This document shows, piece by piece, positions 1-50,316 of a DNA stretch of 50,316 nt. The translations under genes were made by a program, and so were the position numbers. Under the pieces are notes generated by a model. It had not been told where the DNA came from. It saw only the letters and a program-made list of their open reading frames with translations, and ran no database searches. Source of the stretch: Methanosarcina sp. (GTDB taxonomy: Archaea > Halobacteriota > Methanosarcinia > Methanosarcinales > Methanosarcinaceae); assembly GCA_003164755.1 (NCBI GenBank), contig PLUB01000083.1, positions 1 to 50,316 of the forward strand, in the 5' to 3' direction. Within the stretch, counting starts at the first letter, position 1; each line of letters begins with the position of its first letter.

Positions 1-23
1 TCTGAAGTTTTTGCAACGGAACC
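1..23. mobile_element. Possible IS terminus at left window edge
   Basis: Positions 8-23 read TTTTTGCAACGGAACC. The same sequence occurs inverted at the right window edge (50294-50310, GGTTCCGTTGCAAAAA), and the identity continues 5 bp inwards (AATAT). GGTTC-GTTGCAAA is reminiscent of IS6/IS240-type terminal repeats. If so, the element body lies outside the window to the left. This is inference; only the edge is visible. Confidence 0.35.
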
Positions 24-69
24 ATATTTTCTCTTTTACTCCCAATTTTCATCGTTCTCATTGAAAATT

Positions 70-140
70 AGATTCATTTTTAAGCTATTGCCGTATTGAA
101 AAAATATGGCATCCTTGTGTATATATATAGAAGTGGATCA
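70..140 (-). repeat. Family-2 repeat, copy A (partial, inverted)
   Basis: Read on the minus strand, this matches the family-2 element (better copies at 19898-20031 and 30187-30319): a CACTT-like start, then GATGT-like, a TATTTT-CAATA block and TTAAAAAT. It is strongly diverged and lacks the far end. Confidence 0.4.
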
Positions 141-677
141 AAATTCAACTTGAGGATCTAATCCAAATTCGAACTCCTAAATTTATTTAGTTTTTTATGT
201 TTCAATTATAGCAGCATTGATATTTTGTTTTTTCACGTCTCAAAAGCTTCGGTAAAATTCGACTTATCTGTTTTCCATAAATCTGAAATTCAAGATTATG
301 TGCTTTGTCCTGTGGATCCTAGTTCGATTATTTTTTCAATATTTCCCACCCTAATCTGGTATGTACCTAATTACATTGAGGAAGTGTCCATAGTTTGAAT
401 CTAATTTCCACTTGAATCAGCTCTGATTGTATGGAATTCAGTAAGCGTAATGTACAAGTAGAAGACTTGCCGCTGACATTATCGTAGATGTGAACTCGTA
501 ATTCAAGGGTGTGATATATGTGCGATTTATGGTCGCGATTCTTCCAGAACCATCTGACTGGGAGTTGAGCTATATGATTTTTTATATCGCCAAGTGCAAA
601 TTCTGTATTCCATAAGCCTTAACAGTAAAACAATCTGTATCGATGGGATTTTTATACCATCAACAAAGAGTTGATAT
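141..677. other. Gene-free AT-rich stretch
   Basis: No coding frame or RNA gene is supported. Around 500-640 there is weak similarity to 15600-15690 (the 'attctgtattccataa' block), the sequence beside another family-2 copy. This suggests old mobile-element debris. Confidence 0.3.
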
Positions 678-866
678 CTACTCTCGGAAACAGGGGCACT
701 CTTTTAAAAAATAATTTGGGCATTTATACTCTCTCCCGGTGATGCAGTGCAATTCATTGTCACGAAATCTCATGGCACTAATTTTGATGGAGAAATATTC
801 CTTATAATCAAAGCTTCTGCTGGATAAATAAGCAATCCAAATAAAAGAAATGTAGATAGCAAACAA
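678..866 (-). CDS. Small hypothetical protein with N-terminal membrane helix
   Basis: About 62 residues from a TTG start. The N-terminal 15 residues are hydrophobic (FAIYISFIWIAYLSS), then a polar part carries four cysteines near the C-terminus (CITGREYKCPNYFLKECPC). It follows the 69-residue membrane protein at 938-1147 on the same strand by about 70 bp, so the two could be co-transcribed. No ATG and no clear ribosome site are present, and an in-frame TAA lies a few codons upstream, so the N-terminus may be damaged. Function unknown; it may be a decaying gene. Confidence 0.35.
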   Translation of the reverse strand: MFAIYISFIWIAYLSSRSFDYKEYFSIKISAMRFRDNELHCITGREYKCPNYFLKECPCFRE

Positions 867-937
867 AATATAGGCTTTTTACTTCTTAATATTACAAATT
901 TACATGTGTCTTATTTAAACCCCTATCTAATTTGGAG

Positions 938-1147
938 TTAAATAATAGCTCCAAGTTTGTAAAAGATGATCGCTGCAAGACAAAAAAGTAGAGGTGTAAT
1001 TGCCAGATTAAAAGAACTGTTAAGAGATGTGTTCCATGCTTCAGATGATAGCAGAACCTCTTTTAAAGAAAGAAGTATTATAAGCCCTAAAATTACTGAA
1101 GTACCATAAGGAATTATAGCATTATAAGATATGGTACTTAGTAACAT
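938..1147 (-). CDS. Small two-helix membrane protein (hypothetical)
   Basis: 69 residues. Two hydrophobic segments, about residues 11-28 (IPYGTSVILGLIILLSL) and 48-66 (ITPLLFCLAAIIFYKLGAI), are joined by a polar loop (LLSSEAWNTSLNSS). The ATG at 1147 is preceded by GTTGGAGTCTTT, a good Shine-Dalgarno with about 6-nt spacing, which supports a real gene. It resembles small conserved membrane proteins I associate with Methanosarcina genomes, but I cannot name a family. Function unknown. Confidence 0.55.
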   Translation of the reverse strand: MLLSTISYNAIIPYGTSVILGLIILLSLKEVLLSSEAWNTSLNSSFNLAITPLLFCLAAIIFYKLGAII

Positions 1148-1479
1148 AAAGACTCCAACATGTTATAAAATATCTCCACTTAATCAATACTATAGTTTAG
1201 TATAAATAACTTTTCGACCCGTCTACTAAATCTTAAACAGCTATGAATTCATTTATTAAAGCTTTAATTTTAATAAAGCTGCTTATTTAAATAAAGTTCA
1301 ATTACAGTTTTAATAATGACTTTTTTAAACAAAGATGATATTTCTAACATGAAAGTATGTGACTAAACTAGTTACTTAAGTACTCTTTCTCCCTCCTCTT
1401 TTTCCAGAATTCCGATCATTTAAATAATCACGTTTATATATCTATCAACTTAGGATATCTCAGTCTCAAGAATCTCCTT
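1148..1479. other. Gene-free AT-rich stretch
   Basis: No coding frame is supported. It would contain the promoter of the 938-1147 gene; a TATA-like TTTATAACATG lies just upstream of its ribosome site at about 1155-1170. Nothing else is recognisable. Confidence 0.3.
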
Positions 1480-1935
1480 TTTTTGAGTTTTTTCTTACGA
1501 TTAAAGAACTCTTTTAAATTGCTACTTTTTTTCCTGCTGATGCTTGAGTAATTTGAGTTAGGCTCCATCTTGCTTCCTTTGATTCACTTGTTATAAATTT
1601 ATAGTTGTAAAATTTATTCCTAGACAGATACCCATCCGGAATCATTCCAAGCTAACGAGCAAGCTTATCCCTGAAAGAAAATTCTTGTTATTGCCTATTT
1701 CAACAATTCAAGTTGTTGAACCAATTTTCCCAATATCTTGGACCGATATTATAAATTTTATCTCAAATTTAATTTCATAAGTATAATTATACATTTCTCT
1801 TTCCAAACATTCGATTTCGTCGACAAGATGGTTCATAAGATTTAGAAATGTCTGAAGCCTAAACCCAGCGCTTTGAGATCTTTCTATGTCCTGATTATCT
1901 CTGATCTTAAAACCTTTTTTACGAACATTTGGCGA
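1480..1935 (-). pseudogene. IS110-family transposase remnant (C-terminal part)
   Basis: On the minus strand, broken frames read like the C-terminal half of IS110/IS116/IS902 transposases: MNHLVDEIECLEREM, then FIISVQDIGKIGSTT, a TGA stop, IVEIGNNKNF, then LGMIPDGYLSRNKFYNYK and SKEARWSLTQITQASAGK. These fit the LTSIPGIG...AEIGDI..FPS...LA...G..P block and the helix after it. Stops and frameshifts make it non-functional. About 170 bp (1670-1850) match 7130-7310 in inverted orientation, including one stretch of 72 identical bases. Confidence 0.75.
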
Positions 1936-1948
1936 AGGGCTTTCGATA

Positions 1949-2039
1949 GAGGATTTAGATAAATTCCTATATTTATTTATATGCTTATAAATATCATATT
2001 AATGACTCATGAAAATCAGAGGTTTATCGAAATTCTCTT
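1949..2039 (-). repeat. Family-1 palindromic repeat, copy 1 (upstream of galU)
   Basis: Left arm GAGGATTTAGATAAATTCCT; right arm ATCAGAGGTTTATCGAAATT. The core is AT-rich with TTTATATG and CTTATAAAT. It ends 57 bp before the galU start, so galU transcription may begin in it. The asymmetric block next to the arm (CTCATGAAAATCAG) places this copy in the minus orientation relative to the copy at 43725. Confidence 0.75.
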
Positions 2040-2096
2040 AAATCAGCTATGAGAATAATAGTTTCACATGATTTTCTTTTTAACTGAGGGTTCATT

Positions 2097-2987
2097 TTGA
2101 GAGTTAAAAAAGCACTTATCCCAGCAGCTGGCCTTGGAACCAGATTCCTACCGGCCACCAAGTCAATGCCAAAGGAAATGCTTCCAATCATTGACACTCC
2201 TGTGATACAGTATGTTGTAGAGGAAGCTATAGATTCCGGAATCAAAGATATCATAATTATTACAGGTCGGGGTAAAAGAGCAATAGAAGATTATTTCGAC
2301 GATTCTCCTGAGCTTGAAATGTATCTAACACAAAGAAATGACACTGAACTCCTTAAACTGGTCAGGGACGTTTCTTCACTTGTGGATATCCATTATATCC
2401 GTCAGAAAGAACCAAATGGGCTTGGAGATGCAGTCCTCAGAGCAGAAAAACATATCGGAGATGAGCCTTTTGCTGTGCTTCTAGGGGATGATATCATTGT
2501 GAATGACAAACCCTGCACTGCCCAACTCATTGAGAATTTCGAAAAATATGGGAAATCTATTATCGCAGTCGAAGAAGTTTCTTATGAAAAACTGAGCAGT
2601 TATGGGATTATAAAAGGAAAATTTATTGACGATTCACTTTATTTACTTGAAGACATTATCGAAAAACCATCCCCTATGTCTGCTTTTTCAAATATAGGGG
2701 CAGTTGGTCGTTATGTATTCACCCCTGAAATCTTTGATTGTATAAGGAGTGCGGGAACAGGGTTCAAAAGCGAAATTCAGCTTACAGATGGAATCAGACT
2801 CCTGAATAAATCTCAGAAAATATATGCTTACAAGTTCAAAGGAACAAGATTCGATATCGGAGACAGACTAGGATACATAAAAGCAATAGTAAATTTTGCC
2901 ATTAAAAACGAAAATCTGAAAGAAAACATAATTGAATACATGAAAGAAATCCTCGAAATTGAAAAGGAGACGGAAACGAAATTATAA
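2097..2987 (+). CDS. galU: UTP--glucose-1-phosphate uridylyltransferase
   Basis: Makes UDP-glucose from UTP and glucose 1-phosphate in the cytoplasm, feeding surface polysaccharide and glycoprotein synthesis. 296 residues, normal for the family. The N-terminal nucleotide-binding signature is intact (KKALIPAAGLGTRFLPATKS, then PKEMLPIIDTP); further motifs are GLGDAVLRAEKHIGDEPFAVLLGDD (uridylyl-transfer site) and a C-terminal FDIGDRLGY. The start is TTG at 2097, since the conserved N-terminus begins there and GAGG precedes it. No operon partner exists: both sides are IS debris and repeats, so the gene is isolated. The bacterial-type GalU family is common in methanogens. Confidence 0.95.
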   Translation: MRVKKALIPAAGLGTRFLPATKSMPKEMLPIIDTPVIQYVVEEAIDSGIKDIIIITGRGKRAIEDYFDDSPELEMYLTQRNDTELLKLVRDVSSLVDIHYIRQKEPNGLGDAVLRAEKHIGDEPFAVLLGDDIIVNDKPCTAQLIENFEKYGKSIIAVEEVSYEKLSSYGIIKGKFIDDSLYLLEDIIEKPSPMSAFSNIGAVGRYVFTPEIFDCIRSAGTGFKSEIQLTDGIRLLNKSQKIYAYKFKGTRFDIGDRLGYIKAIVNFAIKNENLKENIIEYMKEILEIEKETETKL

Positions 2988-3288
2988 TTAAGTATTAAGA
3001 GAGTCAAATATCCTTTATTCTAAAATCGGTTAGATTTATTGAATTTTTGCACACTATATATCTATTTGTTCTCTTAGATGGTCTATATCGTTCTACACAG
3101 GGTAATTATTATATTTTTAATCTCGTATTTTATCTATAGGGTAAATATTTATATCTGTTGACTCTGACCTTCTGCAAATTTATGACAAATTTGTTAATTT
3201 TCGTATCAATATATTAATAGACAAAGTGCAGAATTTTTTTTCGGATTTTCTTATGTTTGCCACAATACATTCTTTTGATAATCAATGA
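2988..3288. other. Gene-free AT-rich stretch after galU
   Basis: About 300 bp of very AT-rich DNA with no supported gene. Several T-rich runs (for example 3232-3242) could terminate galU transcription in the archaeal manner, but no particular site stands out. Confidence 0.25.
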
Positions 3289-4270
3289 GTCTTTTCTGGC
3301 ATTTGTGATGAACCTGAAATTGAAAAAGTGATTGATGAAGTGATGTTCAAATTTGGGCAGCACAAATTAACTCACGACTTGTTGATCCTGGAATGTGCAT
3401 CTACTCTTAATGATACTGTGTCTAGACGAACCCTTGATAGATTCATGAAGAAAAATTTACTCAACTTTGCATGAAATTTGCCTTGTAAATGATGGAAATT
3501 GTCAATATCAAAACTCAACTTCTAAATTGTGGCACCACAGCTTTTATAATTTTTAGAGACTACAAAAATATCGATGGCAAATCTCCATTGAAATTACATA
3601 AGGAAGATTTTGATAAATCCCTATTTTTTATAACATCTTTATGAATAATATCTAAACCATGAAAAATCAGAAGTTTATTGAAATCTTCTATGGTCATGCA
3701 AAAGACATTAAAGATAAATGTCAGCGTTTTGAGTTTAAAATAATCACAAATCAGTATTTATCCAACTATTTCAAAGGCTTAATCCTGCAATGCATCAGAC
3801 AAAGAAACATAGACTGGAACTTATAAAAATACTCTGGGACATATACAGTCTAATGGCGATGTTTTCTGCATAGTTGATATCGCTATATATCCTGAAAAGA
3901 ACATCAAATCAATAAGAAAAGAAATGGAATTGAGAACTCGTATCTCTTAAACACTCAATATTTCCAAAAAATTTGTTGGCATTTGATATTGGGTTCAAAT
4001 AGAAAATGGATCCAAGATATTAATTTTACGAAACTATTGTTAAATATGGTGCTATCAAACAAAAAGGGTAGTCACTCAACTCCACAGATATGCAAAAAAA
4101 GGGAATTACTTATGAAAAAAAACTCAAGAGAATGATTACGGAATCTTAGAAAGATCTCAAAGAACTAAAGAATATAAAGTTTGCCTGTGAAAAGGATTTC
4201 AAAGCTCTACTGATCCGGTATGAAATAGGATTAAGAAACTGTCGAATAAAAAAGAAATTTATTAATAAAT
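3289..4270 (+). pseudogene. IS1634-family transposase remnant, split by a family-1 repeat
   Basis: Broken frames resemble IS1634-type transposases. 3289-3474 reads VFSGICDEPEIEKVIDEVM..., like the N-terminal 'agiCdelglve.id' region. About 3850-3960 reads DVFCIVDIAIYPEKNIKSI, like the 'VADAALYSEENLK' catalytic block. About 4090-4240 reads KKGITYEKKLKRMITES then KFACEKDFKALL, like the conserved E/K-rich segment with FACEKDA. There are many stops and frame changes. A family-1 repeat (3603-3688) lies in the middle, so it probably inserted into the element. The N-terminal assignment is weaker than the central one. Confidence 0.6.
3603..3688 (-). repeat. Family-1 palindromic repeat, copy 2
   Basis: Left arm GAAGATTTTGATAAATCCCT and right arm AGAAGTTTATTGAAATCTTC are near-perfect complements, with an AT-rich core (TTTATAACATCTTTATGAAT). 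It sits inside the IS1634 relic, between the N-terminal and central coding remnants. Confidence 0.75.
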
Positions 4271-4572
4271 TAAATTACTAGCTAAAAAACCAACTAACTG
4301 ACAAAATTATTGAATAAAATTAGGTGATTACATAAATAAATTAAATTTGTGATGAAGTACCCCGCTACAAGTAATGGAGCATGTCACGCCACTGCTCTGA
4401 ATATAAAAAGAATTATTCAAAAACAAATATCTTTATTCGCCTACCTGATTCTCTTTCTTCCTGATTTCCCTGATTTTCAACCTAGTTCTTAATGACATCG
4501 AAAGTCGTACTATTCCCCTTTTCCATTGTAGCTTCCATCAATAAAAAGTTTACAATCTAACAGCTAATTTTT
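4271..4572. other. Gene-free stretch
   Basis: Nothing coding or structural is recognised. The beginning may still be the 3' end of the IS1634 relic. Confidence 0.25.
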
Positions 4573-4661
4573 AGAGAATTCGATATACTCCAAATTTCTT
4601 CAAATACTTATAAATAATGTTTAAATATTTCATAAAAATCAGAGGTTTATCGAAATCTGTT
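4573..4661 (-). repeat. Family-1 palindromic repeat, copy 3
   Basis: Right arm ATCAGAGGTTTATCGAAATC matches the family well; the left arm (AGAGAATTCGATATACTCC) is degenerate. The core has ACTTATAAATAATG. It lies directly upstream of the small frame at 4691. Confidence 0.65.
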
Positions 4662-4690
4662 TCAGAATTTTCTATGAAATTTTTCATGCT

Positions 4691-4957
4691 GTGATATATA
4701 TAATAATCTTAGAATCTGTATCACTCTTGCAGGATAATATCTTGGTTCAGCACCAACTAAAAGATGTACATGATCACATCATTACCGATTGCATCGAACT
4801 CAAAACAGTATCTTATATCAATTTCAAAGTAGATCTATTTCAAATAGTTGATGATATATTGTATGTACAAAATTATTTAGATATCTCATACAAAAAATAT
4901 TGTGATATCTTACTTTCTAGATTCAATGGTTTGCATGATTATAGTTCCATTTCATAA
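4691..4957 (+). CDS. Hypothetical small protein (doubtful)
   Basis: An open frame of 88 codons from a GTG, just after a family-1 repeat. The composition is plausible for a soluble helical protein (LLQDNILVQHQLKDVHDH, then YVQNYLDISYKKYCDILLSR), but no family is recognised and no ribosome site is evident. It sits among IS relics, so it may be a fragment of a mobile element or a chance frame. Confidence 0.2.
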   Translation: MIYIIILESVSLLQDNILVQHQLKDVHDHIITDCIELKTVSYINFKVDLFQIVDDILYVQNYLDISYKKYCDILLSRFNGLHDYSSIS

Positions 4958-5069
4958 TACAAAAATAGTTAAAAATATATTTGCGGAGTATTCGACTGGA
5001 ATAAGTGTAATAAGCTAGTTATCCAAAGTTAATCCCATAGATTAATTCCGCAAACGAAGAGAGAAAAAG

Positions 5070-5090
5070 ATTTCACTCCCTAAGTGAAAT
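5070..5090 (-). terminator. Hairpin plus T-run downstream of pcc1
   Basis: An 8-bp perfect stem, ATTTCACT / AGTGAAAT, with a 5-nt loop. On the minus strand it is followed by CTTTTTCTCTC. It lies about 60 bp past the pcc1 stop codon and looks like an intrinsic-type terminator for the Brix-Pcc1 transcript. Confidence 0.45.
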
Positions 5091-5150
5091 TCAGGGACCA
5101 CAGCGCTGAGAATTTATCAAAAAGCCGACTTCCTAGTGGGTTAATTGGCA

Positions 5151-5399
5151 CTATTGGATTTCAGCTGTTGCTTCAAGGATTTCCTGGGCAATCTGGATGA
5201 GTCTGAACCATGTATTGATAGCTGAGCGAAGGGAGACTAAATCTTCGGCTTTTATTCTCAGTACCAGATTATTTGCGTCCTCAAGAAACAGGCATATTTC
5301 AGATCTTCCTGAAAAAGAATCATTAAGTTCGGGCAGCACAACCCTATAAATAGGTTCTGCAGTTTCGGTTTCAAAAGTAAATTCTGCGAAAAGTTTCAG
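5151..5399 (-). CDS. pcc1: KEOPS complex subunit Pcc1
   Basis: Small subunit of KEOPS, the complex that makes t6A37 in tRNAs reading ANN codons. Reading back from the stop gives an 82-residue protein: LKLFAEFTFETETAEPIYRV, then RSEICLFLEDANNLVLRIKAEDLVSLRSAINTWFRLIQIAQ. The A.D..SLR...NTW.RL motif and the length fit Pcc1. The N-terminal strand KLFAEFTF is needed for the fold, but the only codon placed to start it is CTG at 5399, 6 nt after AGGAGG. No ATG, GTG or TTG lies upstream before an in-frame TGA; the GTG at 5339 would remove the first 20 residues. The stop is TAG. It follows the Brix-domain gene (gap about 110 bp), a known archaeal neighbourhood. Confidence 0.8.
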   Translation of the reverse strand: MKLFAEFTFETETAEPIYRVVLPELNDSFSGRSEICLFLEDANNLVLRIKAEDLVSLRSAINTWFRLIQIAQEILEATAEIQ

Positions 5400-5510
5400 G
5401 AAATTCCTCCTTGTGAAATTTGTTTCTCAAAATGAACCCAAAAATAAACTTGTAACTTTGCTTTGTAAATCTATTTTTGAAAATTACGTTCAAAAATAAG
5501 GGTTTCGAGG

Positions 5511-5984
5511 TCAGTATTTTTTAAAACCTTTGATACTAAGACTAAATAGGCACTTTCCGCTACCCATAAAATAAATATCCTTCCCTTCTATAACTATCAA
5601 AATGGAACGAGAAGTAAATTCATCTATTTTATCGCTTTCAATCCTTTTGAATTGGAAAAATAACTCAAAAGCTTTCGCAATCTCTCCTTGGCCTATGAGT
5701 ATGGGCTTAACATCTGAAAACAGATACGAATCGATTCTCTGAGAATACCAGCCCACAAATCTGAGCGAAAAAAGAAGCTTTCTGCTTCCATCATAAAAAC
5801 TGAGTTCCCCAGGATTTCCATGGTACTCTCCTACGACTATGAAGGGACCATTCTGTGTGAACTCCATAAGTTCCTGCATGCCCATTTTTCCACGCGTTAT
5901 CCGTCTACAGGCTATAAACCTCGAAAGCAACTTGCAAAGCAACCGGGTCTTTGGAGAAGGTTTTCGAGAAGAGGTAATTAACAT
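5511..5984 (-). CDS. Brix domain-containing ribosome biogenesis protein (Imp4-like)
   Basis: 157 residues, the size of archaeal single-domain Brix/Imp4 proteins, which act in pre-rRNA maturation. It begins [20 protein letters not shown], the typical 'TSRkPs..tR.f...La' start, continues with RGKMGMQEL and [18 protein letters not shown], and ends in the [11 protein letters not shown] strand. The start at 5984 has GGAAGAGG directly upstream. It lies upstream of pcc1 on the same strand. In other archaea this pair usually sits with rpl37Ae/rpoP and prefoldin genes; none are found here, and the upstream side runs into IS debris. Confidence 0.8.
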
Positions 5985-6180
5985 CCTCTTCCTGATAAGG
6001 TAAGAGTATTTTTTACTTTCGCTCTGTTATACAACCATTTTTATCTTAACTAATCTAATATTTCACTAGTCCGTGATCTTTGATTTCAAAAGCAGATATG
6101 ATTCTTTAACCTCATTTAAATTTATGGACAACACAGTGCATCTTTTCCCAGCAAATGATAATCACATACATTTGTGAGTG

Positions 6181-6250
6181 CCCACTTCCAGAAGATGTGC
6201 ACAAAAATACCAGCTGATTTCTCAATATTGCAGTAGCTTAAAAACAAACA
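6181..6250 (+). repeat. Family-2 repeat, copy B (5' part)
   Basis: CCCACTTCCAGAAGATGTGC starts the element; ATTTCTCAATATTGCAGTA and CTTAAAAA follow, as in the better copies. It leads directly into IS110 relic sequence. Confidence 0.55.
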
Positions 6251-6299
6251 TGAAATTCTTCGAACAACAACCTTAATTAAATGAAAGTGTCATCCACCT

Positions 6300-7335
6300 T
6301 TTTTTTTTGAAAATTGAATCCATCGTTATTTTAGCTAGGGAGTTTGTTCTAATTTTGGTTATCAAATCAGTCTAAATAATCTTCAATGACTCGACAGCTA
6401 ATGTTAAAATTTGTTTTGATTACGGTTGTTAAATTGGCTTTTTAGCCGATTTCACTGCCTCAAAAAAAGAATTTATCAAAAATAATCGAAAGAGTAAACA
6501 GTCTTGTGGTTTAGACATTTCCAAACTCTCTTCCATTGCTAATATCCTCAGCATATGCAGTGGAAAGCAGCATCAATTTTTAGCTAGAGATTATGGATTT
6601 TTAGCCCCTAAAAGTTGGAGCATATAAGAAAAATGTGACGTTTCTACATCTGAATTAACAAGCAATTTTTTGGTATCCATTTTATAATTCATCGATAAAG
6701 ATCTCACTGCTATAGTTGGAAATGCACAATATATAAAGGTATTTCTACACAAAAAACAGATAAGATGATCTGTAAATCATTGAAGGAATTGCACTCAACA
6801 ACATGATTCAGGTATCAAGGGTTTTTCCCAAAAGATCATAAAGAATTTCGTTTATACATTTGGATTCGCCATAAACTTGTACCAAAAAAAATCTATATCT
6901 AAAATGAAGCTTGCCCTATTCTCGTACCTAAAATATTTAATTTAAATGATGTGCTGACAGATATTTTTGGCAAAAAAGGTATAGTAATTATTTCAGGAAT
7001 CTCTTCCTGGAAGGCCGTCAACCAAATCATAGAAAGCATTTTCCCAAAATGTTCGTGATAAAGGTATTCTGATAAGATGAACCAGGGTCTGAAAAATATC
7101 TAAATCGTTGCTTTAAAGCTTCAAACACCTCTATACTATATGAACCACCTCGTCGATGAAATCGAATGTTTGGAAAAAGAAATGTATAATTCTACTTATG
7201 AAATTAAATTTGAGATAAAGTTTATAATATCGGTCCAAGATATTGGGAAAATTGGTTCAACAACTTGAATTGTTGAAATAGGCAATAACAAGAATTTTCC
7301 TTCAGGGATAGGTTTGTTTCATTGCTTGTAGTATT
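6300..7335 (+). pseudogene. IS110-family transposase remnant, nearly full span
   Basis: Successive broken frames follow an IS110 transposase in order: around 6650-6780 'TAIVGNAQYIKVFLHKKQ' (like 'vvvNA.hvKnvpGrKTD'); around 6820-6900 'FFPKDHKEFRLYIWIRHKLV' (like 'fvPd..ireLR.ltR.R.kLv'); 6930-7060 'LNDVLTDIFGKKGIVIISGI' (like 'l.svlsdvfG.sg..ileal'); 7140-7310 'MNHLVDEIECLEKEM...IISVQDIGKIGSTT' stop 'IVEIGNNKNFPSGI'. There are many stops and frameshifts. The 3' 170 bp are nearly identical to the inverted copy at 1670-1850. The 5' part (6250-6700) is paralogous to 15690-16160. Confidence 0.75.
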
Positions 7336-7564
7336 TCCAAATTTGCACTTATCTAATGATAAATTATACAAATGTGTACTCACAAAAAGAGGATAAGAGG
7401 TATAAAAGGGGAAAGCTTTTTTGTGTTTATTTTTTCTCGTGTTTATTCAACGCCAATTGACTTAAATATACATGTTTATATCTAGAATTGTATATATAAT
7501 TGATATTGATTGTTACTATTACTATCATTTTTATAATATAAGGATTCCCTCGTAAGTTTACTGA

Positions 7565-7655
7565 GGGGATTTCGGTAAATCTCCTATTTTCACCAGCCAT
7601 TTATATACAATTTATACGACTACGACAAAATCGAGGGTTTATCAAAATTTTCTTT
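7565..7655 (+). repeat. Family-1 palindromic repeat, copy 4 (upstream of leuA)
   Basis: Left arm GGGATTTCGGTAAATCTCCT, then TTTTCACCAGCCATTTATAT, then right arm GAGGGTTTATCAAAATTTTC. The core contains TTTATATACAATTTATA. It lies about 240 bp upstream of the leuA-type gene with no other gene between. Confidence 0.7.
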
Positions 7656-7890
7656 GGTTAACTAAAAACTGAAAACACTATGGTACATATGTTTAAGAGG
7701 AGTTCTCAAAGATTCCTACATAAATTTGGATATTTTTAGGAAAAGCTGGGTTTCTGAGAAAAGATATATGTAATATGTGATAATAAAATTGCCTATGTGA
7801 AATAGGATCAAATAATATATCAAACAAATTATATTATTTTCTCATCTCGCAGAATAAATTTATCGTAAATAAATTCAAGATTGAGGGATT

Positions 7891-9375
7891 ATATTATTCG
7901 AAAACATCCAATTTCTGGATACTACTTTGAGAGATGGTGAACAAACACCTGGAGTAGCACTGACAAGGGAGAAGAAGCTCTTAATTGCTCGGGCCCTTGA
8001 TGATATGGGAATATCGGTAATTGAGGCAGGTTCTGCGATCACTTCCGCAGGTGAGAGGGAATCTATTAAGGCTGTCGCAAATGAAGGACTGAATGCCGAA
8101 ATTTGCAGCTACTGTAGAATTGTAAAGAGGGACATTGACTATGCTCTTGAATGCGACGTTGACTCCATCCACCTAGTAGTACCGGTTTCAGATCTGCATA
8201 TAAGGACGAAGATCAAAAAGGATCGAGATGCAGTAAGGCAGATAGCTATAGGGGTAACTGAGTATGCCAAAGACCATGGACTTGTTGTGGAACTGAGTGG
8301 AGAAGATGCTTCTCGAGCAGACCTTGGATTTTTAAAAGCTCTGTATGAAGATGGGATGGATGCAGGCGCTGAAAGGTTATGTTTCTGCGATACTGTAGGC
8401 CTTCTGGTGCCTGAAAGAACGACTGAAATTTTCCAAGATTTTTCTTCTTCGCTTAAAGCACCTCTAAGCATTCACTGTCACAATGATTTTGGTCTAGCAA
8501 CTGCAAACACCGTTGCTGCCCTTGCGGCAGGGGCAAAGCAGGCCCATGTAACAGTAAACGGTTTAGGGGAAAGAGCCGGGAATGCATCCATGGAAGAAGT
8601 GGTCATGAGTCTGGAATGGCTCTATAAATATAATACAGGTATCAAGCATGAGATGATCTATAGGACTTCAAGGCTTGTAAGCCGTCTTACAGGAGTGTCT
8701 GTATCTCCGAATAAGGCTCTTGTAGGTGGGAATGCATTTACTCATGAAGCAGGCATTCACGTCCATGGTCTCATTGCCGACAAGTCAACCTACGAGCCCA
8801 TGAACCCCGAATATATCGGACGACAGCGCCAGATAGTACTAGGAAAACATGCCGGTCGAAGCTCTATTACCCTTGCCTTAAAGGAAATGGGTCTTGAGGC
8901 TGATGAAGTACAGACAGAAGAGATTTTCAACAGAGTCAAACAGCTTGGTGACCAGGGGAAACATATAACTGATGCTGATTTGCAAACTATCGCGGAAATT
9001 GTGCTTGATATTTATAGGGAGCCCCTTATTAAATTAGAAGAATTTACTATTGTATCCGGAAACAAGGTGACTCCAACTGCTTCCATAAAGCTTAAAGTGA
9101 ATAATAATATCATTGTAGAGGCTGGAATAGGGAACGGGCCTGTAGACGCTGTAATCAACTCCATCCGAAAAGCTGTAAGTTCCTGTGCTGAAGATATTAT
9201 CCTCGAAGAATATCATGTGGACTCAATCACTGGCGGAACCGATGCCCTTGTGGAAGTAAGGGTAAAACTTTCCAAGAATGGGAAGATGATCACTGCAAGC
9301 GGGGCCAGAACGGACATAATCATGGCCTCTGTGGAGGCTGTAATGAATGGCATGAACCGCCTTATCAATATCTAG
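7891..9375 (+). CDS. leuA: 2-isopropylmalate synthase (or citramalate synthase), LeuA family
   Basis: Condenses acetyl-CoA with a 2-oxo acid in leucine (or, as CimA, isoleucine) synthesis. About 490 residues. The DRE-TIM metallolyase barrel comes first: DTTLRDGEQTPG, metal-binding HCHNDFGLATANTV, and NGLGERAGNASMEE. A C-terminal regulatory LeuA dimer domain follows from about residue 375 (VTPTASIKLKV...GNGPVDAVINSIRK...ARTDIIMASVEAVMNGMNRL). Its presence argues against homocitrate synthase. Start is uncertain: FENIQFLDTTLRDGEQ is clearly coding, yet between the in-frame TGA at 7882 and the TTG inside 'TTLRD' (7927) there is no ATG, GTG or TTG. GAGG lies at 7883-7886, so a rare start (ATA 7891, TTA 7894) or a mutated start is implied. 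Stops are TAG-TGA in tandem. ilvB follows. Confidence 0.85.
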   Translation: MLFENIQFLDTTLRDGEQTPGVALTREKKLLIARALDDMGISVIEAGSAITSAGERESIKAVANEGLNAEICSYCRIVKRDIDYALECDVDSIHLVVPVSDLHIRTKIKKDRDAVRQIAIGVTEYAKDHGLVVELSGEDASRADLGFLKALYEDGMDAGAERLCFCDTVGLLVPERTTEIFQDFSSSLKAPLSIHCHNDFGLATANTVAALAAGAKQAHVTVNGLGERAGNASMEEVVMSLEWLYKYNTGIKHEMIYRTSRLVSRLTGVSVSPNKALVGGNAFTHEAGIHVHGLIADKSTYEPMNPEYIGRQRQIVLGKHAGRSSITLALKEMGLEADEVQTEEIFNRVKQLGDQGKHITDADLQTIAEIVLDIYREPLIKLEEFTIVSGNKVTPTASIKLKVNNNIIVEAGIGNGPVDAVINSIRKAVSSCAEDIILEEYHVDSITGGTDALVEVRVKLSKNGKMITASGARTDIIMASVEAVMNGMNRLINI

Positions 9376-9667
9376 TGAGTTACAGAAAAGATGGAGCCTA
9401 AAAATTTCTCATGGGGACTTTTACATTCCCTCTTTTTTCTGCTGTAGAAATTTTTGAAATAATTAACTCCATATTTTTTGGAGTAAGAGGGGGCCAGTAT
9501 CCGTATGTATCACGATTGATTATGATGTATTTGCAAAATTCAAAACAAAAGATCGTGAGTTTGAGATAAAAAAGTATTTCTGGTAAATAGGCACTAAATT
9601 AAAGCATACTCACTCTCTAGATCATCAAGTCAAATTAACATTTTGAAAATATCTACAGGAGTTTATA
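9376..9667. other. leuA-ilvB intergenic region
   Basis: A pyrimidine-rich tract (9427-9440) after leuA may end its transcript. A small hairpin, ACTCCA/TGGAGT at 9466-9484, lies in the middle. AGGAG precedes the ilvB ATG. No short leader peptide of branched-chain codons, and no riboswitch known to me, is visible. Confidence 0.3.
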
Positions 9668-11362
9668 ATGACAACCGGGTCAGCAGAAAAAATCAATGGT
9701 GCAAAGGCTCTGATAAAATGCCTGGAAAAAGAAGGTGTTGATATCCTCTTTGGATATCCAGGAGGGCAGATAATCCCCTTCTATAATGAACTTTATGATT
9801 CAAACATGCGCCACATACTTGTACGACACGAACAGGCAGCAGCTCATGCTGCGGATGGTTATGCCCGTGCTACTGGAAAGATCGGGGTTTGCGTTTCAAC
9901 CTCAGGTCCCGGAGCGACTAATCTGGTAACTGGCATTGCTACTGCATATATGGACTCAGTACCTATTGTAGCTTTAACAGGCCAGGTTCCAACTTCCATG
10001 ATCGGTAATGACGCTTTCCAGGAAGCAGACATTACGGGAATTACCCAGCCCATTACTAAACACAACTATCTCGTACAGGATGCAAAAGAACTCCCAAGGA
10101 TCTTAAAGGAAGCATTCCATATCGCTTATACCGGAAGACCTGGTCCGGTATTAATTGATCTTCCAAAGGACATTCAGAACACGGAAATTGATTTTTATTA
10201 TCCTGAAAAGGTAGAAATGAGAGGGTATAAGCCCACTTACAAGGGAAATATTCAGCAAATCAAACGCGCTGCTGAAGAAATTTTAAATTCCTCAATGCCC
10301 GTAATTTACGCAGGTGGGGGGGTGATCAGTTCCAATTCCAGCTGTGAACTTGTGGAGTTGGCCGAAACTATAAATGCTCCTGTTACGACCACACTTATGG
10401 GAATAAGTTCAATCCCAACAGATCATCCTCTATATATCGGAATGCTTGGAATGCACGGAAGCAAATACGCTAACTATGCAGTTCAGGAATCCGATCTTAT
10501 CATTGCTGTGGGTGCAAGGTTTGATGACCGAGTGACTGGAAAGCTTGAATCCTTTGCTCCCAATGCAAGAGTTATTCATATTGATGTTGACCCTGCTGAG
10601 ATTTCCAAAAACGTGAAGGTTCACATTCCAATTGTTGGGGATGCAAAACAGGTACTAAAGTCCCTGAATAAATATGTTAAACGCTGCAATTCCGAAGCTT
10701 GGATTGAAAAGATAAACAAGTGGAAAAAGGAGTATCCTCTTACCTATAAGCAGATGTCACCAGATGGTGTGATGCCTCAATTTGTTATCGAGCAAATATC
10801 CAAAGTCTGTAATGATGCAATCATAGTTACGGAAGTTGGACAGCACCAGATGTGGGCAGCTCAGTACTTCAATTACAGAAAGCCCCGCACTTTCATTACA
10901 TCAGGTGGTCTGGGTACAATGGGCTATGGATTTCCTGCAGCCATGGGGGCCAAAGTTGGTAGGCCTGATAAAACTGTTATTGATATTGCCGGAGACGGCT
11001 CTTTTCAGATGAACTCTCAGGAACTTGCAACTGTAGTTCAGAATAAAATCCCTGTTGTTGTCGTGATCCTGAATAATGGTTATCTTGGCATGGTCAGGCA
11101 GTGGCAGGAACTCTTCTATGAAAGACGGTATTCCTGTACATTCATCAAAGGAAGTGTCGATTTTGTGAAGCTGGCTGAAGCTTATGGAGCCCTTGGATTG
11201 CGCGCAGAAAGACCATCTGAAGTTGGGCCTGCAATTGAGGAAGCTGTTAGGTCAGGCAGGCCTGCTGTTGTGGATGTGATAGTTGAGTGCGAGGCAAATG
11301 TTTATCCCATGGTGCCGGCAGGGGCTGCAATAAATGAGATACTTGACCAGGTGGAACACTGA
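9668..11362 (+). CDS. ilvB: Acetolactate synthase, large catalytic subunit
   Basis: ThDP/FAD enzyme that joins two pyruvates (or pyruvate and 2-oxobutanoate), the first common step of valine, leucine and isoleucine synthesis. 564 residues, full length. N-terminal domain: [15 protein letters not shown], the catalytic glutamate in [19 protein letters not shown], and [13 protein letters not shown]. The middle domain, from about residue 190, has the FAD-binding [19 protein letters not shown]. The C-terminal ThDP motif is [12 protein letters not shown]...[16 protein letters not shown]. Start ATG 9668 is preceded by AGGAG. The stop TGA overlaps the ilvN start (ATGA), so the two subunits are translationally coupled. 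Confidence 0.97.
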
Positions 11363-11847
11363 TGAAACACACGCTTGCAGTTCTTGTGGAAAATAAGTCA
11401 GGAGTTCTCTCCAGGGTGGCTTCACTTTTCTCCAGGCGTGGATACAATATTGACAGCTTAGCGGTGGGGGTTACGGAAGACTCCGATATTTCCAGAATAA
11501 CAATTGTTGTTCATGGAGATGACCATGTCCTTGAACAGGTTACAAAGCAGCTGAATAAGCTAGTAGACGTGATCAAAGTTTCGGATATAGGAGGAGAGGA
11601 CACTGTAGAAAGGGAACTTGTTCTCATCAAAGTTGCAGCTAATGTGGATACAAGAGCTGAAATTATACAGATTGCAGATATATTTAGGGCAAAGATAGTG
11701 GATGTGGCCCCCAAGTCAATGATTGTTGAAGTAACTGGAGATGAAAGCAAGGTTCAGGCAATCAAAAAGCTCCTCCGCCAATTTGGGATCAAGGAAATGG
11801 TTAGGACAGGCAAGATTGCCCTTATCCGCAGCCCAAAGAAAGATTAA
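11362..11847 (+). CDS. ilvN: Acetolactate synthase, small regulatory subunit
   Basis: Binds IlvB, activates it and usually mediates valine feedback inhibition. 161 residues, the standard length. An N-terminal ACT domain ([32 protein letters not shown]) is followed by the second ferredoxin-like domain ([20 protein letters not shown] ... [14 protein letters not shown]). The start overlaps the ilvB stop by one base (ATGA). ilvC lies 376 bp downstream, with a family-1 repeat in the gap. Confidence 0.96.
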
Positions 11848-12063
11848 ATAGCAAGAGCAAGTAAAGGAGTTAGCTGCATAATTATTTGTCAAAGATTTAG
11901 GCAGTCTGAAGCCTTTTAATTTCCTGCAAATCTTCACTAATAGCAAGAATGGATTTTCAGGCCTATCTTGAAGCTTCAAAATGCTGTCTTTACCAACAGA
12001 AAGAAACTTTTAATCAGCTTAAATCAATTTAATTTTCAGGAAGGTTAATGTATTAGATATATG

Positions 12064-12154
12064 GAGAAGATTTCGATAAGCCTCTGATTATCATGAGTCA
12101 TTAATATACTATTTAAATCATATGACTAAATTTAGAGGTTTATCGGAATTATCT
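12064..12154 (+). repeat. Family-1 palindromic repeat, copy 5 (upstream of ilvC)
   Basis: Left arm GAAGATTTCGATAAGCCTCT and right arm AGAGGTTTATCGGAATTATC are complementary over about 18 bp. The core carries TCATGAGTCATTAATATACT and CATATGAC. It ends 70 bp before the ilvC start, so it sits where the ilvC promoter should be and separates ilvC from ilvBN. Confidence 0.8.
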
Positions 12155-12223
12155 CGAATATGTCCCAAAATAATATGAGGAATTCTGCTCAAAAACTAAA
12201 TAATTTTTCAGGGGAATCAAGCA

Positions 12224-13231
12224 ATGGTAAAGATAATTAAAGATAATGAAACCACTTTTGATGCGCTCAAAGATAAAACCATCGCAGTAATGGGTTATGG
12301 AAGCCAGGGACATGCTCATGCACTAAACCTCCAAGAGTCCGGTCTCAATGTTATTGTTGGACTCAGGAAAGGCAGTTCCAGCTGGGTAAAAGCCGAAGGT
12401 GACGGCCTAAAGGTAGTGACTGTGGCTGAAGCTGCAAAAGCTGCAGACGTTATCATGATCCTGCTTCCGGACGAAAAGCAGGCTTTTGTCTACTACTCCG
12501 AAATTGAGCCAAACCTGAAAGCTGAAGACGCACTGGTTTTTGCCCACGGCTTCAACATCCACTATAACCAGATCGTGCCCCCGAAAAATTTGGATGTTTT
12601 CATGGTTGCTCCCAAAGGTCCAGGTCATATCGTAAGAAGGACCTACACAGAAGGTATAGGAGTTCCGGGGCTTATTGCAGTCTACCAGGACGCAACCGGA
12701 AAAGCAAGAGATCTTGCTCTTTCCTATGCCAAAGGTATTGGTGCAACCAGGGCAGGCGTTTACGAGACAACCTTCCGTGAGGAAACAGAAACCGATCTTT
12801 TTGGGGAACAGGTGGATCTCTGCGGAGGCCTGTCAGCGCTTATCAAGACAGCTTTTGAAGTGCTTGTAGAGGCAGGCTATCAGCCTGAAATGGCTTATTT
12901 TGAGACCTGTCATGAAGTCAAGCTCATTGTGGATCTCATCTACGAAGGAGGGCTTGAGAGAATGTGGCATTCTGTTTCCAACACTGCTGAATATGGGGGC
13001 ATGACAGTCGGTCCTAAAATAATTAATGGGTACTCCCGCGAAGCTATGTGCAAAGCGCTAGAAAGAATTCAGAACGGCGAATTTGCCAAAGAATTCATTC
13101 TTGAAGGCATGGTCAATCATCCTGTGCTCAAAGCTATGGAACGCCAGGAAAAGGAGCACCAGCTTGAAATTGTTGGGAAGCAAGTTCGGGAATGTATACC
13201 CTGGCTCAACAAAAATATTGACGATGATTGA
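12224..13231 (+). CDS. ilvC: Ketol-acid reductoisomerase (class I)
   Basis: Converts acetolactate or acetohydroxybutyrate to the dihydroxy acid with NAD(P)H and Mg2+. 335 residues, the short class I form. Rossmann motif [13 protein letters not shown]; then HGFNIHY and the active-site loop [21 protein letters not shown]-terminal knotted domain with metal ligands in [10 protein letters not shown] and [15 protein letters not shown], then [11 protein letters not shown] 12224 is downstream of CAGGGGAATCAAGCA (GGGG Shine-Dalgarno). It completes the leuA-ilvB-ilvN-ilvC cluster, though a separate promoter is likely because of the gap and the repeat. Confidence 0.97.
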
Positions 13232-13302
13232 TTATAATACATTGGCCGTCTTTGAACATAAAGTCCATAAATCTAAAAAAAAGTAACTTCAAAGGGAAAA
13301 TA

Positions 13303-13845
13303 ATGCCAAAAAAGGGAGAAAGAAAAGTCATTGATACTATCCTTAATAGACGAAGTGTCCGGGAGTTTATGGATAAACCTGTCAGCAAGGAAGATATAAA
13401 TACAATACTTAATGCAGGCCACTGGGCTCCTTCCGGATTGAACAATCAGCCCTGGCGCTTTATTATCATACGGAACCAGGAAACTATTAAGAGAATCTCG
13501 GAATGCACTCATTATTCAGGTATCGTAGCAGGGGCTCCCCTGCTTATTGCAACTTTTCTGGACACAGAAAATTCCTACAACAGGACAAAGGATATAGAGG
13601 CTATTGGGGCTGCAATCCAGAATATGCTCCTTACGTGCTGTGAATTGGGCCTTGGCGGAGTCTGGCTTGGAGAAATTCTGAATCAAAAAGAGAAAGTAAA
13701 TTATATTCTTGGATGCCCTTCAAATCTTGAGCTTATGTCAGCTCTCGCAATCGGAGAACCGTTTCCAAAGAACAGGACGTCAACACGCAAAGCTCTTAAT
13801 GAAATTGCATTTGATGAAAATTATGGAACGAGATGGGAAGAATAA
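13303..13845 (+). CDS. Nitroreductase-family flavoprotein
   Basis: About 180 residues, FMN-dependent nitroreductase fold: N-terminal VIDTILNRRSVREFMDKPVS (phosphate-binding RRSVR), GHWAPSGLNNQPWRFIII (typical 'aP.a.N.qpw.f.v'), AAIQNMLLTCCELGLGGVWLGE, and a C-terminal SALAIGEP. Cytoplasmic; the substrate cannot be told from sequence. The ATG at 13303 starts the homologous region and has AAAGGG upstream. The open frame continues back to 13228 inside ilvC, but that extension is atypical. It lies 71 bp after ilvC on the same strand and could be co-transcribed; no link to branched-chain synthesis is implied. Confidence 0.88.
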   Translation: MPKKGERKVIDTILNRRSVREFMDKPVSKEDINTILNAGHWAPSGLNNQPWRFIIIRNQETIKRISECTHYSGIVAGAPLLIATFLDTENSYNRTKDIEAIGAAIQNMLLTCCELGLGGVWLGEILNQKEKVNYILGCPSNLELMSALAIGEPFPKNRTSTRKALNEIAFDENYGTRWEE

Positions 13846-14048
13846 CTCAGATTATAGATGGCTGAAACACATGTGAGTAACTGGGTGAATTCCCAGACTA
13901 AGCTCCTGGAAGATTTTCTTTTTTAACTGCACTCCGTGAAAACACATTATTCCATTAAGGATTAAATTTATAAGCCATTTAACATTATAATCAGCTAATT
14001 GAATGCAGTTTGTCTGTCAGTTAACTTGTTCAAATTTTTTCACAATGA

Positions 14049-14120
14049 AGGTCTGTGGTGTAGAGGATATCACTGGAGCTTCCGAAGCTCTGAACCTGGG
14101 TTCGATTCCCAGCAGACCTG
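14049..14120 (+). tRNA. tRNA-Arg (anticodon CCG)
   Basis: A full cloverleaf can be drawn by eye. Acceptor stem AGGTCTG / CAGACCT (14049-14055 with 14113-14119), discriminator G at 14120. D arm GTG...CAC, anticodon stem GGAGC/GCTCT with loop TTCCGAA (anticodon CCG), T arm CTGGG-TTCGATT-CCCAG. No intron and no encoded CCA. It reads CGG codons. A TATA-like TTTATAA lies at about 13970, rather far upstream. Confidence 0.93.
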
Positions 14121-14309
14121 TTACTAAAAGCAGCCAGATTTTGAGACCCAATATAAACTATATTTTAGTACTTTAGGCTGCAGTACTTTGATTATATTTT
14201 AATTAAAGCAATTAAGTCACTTTCTGTATAGGCTTAACGAGGTACGGAATAAAAAAGGATGTGATTATTGAGGGTTTTTATATTGGCTCGCTGTATGGAG
14301 AGGTTATAA

Positions 14310-14534
14310 ATGATTCGTGGATTAGATCGTCGCTTCCTGTGTGTTGGGATAAAGAGGCTCTCTTTGGTCCAATTAATTGTTATAGCATTTGATACTGTAC
14401 GTCCTGATACGGATACTTTTGCCGCTTTTGTGGTTGCTCATTTTGATCATGGCTTTGATTTTGCTACTAAAAGTCGCGCTGGAAAATATTTAGAGGACTT
14501 TGATAAACTCCTAGATTTCATCCTATTCTTATAA
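14310..14534 (+). CDS. Hypothetical small protein (doubtful)
   Basis: A 74-codon frame starting ATG after GGAGAGGTTATAA (possible ribosome site). The sequence (LIVIAFDTVRPDTDTFAAFV, then ATKSRAGKYLEDFDKLLDFI) matches no family I know. It lies in a 680-bp gap between the tRNA and the methyltransferase gene. The Shine-Dalgarno-like GAGAGG gives slight support; it could be a gene fragment. The remaining gap, 14121-14309 and 14535-14803, shows nothing else. Confidence 0.25.
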   Translation: MIRGLDRRFLCVGIKRLSLVQLIVIAFDTVRPDTDTFAAFVVAHFDHGFDFATKSRAGKYLEDFDKLLDFILFL

Positions 14535-14803
14535 CAGGTATATTACATATACAACAGGATGTTTAATTGTGGATTCAAAGTAGACATCAAGAGATCTACT
14601 GACATTTAGGTATGTTTAAATATCAACCGAATAAAAATGGAAGGCCAAAAAATAAGATTTAAGCACTTAAGGTCCAAAATCAAGCACAACATACTTTGTG
14701 GATAAATCAGTAGTTCAGATATTTAGATTTTTAATGCTGTTTGTTTCAAGTTCAACTGCGTAAGTCCAGAGAAATAAACAAAAATTCTCAAAACCGGTAT
14801 GTT

Positions 14804-15412
14804 ATGGTCGAAATAAAGTATGGAAAAGCCCGGGTCAAGCTCGAGGATACAAATCTTATCTATGAACCAGCCGAAGACTCTTTTTTACTTGCCGATGTAG
14901 CCCTTAAGGAAGCAGACCAAGGAATGCGCATTCTTGAAATCGGAACAGGGTCTGGCTTTGTATCTGCTGTACTCCTTGCCAACCTAAAGGATATTAGCCT
15001 AATTGCAACAGAAATTAATCCCCATGCAGCTCGTTGTGCTAAAATAAATGGCTTGGAGTTGATCCGTACAGACCTTTTCAGCGGAATAAGATCCAAAAGC
15101 TCGGAAAAGCGCTTTGACCTTATACTTTTTAATGCACCCTACCTTCCCACTTCTAAGGATGAAAAGGTTCCTGGGTGGTTGAACTATGCTTTTGACGGCG
15201 GTATCAATGGGAGAGAGACCCTCTACCGATTTCTGGATGAAGTAAGAGGCTACACCAGGCCAGGGGGAAAGATTCTTGTACTAATATCCTCAATTACCGG
15301 GTTGGAAGCTGTTATAATAAAGATGAAAAGTGTGGGATTCAAGACTGATATCTTAGAGAGGAAAAAAGTATCTTTCGAAGAGTTGATGGTGGTAAGAGGG
15401 AAACTTTTGTGA
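14804..15412 (+). CDS. HemK/Mtq2-type N5-glutamine methyltransferase
   Basis: SAM-dependent methyltransferase of about 203 residues, without the N-terminal helical domain of bacterial PrmC, as in archaeal and eukaryotic Mtq2-like enzymes that methylate the GGQ glutamine of the release factor. Motifs: YEPAEDSFLLADV, SAM-binding LEIGTGSGFVSA, acidic LIATEINPHAARCAK, and catalytic LILFNAPYLP (N-A-PY in place of NPPY), then RPGGKILVLISS. The start is taken as ATG 14804, where homology begins; the frame is open back to 14741. The usual partner Trm112 is not nearby. The target is inferred from the family. Confidence 0.85.
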   Translation: MVEIKYGKARVKLEDTNLIYEPAEDSFLLADVALKEADQGMRILEIGTGSGFVSAVLLANLKDISLIATEINPHAARCAKINGLELIRTDLFSGIRSKSSEKRFDLILFNAPYLPTSKDEKVPGWLNYAFDGGINGRETLYRFLDEVRGYTRPGGKILVLISSITGLEAVIIKMKSVGFKTDILERKKVSFEELMVVRGKLL

Positions 15413-15504
15413 ATCACAAGAATACTTTGTTACTATCAGATATTTTGAAGATAAACGCAGATGTAGATTTTGTTTTCCTATTTGCTCACTATTATCATTG
15501 AAAG

Positions 15505-15578
15505 CTGGATTGATTTTTTAAGGTACTATCATATTGAGAAAATAGATATATCCTTGTACACATCTGTGGGAAGTGGGT
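15505..15578 (-). repeat. Family-2 repeat, copy C (inverted, 5' part)
   Basis: Read on the minus strand: CCCACTTCCCACAGATGTGT, then ATCTATTTTCTCAATATGAT and AGTACCTTAAAAAATC. It lies about 110 bp before an IS110 relic on the plus strand. Confidence 0.65.
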
Positions 15579-15689
15579 ACTATCATTATTTTCAAGAATA
15601 AAATCCTATTTGATGTTTACTCTGAGGGAGTCACAATCTCGCTCTCAAGTATTTTTCGTCTCAAATTCTATATTCCATAAAATTAAATA

Positions 15690-16165
15690 TGAAGTTCTTC
15701 GAATAAAAGGCTCAAATTAATGGAAGTATTTCTCAATTTACTTCTTTTGAACATTGATTTCATCTTTATTTTGGGTAGGAAGTCGGTTCTAATTTTGGTT
15801 TTCAATAAAGTCTAGAAACGAATCAGTGGATTGCTATAGAAGGCTCAAATGTGACTTGATTAAGGATGTCAAATTGGTTTTTTAGGCAATACCACTGCCC
15901 AATTAATTGGTGATTCAAATTGGTAGAAGCAGTGAACAAGGCTTGTGATTTGAATATTTACAAAAGTTTTTTCCATTCATACCATTCTCTGAATACCAGT
16001 GAAAAACAGCAGCAAAGTTTCGTTAGAGATGATTATGGTATTTTAGCCCTAAAAAGTGAGGTTATATCAGAAAAATGTGGTGCTGTTAAATGTGAATCGT
16101 CAAGTGATTTTTAGGTTCCTGTTTATGGTTCATTGGCAAAGAATCTACCTATTATAATTTTATAC
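15690..16165 (+). pseudogene. IS110-family transposase remnant (5' half)
   Basis: Aligned by eye with 6250-6700, the same blocks appear in order: GAAGTTCTTCGAA, TGATTTCATCTTTATTTT, GGTTCTAATTTTGGTT, GAGATGATTATGG.ATTTTAGCCC and ATCAGAAAAATGTG. The relic ends near GTTCATTGGCAAAGAATC, where the 6250 copy continues into recognisable IS110 coding. A 64-codon open stretch at 15920-16114 is part of it and not a separate gene. Confidence 0.6.
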
Positions 16166-16169
16166 TATC

Positions 16170-16877
16170 TCAATTAATGTAATTTGTATAATTTAGGTTA
16201 TTAAATGTTATTTTAGGAAGAAAACTTATATTTAGGTCATGTGGATTCACACAAGTAATGACAGAAAGTATATATTTCTCATTCAAAATATAACTTGAAT
16301 GGAAGACACTGCTAAGATCAAGTTCTTTATTAAGATTGACTAGCATACTTTTATTTGAAAACTTACTATATGCTTCTTTGAGAGTCCATACAATTAAGAG
16401 GTCATGATCATTTTCGGGATATTTGGTTCTTAAAATTGGTTTGTGCAAGTACCTAAAGATTTTTTTAGGGGGAAACAATTTTTCGAGCTCGATATCAATG
16501 CCAACTTTTATTTTAGATATTGCCAAGGAAGCAATGTTCCCAGCATATGATAGGCATATATGGAGATCTTCATGACCTCGCACATGAACCTTCCCGTATT
16601 CATCTTTATATGTGCTTATGGTAGAAATGGATTGTTCTTTAAATAAACAATATATTATATATTTTAAAACTTTTCTCGAAACTATATACCTTTTCTTAAA
16701 ATAGCTAGTTTTAAATATATCCCTCTCTTCCTTTTCGTTTTCATCGAGGTACTCAGTACTTAAAACATTATAATTATCCAGATCAACCACCAAGATAAGT
16801 ATATCATTCTGTTCCCATAAATTAGGTATATTTTTCAGAGAAATCTGACATGGTAAATTTAAATATCTAATGAACAT
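16170..16877 (-). CDS. Sfp-type 4'-phosphopantetheinyl transferase
   Basis: Transfers phosphopantetheine from CoA to a serine of an acyl or peptidyl carrier protein. 235 residues, the Sfp/HetI/EntD size. N-terminal half: LSTEYLDENEKEERDIFKTS and KKRYIVSRKVLKYIIYCLF (like 'r..R..aR..Lr.lL'), DEYGKVHV, and LHICLSYAGNIASLAIS (like 'fnlSHs...a..a'). C-terminal half: metal-binding VGIDIELE (GIDIE) and WTLKEAYSKFSNK (W..KEA..K). All key residues are present. No carrier protein, NRPS or PKS is in the window. It is very AT-rich and flanked by an IS110 relic and a family-1 repeat, which suggests transfer. No clear ribosome site before ATG 16877. It is unusual in archaea, which lack fatty-acid ACP pathways. 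Confidence 0.8.
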   Translation of the reverse strand: MFIRYLNLPCQISLKNIPNLWEQNDILILVVDLDNYNVLSTEYLDENEKEERDIFKTSYFKKRYIVSRKVLKYIIYCLFKEQSISTISTYKDEYGKVHVRGHEDLHICLSYAGNIASLAISKIKVGIDIELEKLFPPKKIFRYLHKPILRTKYPENDHDLLIVWTLKEAYSKFSNKSMLVNLNKELDLSSVFHSSYILNEKYILSVITCVNPHDLNISFLPKITFNNLNYTNYIN

Positions 16878-17213
16878 TACAACTCACAATATATTTTCTA
16901 CAATCAACCTGTATATAAGATCTTGTTAATAAAATAGAATAAGTTTTAAAAGTCATAGGTCTTTATTCCAGCAAGATATTCCATGAAACTTATGGCCTGG
17001 ACGGAATTACAAGATGAATATATTGCTGATAATTTTTAGAGTTTTGAAGACTGATTTATCACAGTTACCTGACATATCAGTTTTGGACTCCAATATAAAT
17101 ATCTCAAGAAATAATCCTAAAATATATAAACGATAAAGGTATAGGGTATTCGGTCCTTAGCGACTCTACATGGGAGTAATAATATATTTAGCAGTCATAA
17201 TCATGATATTATA

Positions 17214-17305
17214 GAAGATTTCGATAAACCTTCAATTTTCACGAATCATTTTATACATCATTTATATGCACATAACGAAATTCAGAGATTTATTGAAATT
17301 TTCTA
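17214..17305 (+). repeat. Family-1 palindromic repeat, copy 6 (upstream of DUF2551 gene)
   Basis: Left arm GAAGATTTCGATAAACCTTC, then TTTTCACGAATCATTTTATA and TTTATATGCACATAACGAAA, then right arm CAGAGATTTATTGAAATTTT. It ends about 55 bp before the CTG start of the next gene. Confidence 0.8.
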
Positions 17306-17360
17306 TGATATAATACAAGGTATTTATAACTCAAAATATCGTTAACTGAGGTGTACAAAA

Positions 17361-17663
17361 CTGCAGACTGCGGAAGAAAGGGTAAGAGCGAGATTGATAA
17401 AGTATCTCGGAAGGGACGAAGACGGGATACGCAAGGTTGTGCTCAATCTCTTCCTGACTGGAGACAAGTTTACCACCGGTGAAGTTTATGACTTTCTCGA
17501 TAAAGGAAATTTCGAGGTAAGCTACCGTGGAATTTCTGCCATGGTTGGGCTCATGAATACAAGGCTCGGAATCCTGAGCATAAATGTCACTGGGGAGCAT
17601 AACGTGTATTCCCTTAAAGGGAATTATAAAAACATTGTCAGCTCTGTGCTTGAAAATTACTGA
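17361..17663 (+). CDS. DUF2551-family protein
   Basis: About 100 residues: LQTAEERVRARLIKYLGRDE, GIRKVVLNLFLTGDKFTTGE, YDFLDKGNFEVSYRGISAMV, GLMNTRLGILSINVTGEHNV, YSLKGNYKNIVSSVLENY. It looks like a small winged-helix or helical protein of the Methanosarcinales family DUF2551; function unknown. The conserved N-terminus QTAEERVRARLIK begins right after CTG at 17361, 7 nt downstream of GAGGTG. The first TTG (17394) would cut 11 conserved residues, and there is no ATG or GTG. CTG initiation is therefore the best reading, as for pcc1. Single gene, with a family-1 repeat just upstream. Confidence 0.75.
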   Translation: MQTAEERVRARLIKYLGRDEDGIRKVVLNLFLTGDKFTTGEVYDFLDKGNFEVSYRGISAMVGLMNTRLGILSINVTGEHNVYSLKGNYKNIVSSVLENY

Positions 17664-18235
17664 TTTATGATATTTAAGTTTTATCGTATCCTATCGCAAA
17701 TGCCTTGTGGACAGGCTATTAGCTTTTTGCTGTTAACTTAGAAAAACAGGCATTATTAAGGACCAAGGATACTTAGGTATACTTGCAAGTAGTTGTACAC
17801 TAGTAAACGACCTTCTGAAGTCTTTAGCTCAGGGGTAGTTCACTATAACTCAAATTGAGCAATTTAAATTACCATATTTTATGTTGCTGGTAAATTATGG
17901 ATATGAATTACCAGAAAGTTAAATTTAACAGCAAATTTCCCATAATAGTTGGGATGGATAAAAGGACAATTAATAACGAAAACTTCAAAAGCGAAATATA
18001 TGGAGCTGCTTTTTGATCAACCATTCTGGATATATATCGGCATTAATTATTTGCTCATTTGTGTAAACTTGTGGATGTCTGAGATATAATTTAGACCTCT
18101 TGAGTAGAGACTCACAAACATCCAATTAGTCCTCTAGAGCGAAGCTAGAAGAACAGCATACTACAAGAGCTGCAACTCTGCTAGTACAATTATATGAGCC
18201 AAGGGATTATATACTTAAAAATAGAGAGAAGGAAA
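17664..18235. other. Gene-free stretch with a tRNA D-arm-like sequence
   Basis: No coding frame is supported. At 17823-17841 the sequence TTTAGCTCAGGGGTAG looks like the D arm of a tRNA, but no matching anticodon or T arm follows. It may be a relic or chance. Confidence 0.25.
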
Positions 18236-18730
18236 ATGACCTATTACATAGTAGATTCAGCAGTATTTATAATGAGGAACTCTAATTTAGACAGTTCGCT
18301 GATGATTACCGTCCCTTCTGTTGTAGATGAATTAAAAAACAGGGATTCAGTACTTTTTTATTATCTCGCTAAAGAAGGGGGTTTACGTGTTGAATGGCCA
18401 GAACCTGAGATGGTAAAAGAGATTAAGAGAAAGGCTGAGCATACCAGGGATTCAGAAGAACTCTCAAAAACAGACATAGAAATTCTTGCAAAAGCTCTTG
18501 AGTATAGGGACAGAGGAGTACTGATTACAGATGATTATGCAATCCAGAATGTTGCTTTGCAGCTTGGGATTCAGGTTAAACCTGTTGCCCAGAAAAAAAT
18601 TAAGGATATTATTATCTGGCAAAAGAAGTGTACTGGCTGCAAAAAAACTTTTGATAAGGGGGATGTCTGTACTATCTGCGGTTCTTCTCTGAAAAAAAAA
18701 AGGAAAAGGATAATAAGAGAAAAAAGTTAA
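18236..18730 (+). CDS. nob1: Endoribonuclease Nob1 (PIN domain plus zinc ribbon)
   Basis: Cuts the 3' end of pre-16S rRNA during small-subunit maturation. 164 residues. The PIN domain has acidic catalytic residues in YIVDSAVFI, SKTDIEILAKAL and VLITDDYAIQNVA. A C-terminal zinc ribbon follows, CTGCKKTF...CTICGSSL, and a basic tail KKKRKRIIREK for RNA binding. ATG 18236 is chosen because the PIN fold starts there and AGAAGGA precedes it. The open frame reaches back to 18194. Confidence 0.88.
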   Translation: MTYYIVDSAVFIMRNSNLDSSLMITVPSVVDELKNRDSVLFYYLAKEGGLRVEWPEPEMVKEIKRKAEHTRDSEELSKTDIEILAKALEYRDRGVLITDDYAIQNVALQLGIQVKPVAQKKIKDIIIWQKKCTGCKKTFDKGDVCTICGSSLKKKRKRIIREKS

Positions 18731-18914
18731 TTTTAAGCTTGAAGAAAAAGATATAAAGCTTGATAGTCTCATACTGTATTAATTGAGAGAATGTATATTG
18801 AACCTAATTTTTTGAGCAGTATCCCAAGTAAGAATTGTGCATGGAATTAACTGCATAAATACAAAACTGAGTTGGAAATACAGCCAGATCAAAACTTCAG
18901 GTGGTAATGGAGGC

Positions 18915-19529
18915 ATGAAAAATATAGAGGATTTAATTCAGAAAGCTTTGGAATTGCAGAGCAATGGCCTTGTAACTGGCCAGATTGCCGATGAACTCAA
19001 TGTTTCTAGAGAAACCGTTACCTGGCTTTTAACCCGTTCAAAAAAAGAAGCATCTGCCCCCGCTCCGAGAGATATTTCTGTAAACTGGAGCAGTATTGGG
19101 AAAAGCGCTGCAAGGCTCCACTACATCTCGCTTGCACTCTGCGATATGGTGCTTGAGACCCTGGGAAAAACAAACACTAAAGTGGATGCAGTAGTTGGTG
19201 TCGCTGCCAGTGGTATCCCCCTAGCAAGTTTGATGGCAAATGAACTCGGAGCCGACTTAGTCATCTATCATTCACGTAAAGGACAAGACACAGTACAGCC
19301 AGGCCATAAAGGGACTATAAGTCGAAACTTTGGTACTGTTGAAGGCAAAAACTGTGTAATCGTGGATGACGTTATCACCACCGGTTCCACTACCATGGAA
19401 GTTATTGAGCAGCTAAGAGAAATGGATGCAAAACCAAGAGTTGTAGTGGTTCTAGTTGATAAGAAAGGTGCAGATACGATAGCTAATGTTCCAATTCAAT
19501 CTCTTGTAAGAATTGTGCGTTTGGACTGA
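18915..19529 (+). CDS. gfcR: Orotate phosphoribosyltransferase-like regulator, GfcR type
   Basis: About 204 residues. The N-terminal helix-turn-helix ([33 protein letters not shown]) is fused to a phosphoribosyltransferase fold with a PRPP-binding loop ([14 protein letters not shown]) and [20 protein letters not shown]. This architecture is that of archaeal PyrE-like regulators; haloarchaeal GfcR controls sugar metabolism genes. In methanogens the target is unknown and enzymatic OPRT activity is not expected. ATG 18915 begins homology and sits immediately after GGAGG, with unusually short spacing. The upstream frame to 18837 is probably not translated. Confidence 0.82.
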
Positions 19530-19897
19530 AAAAAGAACTTAAAGACAGGAAGTAAATATGAATTACATATACAGAAAGCCTTTCTAATAAATATCAGTTA
19601 AAAAAAACATTGATAGTGATATGAACATAATTAAACTAGAGACTAAACATACATAAATCACCTTTTCCAAATTCCCTAGTTTGACTTCGTGCGCAAGATG
19701 TAACATGATTACAAAAGTAAAATTCGTTCGTAATTAGACAATCTATAAAAAAATACATGCATCAAATAATGATTTTTTTAATATTTATCTATTTTTTTGT
19801 AAAATAGCATATCTATAAAACTAATTATGTGAAAAATTACACGTCTTGAGACTCGATTTTTATAAAACATAGCTAAATTTGATTTTTCATTTACAGT
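19530..19897. other. Gene-free AT-rich stretch
   Basis: Nothing is recognised. It marks the left shoulder of the 19.5-26 kb gene-poor tract. Confidence 0.25.
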
Positions 19898-20031
19898 CCA
19901 CTTTCAGCAGATGTACACAAGAATGCCATCTATTTTCTCAATCTGACAATAACTTGAAAATTGATCTACCGTCCAATGATTAAATGGTGGCTAAATAAGA
20001 AACAAATTAGACATAGATGTGCATCTGCAGA
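19898..20031 (+). repeat. Family-2 repeat, copy D (complete-looking)
   Basis: Starts CACTTTCAGCAGATGTACAC and ends GATGTGCATCTGCAG; the two ends are imperfect inverted repeats (GCAGATGTACAC / GTGCATCTGC), so this looks like a small non-coding element with terminal inverted repeats. It contains ATCTATTTTCTCAATCTGAC and CCAATGATTAAATGGTGGC. The copy at 24331-24450 is nearly identical but inverted. It seems inserted in an IS110 fragment. Confidence 0.75.
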
Positions 20032-20039
20032 ATGTAGCA

Positions 20040-20225
20040 TCTCTCTGATCTGAGAAGTTTTTTACGAATATTTGGATACAGGTCTGCTATGATCTGATAT
20101 AATGCTCCTACTTAAAGAATTTTCCGAGAAAATTTGTCTATAATTCTTGCCAAAGTTGTCTTTTAGTCAATTATTTAGGTTAAACATTTCATGTGCGAAA
20201 TAAGTTAGCTTCATTTTTTAAATCT
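20040..20225 (-). pseudogene. IS110-family transposase fragment
   Basis: The minus strand reads TLARIIDKFSRKIL, stop, VGALYQIIADLYPNIRKKLLRSER, like the 'l.sv.sDvfG..g..ileal..g...e.i...ip.irkk...i.eal' part of IS110 transposases. The nucleotide block at 20053-20085 also matches 1895-1925. Confidence 0.45.
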
Positions 20226-20815
20226 ATTTTTTTGTACAAATTTATGACGGAACCTAATGTGTAGACAAAATACTCTATGATCTTTTAGGAAAACTCTTGA
20301 TGCTGAATTATATTATCCTATGAAATTAATCCTTTAACTGTATAAAAAAACACATTTCATCACAAAGTCTATTGTATTAGATTTATACCTAATGAAAGTA
20401 AGTCCTAATATTCTGGGGTCGTTAAAACTTACCATTAATTCGACTGGCAATTGGCTACAATCAATCAAAAATCCAGAAAATATCAAAAAGTCTCAAGTCC
20501 GATGAGATTTGGGATAAACTGGTGACATAAACGATGCAAACGTTATATAATATTCATAGCTTAAGACTTTTTTTAAACTTGCATGTTTTACTAAGCTTAT
20601 TGAATACTTATTTATAATGAAAATAATTCACGCAAATATAATCTATAAAGGCAATGCCATTTCGTCATCAATATACACATTGAAATAGTGATTAATAATA
20701 CTAAAGTTGATTTGATAATAAAATAGAACCCTGCTAAAAGTGACATTATTCATTTTATGCAACCACAAACAGTTTACATTCATAGCCATACTTTAAAAAG
20801 TGGAGTATTTAATCA
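20226..20815. other. Gene-free AT-rich stretch
   Basis: No coding frame or named repeat. It should hold the old promoter of the mntP relic. Confidence 0.25.
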
Positions 20816-21364
20816 ATGTCTTTTCTATCCAATTTCCTTTTAGCGGTAGGAGTTTCAATGGATTTGTTTGCAGTAGCCATGTCTAGAAGTACCACAATAA
20901 GGTCTTTTAGGGTCAAAGATGCTCTCAAATGTACTGTTTTTGGGGGGATTTCAGACTTTAATGCTGTTATTGGGCTGGCTTGGTGGATACACAATAAAAA
21001 ACTATGTTTCTGCTTATGGTCAATGGATTGCTTTTAGTCTTCTGGTTTTTATTGGAATTAAGATGATATATGAAGCTTTTTGCAGAAAACCGGACGGAAA
21101 AATAGGTTCTCTTAATTATTAGATACTTCTTATGCTAGCAGTTGCAACAAGTATATATGCCTTTTTTGTCGGAATAAGTCTTACATTTATCAAAGTGCCT
21201 ATTCTTGAGCCCACGCTCATTGTAGGGTGTGTAACGTTCATTATGGTTTTTTTTGGAGCGATCATAGGATATAGGTTAGGTCACTTCTTTGGAAATGAAG
21301 CAGAAATTCTAGGCGGCTTGATCCTTATAGGACTTGGAATCAGTTCATTAATATTGAGTAATTG
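20816..21364 (+). pseudogene. mntP: Broken manganese efflux pump MntP
   Basis: MntP exports Mn2+; the intact family has about 185 residues and six helices, and this locus spans 183 codons, so it is full length. It starts MSFLSNFLLAVGVSMDLFAVAMSRS (first S-M-D motif intact). Around 20942-20947 a run of six G shifts the frame; removing one G restores VFGGFQTLMLLLGWLGGYT. An in-frame TAG follows SLNY (21121-21123). The second conserved motif, normally TSIDALAVG, reads TSIYAFFVG, so the key Asp is Tyr. Three independent lesions make decay the best explanation. UAG can encode pyrrolysine in Methanosarcina, but that would not repair the frameshift or the Asp loss. Confidence 0.85.
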
Positions 21365-21879
21365 ATTAAAACAATAATCAATCAGAAGGTAATGACTATT
21401 TGAACTTTAATAAACTCTATGAGCCAACGGTTATGCTGACAAAGTTATGTTTCCATTGTTTCATTTATGCATAGTTTTTTGCTATAAAACCTGTGCTTAA
21501 GTAAAAATAAGAAATCTGCTTTTTGCAGGAAAAATGTGCAAGGTAATCATATTTCACATAATTTGGATACGGAAATTTACAAAATCCTAGATTCAGGAAG
21601 TAGTTGTTAAATTTAAGAGCAAAAAGATATCAGAAACTTATTTCGATTTAAATCAAATTTATTCCTATACATATTGATCACATCATAAGTTACTTTTATG
21701 CAACCACCAACTTCTGCATCTTTGGATATACCACACGCTCAGGAATACGTTCATGGTCAAAATGACTAAGTTTATCAAGCATATATTATTATCCTACATA
21801 AAAATGGGGCCATGCCCCCCGGTTATAAGGCTGTTTTGATCATTCCTCACTCTTTTTTATCCGTTCTCTTTATGGTATA

Positions 21880-22380
21880 AATAAGTCATCTTCTTAGTTA
21901 TTTTAAATAAATGATAAAAATAATCTTTTCTGAATAAAATTTATTTCCACATAAAATATTTTAACATTGAACAATAATTTGATATTAATACTGTTTTTAT
22001 AATAGCGCATGAATAAAGTTTATTTCTGCATGAAACAACTTAAAAAATAACAAGTTTTTAATATTTATTGTATTTTATAATTATTCCTGTATAATCTTCA
22101 AAAATAATCCGCAAATCCTATACTTTAAAGATAACAACTGTTGTCGCAAAATATGTTTATTTTCCAGATTTTGCATCTAATTTTGGTAGTTTGCTTTGAT
22201 AGTGTAGCTCAAGTTCTGTGAAATCTGACTGTCTCTTTTATCCATATCTTTCACTGCAAAAAGTAGGATGCTGAGTCAAGTGTTATGTTAACAAAGTTCT
22301 GTTTTTATCGTTTTTGAAATACACAGCTTTTTTTGTGATAAAATCTCTGTATTTACTAAGTTCCATCTGTAATAAGAAAA
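21880..22380. repeat. Direct repeat unit 1 (about 450-500 bp, diverged)
   Basis: Blocks recur in the same order at 23040-23540: TCTGAATAAAATTTATTTC, CATAAAATATTTTAACA, GAACAATAATTTGATATTAA, ACTTTAAAGATAACAA, CAAAAAGTAGGATGC and the ACAGCTTTTTTTGTG-like end. A shorter copy of the last 80 bp also follows mntP at about 21433-21510. No coding potential. It flanks the small secreted-protein gene with unit 2. Confidence 0.55.
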
Positions 22381-22704
22381 CAGTATTGATATATTACTCA
22401 TGGAGCATTTGGAACACCTGGAACACTTGGAACTAATTAACCTAAACAGCCATCATAAATAGAAAAATAATGAAATAATAATTATATAGTTCTGGCAGTG
22501 TACCGAGAGTTCTGTAAAGTGTGGTTGCTTCTGCATCTTTTTCTTCCCAATGAAAAATCGGGATTGCTTAGTCTGTTAGCAGAACGAGTTAACGTTAGGT
22601 AAAAATAGGCTTAAAAGCATCGAATTGATCATCTCACTAACTGCACAAATAAAATATTGTTTGTGTAGTTAGTAAAATAATCAATTTGGATGTGCATCGC
22701 CAGA
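22381..22704. other. Gene-free stretch with possible IS256 end fragment
   Basis: At 22494-22520 the sequence GGCAGTGTACCGAGAGTTCT resembles 44701-44720, just upstream of the IS256-type relic, so an IS256 terminus may remain here. Otherwise nothing is recognised. Confidence 0.3.
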
Positions 22705-22908
22705 TCAGTACTCAGCATCTTCAGTTTCAATATTCTTCATGTCCATGTTCTTCATGTTCATGTTCTTTATGTTCTTCATGTCCATGTTCTGGTCTTTAAC
22801 CATAACAGGTTCTGAGCTTACTGCTACAGCTGTCAAAGATACTACAAAAAGGACTGCCAGAAAACTAGCTAATACCTTTGTTATTCTAATAGATGATTGT
22901 TTCAACAT
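22705..22908 (-). CDS. Small secreted or anchored Met/Asn/Lys-rich protein
   Basis: 67 residues. The N-terminal signal sequence has a basic start (MLKQSSIRITK) and hydrophobic core VLASFLAVLFVVSLTAVAVS, with possible cleavage after AVAVSS. The short mature part is a degenerate repeat of NMDMKN/NMKN units (VKDQNMDMKNIKNMNMKNMD, then MKNIETEDAEY), coded by tandem variants of a 12-15 bp unit. The ribosome site AAAGGAGTG, about 6 nt before ATG 22908, is strong, so the gene looks real. M-x-M spacing with Asp suggests metal (for example copper) binding, but this is only inference. No homologue is known to me; it lies between the broken mntP and the Cdc6 relic. Confidence 0.6.
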   Translation of the reverse strand: MLKQSSIRITKVLASFLAVLFVVSLTAVAVSSEPVMVKDQNMDMKNIKNMNMKNMDMKNIETEDAEY

Positions 22909-23039
22909 TTATTTCACTCCTTTATGGTCACAATCAAAAATTATAATCGAATTTGGTTTTGGTAACCATTCAAGCTACCAAAAATTATTTGTTGATATCT
23001 ATTACTATTACACCAATAAATTTCGATGACCCACAATAC

Positions 23040-23540
23040 TCACTGAGCTTGTTAATTATTTTAAATTAATTATAATAAAAATGGTTTCTGAATAAAATTT
23101 ATTTCAACATAAAATATTTTAACACTGAACAATAATTTGATATTAATAATGTTTAAGATTATTCCTGCACGGAACAGTTAAAATAATAATAATAATAATA
23201 TTAGTAATGATTATAATAAAGTATCATTTTTTTTATAATTATACTTAATTAATATCCAGAAATAATCAGCAGATATCATACATTAAAGATAACAATCATT
23301 GACGCAAAATATTTCTATCTTTCAGATTTTACATTTAACTTTAGTACTTTTCTTTGGTACTGTAGCTAAAGTTCTATGAAATCGAACTGGCTTCTTATAC
23401 TTTTCCTTCACCGCAAAAAGTAGGATGCAGAGCCAATAGTTTTTACGGGCAAAGCTTCTATTTCGATTATTATCACTGATACACAGTTTTTTTGTGTCTA
23501 AAGCTTTGTATATTTCAGTTTAATCCTAAATTTTAGGGGT
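23040..23540. repeat. Direct repeat unit 2 (about 450-500 bp, diverged)
   Basis: Same order of blocks as 21880-22380. It lies just upstream of the small secreted-protein gene (minus strand), so it could carry its upstream control region. A (AAT)n run at 23185-23201 is inside it. Confidence 0.55.
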
Positions 23541-23849
23541 ATTTTTATATGAATTTTGGATAAATACATAGGTTTTACTGGACTCACTAATAATGAAAAG
23601 CTAAAATATTGCTGTCATATGAAATTAAGGCTTCATCCTGGATCACCAGAAGCAAGTATATAATAATAGAGCAGCAATCAAAAAAGCAGATTATAGGACA
23701 TAGAGCAGATGTTACGAAAAATTTTCAAATAAATAGCTGCAGCCAACAAATCCAAATCCCGAACTAATAATGTAATCACATAAACGGTGCAGGTTTCGCA
23801 TTCCTAGGATCTTTTAACCTATAATCTTGATATAGCTACTCTTCTAGTT

Positions 23850-24330
23850 TTTCTTTCGGAGGAATATCTCATTCGATCTCTATTCCGGAAGCACCCTTCC
23901 CTTTTCGGAGAGTGACTTCTTTAATAATACCAATCATAATTCATTCAGCGATAGAGTTTGCTACAGTTATCCTAGCTCTGCAGTTTTCTGCAATCATTTT
24001 GCTTATTTGGGTGTAAGTATTTTTAATTTCTGTTGCAGTAGTAGTCTTCTTATTATGATCTATCAATTTTAAAATTGCAAGTAATATGATTTTTTTGTGA
24101 AATGCAATTCCGGATACTAATTTTTCAAATCTATCCGCATCAATTGTATCAAACATTTTATTCATGTGTTCTGGAAGGACTTGGGAAAATCCATTTTCTT
24201 CAGCATATATCGCAGAAGCTCTTAAAAGTTCAATTGTTTTCCTAGCATCTCCATGTGATTTAGCTTAGATTGCAGCACATAGGTTAATAGTTTCTTCAAT
24301 ATTGGATCCTGCATTCCACAGATTTATGTA
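23850..24330 (-). pseudogene. Orc1/Cdc6 replication initiator remnant (C-terminal half)
   Basis: The minus strand reads DIYINLWNAGSNIEETINLC, AAI, stop TAA, AKSHGDARKTIELLRASAIY, AEENGFSQVLPEHMNKMFDT, IDADRFEKLVSGIAFHKKII, LLAILKLIDHNKKTTTATEI. This matches the end of the AAA+ module (sensor-2 HGDAR.AI.LLR) and the start of the winged-helix domain of archaeal Orc1/Cdc6. The wing is damaged (stops, then IMIGIIKEVTLRKGKG). The whole N-terminal ATPase part is missing; the relic ends exactly where a family-2 repeat begins (24331). The sequence type suggests a plasmid- or island-borne initiator. Confidence 0.75.
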
Positions 24331-24450
24331 GATGTCTAATTTGTTTCTTATTTAGCCACCATTTAATCATTGGACGGTAGATCAATTTTCAAGTTATTGT
24401 CAGATTGAGAAAATAGATGATTTCTTGTGTACATCTATGGAAAGTGAGTT
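24331..24450 (-). repeat. Family-2 repeat, copy E (inverted partner of copy D)
   Basis: Read on the minus strand it is nearly identical to 19898-20013 for about 115 bp, differing mainly near the start (CACTTTCCATAGATGTACAC). It ends at TTAGACAT, where Orc1/Cdc6 coding starts, and so truncates that gene. Confidence 0.8.
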
Positions 24451-26022
24451 GGATAACCCTTATTCTTAAAAGATAGATTTTGTTTGGTATCAGTAGAGTA
24501 AAAAAAGTCATCTTACTTTTAAGGAAACTGATCTTCTATAACCTTGGTTTGAACAGGTGGTAAATTTATCTTACCTGTTATTTTCGTATATCTAATAATA
24601 ATGAAGGCCATAACCAAGAATGATAATTTCCTTGGTATGCTTGATAAAGCCAAATAATTGTATTTAAGACGATGTTTGATACTTGACATTCAAGTTAAAG
24701 AACCTCAAAGATATCGAGGAAAGAAAATGGCATTTTTTAATAAGTTTGAATCAAATAGTTTTGTTGATTCCTGATAATACGAAAAATATGTCGCTCGAGA
24801 AAGTTGAAATCTCTCATTAAATAATTGTAATTCATCTTAAAGCGTTGGATTTGTGAGAATAATTCAGGATGGCTTCAAAAAATGAAGATCAGCAATATTT
24901 GGTCACAAATCTATTGGATATATCTGAATTCGGGAGAAAAAACTGGCTAAAAAGTCCGGAAAATTGAAGCATACAATATAAAAATAAAACAGTTATTTAA
25001 TGCTACAAAGCGCCAAGAACAGGAAAAAGTCAAAGATAATATACGTTATGTACTCATTGAGAGATTTTCATAATTTCGAATTGTGAAGATTAAAAAACTG
25101 GATTTTTTGGGGTAATACTTACGTAAAAATTAACAGAGTTCTGGTAGAATAGTATATATATAACTCAGATAACAACTAAAATTTCTTTAAATAATCCCGG
25201 AGTTGGGAATTACATTGTTCAGGGCCCGAAACTGCCTAATTTCTACTTTAATGGATAATATTCTTTAAACGAAACTTTTAGCTCCAGATTAATATCTTTT
25301 TCTCTAGATTAACTCGCTTGTTTTATACCTTAGACTCGTATGCCTCCCAATTTCTAAAGCAGGTTGATATCTTTCAGGTTCTTTTGTATTATCCAGGATA
25401 CAATCTGATATTTTCGGTTTTATGAATAATTTAGGCAAAAAAGCCCTTGATCATGGCGCTTGTGTTACCTGAGCAAATTATATCATTTTATCCTTTTTCC
25501 TATCTTATGATATTAATCAGGGTTTTATGAAATATATAATTGTTTTTTTATGGGAAGACTTTTTAAGCCCTGAATACATGCAAATATGGATTTTATAGTT
25601 TACATGTGCTCATAGAACCCTGAATAAACTTTAAAGAATATTTAGATCAACTTCCGATTTTCAAGAGTTATTATGCCCCTGTTCAGATCTGTATTTATTT
25701 TTCCAAAATTAATCAACTCTCTTAAATCAAATTTTAATTTTTGCTGAGAACTAATTTAAACAAAAAGTTTCTCCTCGATCGCATTTAAGCTATGGGTTTA
25801 TGGTAGATTATGAGACTCTAATAGCATCTATTAAGGCTACAATAAATAAGTTAGCAAATATCTACTTTGATCCAATATAGACTTCAATTATGAACTATCG
25901 GAAAAAACATTGTCAACCGTCGACAGTTAATGAAAAATGAGAAATCTTTGTATGGGATAAACTCTTACTTATTATTTAAGTCATCATATTTTGTTCACAT
26001 TAAATTAAATCATGTGTTAACT
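24451..26022. other. Long gene-free stretch
   Basis: No intact gene. Short coding-like scraps on the plus strand (about 24660-24770 LILDIQVKEPQRYRGKKMAF; about 24985-25065 IKQLFNATKRQEQEKVKDNI) may belong to another decayed element that I cannot assign. A 105-bp inverted repeat lies at 25518-25622. Confidence 0.3.
25518..25622. repeat. Short inverted repeat unrelated to families 1 and 2
   Basis: CAGGGTTTTATGA (25518-25530) and TCATAGAACCCTG (25610-25622) are complementary in 12 of 13 positions and enclose about 80 bp of AT-rich DNA. It could be a small palindromic mobile element or a structured transcript. One copy only in this window. Confidence 0.35.
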
Positions 26023-26031
26023 TTATATATT
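26023..26031 (+). promoter_or_regulatory. TATA box of the glycosyltransferase gene (predicted)
   Basis: GTTAACTTTATATATTCC is a good archaeal TATA-type element. Transcription would start near 26050, some 40 bp before the AGAGGGGGT ribosome site at about 26090-26098. Confidence 0.4.
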
Positions 26032-26134
26032 CCTTAGTCTAATAATTTTTTGTATGATAACATTTAATATTTTTGTATTCATACACATAGAGGGGGTAAT
26101 AGCATATGCAGATGCGTAAGGGGGTAGATGGGGT

Positions 26135-27730
26135 TTGTTTTCAGTTCTTGCACTTGATTCTAATTTGCTAATTTCCGACTCAGTTAGTGTATTATCTTCG
26201 CAATCTCAACTTATCGATAGGCTTCTCAGACATGAGTTTACTGTTTTGATTCCAACTCAAAACGAGGAAGCTTCCATTGGGAGCAAAGTCTTACTAGCGG
26301 CAAGTTATGCTGACCGTGTACTCATACTTGATCAAGGTTCTACTGATCGGACTGGGGAAGTAGCGGCTCTAGGAGGAGCAAGAGTTGTTCCTCTAACAGG
26401 CGGAGAAGAATCACTGCTCCAAGTTCTTTATAAATCATCCATTGATTCTGATATTGTAGTACTTATTTATCCGGAATGCATGCAGGATATAGATCTTCTC
26501 TCACATGTCCTTGAACCATTAAAGCAAGGTTTTGATTTGTCTGTAGGCTCCTGGCCTTGCCGTGTCTCCTATGAGCAGGAAACAGTGATGCTTCTTAACG
26601 GGAAAAATACTTTTAAGGAGAAAATAGGTTTCTTTGCCGTAACCTCAGATTCACTGCAGAAAATAAATTTAGGCAAAGAGCATTTGTCTTTAAAATCCCT
26701 GCTATATGCAGCGAAGACCGAAAAGCTTAAAGTAAATTACCTGAGCTTCGATGTTGATCCCATATTCAGAAAGCTTGAAAACACTCGCATAGGGGTTGTC
26801 GTGCCTGCTTATAATGAAGAATTGCTCATCGGTGAAACTCTTAGGGGGATACCTGAATATGTAGATAGGGTCTATGTAATCGATGATGGTAGTATAGATC
26901 GCACCGGAGAGATTGTAAAAAAGTTCGGAGATCCAAGGATAGTGTACCTCCAACATGAGTTTAACAAAGGCGTAGGTGCTGGAATAATAGATGGGTATAA
27001 ACTTGCCCTGAAAGATGAGATGGATATAGTTGTTGTTATGGCTGGGGACAATCAGATGGATCCTGCTCAGCTCCCCAGGTTAATTTTCCCAATAATTGAG
27101 GGAAAAGCTGATTATACAAAGGGTAATAGGTTACTTTCAGATGATTTTATGATCGGAATGAGCAAATGGAGGTCTGTTGGGAATATTCTTCTTAGTTTCA
27201 TCACAAAAATAAGCAGTGGTTACTGGCAGGTTATGGATCCACAGAACGGATATACAGCTATTTCCAGGCAGGCCATGGAGGTTATAGATTTAGATTCAGT
27301 TTATCCTTATTATGGTTATTGTAATGATTTGCTAATTAAGCTTAATGCCTTTGGAATGAGAGTAATGGATGTGGTAATACCCGCCCGTTATGGCAGAGAA
27401 AAATCAAAGATTCGGTACGGCAAGTATATTCAAAAAGTAGCACCCATGATTTTCAGGGGCTTTCTATGGAGATTAAGAATAAAATATACAGTGCTAGATT
27501 TTCATCCGTTGGTATTATTCTACTTCATTGGAATGATTTCCCTACCTATAGGTATTTTTTTAGGGATATGGGGTTTTCTGCAGGTACTATTGCACAATTC
27601 CCTACCTCCCTACTATCCTCTCCTTGGCTTCCTTATACTGGGTGCAGGACTTCAGATGCTTCTTTTCGGAATGCTTTTTGACATGCAAACTGAAAAGAAA
27701 AGGAATGAAAGGATAGGACTTACTCGTTAA
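26135..27730 (+). CDS. Tandem family-2 glycosyltransferase with C-terminal membrane helices
   Basis: 531 residues with two GT-A domains in one chain. Domain 1 (about 35-195) has VLIPTQNEEASIGSKV and LILDQGSTDRTGEVA, with Q replacing the usual D of DDGS, and no clear DXD, so it is probably inactive. Domain 2 (about 218-430) is complete: VVVPAYNEELLIGETLRGIP, YVIDDGSIDRTGEIVKKFG, NKGVGAGIIDGY, MAGDNQMDP and QNGYTAISRQA, as in dolichyl-phosphate or undecaprenyl sugar synthases. Two helices near 455-515 anchor it in the membrane. The frame opens with TTG 26135, but the best ribosome site (GAGGGGGT) serves ATG 26106 in another frame, which stops at 26169. A one-base deletion between 26120 and 26169 may have shifted the N-terminus. 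No operon partner. Confidence 0.85.
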   Translation: MFSVLALDSNLLISDSVSVLSSQSQLIDRLLRHEFTVLIPTQNEEASIGSKVLLAASYADRVLILDQGSTDRTGEVAALGGARVVPLTGGEESLLQVLYKSSIDSDIVVLIYPECMQDIDLLSHVLEPLKQGFDLSVGSWPCRVSYEQETVMLLNGKNTFKEKIGFFAVTSDSLQKINLGKEHLSLKSLLYAAKTEKLKVNYLSFDVDPIFRKLENTRIGVVVPAYNEELLIGETLRGIPEYVDRVYVIDDGSIDRTGEIVKKFGDPRIVYLQHEFNKGVGAGIIDGYKLALKDEMDIVVVMAGDNQMDPAQLPRLIFPIIEGKADYTKGNRLLSDDFMIGMSKWRSVGNILLSFITKISSGYWQVMDPQNGYTAISRQAMEVIDLDSVYPYYGYCNDLLIKLNAFGMRVMDVVIPARYGREKSKIRYGKYIQKVAPMIFRGFLWRLRIKYTVLDFHPLVLFYFIGMISLPIGIFLGIWGFLQVLLHNSLPPYYPLLGFLILGAGLQMLLFGMLFDMQTEKKRNERIGLTR

Positions 27731-28110
27731 AATTTGAAAGATTTTCTTTCATGATTTTTTTTCTAAATTTGCTGTCTTAGTTTTATATATCTTTTATTTA
27801 ATCAAAGTTTTATGTTTAAGCTTTAAACTACCCACTCCTGAAAAAGACTAGTCATTATCTTTATCATTACATCTGAATCTAAGTTCACATATATGTGTTG
27901 AAAATAATTATATTTACATCTTTATAGTAACACAAGACGTCTAAACAGCGTTGAAAGTTATTTATTATCGAAGCTGTATTTTTCTTAAGAACATTGGCGT
28001 AAATTTAGACTAAGCAAAAAAATGGAAATTAAAACAAAAATGAAAATAAAAATCATTTTTCCAGTTTTCTTCAAATGTTTTCCGTGGTTATTGAATTTAT
28101 AGTGACTTAA
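27731..28110. other. Gene-free stretch after the glycosyltransferase
   Basis: T-rich runs just after the stop codon (27740-27765) could terminate transcription. Nothing else is recognised. Confidence 0.3.
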
Positions 28111-28200
28111 GGAGATTTCGATGCACTCTTAAATATAGTCCTATGCTTATAAATGGAATATAAATTAATCGTGAAAATCGGCAGTTTATGAAATACTCTA
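28111..28200 (-). repeat. Family-1 palindromic repeat, copy 7 (degenerate)
   Basis: Left arm GGAGATTTCGATGCACTCTT, core CTATGCTTATAAATGGAATA, then CGTGAAAATCGGCAGTTTAT and GAAATACTCTAC. Several arm positions have decayed. It sits at the 5' edge of the IS4 relic. Confidence 0.55.
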
Positions 28201-28214
28201 CAGACTGTATCTTA

Positions 28215-29165
28215 ACCAAATACAAATGTATAAAATATTCATATGTAATCGATTGTCTCATACCCAAGCTACTTTTGATGACTCTCTTTAGGAAATATTC
28301 TGCAAATAATAGTTAAGGAAAACTGACAAGGAAGCTGATCTTATAATACAGGAACGTAAAATTGATCATTTCATCATCTTCTGGGTTTAAACTCCTAGTT
28401 TTGGTGTACTCTGCAAGCGTACACTTGCCAGTTTAAAAGGAGTATATGAAAAAGAAGCAGATAATACGATGAGCAACTGTAGCTGATGTTACCATTTAAC
28501 TCAAGAACTTATTGAGTTTCTTCATCAATGTTTTATCCATTTCATAGAAGAACTTGTAAATGACCCAGCAAAAAATGGAGTCAGAAACTCGGGAACTTCC
28601 GGAATCTTTTTATTTAGTACGCCACGTTTGTTCGCCTAGATCTCCTTTAGTAGACAAGTAAAGACTGTATTCTTCTTATTGATCTTGGTTTTCATAAAAA
28701 TCAAACAATTTTAATATTTATTGAAAGTTGAAGATACCTTGTCTCCAGAATTAATACAAATTTCGATTCAGTTGTTGTTTCTGTTGACGAGGGAGTTTCT
28801 AGGCAAAAAGTAAGGATTTTGATGGAAAACATATTAGTGAGTGTATTAAGTAATTTTTTGAACAAGACCGTGATGCTGTTGTGAAAATAATATTTATGCA
28901 AAAATCATATAATTACAAGCAAAAACTAGATGCTCTGAAAGTGCGTCTTGTAGTAATATATCACATGGGAAAAAACTACTACATATATGTCACAAATGTC
29001 CCAAAACAGATTTTAGATACAAAAGACATCGCAAAATTGTATGGGACAAGATGGATGTATAGTTGCTTTTCAAAGAGTCAAAAAACAAATATCCGCTTGA
29101 TGTTACTGATACAAAGAATGAGCAAGTGCTTGAAAATTTGTTTGATTACTAGCTGGTGGTAATTG
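28215..29165 (+). pseudogene. IS4-family (ISH8-like) transposase remnant
   Basis: Broken frames run through an IS4-type transposase. Near 28400-28560: SVHLPV, KEYMKKKQ, LIEFLHQCF-like blocks. 28670-28730: VLLIDLGFHKNQ (like 'vllvDrGFys'). 28740-28860: RYLVSRINTN... (like 'yfvsRlk.n'). 28900-29160: ALKVRLVVIYHMGKNYYIYV, TNVPKQILDTKDIAKLYGTR, WMYSCFSKSQK (like 'lyvTNip...l.a.dia.lYr.RWeiEl.FKelK'). Here the catalytic E/K region reads WMYSCF. Stops and frameshifts abound. A 93-codon open piece at 28881-29162 is part of this relic. Confidence 0.7.
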
Positions 29166-29189
29166 GAAAAATGATAAGTAGACCACAAT

Positions 29190-29835
29190 TAAAGAAAATC
29201 AACTCATAATTCCTGTTTATTATGCTATGAAGTTTATATCCAAAGTATGACTTCTCACCCTTTTTTGTCTAGGTTCCTTTGATGCTTATTTTTGTTTTGC
29301 TTCATTTTCTCGATTTTTATCCGCTTTTGCATATCCAGTATTCGAATAGATGAAAGTGGCGTCCCAAATAGTCCCTTTTTAATTAGCAAATCAAGACAAT
29401 TAAGTTAGTTTTGAAACTTTCACTCTATTTCTTCTTCTGTACAGTTATCAATAATTCTTTTCCTGAATAATCATACTATAGTACTGTTTGGTACTATACT
29501 CAGGAAAACCAAGGAATTCCTTGAACGAAATTCAATCAATACATTGTTTTTCAAGTTCAAAGTCTGAAAGACCATGCAATTGCTGTAAAACAAGCACTTC
29601 AAACATAATGATACTTTAGCTTTAGGTCAGCCTCCGGAAACTTTTTTTGTTAAAATATATGGAATCTAAAATGATACGAAAAGATTTCCAATCAATTAAG
29701 GAATCAAGTTCAACAAGTTTGTCTCAGACTGACTGAATAAGTTTGTGTTCTTCTTTAAAAATGAAACAAGTACAGATTTTTATTAATAAAAATTATTGTT
29801 CTGAGATTTAAATTATCCAATACTCAAATGTATAG
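29190..29835 (-). pseudogene. IS5-family transposase remnant (N-terminal side)
   Basis: The minus strand at 29265-29400 reads KKGLFGTPLSSIRILDMQKR, IKIEKMKQNKNKHQRNLDKK, like 'kgiiqDAtfi.sDPGhakadkpRg.eakTrrs.dGtw.kKg' of a Methanosarcina-type IS5 transposase. The rest (29430-29835) is homologous to 44285-44700 and 50100-50310, the 5' part of the element. Heavily mutated. Confidence 0.65.
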
Positions 29836-30186
29836 GAGTTTATAGAAATTTTCTGTAATTATTATCTCCATTCTTTTTCCTTTAAAAGTGATTTTTCTGG
29901 AGCTGTTCAAATGAGTGCTATAGCATGAAAAAGATCAGGAGACGAAAAATATGATGGGCTAAGTTGATGAAGCATCTAAAAAAGTAAAGGATCAACTATG
30001 TGGTAAGAGGATGAAGAAAAGAAGTAAACAATATCGATAAGCAATAAAACAAGCGAAGATTAAGATGACATCTTAAGTCCGAGCTTTACTCCTTCTATTA
30101 GACGGCAGAGTGCCTGATTTTCTGTAAAGTTGCAAATCTTAAATTATTGAATAGATAAATCCTATTTCCTAAGAATCCAATTAAAC
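29836..30186. other. Gene-free stretch
   Basis: AT-rich, with no frame or repeat recognised beyond relic edges. Confidence 0.25.
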
Positions 30187-30319
30187 TCACTTTCTGCAGA
30201 TGTATATAATACTGCCATATATTTTCTCAAATAAAAGGAACTTAAAAATTAACCTAACTTTTAATGGATAAGATGGTGAAAATCGACAAACAAAATTCTA
30301 CACCGTGTGCATCTATAGA
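30187..30319 (+). repeat. Family-2 repeat, copy F (complete-looking)
   Basis: Starts CACTTTCTGCAGATGTATAT and ends CACCGTGTGCATCTATAGAC, with the inverted-repeat ends of the family. The TATTTTCTCAA block and CTTAAAAATTAACCTAACTT are present. It lies about 110 bp after the end of the metal-transporter operon (minus strand). Confidence 0.7.
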
Positions 30320-30430
30320 CGGTTGATTGCAAGTAGTTTAGTTATAAATATTCCAATATACATATATATATACATATATTTGCATGTGAAATAGATCACT
30401 CCTAGTATAACTATTAATAAAATTTATCAC

Positions 30431-31285
30431 TTAATCATTATTAAGCGATGAATTTTTTATTTTTAATCTATGAAAAATTAGGGTAATAATGTAAAGAAAG
30501 AATACTATGCTAGTTATAAAAAAGCTCACTGGGTAAGGCTCATAAAACGAAATAAAAAGTCCTAGCCAGGTTGCTATTAGAGCAATAAATATGGAGATCA
30601 TTATGCCTTGTTTGGGTCGTTTTGCAAATCGATGAGCTATCGCTGCTGGTGTGATCATTAATGAGAAAATAAGAAGGACACCAACGACTTGAACGGCGAC
30701 AGATGTCGCAACTGCGACCATAAGCATGAAAATTATTCCAAGCCAAAGCGTAGGCAATCCCTTTACTTCTGCTACTTCTTCATCAAGAGATGAAAATAAA
30801 AGTGGTCGATATACGATCCCTATTGAAAAAAGAATCATTAGACTGGCAACAAGTGTCACAATGACGTCATTGTTACTAATACCCAATATTTCTCCGAACA
30901 AAATAGAGTATGCTTCGGTTGCGTAGCCACTATAGAGGCTAATGAACAGAACACCAAGGCCAAGCATGAATGAAAGGACTATTCCAATTTGAGTGTCACG
31001 CGTAGCTGCGCGGCGACCAAGTATTGCTATCGTTATACCGCCACAACCAGTAAACAGCAGAAGGCCGATTATAGGAGCGATTCCGAATAGTACGGCGCCT
31101 GCGGCACCTGCAAAGCCAATATGAGCAAGAGCATGTGCTGCGAACGATGAGCGACGAAGCACTATGAAGTAGCCGACGATGCCTGCGACGATCGCGACTA
31201 TAGTTCCGGCTTCAAAGGCATGCTGCATAAATCCGTACTGCCACATCTCTTGTAGATCAGTTAATAAATTAATGCTAAGTGACAT
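30431..31285 (-). CDS. znuB: Metal ABC transporter permease (ZnuB/MntB type)
   Basis: Integral membrane subunit of a zinc/manganese importer, ABC-3 permease family. 284-287 residues, normal. About eight hydrophobic segments; recognisable family stretches are GIVGYFIVLRRSSFAAHALA, HIGFAGAAGAVLFGIAPIIG, the coupling region VAEVKGLPTLWLG, and VVGVLLIFSLMITPAAIAHR. ATG 31285 immediately follows the znuC stop; the GTG at 31294 would overlap znuC by 8 bases. Last gene of the znuA-znuC-znuB operon. Confidence 0.9.
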   Translation of the reverse strand: MSLSINLLTDLQEMWQYGFMQHAFEAGTIVAIVAGIVGYFIVLRRSSFAAHALAHIGFAGAAGAVLFGIAPIIGLLLFTGCGGITIAILGRRAATRDTQIGIVLSFMLGLGVLFISLYSGYATEAYSILFGEILGISNNDVIVTLVASLMILFSIGIVYRPLLFSSLDEEVAEVKGLPTLWLGIIFMLMVAVATSVAVQVVGVLLIFSLMITPAAIAHRFAKRPKQGIMISIFIALIATWLGLFISFYEPYPVSFFITSIVFFLYIITLIFHRLKIKNSSLNND

Positions 31286-31286
31286 A

Positions 31287-32084
31287 TTAATCACAATGGT
31301 GTTGGTTTTCTTCGATACCTATTACTGCGACCTGGCCCTGCGAACCACGCAGGACCTCAACCTGTGTTCCATATAAAGCCGATAGAGATTCCGATGTCAG
31401 GACTTCATTAGGCTTGCCGATCGCCACCTTGCCGTTGACTATATAAATAACTTTATCAAGAACAGATAAAAGTGGATTGATATTGTGAGCTATGAGCAAT
31501 GCCGTTGCATTGCGCGCTCGAACTACATTATTGATAAGCTGCACTAATTCTTGCTCACGCCTGATATCAAGATTTGACAATGGCTCATCGAGTAATAATA
31601 GATTTGGGTCACTGACCAATGCTTCAGCTAAAAATACCCGCTGTAATTCTCCGCCTGACAATACGCCAAGGGACCGATGTGCTAGATTTTCTGCTCCAAC
31701 GGCTTTCAGCACATCAAAAGCGTATTTGCGATCTTTTTGGGAAAATGGATTAAAACCCCACTGTTTTCCGGAAAATCCGAGCCTTACTAATTCCAGGGAT
31801 TCGATGGTCATTTCTGGATCAATTAAATGTCTTTGTGGCACGAAACCGATATATGGATTGCCTCGTTTAGGTGGGGTATTAAATATCTTAATGTTGCCAC
31901 GAATAGGTTTCTGCATCCCAAGAAGCAAACGAAACAGGGTTGTTTTTCCCGATCCGTTGGGTCCGATGATCGCTACGAACTCGCCGTGGTCTATAGTAAA
32001 ATTGGCGTCCTGCCAAACGATGTTGTTCTGATAACCGGCCGCCAAGTTTTCAACTGTAATAATATTAGGATAGTTTGCGTTCAT
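31287..32084 (-). CDS. znuC: Metal ABC transporter ATP-binding protein (ZnuC/MntA type)
   Basis: Cytoplasmic ATPase that drives metal uptake. 265 residues with all ABC motifs: Walker A GPNGSGKTTLFRLLLG, Q-loop FVPQRHLID, signature LSGGELQRVFLAEAL, Walker B LLLLDEPLSNLD, switch His in LLIAHNINPLL. The start directly abuts the znuA stop (TAA then ATG), and the end abuts znuB, so the three are one transcription unit. Confidence 0.95.
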   Translation of the reverse strand: MNANYPNIITVENLAAGYQNNIVWQDANFTIDHGEFVAIIGPNGSGKTTLFRLLLGMQKPIRGNIKIFNTPPKRGNPYIGFVPQRHLIDPEMTIESLELVRLGFSGKQWGFNPFSQKDRKYAFDVLKAVGAENLAHRSLGVLSGGELQRVFLAEALVSDPNLLLLDEPLSNLDIRREQELVQLINNVVRARNATALLIAHNINPLLSVLDKVIYIVNGKVAIGKPNEVLTSESLSALYGTQVEVLRGSQGQVAVIGIEENQHHCD

Positions 32085-33035
32085 TTATTTTTTCCCAAGA
32101 GCTTTTGCATTTAGAGTATTCTGAAGAGAGATCAATTCCGAGTTCATCCAATCCTGGAATGAAATATTCGGCGGCTGTATTGTTTCTGTGATGCCAATAA
32201 GGGGTATGCCTTCTTCTGTAGCCAATTTTTTCATATTATTCGTAATCGGTGTTACAGTTTGCTTGTTATAGACCAGTACACTCACATTTCCACTCTTAAG
32301 CTGCGTTTCAAATTGCACAATGCTCTCTGCTGGCGGATCGTTCCCTTCGGCAACAGCTTGAGTAAATGCAGGAGGAGAGACAAGTTCAAGACCAGTAGCG
32401 TTTGCGAGGTATGCAAAGATACTTTCTGTGGCTGCTACTTTCATGCCTCCGAATTGTTTTTTGATCTCAGTGGTCTTATTTTGGTATTTTGAAAGCGATA
32501 ATTGCAAGTTTGTATAATTCTGTTCATAATATGCAGCATTAGCTGGATCGATATAAATAAGATCTTCTTTCATCTGTTTCACAGTTAAGTTCACATAATT
32601 GGGGTCATACCATAAATGAGGATTATCGCCCTCTTTTTTTCCAAGAAGCTCTGCCACATTCAAAATTTTGCAGTCTGATTTAACACCAGCTCCAATAAGC
32701 TTGTTAGCCCAGCTGTCATATCCAGCTCCATTAACAATTATATAGTCTGCCATGGCAAATGCACGCGCATTTTCAGTGTTACTTTCGTACTCATGTGGAT
32801 CGGCATTGGGATCTGAAACTATGCTCAACACTTGGACATGCGTTCCACCAATCTGGGATACCAGACTACCCCAAAAATTTTCAGCGGCAACAATTTGTAT
32901 GGTTTTTGTAGTATTGATGGCAATGGAATTATTATTGGTGCCAAAAGAACTTGGGTGATAACCCTTTATTGCGATGAAAGAAACGATAGCAATAAGGATT
33001 GCCACTCCTATGACAATATAAGTTGTATGTTTCAT
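32085..33035 (-). CDS. znuA: Metal-binding substrate-binding protein of ABC importer (ZnuA/MntC type)
   Basis: Cluster A-I solute-binding protein, 316 residues, held outside the membrane by an N-terminal uncleaved-looking helix (YIVIGVAILIAIVSFIAI); no lipobox Cys is seen. Two typical ligand motifs are present: DPHEYES and NPHLWYDP. At the third site the usual His (HDAF) is Glu: VAATESIFAYLANATGLEL. His-His-Glu is the pattern of Mn-type proteins such as PsaA/MntC, so Mn2+ is possible besides Zn2+. No His-rich loop, which Zn-type proteins often have. First gene of the operon; the start is preceded by GGTAGGTAAAAAATT. Confidence 0.88.
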   Translation of the reverse strand: MKHTTYIVIGVAILIAIVSFIAIKGYHPSSFGTNNNSIAINTTKTIQIVAAENFWGSLVSQIGGTHVQVLSIVSDPNADPHEYESNTENARAFAMADYIIVNGAGYDSWANKLIGAGVKSDCKILNVAELLGKKEGDNPHLWYDPNYVNLTVKQMKEDLIYIDPANAAYYEQNYTNLQLSLSKYQNKTTEIKKQFGGMKVAATESIFAYLANATGLELVSPPAFTQAVAEGNDPPAESIVQFETQLKSGNVSVLVYNKQTVTPITNNMKKLATEEGIPLIGITETIQPPNISFQDWMNSELISLQNTLNAKALGKK

Positions 33036-33815
33036 AATTTTTTACCTACCGGATGTGAATAAATTATTTAGCTGACCCCAAAAGTTAAAATTCGTTTTTT
33101 AATCTCATATTTTGAACGAAGAGTCGAATCTCTGATTATAAAAACAATGTGAAGAATCTAGGACTTACATACTTTGGGTGTAAAACAAAGCACCTTAGCC
33201 TTTGCGACGAAAATTGTACTTTGGGTAATTAGAAGTTTAATGCTATTGATTTTTTATTTCAATTGCGAAAGTCTTAGAATTCTAATTTAAGGGTAAATAG
33301 AATTAAATATGGGGATCAAACTGAGAAATTGCAGCATTAAATATTCAACTGCCTAAAGATCAATAATTCTGATGATGGCATATACATCTTTGATTTTATC
33401 CCTCAATCCTATGAGTTCCAAATAAAATGTTATGTAACTACCCGTTGATAAATTATTGGTTATCTACCAAATATTTTGTGCCATATAAAATATTTTTCGT
33501 CATAGTTAAAGATTATTGAGATACAAAAATAAACTAAATAAAAAATTAGCTGAATTATTAAAAAATGGTCCTTTTTCCGGAAACTCACACCTATATTTAT
33601 TGATCAGATGTATTTGTGGCACAAAATCAGACTCTATTGACATTATAATTAAACTCATTTATTAAATAATTATAGATTTTATGATATTAATTTTTTTTAA
33701 AATCGTGAGAGTGTGTTATTGAAAACTGCAAGCATGGGAATAATCTATACGTTTTTTCTTTAGAAACGGGATTGTACCATAAATTTGAAGCATATGCAAT
33801 AAATATTAATATTAT
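33036..33815. other. Divergent intergenic region between metal importer and DtxR-type gene
   Basis: 780 bp without a coding frame. It must hold the znuACB promoter (minus strand) and the regulator promoter (plus strand). I could not pick out a convincing DtxR/MntR operator palindrome by eye. Confidence 0.35.
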
Positions 33816-34268
33816 GTGAATATACACCAAACAATGACACGTAATGATGGTCTAGAGTTAAGCCCTAAAAAAAGTGAATATTTGAAGTATATATTTGAAA
33901 AAGGGGGTATTGTCCGTACAATGGATATATCAGATAATTTTCACCTTGACCCGTCAACAATTACTAAGGCCATACAGGAGATGTCTTCCACTGGCCTTAT
34001 AGATTATGTACCTTATAGGGGCATTAGTCTGACTTCCAAGGGCACAGAGCATGCTGAGTTTTTGGTTAGACGTCACCGGGTTATAGAGTTGATGCTCTCC
34101 CACTATGGGCTTTCTGGGCATGAAGCTTGTGGTGAAGCTTTGAAGTTTGAGGGATACATCTCAAGGGATGTGGTCAATAAGATTTGTAGTTCTCTGGGGC
34201 ATCCAAGAGTAGGTATTTGCGGGAAAATCATGCATAATAAAAGCTGTTGTTATCTTGGAGAAAATTGA
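33816..34268 (+). CDS. DtxR/MntR-family metal-dependent regulator
   Basis: About 150 residues: N-terminal winged helix (LSPKKSEYLKYIFEKGGIVR, TMDISDNFHLDPSTITKAIQ, YVPYRGISLTSKGTEHAEFL), then the metal-binding and dimer domain (VRRHRVIELMLSHYGLSGHE, ACGEALKFEGYISRDVVNKI) with a short Cys/His-rich tail (CSSLGHPRVGICGKIMHNKSCC). It lacks the SH3-like third domain, as MntR does. GTG 33816 or ATG 33834 could start it; neither has a clear ribosome site. Its place beside, and divergent from, the importer suggests it represses znuACB when metal is plentiful (inference). Confidence 0.85.
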   Translation: MNIHQTMTRNDGLELSPKKSEYLKYIFEKGGIVRTMDISDNFHLDPSTITKAIQEMSSTGLIDYVPYRGISLTSKGTEHAEFLVRRHRVIELMLSHYGLSGHEACGEALKFEGYISRDVVNKICSSLGHPRVGICGKIMHNKSCCYLGEN

Positions 34269-34323
34269 TTAAGAATTCTCAAATAAAATTAATGAAGTCT
34301 TACCACATGAATCAATAAGGAAG

Positions 34324-34410
34324 GCCTCGCTAAACCTCTGATTGCCCCAATTCATCCATATATAATTTGTAATCACATGACAAACTGTAGGAGTTAATCG
34401 AAATACTCAT
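34324..34410 (+). repeat. Family-1 palindromic repeat, copy 8 (degenerate)
   Basis: GGCCTCGCTAAACCTCTGAT on the left, core TCATCCATATATAATTTGTA and CACATGACAAAC, then GGAGTTAATCGAAATACTC on the right. Confidence 0.6.
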
Positions 34411-34597
34411 AAATAAATTTACTGTGTCTGTAGAAAAAGTAGAGTCATTTTTGATTATCAGAAATCAATCACTTCATTACCTTAAATAATCTTTCTCGAT
34501 ACTTTTTTTATTTGCATTAATGGTGCAGAATTACGAGATTTGGAACTACTTAACTAGCAAATAGTATATAGTAAAAGGTTTCTATATAATTTATATA

Positions 34598-34686
34598 GGA
34601 TTTTGATAAACTTATAATTTTCACGAATTATTTATATATAATTTATAATCACATGACAAAATTTAGGAGTTTATAAAACTATTTTA
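34598..34686 (+). repeat. Family-1 palindromic repeat, copy 9 (upstream of lon)
   Basis: GGATTTTGATAAACTTATAA on the left, core TTTTCACGAATTATTTATAT and CACATGACAAAATTTAGGAG, then TTTATAAAACTATTTT. It is a close relative of copy 8, 190 bp away in the same orientation. Confidence 0.65.
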
Positions 34687-34710
34687 TATAACTTGGCAGG
34701 TTAGTTTTAT

Positions 34711-34746
34711 ATACCGCAAGTTTATATAATTAACCGAAGTATATAT
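34711..34746 (+). promoter_or_regulatory. Tandem BRE/TATA elements upstream of lon
   Basis: Two archaeal-style promoters follow each other: ACCGCAAGTTTATATAA and AACCGAAGTATATATGG, each a purine-rich BRE followed by a TATA box. Transcription would start near 34755-34775, leaving a leader of more than 100 nt before the lon ATG at 34895. Two promoters could allow basal and stress expression (inference). Confidence 0.5.
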
Positions 34747-34894
34747 GGGGTTACAGTAACTTCAGGAATGGATTAATTATGGCTCCGCTTTTTGCCAATC
34801 ATTTTATCCCTAAGTTTTTTATTTTTTCGAAAGCTTCAAATGTAAATATTGATCAGATAACGTCTATAATAACGTTAGAATATGTGAGCTAACC

Positions 34895-36949
34895 ATGGTG
34901 TATAAAAGTAATCAAAAAATATCCGGTAAGAGTATAACCACATTTGAGTTCAATAATGTTACGGACGGGAATGAATCCAATCAAGTTATGGGAGAATCTG
35001 AATCTAATCAGATTAAATCTAAGCCTGATCTCAATTATGATATGGATGAAGATGTTGATATCGGCTTTCTATTTGAAAACACTTCTAATATAGATGTTCC
35101 CAAACTTCTTATCGACCAGGTGTTAGGACAGGAGCATGCAGTAGAAGTAGTAAAAAAAGCAGCTAGTCAAAGACGACACATTATGATGATAGGGACTCCA
35201 GGTACAGGGAAATCCCTGCTTGCAAAAGCTATGGCAGAGCTCCTTCCTAAAGAAGAACTCAAGGATATCCTTGTATATCCGAATATGGAAGATCTGAACA
35301 ATCCTAAAATCAGAGAAGTTCCTGCCGGAAAAGGCAGAGAAATTGTTATGGCTCATAAGATGGAGGCTCGAAAGAAAGCCCAGGCCAGAAACATGCTTAT
35401 GATGCTCTTTGTAGTTGGCATTATAGTTTATTCTTACTTTGTTGCCCAATTGCTCTGGGGCATAATTGCAGGCATAATGATCCTCATGTTAACTCGCCAG
35501 TTTCTTCCTAAAGAGGAAATGATGATCCCGAAATTGGCGGTTTCTAATTATGATAAAGAGCATGCACCCTATATTGATGGAACTGGAACACATGCAGGAG
35601 CCCTTCTAGGTGATGTGAGGCATGACCCATTCCAGTCCGGAGGACTTGAGACTCCTGCACACGATAGAGTAGAAGCCGGAGATATCCACAAGGCCCATAA
35701 AGGAGTACTCTTCATTGATGAGATCAATACTCTCAGGCTGGAGTCCCAGCAGAGTCTATTAACGGCGCTTCAGGAAAAGGAATATCCGATTACCGGGCAA
35801 TCCGAGAGGAGTTCAGGAGCTCTTGTTAAAACCGAACCTGTACCCTGTGATTTTATTATGGTTTCTGCAGGGAACCTGGATGCAGTTCATAAGATGCACC
35901 CTGCGCTAAGGTCGAGAATAAAAGGCTATGGATATGAAGTCTACATGCGTGACTCCATGGAAGATACTTCTGAAAATAGGAAGAAAATGGTCCGTTTCGT
36001 TGCCCAGGAAGTTGTTCGGGACGGGCATATCCCTCACTTTGATGAAGGTGCAGTAGAAGAAATAATCAGGGAAGCCAGACGGCGGGCAGGTCGGAAAGGC
36101 CATCTTACGTTAAAGCTTCGCGACCTTGGAGGACTTGTGCGTGTAGCAGGTGATATTGCCCATTCAGAAGACGCTCCAATAACAACCTCAGAACACGTGC
36201 TTGCGGCAAAAAGGATTGCCAGGTCAATTGAACAGCAGCTTGCAGACAGCTATCTTGAACAGCGCAAGGAATATGAATCCTTCCTGAGAAAAGGTTCTGC
36301 TGTAGGCAGGGTCAACGGCCTTGCAGTTATGGGGGGGGACTCTGGAATTGTGCTACCTATCGTATCCGCAGTTACTCCTGCAATTTCTGGATCTGAGGGG
36401 CGCATTATAGCAACAGGGAAGCTCAAGACAATTGCAAAGGAAGCAGTGCAGAATGTCTCTGCAGTGATTAAAAATATGACAGGTGCAGATATCTCCAGAC
36501 ATGATGTCCATATCCAGTTCGTAGGAACATATGAAGGTGTGGAAGGAGATAGTGCATCGGTTTCAATTGCTACAGCCGTCATATCTGCCATTGAAAAGAT
36601 CCCCGTGGACCAGACTGTGGCAATGACAGGTTCCCTTTCAGTCAGAGGAGATGTCCTGCCTGTAGGTGGAGTGACCTATAAAATCGAAGCTGCAGCCCAA
36701 GCAGGTATGAAGAAAGTTATTATCCCGAAGGCAAATGAAGCGGATGTTCTTATCGAAAGGGCATACAGAGACAAGATTCTGATCATTCCTGTGTCTTCCA
36801 TTGCGGAAGTAATGGAACACAGCCTAGTGGGCCCGAGAAAGAATTCAATTATAGAAAAACTAAAGAATATTACCAAACTCAGTTTCGACATTCCGGAAGT
36901 CTCACCCACTTCCGTTCAGGCTAAGAGTTTATTTGGGTGCAGGAACTGA
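34895..36949 (+). CDS. lon: Archaeal membrane-anchored Lon protease (LonB)
   Basis: ATP-dependent protease that degrades misfolded and regulatory proteins at the membrane. 684 residues. An acidic N-terminus is followed by the AAA+ module: Walker A MIGTPGTGKSLLAKAMAELL, an inserted pair of transmembrane helices (MLMMLFVVGIIVYSYFVA, LLWGIIAGIMILMLT) that define LonB, and Walker B GVLFIDEINTLR. The C-terminal protease domain has the catalytic Ser in GVEGDSASVSIATAV and Lys in GGVTYKIEAAAQAG. The ATG follows GTGAGCTAACC. tldD follows with 2-nt spacing, so lon-tldD-tldE form a proteolysis operon. Confidence 0.96.
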   Translation: MVYKSNQKISGKSITTFEFNNVTDGNESNQVMGESESNQIKSKPDLNYDMDEDVDIGFLFENTSNIDVPKLLIDQVLGQEHAVEVVKKAASQRRHIMMIGTPGTGKSLLAKAMAELLPKEELKDILVYPNMEDLNNPKIREVPAGKGREIVMAHKMEARKKAQARNMLMMLFVVGIIVYSYFVAQLLWGIIAGIMILMLTRQFLPKEEMMIPKLAVSNYDKEHAPYIDGTGTHAGALLGDVRHDPFQSGGLETPAHDRVEAGDIHKAHKGVLFIDEINTLRLESQQSLLTALQEKEYPITGQSERSSGALVKTEPVPCDFIMVSAGNLDAVHKMHPALRSRIKGYGYEVYMRDSMEDTSENRKKMVRFVAQEVVRDGHIPHFDEGAVEEIIREARRRAGRKGHLTLKLRDLGGLVRVAGDIAHSEDAPITTSEHVLAAKRIARSIEQQLADSYLEQRKEYESFLRKGSAVGRVNGLAVMGGDSGIVLPIVSAVTPAISGSEGRIIATGKLKTIAKEAVQNVSAVIKNMTGADISRHDVHIQFVGTYEGVEGDSASVSIATAVISAIEKIPVDQTVAMTGSLSVRGDVLPVGGVTYKIEAAAQAGMKKVIIPKANEADVLIERAYRDKILIIPVSSIAEVMEHSLVGPRKNSIIEKLKNITKLSFDIPEVSPTSVQAKSLFGCRN

Positions 36950-36951
36950 TC

Positions 36952-38292
36952 ATGAAAAGCATTATGCAGAGCATTAAATTTTATGACTGCAGGATAGTAG
37001 GAGGTAGTTTCATCTCTATTATCCTGGATAATGGAAGGATAGAGGAAATTTCCAAAAATTTCACACGAGGAGCAGGTGTAAGGGCTCTATGTGGGGGTTC
37101 GTGGGGTTATACAGCTGTTGAAGGGGAAATTGACCTCAAGCACGGGATAGAAGCTGCCTCAAAACTTGCTTTTTCTATGAACGCTAACACCCCCAAAGAA
37201 AGCGTTGAACTTGTATCTGTAAATCCTCCAGAGATAAAAAATCTTCCTGAAATAAGGATCGATCCAAGGGATGTTTCCATAGATGAGAAAGTAGGCCTAT
37301 TAATGAGCATCGAGGCCAATGCAAAGGTCAAAGGAGTTCACAGCACAAAAGTAACATATATGGAAGCTGAATTCAAAATCGAATACCAAAGTTCCGATGG
37401 GCTGGAATGTGAATATGAACTCCTGAATGTCGGCTTTGCCGTTTCTGCAGTGGCCTCAGAGAATGGTGAGTATCAAGCAGGCAGAGAAAGTCGCTTTGGG
37501 TACGGCTATGAGCTTTTTGAAAAAGAGAACGTTATGGAACTTGCAAGCAGAGCAGGTAATACTGCAGTCGAACTTCTTAAAGCCAAAACCCCTAAAGGTG
37601 GAGAAATGCCTGTACTGCTGGATCAGGAACTTGCCGGAGTCTTTGTGCATGAAGCCGTAGGACACGCATCAGAAGCCGATCTTGTCCTTGAAGGGGATTC
37701 CATCCTTGGAAACAGAATAGGAAAACAGATCGCAGCTCCTCTTATTACTATCATCGACGACCCCACTCTTCACGAGTTTGGATATTACCCTTTTGATGCA
37801 GAAGGAGTACAATCAAAAAAAACAGAGATAATCCGGGAGGGGGTCTTAAATTCCTATCTACATTCCCGTGAAACGGCTGCCAAACTTGGAGGAACTCCAG
37901 GGAACTGCCGAGCTCAGGGATATTCCATGCCAGTTGTCAGGATGAGTAATACATTCATAGATAATGGGGATGCCAGGTTTGAAGAGATGCTTGAAGAGCT
38001 TCGAGATGGAATATATCTTATCGGTTCTAGAGGGGGGCAGGTGAATACCGGAGAAGGAATTTTCCAGTTCAATGCCGAAAAAGGATATATGATAAGGAAC
38101 GGAGAACTTACAAAACTTGTACGGGATGTCTCCCTATCTGGCAAGATCCTTGAGATTCTTAACCATGTAACTCTTGTGGGCAATGACATGAAAATAACTG
38201 CAGGAAGATGTGGAAAAGCAGGACAGATTATTCCAGTATCAGACGGTTCCCCCCATCTTGCCATCTCAAAAGCCCTTGTAGGAGGTTCATGA
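36952..38292 (+). CDS. tldD: TldD-type metalloprotease subunit
   Basis: Peptidase U62 family; TldD and TldE form a heterodimer that degrades unfolded peptides. About 446 residues. It carries the zinc site HEAVGHASEADLVLEGDS (H-E-x-x-x-H...E), plus C-terminal family stretches YSMPVVRMSNTFIDNGD, GSRGGQVNTGEGIFQFNAE and GRCGKAGQIIPVSDGSPHL. ATG 36952 is chosen; it is two bases after the lon stop and preceded by GCAGGAACTGATC. The stop overlaps the tldE start (ATGA), so translation is coupled. Confidence 0.92.
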   Translation: MKSIMQSIKFYDCRIVGGSFISIILDNGRIEEISKNFTRGAGVRALCGGSWGYTAVEGEIDLKHGIEAASKLAFSMNANTPKESVELVSVNPPEIKNLPEIRIDPRDVSIDEKVGLLMSIEANAKVKGVHSTKVTYMEAEFKIEYQSSDGLECEYELLNVGFAVSAVASENGEYQAGRESRFGYGYELFEKENVMELASRAGNTAVELLKAKTPKGGEMPVLLDQELAGVFVHEAVGHASEADLVLEGDSILGNRIGKQIAAPLITIIDDPTLHEFGYYPFDAEGVQSKKTEIIREGVLNSYLHSRETAAKLGGTPGNCRAQGYSMPVVRMSNTFIDNGDARFEEMLEELRDGIYLIGSRGGQVNTGEGIFQFNAEKGYMIRNGELTKLVRDVSLSGKILEILNHVTLVGNDMKITAGRCGKAGQIIPVSDGSPHLAISKALVGGS

Positions 38293-39605
38293 AAATGTAT
38301 GAACTTGCAAGAAAGGCCCTCAAGTTGGCAGAGAAAATAGGGGCAGAAGAAGCTGAAATTTATTATGCTTCTAATCACTCAACAAGTGTGAATTTCCGGA
38401 AGGATTCCCTTGAAAATGCCAAAGATCGTTTCTCAGAAGGTATTGGAATCCGAGCCATAGTAAATGGAGCGGTGGGTTTTGCAAGTACGAATTCTGCACG
38501 AGAACTCGAGAATGCTATAGAAGTTGCAGTCGCAGAAGCCAGAGTTGGGAGCCAGGATCCTGATTGGATGGGACTTCCATCTGATGGGAAATACCAACAG
38601 GTTACAGGGATCTTCGATAAAAGAGTCGAGACTCTTGAGCTTGAAGAGTGTATAGACTATGCGATGGCTCTTGTTGAAGGCACAAAAGAGCACCCAGGCG
38701 CGCTTCCCACCTCCGGAGGTTTCACCCGAGCAAAGGGCAGACATCTTATCCTGAACACAAACGGGATTGATATTGAAGAAGAATCTACAGTTGTTTCAGG
38801 TTTTGTGGATGTTATTACGGTAGATGGGCAGACTTCAACAGCCTATGATTTTGCTATTTCCCATTCTCTTGACATTGATTTCTTTGCTCTCGGGGAAAAT
38901 GCCGCAGATCTTGCTCTTAAGTCCAATGGAGGAATTAAAATCGAACCGCAAAAAATCGATGTGATCTTCCACCCCTTTGCTTTTTCAGATATCATTGAAG
39001 ACGTCCTTGCCCCTTCCCTTGACGCAGATAATGTCCAGAAGGGGAGGTCAGGCCTTATAGCTAAGCTTGGGAAAGAATTGGCAGTTCCAGAACTCTGTAT
39101 CTATGATGATGGGCTGATCGAGTCAGGAATCGAGACTTCAGCTTCAGATGATGAAGGAGTTCCTTCACAGCGTACAACCGTGATTGAGAAAGGAGTGCTT
39201 GTGACTTATCTCCATGATAATCATACCGCAGGAAAAGCAGGCATAAAAAGCACAGGCAATGGTTTGAGGGCTTCTTATTCAAGTCCTCCTTCAGTGGGGC
39301 TCAGAAATTTCATAATCGACTACCCTCAAAAGGATGTTATCGCTGATACAGAATATGGGGTTTTCGTAAATACGATTATCGGTTCTCACACTGCAAATTC
39401 AATTTCTGGGGACTTTTCAGTGGAAGCAAGAAATGCTTTCACAATTAGAGACGGAGCTCTTGATGAACCTATAAAGTCGCTTATGATTTCTGGCAATGCT
39501 TTTGAGCTCTTAAAACAGATTACAGGTGCAGGTTTTGATGTAAGAAGAGTTGGAGGCATGATTATACCTTCAGTCCGTGTTTCAGATTTAAGTGTAATAG
39601 GTTAA
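38289..39605 (+). CDS. pmbA: TldE/PmbA-type peptidase partner
   Basis: About 438 residues, TldE/PmbA branch of peptidase family U62. N-terminus MKMYELARKALKLAEKIGAE, then the typical FRKDSLENAKDRFSEGIGIR. It lacks the HExxxH zinc motif of its partner, as TldE proteins do. C-terminal family signatures are TYLHDNHTAGKAGIKSTGNG and NTIIGSHTANSISGDFSVEA. ATG 38289 overlaps the tldD stop by four bases. It ends the lon-tldD-tldE unit; T-rich sequence at about 39620 may terminate it. Confidence 0.92.
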   Translation: MKMYELARKALKLAEKIGAEEAEIYYASNHSTSVNFRKDSLENAKDRFSEGIGIRAIVNGAVGFASTNSARELENAIEVAVAEARVGSQDPDWMGLPSDGKYQQVTGIFDKRVETLELEECIDYAMALVEGTKEHPGALPTSGGFTRAKGRHLILNTNGIDIEEESTVVSGFVDVITVDGQTSTAYDFAISHSLDIDFFALGENAADLALKSNGGIKIEPQKIDVIFHPFAFSDIIEDVLAPSLDADNVQKGRSGLIAKLGKELAVPELCIYDDGLIESGIETSASDDEGVPSQRTTVIEKGVLVTYLHDNHTAGKAGIKSTGNGLRASYSSPPSVGLRNFIIDYPQKDVIADTEYGVFVNTIIGSHTANSISGDFSVEARNAFTIRDGALDEPIKSLMISGNAFELLKQITGAGFDVRRVGGMIIPSVRVSDLSVIG

Positions 39606-39716
39606 GGAAACTTCAAGATCCTTTTTCCAACACTTCTAAAAACTTATCTAATATCTTATGGCATCATAAAAACTCATCACTATTTCCCGCACCTTGCGAC
39701 TGCAATAACTAAAAAT

Positions 39717-39830
39717 CACTTTCTGCAGATGTACTAAAGAATGGTATCTATTTTCTCAATATGACAGTACCTTAAATATTAATCCAACCTTCAATAAATA
39801 ATAGTGGACAAAAAAGCAAACAAATTTATC
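39717..39830 (+). repeat. Family-2 repeat, copy G (3' end lost)
   Basis: CACTTTCTGCAGATGTACTA, ATGGTATCTATTTTCTCAAT, ATGACAGTACCTTAAATATT, AATCCAACCTTCAATAAATA. It runs into the IS5 relic. Confidence 0.7.
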
Positions 39831-39834
39831 AAAA

Positions 39835-40140
39835 GATAGTGATTATAACAAAAAAATATCACACAACATCTTCAGATTCACTCTTTGAGTAGTAATAACA
39901 AGAACTTTTCCTGCTTTGAATATCTCTTTTGTTACTGCATAAACTAGTTTCTTTGGAGCTCTTTTTGAGCTGATCCTCTTGTTTCTTAATACATCAGTTA
40001 TTCCCAGATGATATTCTTTTACTGCTCTTTTCATTTTTGCATCATAACCTTTTGATTTTGCTCCAAAGTATTCTCTGTCTCTATGAACCACTTCATTTTT
40101 TCTGATAACTCTACATACGAATGCAATCGTTTTTTACTCA
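39835..40140 (-). pseudogene. IS5-family transposase remnant (C-terminal part)
   Basis: The minus strand reads VVHRDREYFGAKSKGYDAKM, KRAVKEYHLGITDVLRNKRI, SSKRAPKKLVYAVTKEIFKA, GKVLVITTQRVNLKMLCDIF: the DDE-domain end of a Methanosarcina-type IS5 transposase ('RDrGYFGakprGydAtMkRavrghpLgi.d.lRNkRIs.kRapgErpYAviK.vf.aghv.VTTv.RV.vKm'). The N-terminal two thirds are missing, so it is inactive. The same region, more decayed, is at 49570-49860. Confidence 0.85.
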
Positions 40141-40591
40141 ATAACCAGATTATACATCCCATATTTTTTTCAATTCATGAGGTATTTGTTTGCCAAATTA
40201 GCTTATTAGATCCACTTTTTTATTTGTTCAAATGAGATATATTCTTAGCCCTGATACAAAATTGTAATAATATTGAAAAACTGTTCTCAGTCCTTAGCGT
40301 ATGTTCAAGAGGACTTCGATTAATCCTAAATTTCATCGTATGCGTATTAATTGTATACAAATAACTCTTGAAGATCAAAGATTTATTTAAATCCTTAATT
40401 ATTTTTATGCCAATATTTGAACGCTACATCGTAACCTCACTATACATGAGATTCAAAATTATGCATAATAATCGTTGAACGGTGAAGAATGATTATCACA
40501 CAAATTATTTTGGATCTACCCCTGATCTTTATCAATGAAGAAAAGGAAAAAGGTATTAAGTTACTGAGGTTATTACCTATATTTTAGAGAA
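40141..40591. other. Gene-free stretch with a weak family-1 repeat
   Basis: At 40308-40400, AGAGGACTTCGATTAATCCT and GAAGATCAAAGATTTATTTA look like worn family-1 arms around an AT-rich core. Otherwise nothing is recognised. Confidence 0.4.
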
Positions 40592-41470
40592 TTACTTCCT
40601 GAGAAGTCTTGCCATATAAAGTAACTTTGGAGTATTTCTATGAGACCCTATAGGCATAATATGAATTCCTCGCGAAAGTTTTACGAGTTCGGATATAGTT
40701 TCTGATGCTATAGAAAGACCTTCTTCCACCGGATTAGATGCCTTTCTCATGCGGGATATTATTTTCTCAGGTACACTGATTCCAGATATGTTTCTGTTCA
40801 TGAATTCAGCCATTCCAAGGGACTTTAAAGGGATCAAGCCTGCAATTACAGGTACACCGAGGTGGTTTATGGCTTCCATAAATTCCTCAAACATACCCAA
40901 ATCAAAGACAGCCTGGGTCTGGATAAAATCAGCTCCACAATTAACTTTTTTTTCAAGTTTTATGAGTTGCAGGGGATTGCTAGGATTTATTCCGGAGACA
41001 GCACCAGTACAGAAAGAAGTTCCTCCGTTTAGCTTATTTCCTGCAAAATCAACGCCAGCATCCAGTTTCCTTACAAGTTGAAGAAGCTGCACGGAATCGA
41101 GATCATATACCGGCTTTGAGCTAGGATGGTCTCCACACGAAGGAAAATCCCCGGTCATTAAGCAAATATTCCGGATACCAAAAGCATAAGCTCCCAACAG
41201 ATCTGACTGAAGTCCGAGCCTATTCCTGTCACGGCAAGTTAACTGCATAATGGGCTCGTGTCCATCATCGAGCAGAAGCTTACTAAAAGCTAGGGAACTC
41301 ATATGCATTATAGAGCATTGGTTGTCAGTGACGTTTAGAGCATCTACAACGCCTTTGAGCTGGCTGGCATTTTCCAAGGAAGCTGAAAAGTTAGTTCCCT
41401 TTGGAGGGGAGATTTCAGCAGTAATCAGAAATTTGCTGGAATTCAGTTTATCACGAAAATTAAGATGCAT
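40592..41470 (-). CDS. metF: Methylenetetrahydrofolate reductase (MetF)
   Basis: Interconverts methylene-THF and methyl-THF. About 292 residues, TIM-barrel MetF family: LITAEISPPKGTN (catalytic Glu), ALNVTDNQCSIMHMSSLAFS, EPIMQLTCRDRNRLGLQSDL (typical 'q.t.rD.nr..lqs.l'), NICLMTGDFPSCGDHP, GADFIQTQAVFDLGMFEEFM and VPVIAGLIPLKS. ATG 41470 or the TTG just before it starts it. It follows the MetV-like gene by 24 bp on the same strand. This MetF+MetV pairing occurs in acetogenic bacteria and here argues for a THF-based, not methanopterin-based, methyl branch. Confidence 0.9.
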   Translation of the reverse strand: MHLNFRDKLNSSKFLITAEISPPKGTNFSASLENASQLKGVVDALNVTDNQCSIMHMSSLAFSKLLLDDGHEPIMQLTCRDRNRLGLQSDLLGAYAFGIRNICLMTGDFPSCGDHPSSKPVYDLDSVQLLQLVRKLDAGVDFAGNKLNGGTSFCTGAVSGINPSNPLQLIKLEKKVNCGADFIQTQAVFDLGMFEEFMEAINHLGVPVIAGLIPLKSLGMAEFMNRNISGISVPEKIISRMRKASNPVEEGLSIASETISELVKLSRGIHIMPIGSHRNTPKLLYMARLLRK

Positions 41471-41494
41471 CAAATAAGAATACTAGAAATGAAA

Positions 41495-42109
41495 TTATTT
41501 AAAACCATGCTCCTGAGGGGGATGTACAATGTAAAGAAGATCCAGCCTCTCGATTTTTTTCAAACGCTCATAAATAAGAGTCCATGCACAATCTTTCAAC
41601 CTATCAATTTCACACATTCCTTCAACATTACCTCCACAGGGCCCGTTCAGAAGTCCTTTTGAGCATTGGGATTTGGGACAGATCCCGCCGAATTTATCTA
41701 TGATACAGTTCCCACACATTATACACTGATTGGAAATAAGTTTACCCCCGCTCGAACATCCCAAGGAAATAGTATCACTTGAACAGTACACAGGGACATC
41801 CACTACATTAGCTACGGAGGAAACACCACTGCCGCAGGCCATTACAAGGATACAGCATGCATCAGTTATTTTCTCATTTTTCTCAACCAGGGACTCAAAA
41901 GACCGTATGCTACAGGCTGCAGTAGGAAGAACCCAGCCTACTACATGCTTTCCACTATCCTCAAGTTTTCTGCACATTTCAAGAACTTCGGGTTCCCCGC
42001 CTATTCGTAGTTTTGCAGCGCAGACATTGCATCCGATAACGAACATGTTGTCTTCATTTTTTAAGAGGGCAAGAATTTTCTCAAAGGGTTTTTCTGAAGT
42101 TATAATCAT
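41495..42109 (-). CDS. MetV-like methylenetetrahydrofolate reductase C-terminal domain protein
   Basis: About 204 residues. N-terminal region VIGCNVCAAKLRIGGEPEVL, then a central AACSIRSFESLV and ACCILVMACGSGVSSVANV. The cysteine-rich C-terminus QCIMCGNCIIDKFGGICPKSQCSKGLLNGPCGG is the MTHFR C-terminal zinc/Fe-S type motif. In acetogens MetV pairs with MetF and links it to electron carriers. ATG 42109 is chosen because GAGGTAATT sits just upstream; it overlaps the folP stop region, giving a tight folP-metV-metF operon. Exact cofactors cannot be told from sequence. Confidence 0.85.
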   Translation of the reverse strand: MIITSEKPFEKILALLKNEDNMFVIGCNVCAAKLRIGGEPEVLEMCRKLEDSGKHVVGWVLPTAACSIRSFESLVEKNEKITDACCILVMACGSGVSSVANVVDVPVYCSSDTISLGCSSGGKLISNQCIMCGNCIIDKFGGICPKSQCSKGLLNGPCGGNVEGMCEIDRLKDCAWTLIYERLKKIERLDLLYIVHPPQEHGFK

Positions 42110-42111
42110 AA

Positions 42112-43338
42112 TTACCTCAAATATCGATATTCTAGATCGTTTCGGTTTGCAATACATTCGTAGATCATTTCGCCGATAAGTGGAAGGGGATGAACCTGCC
42201 CCTTAAGTTTTTTGGCAGCTCGCCCAAGTTGCAGCATAGTGCCCATTATAAGCACATCAGTGATTTCCGTTTCATGAGAAACTGCATTCCTTTTCAAGGC
42301 CGCATCCCCCCCCATAGCAAGCATTTCTTGTTTTATTATGAGACCCTCTGTCGTTGTAAGGTTACGAATTTTCAGCATTAAATGAATGCTTTTGCACTGC
42401 ATTATCTGTGAGCCTATCCTTGTTGTCCCTATTTTTCGCATTGCTACTGCTGCATCCTGAGGGGTCTTTACTTCAAAGACAGAAACCTCATATATGTCCT
42501 CTTTTACTTCACTTGTCCGACTTCTGAGAGCTTTTCCAAGCTTTACAACGTCAAAGGTCTCAGGCACATCATGCGTACGAATTATATGAGCACCCTTGTA
42601 GACTGCAATAGCTGCTGCAGCCAGGCTGCCATAAAGCCTCTCATTCGCAGTTTTTCCAAGTACCTCCCCTATGAAGGATTTTCTTGAAAGAGCCGCTAGT
42701 AAAGGCTTTTCGAAAATATTAAGGCGTTCAAAATCATCAAGGATTTCAAAATCATGGATAGGAAGCTTAAATTCTGTCCAGCTACCTATTGCAGGGTCAA
42801 GTATCAGATTTTTCTGGTTGATACCTCCAGCTTCAGCAGCCCATATAATAGAATCAAGTGCTTCAATTATAGAGTTCATTCCCAACGCGTCTCCGGGAAC
42901 TTTTATAGAGGCCATGACAACTGCAGGACACCCATATTCTGCGATTACTTCGATCATTCGAGGGTCTGTGGTAAAACCAGAAACATCGTTTATAACCTCA
43001 GCTCCTCTTTTGAGAGCTTCTTCTGCGATTTCGGGAAACATTGTATCCACGGAAATCACAGCATCCACATTGCTTTCAAGAACCTCAAGAGCTGGCAAAA
43101 TACGTTCTAATTCTTCTTTCTTGCTTATCTGTTCGGAAAAACGCCAGGTTGAACGGGCTCCAAGATCCAAGAAAGTTGCTCCATCTTCCACCATCTTTAG
43201 AGCAATCTCAAGTACTGAATCTTGGCTCACAACAGAGCTTTCGTAAAAGGATTCCGGGCTCAGGTTAATTACACCCATTATATGTGAAGGGTATCTATCT
43301 CCCAACTTTATACCACAGATATCAGCATCAACGACCAT
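42112..43338 (-). CDS. folP: Dihydropteroate synthase-like protein with C-terminal extension
   Basis: Condenses a pterin pyrophosphate with p-aminobenzoate, in line with a folate pathway. About 408 residues against about 280 for classical FolP. The barrel (1-275) has HIMGVINLSPESFYES, ATFLDLGARSTW, VISVDTMFPEIAEEALKRGA, VINDVSGFT and ALSRKSFIGEVLGK; the usual DPGIGFGK is DPAIGSWTEF, so pterin or phosphate binding may differ. The C-terminal 130 residues (VFEVKTPQDAAVAMRKIGTT ... LKGQVHPLPLIGEMIYECI) form an extra domain seen in archaeal and some acetogen FolP relatives. ATG 43338 is taken as the start (TTG 43347 is possible). Confidence 0.85.
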   Translation of the reverse strand: MVVDADICGIKLGDRYPSHIMGVINLSPESFYESSVVSQDSVLEIALKMVEDGATFLDLGARSTWRFSEQISKKEELERILPALEVLESNVDAVISVDTMFPEIAEEALKRGAEVINDVSGFTTDPRMIEVIAEYGCPAVVMASIKVPGDALGMNSIIEALDSIIWAAEAGGINQKNLILDPAIGSWTEFKLPIHDFEILDDFERLNIFEKPLLAALSRKSFIGEVLGKTANERLYGSLAAAAIAVYKGAHIIRTHDVPETFDVVKLGKALRSRTSEVKEDIYEVSVFEVKTPQDAAVAMRKIGTTRIGSQIMQCKSIHLMLKIRNLTTTEGLIIKQEMLAMGGDAALKRNAVSHETEITDVLIMGTMLQLGRAAKKLKGQVHPLPLIGEMIYECIANRNDLEYRYLR

Positions 43339-43724
43339 TTTTGACAACCAGATATATAGATTTATGAATCAACTAATGTCAACAAACACATAATAAACAT
43401 TAGTAAGAAAATATTTGTGATAGCCTAATTCACAGATCTTTCAGTCATTAGATCTTTTCAGCGCCAGGCCTTTGAACTATAGCTGAGATCCATAAAAAGT
43501 CTTATTATTTTTTGTGTTCATGATTTATTGAAGTCGTAGAATGTGGGAGATAATGATGAATTTTTGCGATACCAGGAGGTATTCAAAAGTTTCCGATTCA
43601 TTGCATTCCGCCTATTGAAAATATATTGTGATATTCCTGAAAAAAACCTTTTTATTTGGTCACCAGAGATTTCCGGATAGAAACCGCGATTTATCAGGTA
43701 GATTTGCTTACAGACTTATAATAA
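43339..43724. other. Gene-free upstream region of folP-metV-metF
   Basis: No coding frame. It should hold the minus-strand promoter of the folP operon. The debris tract starts here. Confidence 0.25.
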
Positions 43725-43815
43725 AGAGGATTTCCATAAATCTCTGATTTTCACAAGTCAATTATATCCAATTTATAAGCATATGACGAAATAAGGGGTT
43801 TATCGAAATCCTCTA
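43725..43815 (+). repeat. Family-1 palindromic repeat, copy 10 (best preserved)
   Basis: Left AGAGGATTTCCATAAATCTC, TGATTTTCACAAGTCAATTA, core TATCCAATTTATAAGCATAT, right GGGGTTTATCGAAATCCTCT. The arms pair over about 20 bp. It is a good reference for the family's forward orientation. Confidence 0.85.
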
Positions 43816-44284
43816 CAAATAATAAATCTGGATTGTTATAAAATACGCTTCAATGATACATAAAAATATTGATGTGTGAAATTGACTTAATGAAATTGTA
43901 AAAAGCAATATTAGTCTTGATTGAAAAATTGGCTCTAAATAATAATTTTTACTATTGTAAACTTGTTAGATCGAAAAAAGAGATCAAATTTATTTAATTT
44001 GACACAATTAGGAAAATAATTATTTTTGTTTTAGTATGAAAATATGGGAGTACGAATATCATATCCTACCACGATGATCTAATTTCGAAGTAATCCATAT
44101 TTGCTGTAGTTTCAAATGATTATTCTTATTATTTCACAATTCTTCCGATATGGTTCACAAGAAAAAAGATTTACCCATACATATTAAGAGAATAAGAGGA
44201 TTACTATTTAAATGTAATTTTTTTTCTTATTGGCAAGCCTATCTATATCTTTCTCACTAATTTCTGTATTTGATACTATTTTTT
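43816..44284. other. Gene-free AT-rich stretch
   Basis: Nothing recognised. Confidence 0.25.
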
Positions 44285-44700
44285 TTCTTTACAGTTATCA
44301 ATAATTCTTTTTCTGAATGACTAAGCCGTTGTCCTTTCTTGTATGTACTCAGGAAAACCAATAAATTTCCTGAAAGGAATTTAATCAATACATTATTCTC
44401 AAGTTCAAAGTTGAAAAGACCATGCTATTACTACAAAACGAGCATTTTTAATCATAAAGGTGACATCATCTTCAGAGTCCAGCTTCGGAAATTGTTTTGT
44501 TCAAAGATATGGACTTATAAATAATACGAAAAGAATTCTAATCAATGAAGGAATCAATTTCAGTCAATTTGCTTACAACTAACTGAAGAAGTATTTATAG
44601 TTCTTTACGAACAAAATTAGTACGAATTTTCATGAATATAAATTAATGTTAAGAGATTTTAGCTCTCAAATGTTCAAACGCATAGAAATTTAGAGAAATT
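44285..44700 (-). pseudogene. IS5-family element remnant (5' part)
   Basis: Homologous base by base with 29430-29835: TACAGTTATCAATAATTCTT, ACTCAGGAAAACCA, CAATCAATACATT, TCAAGTTCAAAGT, AAAGACCATGC, ATACGAAAAGA. No intact frame. It directly abuts the IS256 relic. Confidence 0.6.
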
Positions 44701-44702
44701 TG

Positions 44703-45715
44703 CGACAGTGTACCGAAAGTTTCATCAAAATATATTGACTCTGCATTCTTTTTTACCACAAAAAAGGTGCAGAATCAATGATTAATATCTTTTCACTCAA
44801 AAAAGATTATCTTATCTCTCAGGAAGATGGAATTCACCATATAATTACTTGGTTTTTAAATCTTGTAATGAAATATGAAGATCTTATTCAATTTAGTGCT
44901 AAACGTCATGATAGGACTGATTTCAGAAAAGATCGTAAAATTAGCTACAAATCTCTAACTGTTTGAGAAGTATTCCATAGTTGAAAAAACATCCTAATAG
45001 ATGTATCTGAATCTTACTTGCAAGATGTCTCCACCGAAGGAGGGGGTCTATCATGACTGTTTTTGAGTAGGTGCTACCTCAGCCTCTTATGTTTACAAGA
45101 TTACTGAATAACTGGATGAAAAGGTTGAAGAATTTCTCTATAAACGAATCTAACAAGAAATTCTTTATTTTCTTATTGATGCTACTGATTATAAGATAAC
45201 AGGTGGGCTTCACTATGAAAAATAAGTTTTCTTTGTAGATGCTAGGATAAGGGGATAATAGTTACTTTGGGATTCGTAGAACATTCAATAATTTTAAAGA
45301 CTCTTTTTTCTGGAAGATCCTTGCGATGATCTAGATGAAAGATATTTATGAGGTGTCAAGTTAATCTTTTATTATGGACGCAAAGGAGTACGAAAAACAA
45401 TACGGGGGTCCTTTTTTGAATCCAGCTGGCAGAACTATCGCTGACATCTGATCAGGTTCTTAAAAAGGTGCCAACAAAGAAGCAAAAGGAAGTGGCTGAG
45501 GAGATAAAAAGAAGCATTGATGGCTTGTCAGAAACTTTATGATCTTATTAGAAAATGGATGACCTATGGGATAAAATAGCAAGTTATACGTTTTAGGGCC
45601 TCAGATCCAATACAATGAACAAGGTGCAATTTCCAGAGAATCATTGGTAAAAAATAAGAACAATAAGACACAAATAAAGAATGGATAATAGGAAACAAGT
45701 GGTATTAAAAATCTC
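44703..45715 (+). pseudogene. IS256-family (mutator-type) transposase remnant
   Basis: Broken frames run collinear with an IS256 transposase. 44778-44960: MINIFSLKKDYLISQEDGIH, HIITWFLNLVMKYEDLIQFS, AKRHDRTDFRKDRKISYK (like 'eR...RkgyRNGYK'). About 45060-45240: SASYVYKITE, LDEKVEEFLYKRI, ILYFLIDATDYKITGGLHYE (like 'YLflDAtYyKiReg..v', first catalytic Asp). 45450-45530: LKKVPTKKQKEVAEEIKRSI (like 'lrkvPkkkqkevae.lk.i'). Stops and frameshifts throughout. Near its start GACAGTGTACCGAAAGTTTC could be the left end. Confidence 0.8.
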
Positions 45716-45723
45716 GAAAAACC

Positions 45724-45797
45724 TTAGATCTCAACAAATTGATTATATACGGTTCATAAACAACCAGCCACAAATTGGAGTTTATCGAAATCTTCTA
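45724..45797 (+). repeat. Family-1 repeat, copy 11 (left arm lost)
   Basis: TTGATTATATACGGTTCATA, AACAACCAGCCACAAATTGG, then a good right arm GGAGTTTATCGAAATCTTCT. It lies at the 3' edge of the IS256 relic. Confidence 0.55.
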
Positions 45798-45977
45798 CAG
45801 TAATAGACCAGTAATCAAAAAAGAAGATTAAGGGGTTTAGTAAAGGAAATTCCTACCTTAGGATAACCAAATTGCATCTAAGATACAAAAATTTGACTTT
45901 AAATCTACTGTAAATTTATGGAGCTGTCAAATTTATGAGGCTTTGTGAAAAAAATCTTGAAAAAGAAAGTTTTAGAA

Positions 45978-46835
45978 CTATTTTCCTGCGCACATTAACA
46001 CGTGCTTCATTAGCATGGCAATTGTAATAGGGCCTACGCCTCCTGGAACAGGAGTGAGAAGAGAAGCCTTTTTGATTACGTTTTCAAAATCTACGTCTCC
46101 ATATACGCCATTTTCTTCCTTGGTGATACCCACATCAAAGATAACTACCCCCTCCTTTACCATATCAGCTTTGATAAGGTATTTTACTCCTGCTGCAACT
46201 ACAAGGATATCGGCTCCAAGGGTATATTTTTTCAGATTATCGGTAAACACATGGCAAACTGAAACAGTGGCATTACGATTAAGAAACATTGCTGCCATGG
46301 GTTTTCCAACAACATTACTGTGTCCGATGATAACCACATTTTTGCCCTTTACAGACACATTATACTCCTCAAGAACTCGGATAACTCCATGGGGGGTACA
46401 GGGAACAAGACCTTCATTCCCGATCATGAGTTTTCCCATATTGTAAGGATGAAAACCATCTGCATCTTTTGTAGAGGTTATTGCTTCCATTGCTGCCTGG
46501 GGAGAAATATGCTTTGGAAGTGGAAGCTGAAGCAGGATTGCATGCACATTTATATCTCTGTTAAGACTATCAATCAGGGAAAAAAGATCCTCTTGACTGG
46601 CTTCTGCCGGAAGAAGATAATCTTCTGCTCTAATACCCACACGTTCACAGGCCTTATGCTTAAGGTGAACATACATCTTGGAAGCTGGATCCCCACCAAC
46701 GAGGATTGTTGCAAGTCCTGGAATAACTCCATGGCTGTTTTTCAGTTCTTTGACTCCTGATCTTACTTCATCTTCGATCTGCTGGGCAAGAAATTTCCCA
46801 TCTATTATCCGTGAATAATAGCTTTCAGCTGACAT
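45978..46835 (-). CDS. folD: Methylenetetrahydrofolate dehydrogenase/cyclohydrolase
   Basis: Bifunctional: oxidises methylene-THF and hydrolyses methenyl-THF to formyl-THF. About 285 residues, normal length. N-terminal catalytic domain with Lys in the tyrosine-lysine motif ([17 protein letters not shown]) and [27 protein letters not shown] and [17 protein letters not shown]-binding [21 protein letters not shown]-terminal [19 protein letters not shown] 46835 is chosen over GTG 46847, with AGGGTG upstream. The stop is TAG with a TAA two codons on. It follows glyA by 26 bp on the same strand. Confidence 0.96.
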
Positions 46836-46861
46836 TTGTAAGAACACCCTAACCTTTTAGA

Positions 46862-48100
46862 TTAGCAATAAACTGGGAACCTTGAGCAAAGTTCTCTTAC
46901 ATTGCGACTTGTTTCAGAAAGAATCTTCTCGTTTGCCTGATTCTTGATTGAGATTTCGATATATTCTGCAATCAATTCCATTTCCTTTTCCTTCATACCC
47001 CTTGTAGTACAGGCAGGAGTCCCGAGCCTTATTCCACTAGTAACAAATGGACTGCGGGTTTCGAAGGGCACTGTGTTCTTGTTTGCAATAATCCCAGCTT
47101 TACTCAGGGATATTTCCGCATCCTTGCCTGTGGTATCCATATTATTTAGGTTGACAAGAATAAGATGATTATCTGTTCCGCCAGAAACGATATAAAACCC
47201 CTTCTCCTTCAGACACTTGCATAGAGTTTCTGCATTCTTTACGGTCTGAAACTGGTCCTGCCTAAATTTTTCGCCCATCGCCTCTTTGAAAGCCACTGCC
47301 TTTCCAGCTATGATATGCATGAAAGGACCACCCTGGATACCCGGGAAAACAGTTTTGTTAACTCCGACTGCAAGCTCTTCTGTCCTGGAGATTATCATTC
47401 CTCCCCGTGGACCACGAAGAGTCTTGTGGGTAGTGGTAGTCACGAAATCAGCATAAGATACAGGACTCTGGTGCATGCCTGCAACTACAAGCCCTGCAAT
47501 ATGTGCAATATCTGCAAGAAGATATGCTCCGACCTCATCAGCAATTTCCCTAAACTTCTTGAAATCGATTTCACGCGAATAAGCAGATGCGCCGCAGACA
47601 ATCATTTTTGGTTTACATTCCTTTGCCATTTTCAGAAGTTCTGCATAGTCAATAATTTCAGTTTTTTTGCTAACTCCGTAGGGCACAACATTGTAAAGCT
47701 TCCCGGAAAAACTTACAGGACTGCCATGGGAAAGATGCCCTCCGTGAGATAGGTCCATGGACATGATAGTATCTCCGGGATTTAATACCGAAAAGTAAAC
47801 AGCCATGTTGGCTCCTGATCCGGAATGTGGCTGAACGTTGACGTATTTTGCCTTAAAGATTTTTTTTGCCCTGGAGATCGCAAGATCTTCAGCAATATCT
47901 ACAAAGTCGCAGCCTCCATAGTATCGCTTGCCAGAATATCCCTCTGCATATTTGTTAGTCATAATCGAGCCCTGGGCTTCCATAACGGCTCTACTTGCAT
48001 AATTTTCAGACGCAATCAGGTTCAATTTGTATTCCTGACGTTCGGCTTCTTTTTTGATAGCCTCGGAAAGTTCTGGATCGATTTTATCAATATAAGACAT
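46862..48100 (-). CDS. glyA: Serine hydroxymethyltransferase
   Basis: PLP enzyme that makes glycine and methylene-THF from serine. 412 residues. [80 protein letters not shown], and the PLP lysine in [19 protein letters not shown]-terminal [21 protein letters not shown] 48100 is chosen (CAGGTGACAGTA upstream) rather than GTG 48109. It lies between purN and folD on the same strand. THF-dependent SHMT of the bacterial type is consistent with the surrounding THF genes; many archaea use a methanopterin-dependent enzyme. Confidence 0.96.
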
Positions 48101-48521
48101 TACTGTCACCTGAGAATCTATTACATCTATTAACCTATTCTAAATCAAGAGTTTTTTGATGGATTAGATTGATTAATACTAATAAAGCAGATATTTGAAA
48201 GCTTCATATTGTGGAGGTATTCGAAAATTTGACGTTTAAAGAAAATGAAGATTTAGCAGATTGAGATCATCAATATACGAAGTCATTAAACAGCATTATA
48301 ACCTTTTATATGGGAGGATCTTATACCTAACTATTAAAACTTACAGAAAAATTCCGGTATGTTTTTTGAAGCACAGGAGATTTTGAAATCTGGAAAATTT
48401 TTGTGTCTTAATGTTTCGTGGAAACACCCAATTAGAATTATGAATAACTACTGATGCATTAAGGAGGTTATTCTTAGGAAAATTTAGGCTGGTTTGAACA
48501 TAAATTTAATTACACGGTCCA
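48101..48521. other. Gene-free region between purN and glyA
   Basis: About 420 bp without a frame. It probably holds a separate minus-strand promoter for glyA-folD. Confidence 0.25.
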
Positions 48522-49127
48522 TTAACCGAATCCTACTGTTCTACCCTCAATTTTAAGTTTACCCTCGACAAAGAGCTTGACAGCTTCAGGGTAGATAATA
48601 TGCTCCTGTTCGAGGATTCTGGCAGTAAGAGTTTCTTCCGTATCCCCTTGGAGTACAGGCACACAGCTCTGAAGGATTATTGGGCCGGAATCCAGTCCTT
48701 CATCTACAAAGTGTATAGTACAACCTGTAATTTTTACCCCGTATTCGAATGCCTGCTTCTGTGCATGGAGCCCTTTGAAAGATGGAAGAAGAGAAGGATG
48801 AATATTTAGGATCCTGTTCCTGTATGCCTCAATAATTTCGGGTCCCAAAAGCTGGAAATAACCTGCAAGTAGAAGAAGGTCAATCTCATACTGTTTCAAG
48901 ACCACAAGTATTTTCAGATCATATTTTGCATTGTCACATCTACTCGGATCAAGGAAAACAGTGCTTATCCCATGATTCCTTCCTCTTTCAAGTGCATAGG
49001 CATCTCTCTTATTTGAAATAACCACATTGATTTCCGCATTCTTTACGTAACCATTTTCAATGCTGTTTATAATTGTCTGTAGATTCGAACCCCTTCCAGA
49101 AGCTAATACTGCAATCTTCACAACCAT
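48522..49127 (-). CDS. purN: Phosphoribosylglycinamide formyltransferase (10-formyl-THF dependent)
   Basis: Adds a formyl group from 10-formyl-THF to GAR in purine synthesis. 201 residues. KIAVLASGRGSNLQTIINSI, VVISNKRDAYALERGRNHGI, LLAGYFQLLGPEIIEAYRNR, and the catalytic triad region ILNIHPSLLPSFKGLHAQKQ (N, H) with the Asp in TIHFVDEGLDSGPIILQ. ATG 49127; GTG 49121 is possible. Many archaea use the formate-dependent PurT or other routes, so PurN is another sign of folate use here. A family-1 repeat lies about 145 bp upstream. Confidence 0.95.
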   Translation of the reverse strand: MVVKIAVLASGRGSNLQTIINSIENGYVKNAEINVVISNKRDAYALERGRNHGISTVFLDPSRCDNAKYDLKILVVLKQYEIDLLLLAGYFQLLGPEIIEAYRNRILNIHPSLLPSFKGLHAQKQAFEYGVKITGCTIHFVDEGLDSGPIILQSCVPVLQGDTEETLTARILEQEHIIYPEAVKLFVEGKLKIEGRTVGFG

Positions 49128-49271
49128 TGAAGCTTTTAGATTGGAACAATGATATATTAGAGTTTTGGAACTATGCGAGATATTTTAATGCAAATCGAAA
49201 CTTACAATATCATTAAAATAAGCAAAGATAATAAATGTATTTCTGGATGAAATATAATACTAAAATCAATT

Positions 49272-49407
49272 TAGAGATTTCCGATAAACTTCAAAATTTC
49301 ATCCTATATTTATAAATAATATGTAACATATACTATCTACTATATAACAAATGATATATAATGTATAACTTACTTGTGAAAATTGGAGATTTATCGAAAG
49401 CCTCGCT
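49272..49407 (-). repeat. Family-1 repeat, copy 12 (expanded core; upstream of purN)
   Basis: Left TAGAGATTTCCGATAAACTT, right TTGGAGATTTATCGAAAGCC. The core is about 45 bp longer than in other copies because of a run of TATATA/ATGTAACATATACTAT-like sequence. It lies about 145 bp upstream of purN. Confidence 0.7.
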
Positions 49408-49559
49408 AGTCTACAATCATGGTAGGCGCGAAAAAAAGCTAATTTCGGGCTCGATTTGCTCTGATCTCTTTTTATAGATTTATCATTCTTTGATTTTAAA
49501 GATAGCTTCCAAAATCCTCAATAATACTTATTTTATTTTCAATCTTCTCAATTGATAAA

Positions 49560-50293
49560 AATTATAACAAAAAACTAACACAAAATCTTCAGATTTACTC
49601 TTTGAACGGTAGTTATAAGAAATATTCCTGCTTAAAATATCCTTTTAGTTACTGTATAAACTCATTCTCTTGAGCTTTTTTTGAGATGACCTCTTTTTAT
49701 ATACTATAGCAATAATTCCATAGGATGTTCTTTTAATGCTATTTTCATTGTTGAATCATAATTTTTGATTTTGTCAAGTATCCTCTATCTCTGCAAACCA
49801 CTTAATTTTTTCTAATAAGTCTACGAGAATCATGAAGTAATGTAGTTGTTGTTTTGGATCTTCCGATCAACCCATAATCCCTGCTTATTATGCTATGAAA
49901 TGTACATCCAAATGTGACTTATAATCCCTGTTTGTTTAGTTTTTGTCTCTAATTCACCTTGTTTTTGCTTCTTTTTCTCTAGATTTATCCACTTTTGCTG
50001 CGCAGGATCTTAATGGGTGAAAGTCGCTGTCTGAATTATTCCCTTTTTTATTTCAAAACCAAGGAATCAAATTGGCGTTCCAACTGTTTCAATATTTGTT
50101 CCTCTTGCGATTATAACAATTATTTTTCTGAATGATTAGACTGTGGTAATGTCTGATATGTACTAAAAATAATCAAGAAATTCCTGAAATAACGTCAATA
50201 AATACGGTATTTCTCAAGTTCAGAGTATGAAAGACCATTCCATTGCTGTAAAAAAAGAATTTAAAACATAATGATTACGTCAGTTTCGAATAT
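49560..50293 (-). pseudogene. IS5-family transposase remnant (most complete copy)
   Basis: Covers the C-terminal part (49570-49860, homologous to 39835-40140) and the N-terminal part (49870-50290, homologous to 29190-29660). The minus strand reads FGCTFHSIISRDYGLIGRSK, then KKGIIQTATFTH, stop, DPAQQKWINLEKKKQGELET, matching 'KgiIqDAtfihsDPg.aKadkprg.eaKtrrS' and 'fGyklH.i...e..LIRr.ettTA.vHDs'. Stops and frameshifts make it inactive. Confidence 0.7.
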
Positions 50294-50316
50294 GGTTCCG
50301 TTGCAAAAAATCTGGC
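50294..50316. mobile_element. Possible IS terminus at right window edge
   Basis: GGTTCCGTTGCAAAAAATCT is the inverted match of the left window edge. The element, if real, continues beyond the window. An alternative is that the sequence is still part of the IS5 relic, since 29640-29665 and 44485-44505 have a distant resemblance (GTT-AAA-ATGG spacing). Confidence 0.35.

Follow-up and report, generated by a model that had tools for sequence, protein, structure and literature searches.

The window, by which we mean the whole 50,316-nucleotide stretch of Methanosarcina DNA analysed here (genome G000), contains a dense set of short palindromic elements together with four relics of IS5-family transposase genes (Table 1). 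Thirteen palindromes of about 90 bp had been listed in an earlier note made from the sequence alone, and all 13 were recovered by a profile (R1), with E-values of 1.7e-25 to 2.6e-9. R1 was derived from 35 copies, seven of which were among the 13. The six listed copies outside the profile (4573, 28111, 34324, 40308, 45724 and 49272) had E-values of 6.3e-18 to 2.6e-9. When three or fewer mismatches were allowed, the arm AGAGGTTTATCGAAATCTTC occurred 11 times in the window, as compared with a mean of 0.01 over 100 shuffles. Both orientations occur, as the earlier note had claimed, with seven plus and seven minus among the 14 window matches at E ≤ 1e-3. The list itself was sound and short of two entries, a half copy (14492-14549) and a weak one (25635-25710), and the length is now refined to 89 bp. 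Copy 49272, which had no place in the first alignment of the other 12, is real, but extends over 132 bp with about 40 extra central bases.

Table 1. Elements and transposase gene relics in the window.
Feature	Position	Strand	Evidence and remarks
MITE copy	1948..2038	-	R1 E 2.4e-23; in G016 too (alignment); adjoins IS110-like remnant
MITE copy	3603..3689	-	R1 E 1.4e-12; in G016 too (alignment)
MITE copy, degenerate	4575..4658	-	R1 E 5.8e-17; not visible in matched, diverged G016 region
MITE copy	7564..7653	+	R1 E 1.6e-21; homology to relatives begins at 7651-7657, inner edge of copy
MITE copy	12065..12154	+	R1 E 8.2e-24; absent from 6/6 aligned relatives
MITE half copy, not listed earlier	14492..14549	-	R1 E 1.1e-8; model 35-92
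MITE copy	17213..17304	+	R1 E 1.7e-21; in G016; absent from G011, G029, G008, G024, G012, G001
Possible MITE remnant, weak	25635..25710	+	R1 E 0.0027
MITE copy	28110..28199	-	R1 E 6.8e-17
IS5-family transposase gene relic, broken	29197..29783	-	tblastn pieces 48% and 77%, E 7e-43
MITE copy	34320..34408	+	nhmmer E 3.9e-11; R1 E 5.8e-14
MITE copy	34596..34684	+	R1 E 3.1e-19
IS5-family transposase relic, short	39852..40100	-	residues 216-298 only, 0 stops; tblastn 73%, E 6.5e-33
MITE copy	40308..40396	-	R1 E 6.3e-18
MITE copy, top score in window	43725..43814	+	R1 E 1.7e-25
IS5-family transposase gene relic, broken	44216..44633	-	tblastn 48-49%, E 3.4e-16, 6 stops
MITE copy, strongly diverged	45708..45796	+	R1 E 2.6e-9
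MITE copy, about 40 bp larger centrally	49273..49404	-	R1 E 2.4e-10 over 132 bp
IS5-family transposase gene relic, broken	49525..50305	-	tblastn 31-65% in pieces, best E 1.2e-21

The copy at 12065 sits between an ORF (11362-11847) and, downstream, a ketol-acid reductoisomerase gene (Pfam). Fourteen stops were counted in the relic at 29197, over three partly overlapping tblastn pieces. Further relics lie beside two of the copies, at 1483-1948 and 6241-7402; their IS110 label was read from a translated stretch.

The element is short (<500 bp) and has no coding capacity. Its length was exactly 89 bp in 45 of the 83 copies spanning both model ends, and 83–92 bp in the remainder. The terminal inverted repeats begin GAGGATTTCGATAAACC, and 23 of the 26 outer positions are complementary in the consensus of the 45 copies of 89 bp. 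The core is AT-rich and contains two back-to-back TATA-like stretches, which are also present in diverged subfamilies of G001, a related complete genome, and of G011.

As the earlier note had proposed, copies were counted with a profile beyond the window, their ends and target duplications were determined, the ends were compared with full IS elements, and empty sites were sought in relatives. The count was 118 copies at E ≤ 1e-3 in 850 kb (14 in the window and 104 in 800 kb elsewhere), weaker copies lying outside it, and the reversed-sequence control gave none. Extrapolation yields about 450 copies (347–555) for the whole genome, which is perhaps somewhat high because the 40 counting blocks were a non-random set from large contigs and several high-scoring copies were located on them. 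The copies avoid ORFs, with 2 of the 118 as exceptions.

Agreement between the two flanks in G000 peaked at 4 bp (z 7.3), while lengths of 1–3 and 5–10 bp gave z-values of -1.2 to 1.9. An exact 4-bp duplication was found at 22 of the 83 copies, as compared with a shuffle mean of 3.5 and a maximum of 9 over 1000 shuffles; the other 61 had none. Among the best-scoring 10 of at least 20 places in G001, nine had an exact duplication (TATA, TTTA, TGTT, TACA, TATA, TTTA, TACA, CTTG and TGTA) and one had CTTA/TTTA flanks. In that genome, identical copies were also present at different sites (L104/L105 and L111/L113, 89/89 each).

Four insertions were absent at matched sites in relatives: those at 12065 and 17213 in the window, where six and seven relatives could be aligned in a search of ten relatives against its first 19.9 kb, and those at L218:12176 and 13928. 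At one of the four sites, the empty genome was G016, the sister of G000. The family is thus polymorphic for insertion, with filled and empty sites at four loci. The earlier note had held that confinement to the window, or fixed positions everywhere with no empty sites, would speak against mobility; neither was found, though eight of the compared copies are common to G000 and G016. L218:10152 was dropped as an empty site on account of an N gap in G016, as were window 4575 and 7565, whose flanks were too diverged.

A candidate partner was identified in other Methanosarcina. It is a 1,151-bp IS5-family element with ATTA on both sides and an intact 314-aa transposase ORF, whose product scored 221.6 bits against NF033581 (transpos_IS5_4; cut-off 140, E 1.3e-65) and contains the DUF772 and DDE_Tnp_1 domains, both above cut-off. 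Its ends and those of the MITE are alike over the terminal 17–26 bp only. The MITE core was not seen in the IS ends when the two were compared, so that the MITE is at most a possible deletion derivative of the IS. A 4-bp target duplication is a feature of an IS5 subgroup. Among four intact IS copies, a clear exact 4-bp duplication was present in two (TAAT and TTAG); L160 had TATA/TAAA flanks and the ends of L165 were altered. A 294-bp element in G015 (L140:1691-1984), considered as an IS-MITE intermediate, proved to be a copy of the 89-bp type whose right arm contains an insertion of about 205 bp.

Every long transposase copy found in G000 and G016 is broken, and intact transposase genes are kept in a related lineage (G001 and G019). 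Relic ends in G000 and G016 resemble MITE ends, a similarity favoured by their having been located via an arm match with up to 5 of 17 mismatches; only a constant distance from the gene and shared sequence further inward are independent of that match. Among relatives of the partner transposase, those from Methanolobus records (78–80% identity) bear the name IS5 family transposase, and one from Methanosarcina siciliae (81%) bears the name Transposase. Transposase matches were present in seven of 30 genomes of the genus, and MITE matches were more numerous there than in the other 23 (Mann–Whitney p 0.0016, genomes treated as independent); these match counts are minimum values and may score one place on both strands (G001: at least 36 matches, at least 20 places). 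No transposase match reached E ≤ 1e-20 in G011, a genome with at least 26–32 MITE matches (summed over both strands), so the partner may be different or lost there. Taken from sequence comparison, the IS5-family element with matching ends is the probable partner of the MITE.

We consider it very unlikely that the copies are MITEs dependent on a different family of transposases, for example IS630/Tc1-mariner. MITEs of that group have a TA duplication, and many copies here are indeed flanked by ...TA and TA.... Moreover, Table 4 of PMC3852290 gives ISMma9 (IS630) as the partner of an 89-bp MITE of M. mazei. However, a 2-bp duplication reached a z-value of 1.3 as against 7.3 for 4 bp, and the non-TA duplications CTTG and TGTT occur at G001 copies. 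At 15 of 17 IS630 (DDE_3) loci, a search allowing 6 of 22 mismatches found no arm (5 of 6 genomes searched; some loci cut by contig ends). The exceptions were L091, in which a complete MITE-like pair lies about 760 bp away from the domain, and L096, which has a single match with 6 mismatches. An IS630 partner was rejected because of the 4-bp duplication length and the 15 loci lacking an arm.

Selection on the palindromes as protein-binding sites, terminators, promoters or RNA hairpins is highly improbable. The arms do pair, and the TATA-like core stretches persist in the diverged G001 and G011 subfamilies, but RNAalifold gave no consensus pair. In the 45 copies of exactly 89 bp, paired changes in the arms were not in excess over shuffles. 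Pair-keeping changes on both sides numbered 20 (shuffles 18.2, sd 3.3), both-side changes of any kind 41 (shuffles 35.3, sd 4.1), and paired cells 839 of 1035 (shuffles 834.5, sd 4.8). An RNA hairpin was rejected, since arm covariation was absent. Rfam gave no match at MITE copies. Gene neighbourhoods (n = 95) were divergent in 28 cases, convergent in 25 and co-directional in 42, much as at non-coding positions drawn at random, and no bias towards promoter or terminator placement was seen in these 95. Between G000 and G016, identity was 87.6% (621/709) in the element and 91.6% (3556/3881) in the flanks for eight common copies, two of ten rows being left out where G016 has no element or an N gap; the pool of all ten gave 84.5% and 91.1%. 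The elements have therefore changed at least as fast as their flanks. We conclude that the elements are decayed MITEs, and neither regulatory sites nor RNAs.

REP/BIME sequences are short palindromes without target duplication that are associated with a RAYT gene, and movement by such a single-strand tyrosine transposase has a negligible probability here, for although the copies are numerous, intergenic and palindromic, they have target duplications and ends in common with an intact DDE element. The earlier note had offered a MITE or a REP-like element; the 4-bp duplication, the empty sites and the IS ends uphold the former, while the 89-bp length, the duplications and the IS5-shared ends argue against the latter.

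Very probably, then, the palindromes are decayed 89-bp MITEs that have inverted ends and a 4-bp duplication, and an IS5-family IS with closely similar ends is likely to have mobilised them in trans. The unit, its ends, the duplications, the empty sites and the co-occurrence were observed, and from these we infer mobilisation by the transposase. IS5 transposase from full-length copies would have recognised the ends common to IS and MITE and moved the MITE into 4-bp TNNA-like targets. Both elements would have multiplied in the common ancestor of G000 and G016; the transposase genes of this lineage would have died afterwards, and its MITE and IS copies would then have decayed neutrally. The intact transposase genes of G001 and G019, together with the pairs of MITE copies that are identical at separate sites in G001, suggest that the system is likely to be recent or still active there. 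A more far-reaching scenario is unlikely, namely a burst to about 10-fold the quoted archaeal MITE numbers, followed by the death of all helpers, with a live helper and newly moved copies in a cousin lineage and with TATA-boxed insertions acting as two-way promoters that rewired their neighbours before decaying.

Methanosarcina MITEs as such are already known. Table 4 of Kamoun et al. (2013; PMC3852290) lists MITEs of 140 bp (ISMma12, IS5; 24 copies), 252 bp (ISMac15, IS5; 12 copies) and 147 bp (ISMba19, IS5; 5 copies), besides the 89-bp M. mazei MITE (5 copies). The present family is like these in being non-coding, in its genus, in having IS5 partners among them too, and in the inverted ends, which in the listed MITEs measure 15–17 bp and match the autonomous IS at the borders only. 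It differs in copy number (about 450 as compared with 5–24) and in its duplication (4 bp, as compared with entries of 3, 0 and 0 for ISMma12, ISMac15 and ISMba19). The 89-bp M. mazei entry, compared by length alone, could represent the same family under another partner assignment. Another difference is the probable partner, here the 1,151-bp IS5 element. In contrast to IS5-family IS (NF033581), the MITE has no transposase, and the long transposase copies scored in G000 are all broken.

High-copy MITEs quoted in PMC10969869 include ERIC (711 in Photorhabdus luminescens), Correia (>120) and SM1–SM4 of Sulfolobus (25–44). Like them, the present family is short, intergenic and non-autonomous, with a lineage-dependent copy number, which is about 10-fold the archaeal numbers quoted there. 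Unlike the MITEs quoted in that source, it has a probable partner, and within the genus this partner has died in one lineage but stays intact in another. A literature search, with ISfinder and most subscription papers outside its scope, found no published account of the family, its partner, its copy number or a burst-then-extinction history, and the family is undescribed in the available parts of PMC10969869, PMC3852290, PMC2246112 and PMC6749651.

These elements offer a natural history of one archaeal MITE family. It includes what is probably the live partner, copies that are identical at new positions, sites that are empty, and a partner-dead lineage with hundreds of decaying copies. Methanosarcina includes genetically tractable species, so that trans-mobilisation of an archaeal MITE is open to direct test. 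For annotation, the dense repeat of G000 is explained and nearby pseudogenes are flagged as IS5 relics.

The 89-bp palindromic elements were described by a single consensus, GAGGATTTCGATAAACCTCTGATTTTCACGAGTCATTTATATACnATTTATAAGCATATGACnAAATTTAGGGGTTTATCGAAATCCTC, built from alignments, first of 12 copies and later of 35 drawn from the window and from elsewhere in the genome. The arm described in the earlier note occurred 11 times in the window at up to three mismatches (0.01 expected). R1, a sequence-only profile, recovered all 13 noted copies, seven of them within the profile, and added a half copy and a weak copy. The source genome, G000, is a 3.47-Mb draft in 124 contigs, the window being bases 1–50316 of contig 87. 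A BLAST search of it with a single copy gave at least 54 matches (best 40 of 136 candidates scored), and a search with R1 at least 151 (best 150 of 5,674 candidates scored). Copies were counted with nhmmer (E ≤ 1e-3) in 850 kb, made up of the window and 40 further stretches, each of 20 kb and taken from large contigs. The family was not confined to the window: 118 copies were found, 14 within it and 104 elsewhere, while the reversed sequence gave no match even at E ≤ 1. Extrapolation gave 451 copies for the genome (bootstrap 347–555), with a density in the window about twice that of the other counted stretches.

The proposal that the palindromes are MITEs was borne out. For the 83 of 118 copies spanning both model ends, flank comparison gave a target duplication of 4 bp (per-base agreement 0.64 versus 0.48 in shuffles, z = 7.3); other lengths (1–3 and 5–10 bp) gave z between −1.2 and 1.9. 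Exact 4-bp duplications flanked 22 of these 83, as compared with a shuffle mean of 3.5 and a maximum of 9 in 1000 shuffles. The TA-flanked appearance of the copies is not the duplication, the flank-agreement test giving a length of 4 bp. In the related genome G001, where the best 10 of 20 places by score were read by eye, nine copies had an exact duplication (TATA, TTTA, TGTT, TACA, TATA, TTTA, TACA, CTTG, TGTA) and the tenth had CTTA and TTTA at its two sides; two pairs of copies were identical (89/89 bases) at different sites. A copy in G007 (L235) was 89 bp long with TTCA on either side. Empty sites in relatives, by which the earlier note had expected mobility to be proved, were found for four copies (table); three other candidate sites were uninformative. 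Exact insertion points could be read only in part because flanks had diverged outside the sister genome, G016, with which G000 has eight of the compared copies in common. G016 is the genome of Methanosarcina sp. fen_51 (PMJC01), four of its contigs and four fen_51 records having the arm at identical coordinates.

Features of the window and of other loci (L-numbers; L218 is in G000)
Feature	Location	Observation
MITE	window 12065–12154	between ORF 11362–11847 and ketol-acid reductoisomerase gene; missing between matched flanks in 6/6 aligned relatives (G011, G012, G022, G008, G029, G024)
MITE	window 17213–17304	in G016; missing in 6 others aligned (G011, G029, G008, G024, G012, G001)
MITE	L218:13928–14018	in G016, not in G011
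MITE	L218:12176–12265	missing from G016; adjoining aligned stretches 91% and 94% identical
MITE, half copy	window 14492	
MITE, weak copy	window 25635	
MITE, split	L140:1691–1984 (G015)	right arm split by ~205-bp insert
284-bp element	L100:1760–2043 (Methanomethylovorans MAG contig)	ends match MITE family; flanks TATA / TACA
Full IS	L139:1878–3028 (G001)	1,151 bp
Gene row	window 7927–13231	LeuA-like, three-domain TPP-enzyme (likely acetolactate synthase), ketol-acid reductoisomerase; MITE before last
Second IS, decayed	window 6241–7402 (+)	
Second IS, decayed	window 1483–1948 (−)	stops where MITE at 1948 starts
Another repeat or IS family	window 15689–16159	seven G015 places match (~74%); also places in G024, G016, G029
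Second repeat family, ~415 bp	L218:6536–6950 and 18086–18500	opposite orientations; dozens of matches in G016
Repeat, ~350 bp	L196:6955–7307	several G016 matches at 83–86%

At E ≤ 1e-4, matches were found in 25 of 59 whole genomes, including G000, with one place possibly counted on both strands: at least 72 each in G000 and G016, 26–31 in G001, G015, G019 and G011, and 2–8 in 16 further genomes of the genus. Eight genus genomes had none at this threshold, and beyond the genus weak matches (2–4 each) occurred in 3 of 29 genomes. The 17-base G001-type arm pattern, at up to one mismatch, occurred 34 times in G000, 22 in G016, 14 in G001, 11 in G015, 10 in G019, and once or twice in seven others of the 30 genus genomes; read backwards as a control, it occurred once each in G007 and G011 and in none of the other 28. 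The 284-bp Methanomethylovorans element (table) places MITE-type ends in another genus.

The family has a probable IS5-family partner, found by seeking, in other genomes, MITE-type arms without a nearby second arm. This led to the G001 element L139:1878–3028, a full insertion sequence of the sort whose ends the earlier note had suggested comparing, which has ends GAGGATTTCGATTAACC and GGTTTATCGAAGTTCTC, ATTA at either side and an intact 314-aa ORF. This transposase belongs to the IS5 family (NF033581, E = 1.3e-65; domains DUF772 and DDE_Tnp_1) and has 3,268 relatives; among the 120 listed, there are named ones in Methanolobus, Methanohalobium, Methanococcoides and Methanosarcina siciliae. Matches to it were found in 7 of 30 genus genomes. 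Intact genes were present in G001 (one), G019 (two) and G013 (one), and fragments only in G027 and G015. G000 had at least 69 matches (best 76 of 251 candidates scored) and G016 at least 44 (best 76 of 172), every long match being interrupted by several stops; as these genomes are 92% and 73% complete, an intact copy could sit in the missing part. The 850 kb held 31 relic clusters, four of them in the window; 12 were at least 600 bp long and seven were stop-free, length and stops being tallied separately. Ends were placed by arm match (≤5/17 mismatches) at 19 left and 15 right termini among 30 IS loci. Relic ends GAGAATTTCGATAAACTTCTATGCATTTG and GAGnATTCCGATTTACCTCTAATTTTTTT compare with MITE ends GAGGATTTCGATAAACCTCTGATTTT and GAGGATTTCGATAAACCCCTAAATTT; inward of the termini no likeness was found at these loci. 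The seven genomes matching the transposase carried a larger number of MITE matches than the remaining 23 (p = 0.0016, uncorrected for relatedness). G011 departs from this pattern: its MITE matches are many, yet it lacks any match to the transposase. The common ends, a 4-bp duplication on the MITE and on two of four intact IS copies, and the co-occurrence suggest that the MITE was mobilised in trans.

Most amplification would predate the G000/G016 split, since both genomes carry broken IS and shared MITE copies, and since mean identity to the consensus was 81% (83 full-length copies) whereas orthologous copies in the two genomes were about 88% identical. The system seems to have its live counterpart in G001 and G019.

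The copies showed no sign of a host function. Only 2 of 118 lay inside ORFs of at least 100 aa, chosen by length without gene prediction, compared with 49% of random placements. The 95 copies with two neighbours (21 of the 116 non-ORF copies, at stretch ends, were left out) had 28 divergent, 25 convergent and 42 co-directional pairs, without bias relative to random non-coding positions. Arm covariation was found neither in the alignment nor in a test on 45 of the 83 full-length copies, and TATA-like stretches of the core were no better conserved (about 0.82 and 0.86) than other A/T columns (0.85). A/T columns were better conserved than G/C columns (0.85 versus 0.68) and the commonest changes were G>A and C>T, as in AT-biased decay. 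Between G000 and G016, the eight common copies were 87.6% identical and their flanks, which may hold coding DNA, 91.6%. ORFs of at least 100 aa covered 49% of the 850 kb, which is low for a prokaryote. The many IS relics suggest that G000 is rich in decaying mobile DNA.

MITEs of this kind are already known; the present family stands out by its copy number and visible life cycle. The MITEs listed in PMC3852290 for M. mazei, M. barkeri and M. acetivorans have 5–24 copies, some with IS5 partners alike at the borders only. The 89-bp M. mazei entry there, assigned to IS630 without a duplication, may be the same family, because G007 and other relatives carry copies. According to figures quoted in PMC10969869, Sulfolobus MITEs number 25–44 copies and ERIC 711.

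Other repeats were also seen (table). The second IS of the window, which has many similar copies in G024 and other genomes, looks like an IS110-type element from its translated C-terminal stretch. The insert in the split G015 copy, bounded by TACCAAAATC...GATTTTGGAA, may itself be a MITE that lies within the other.
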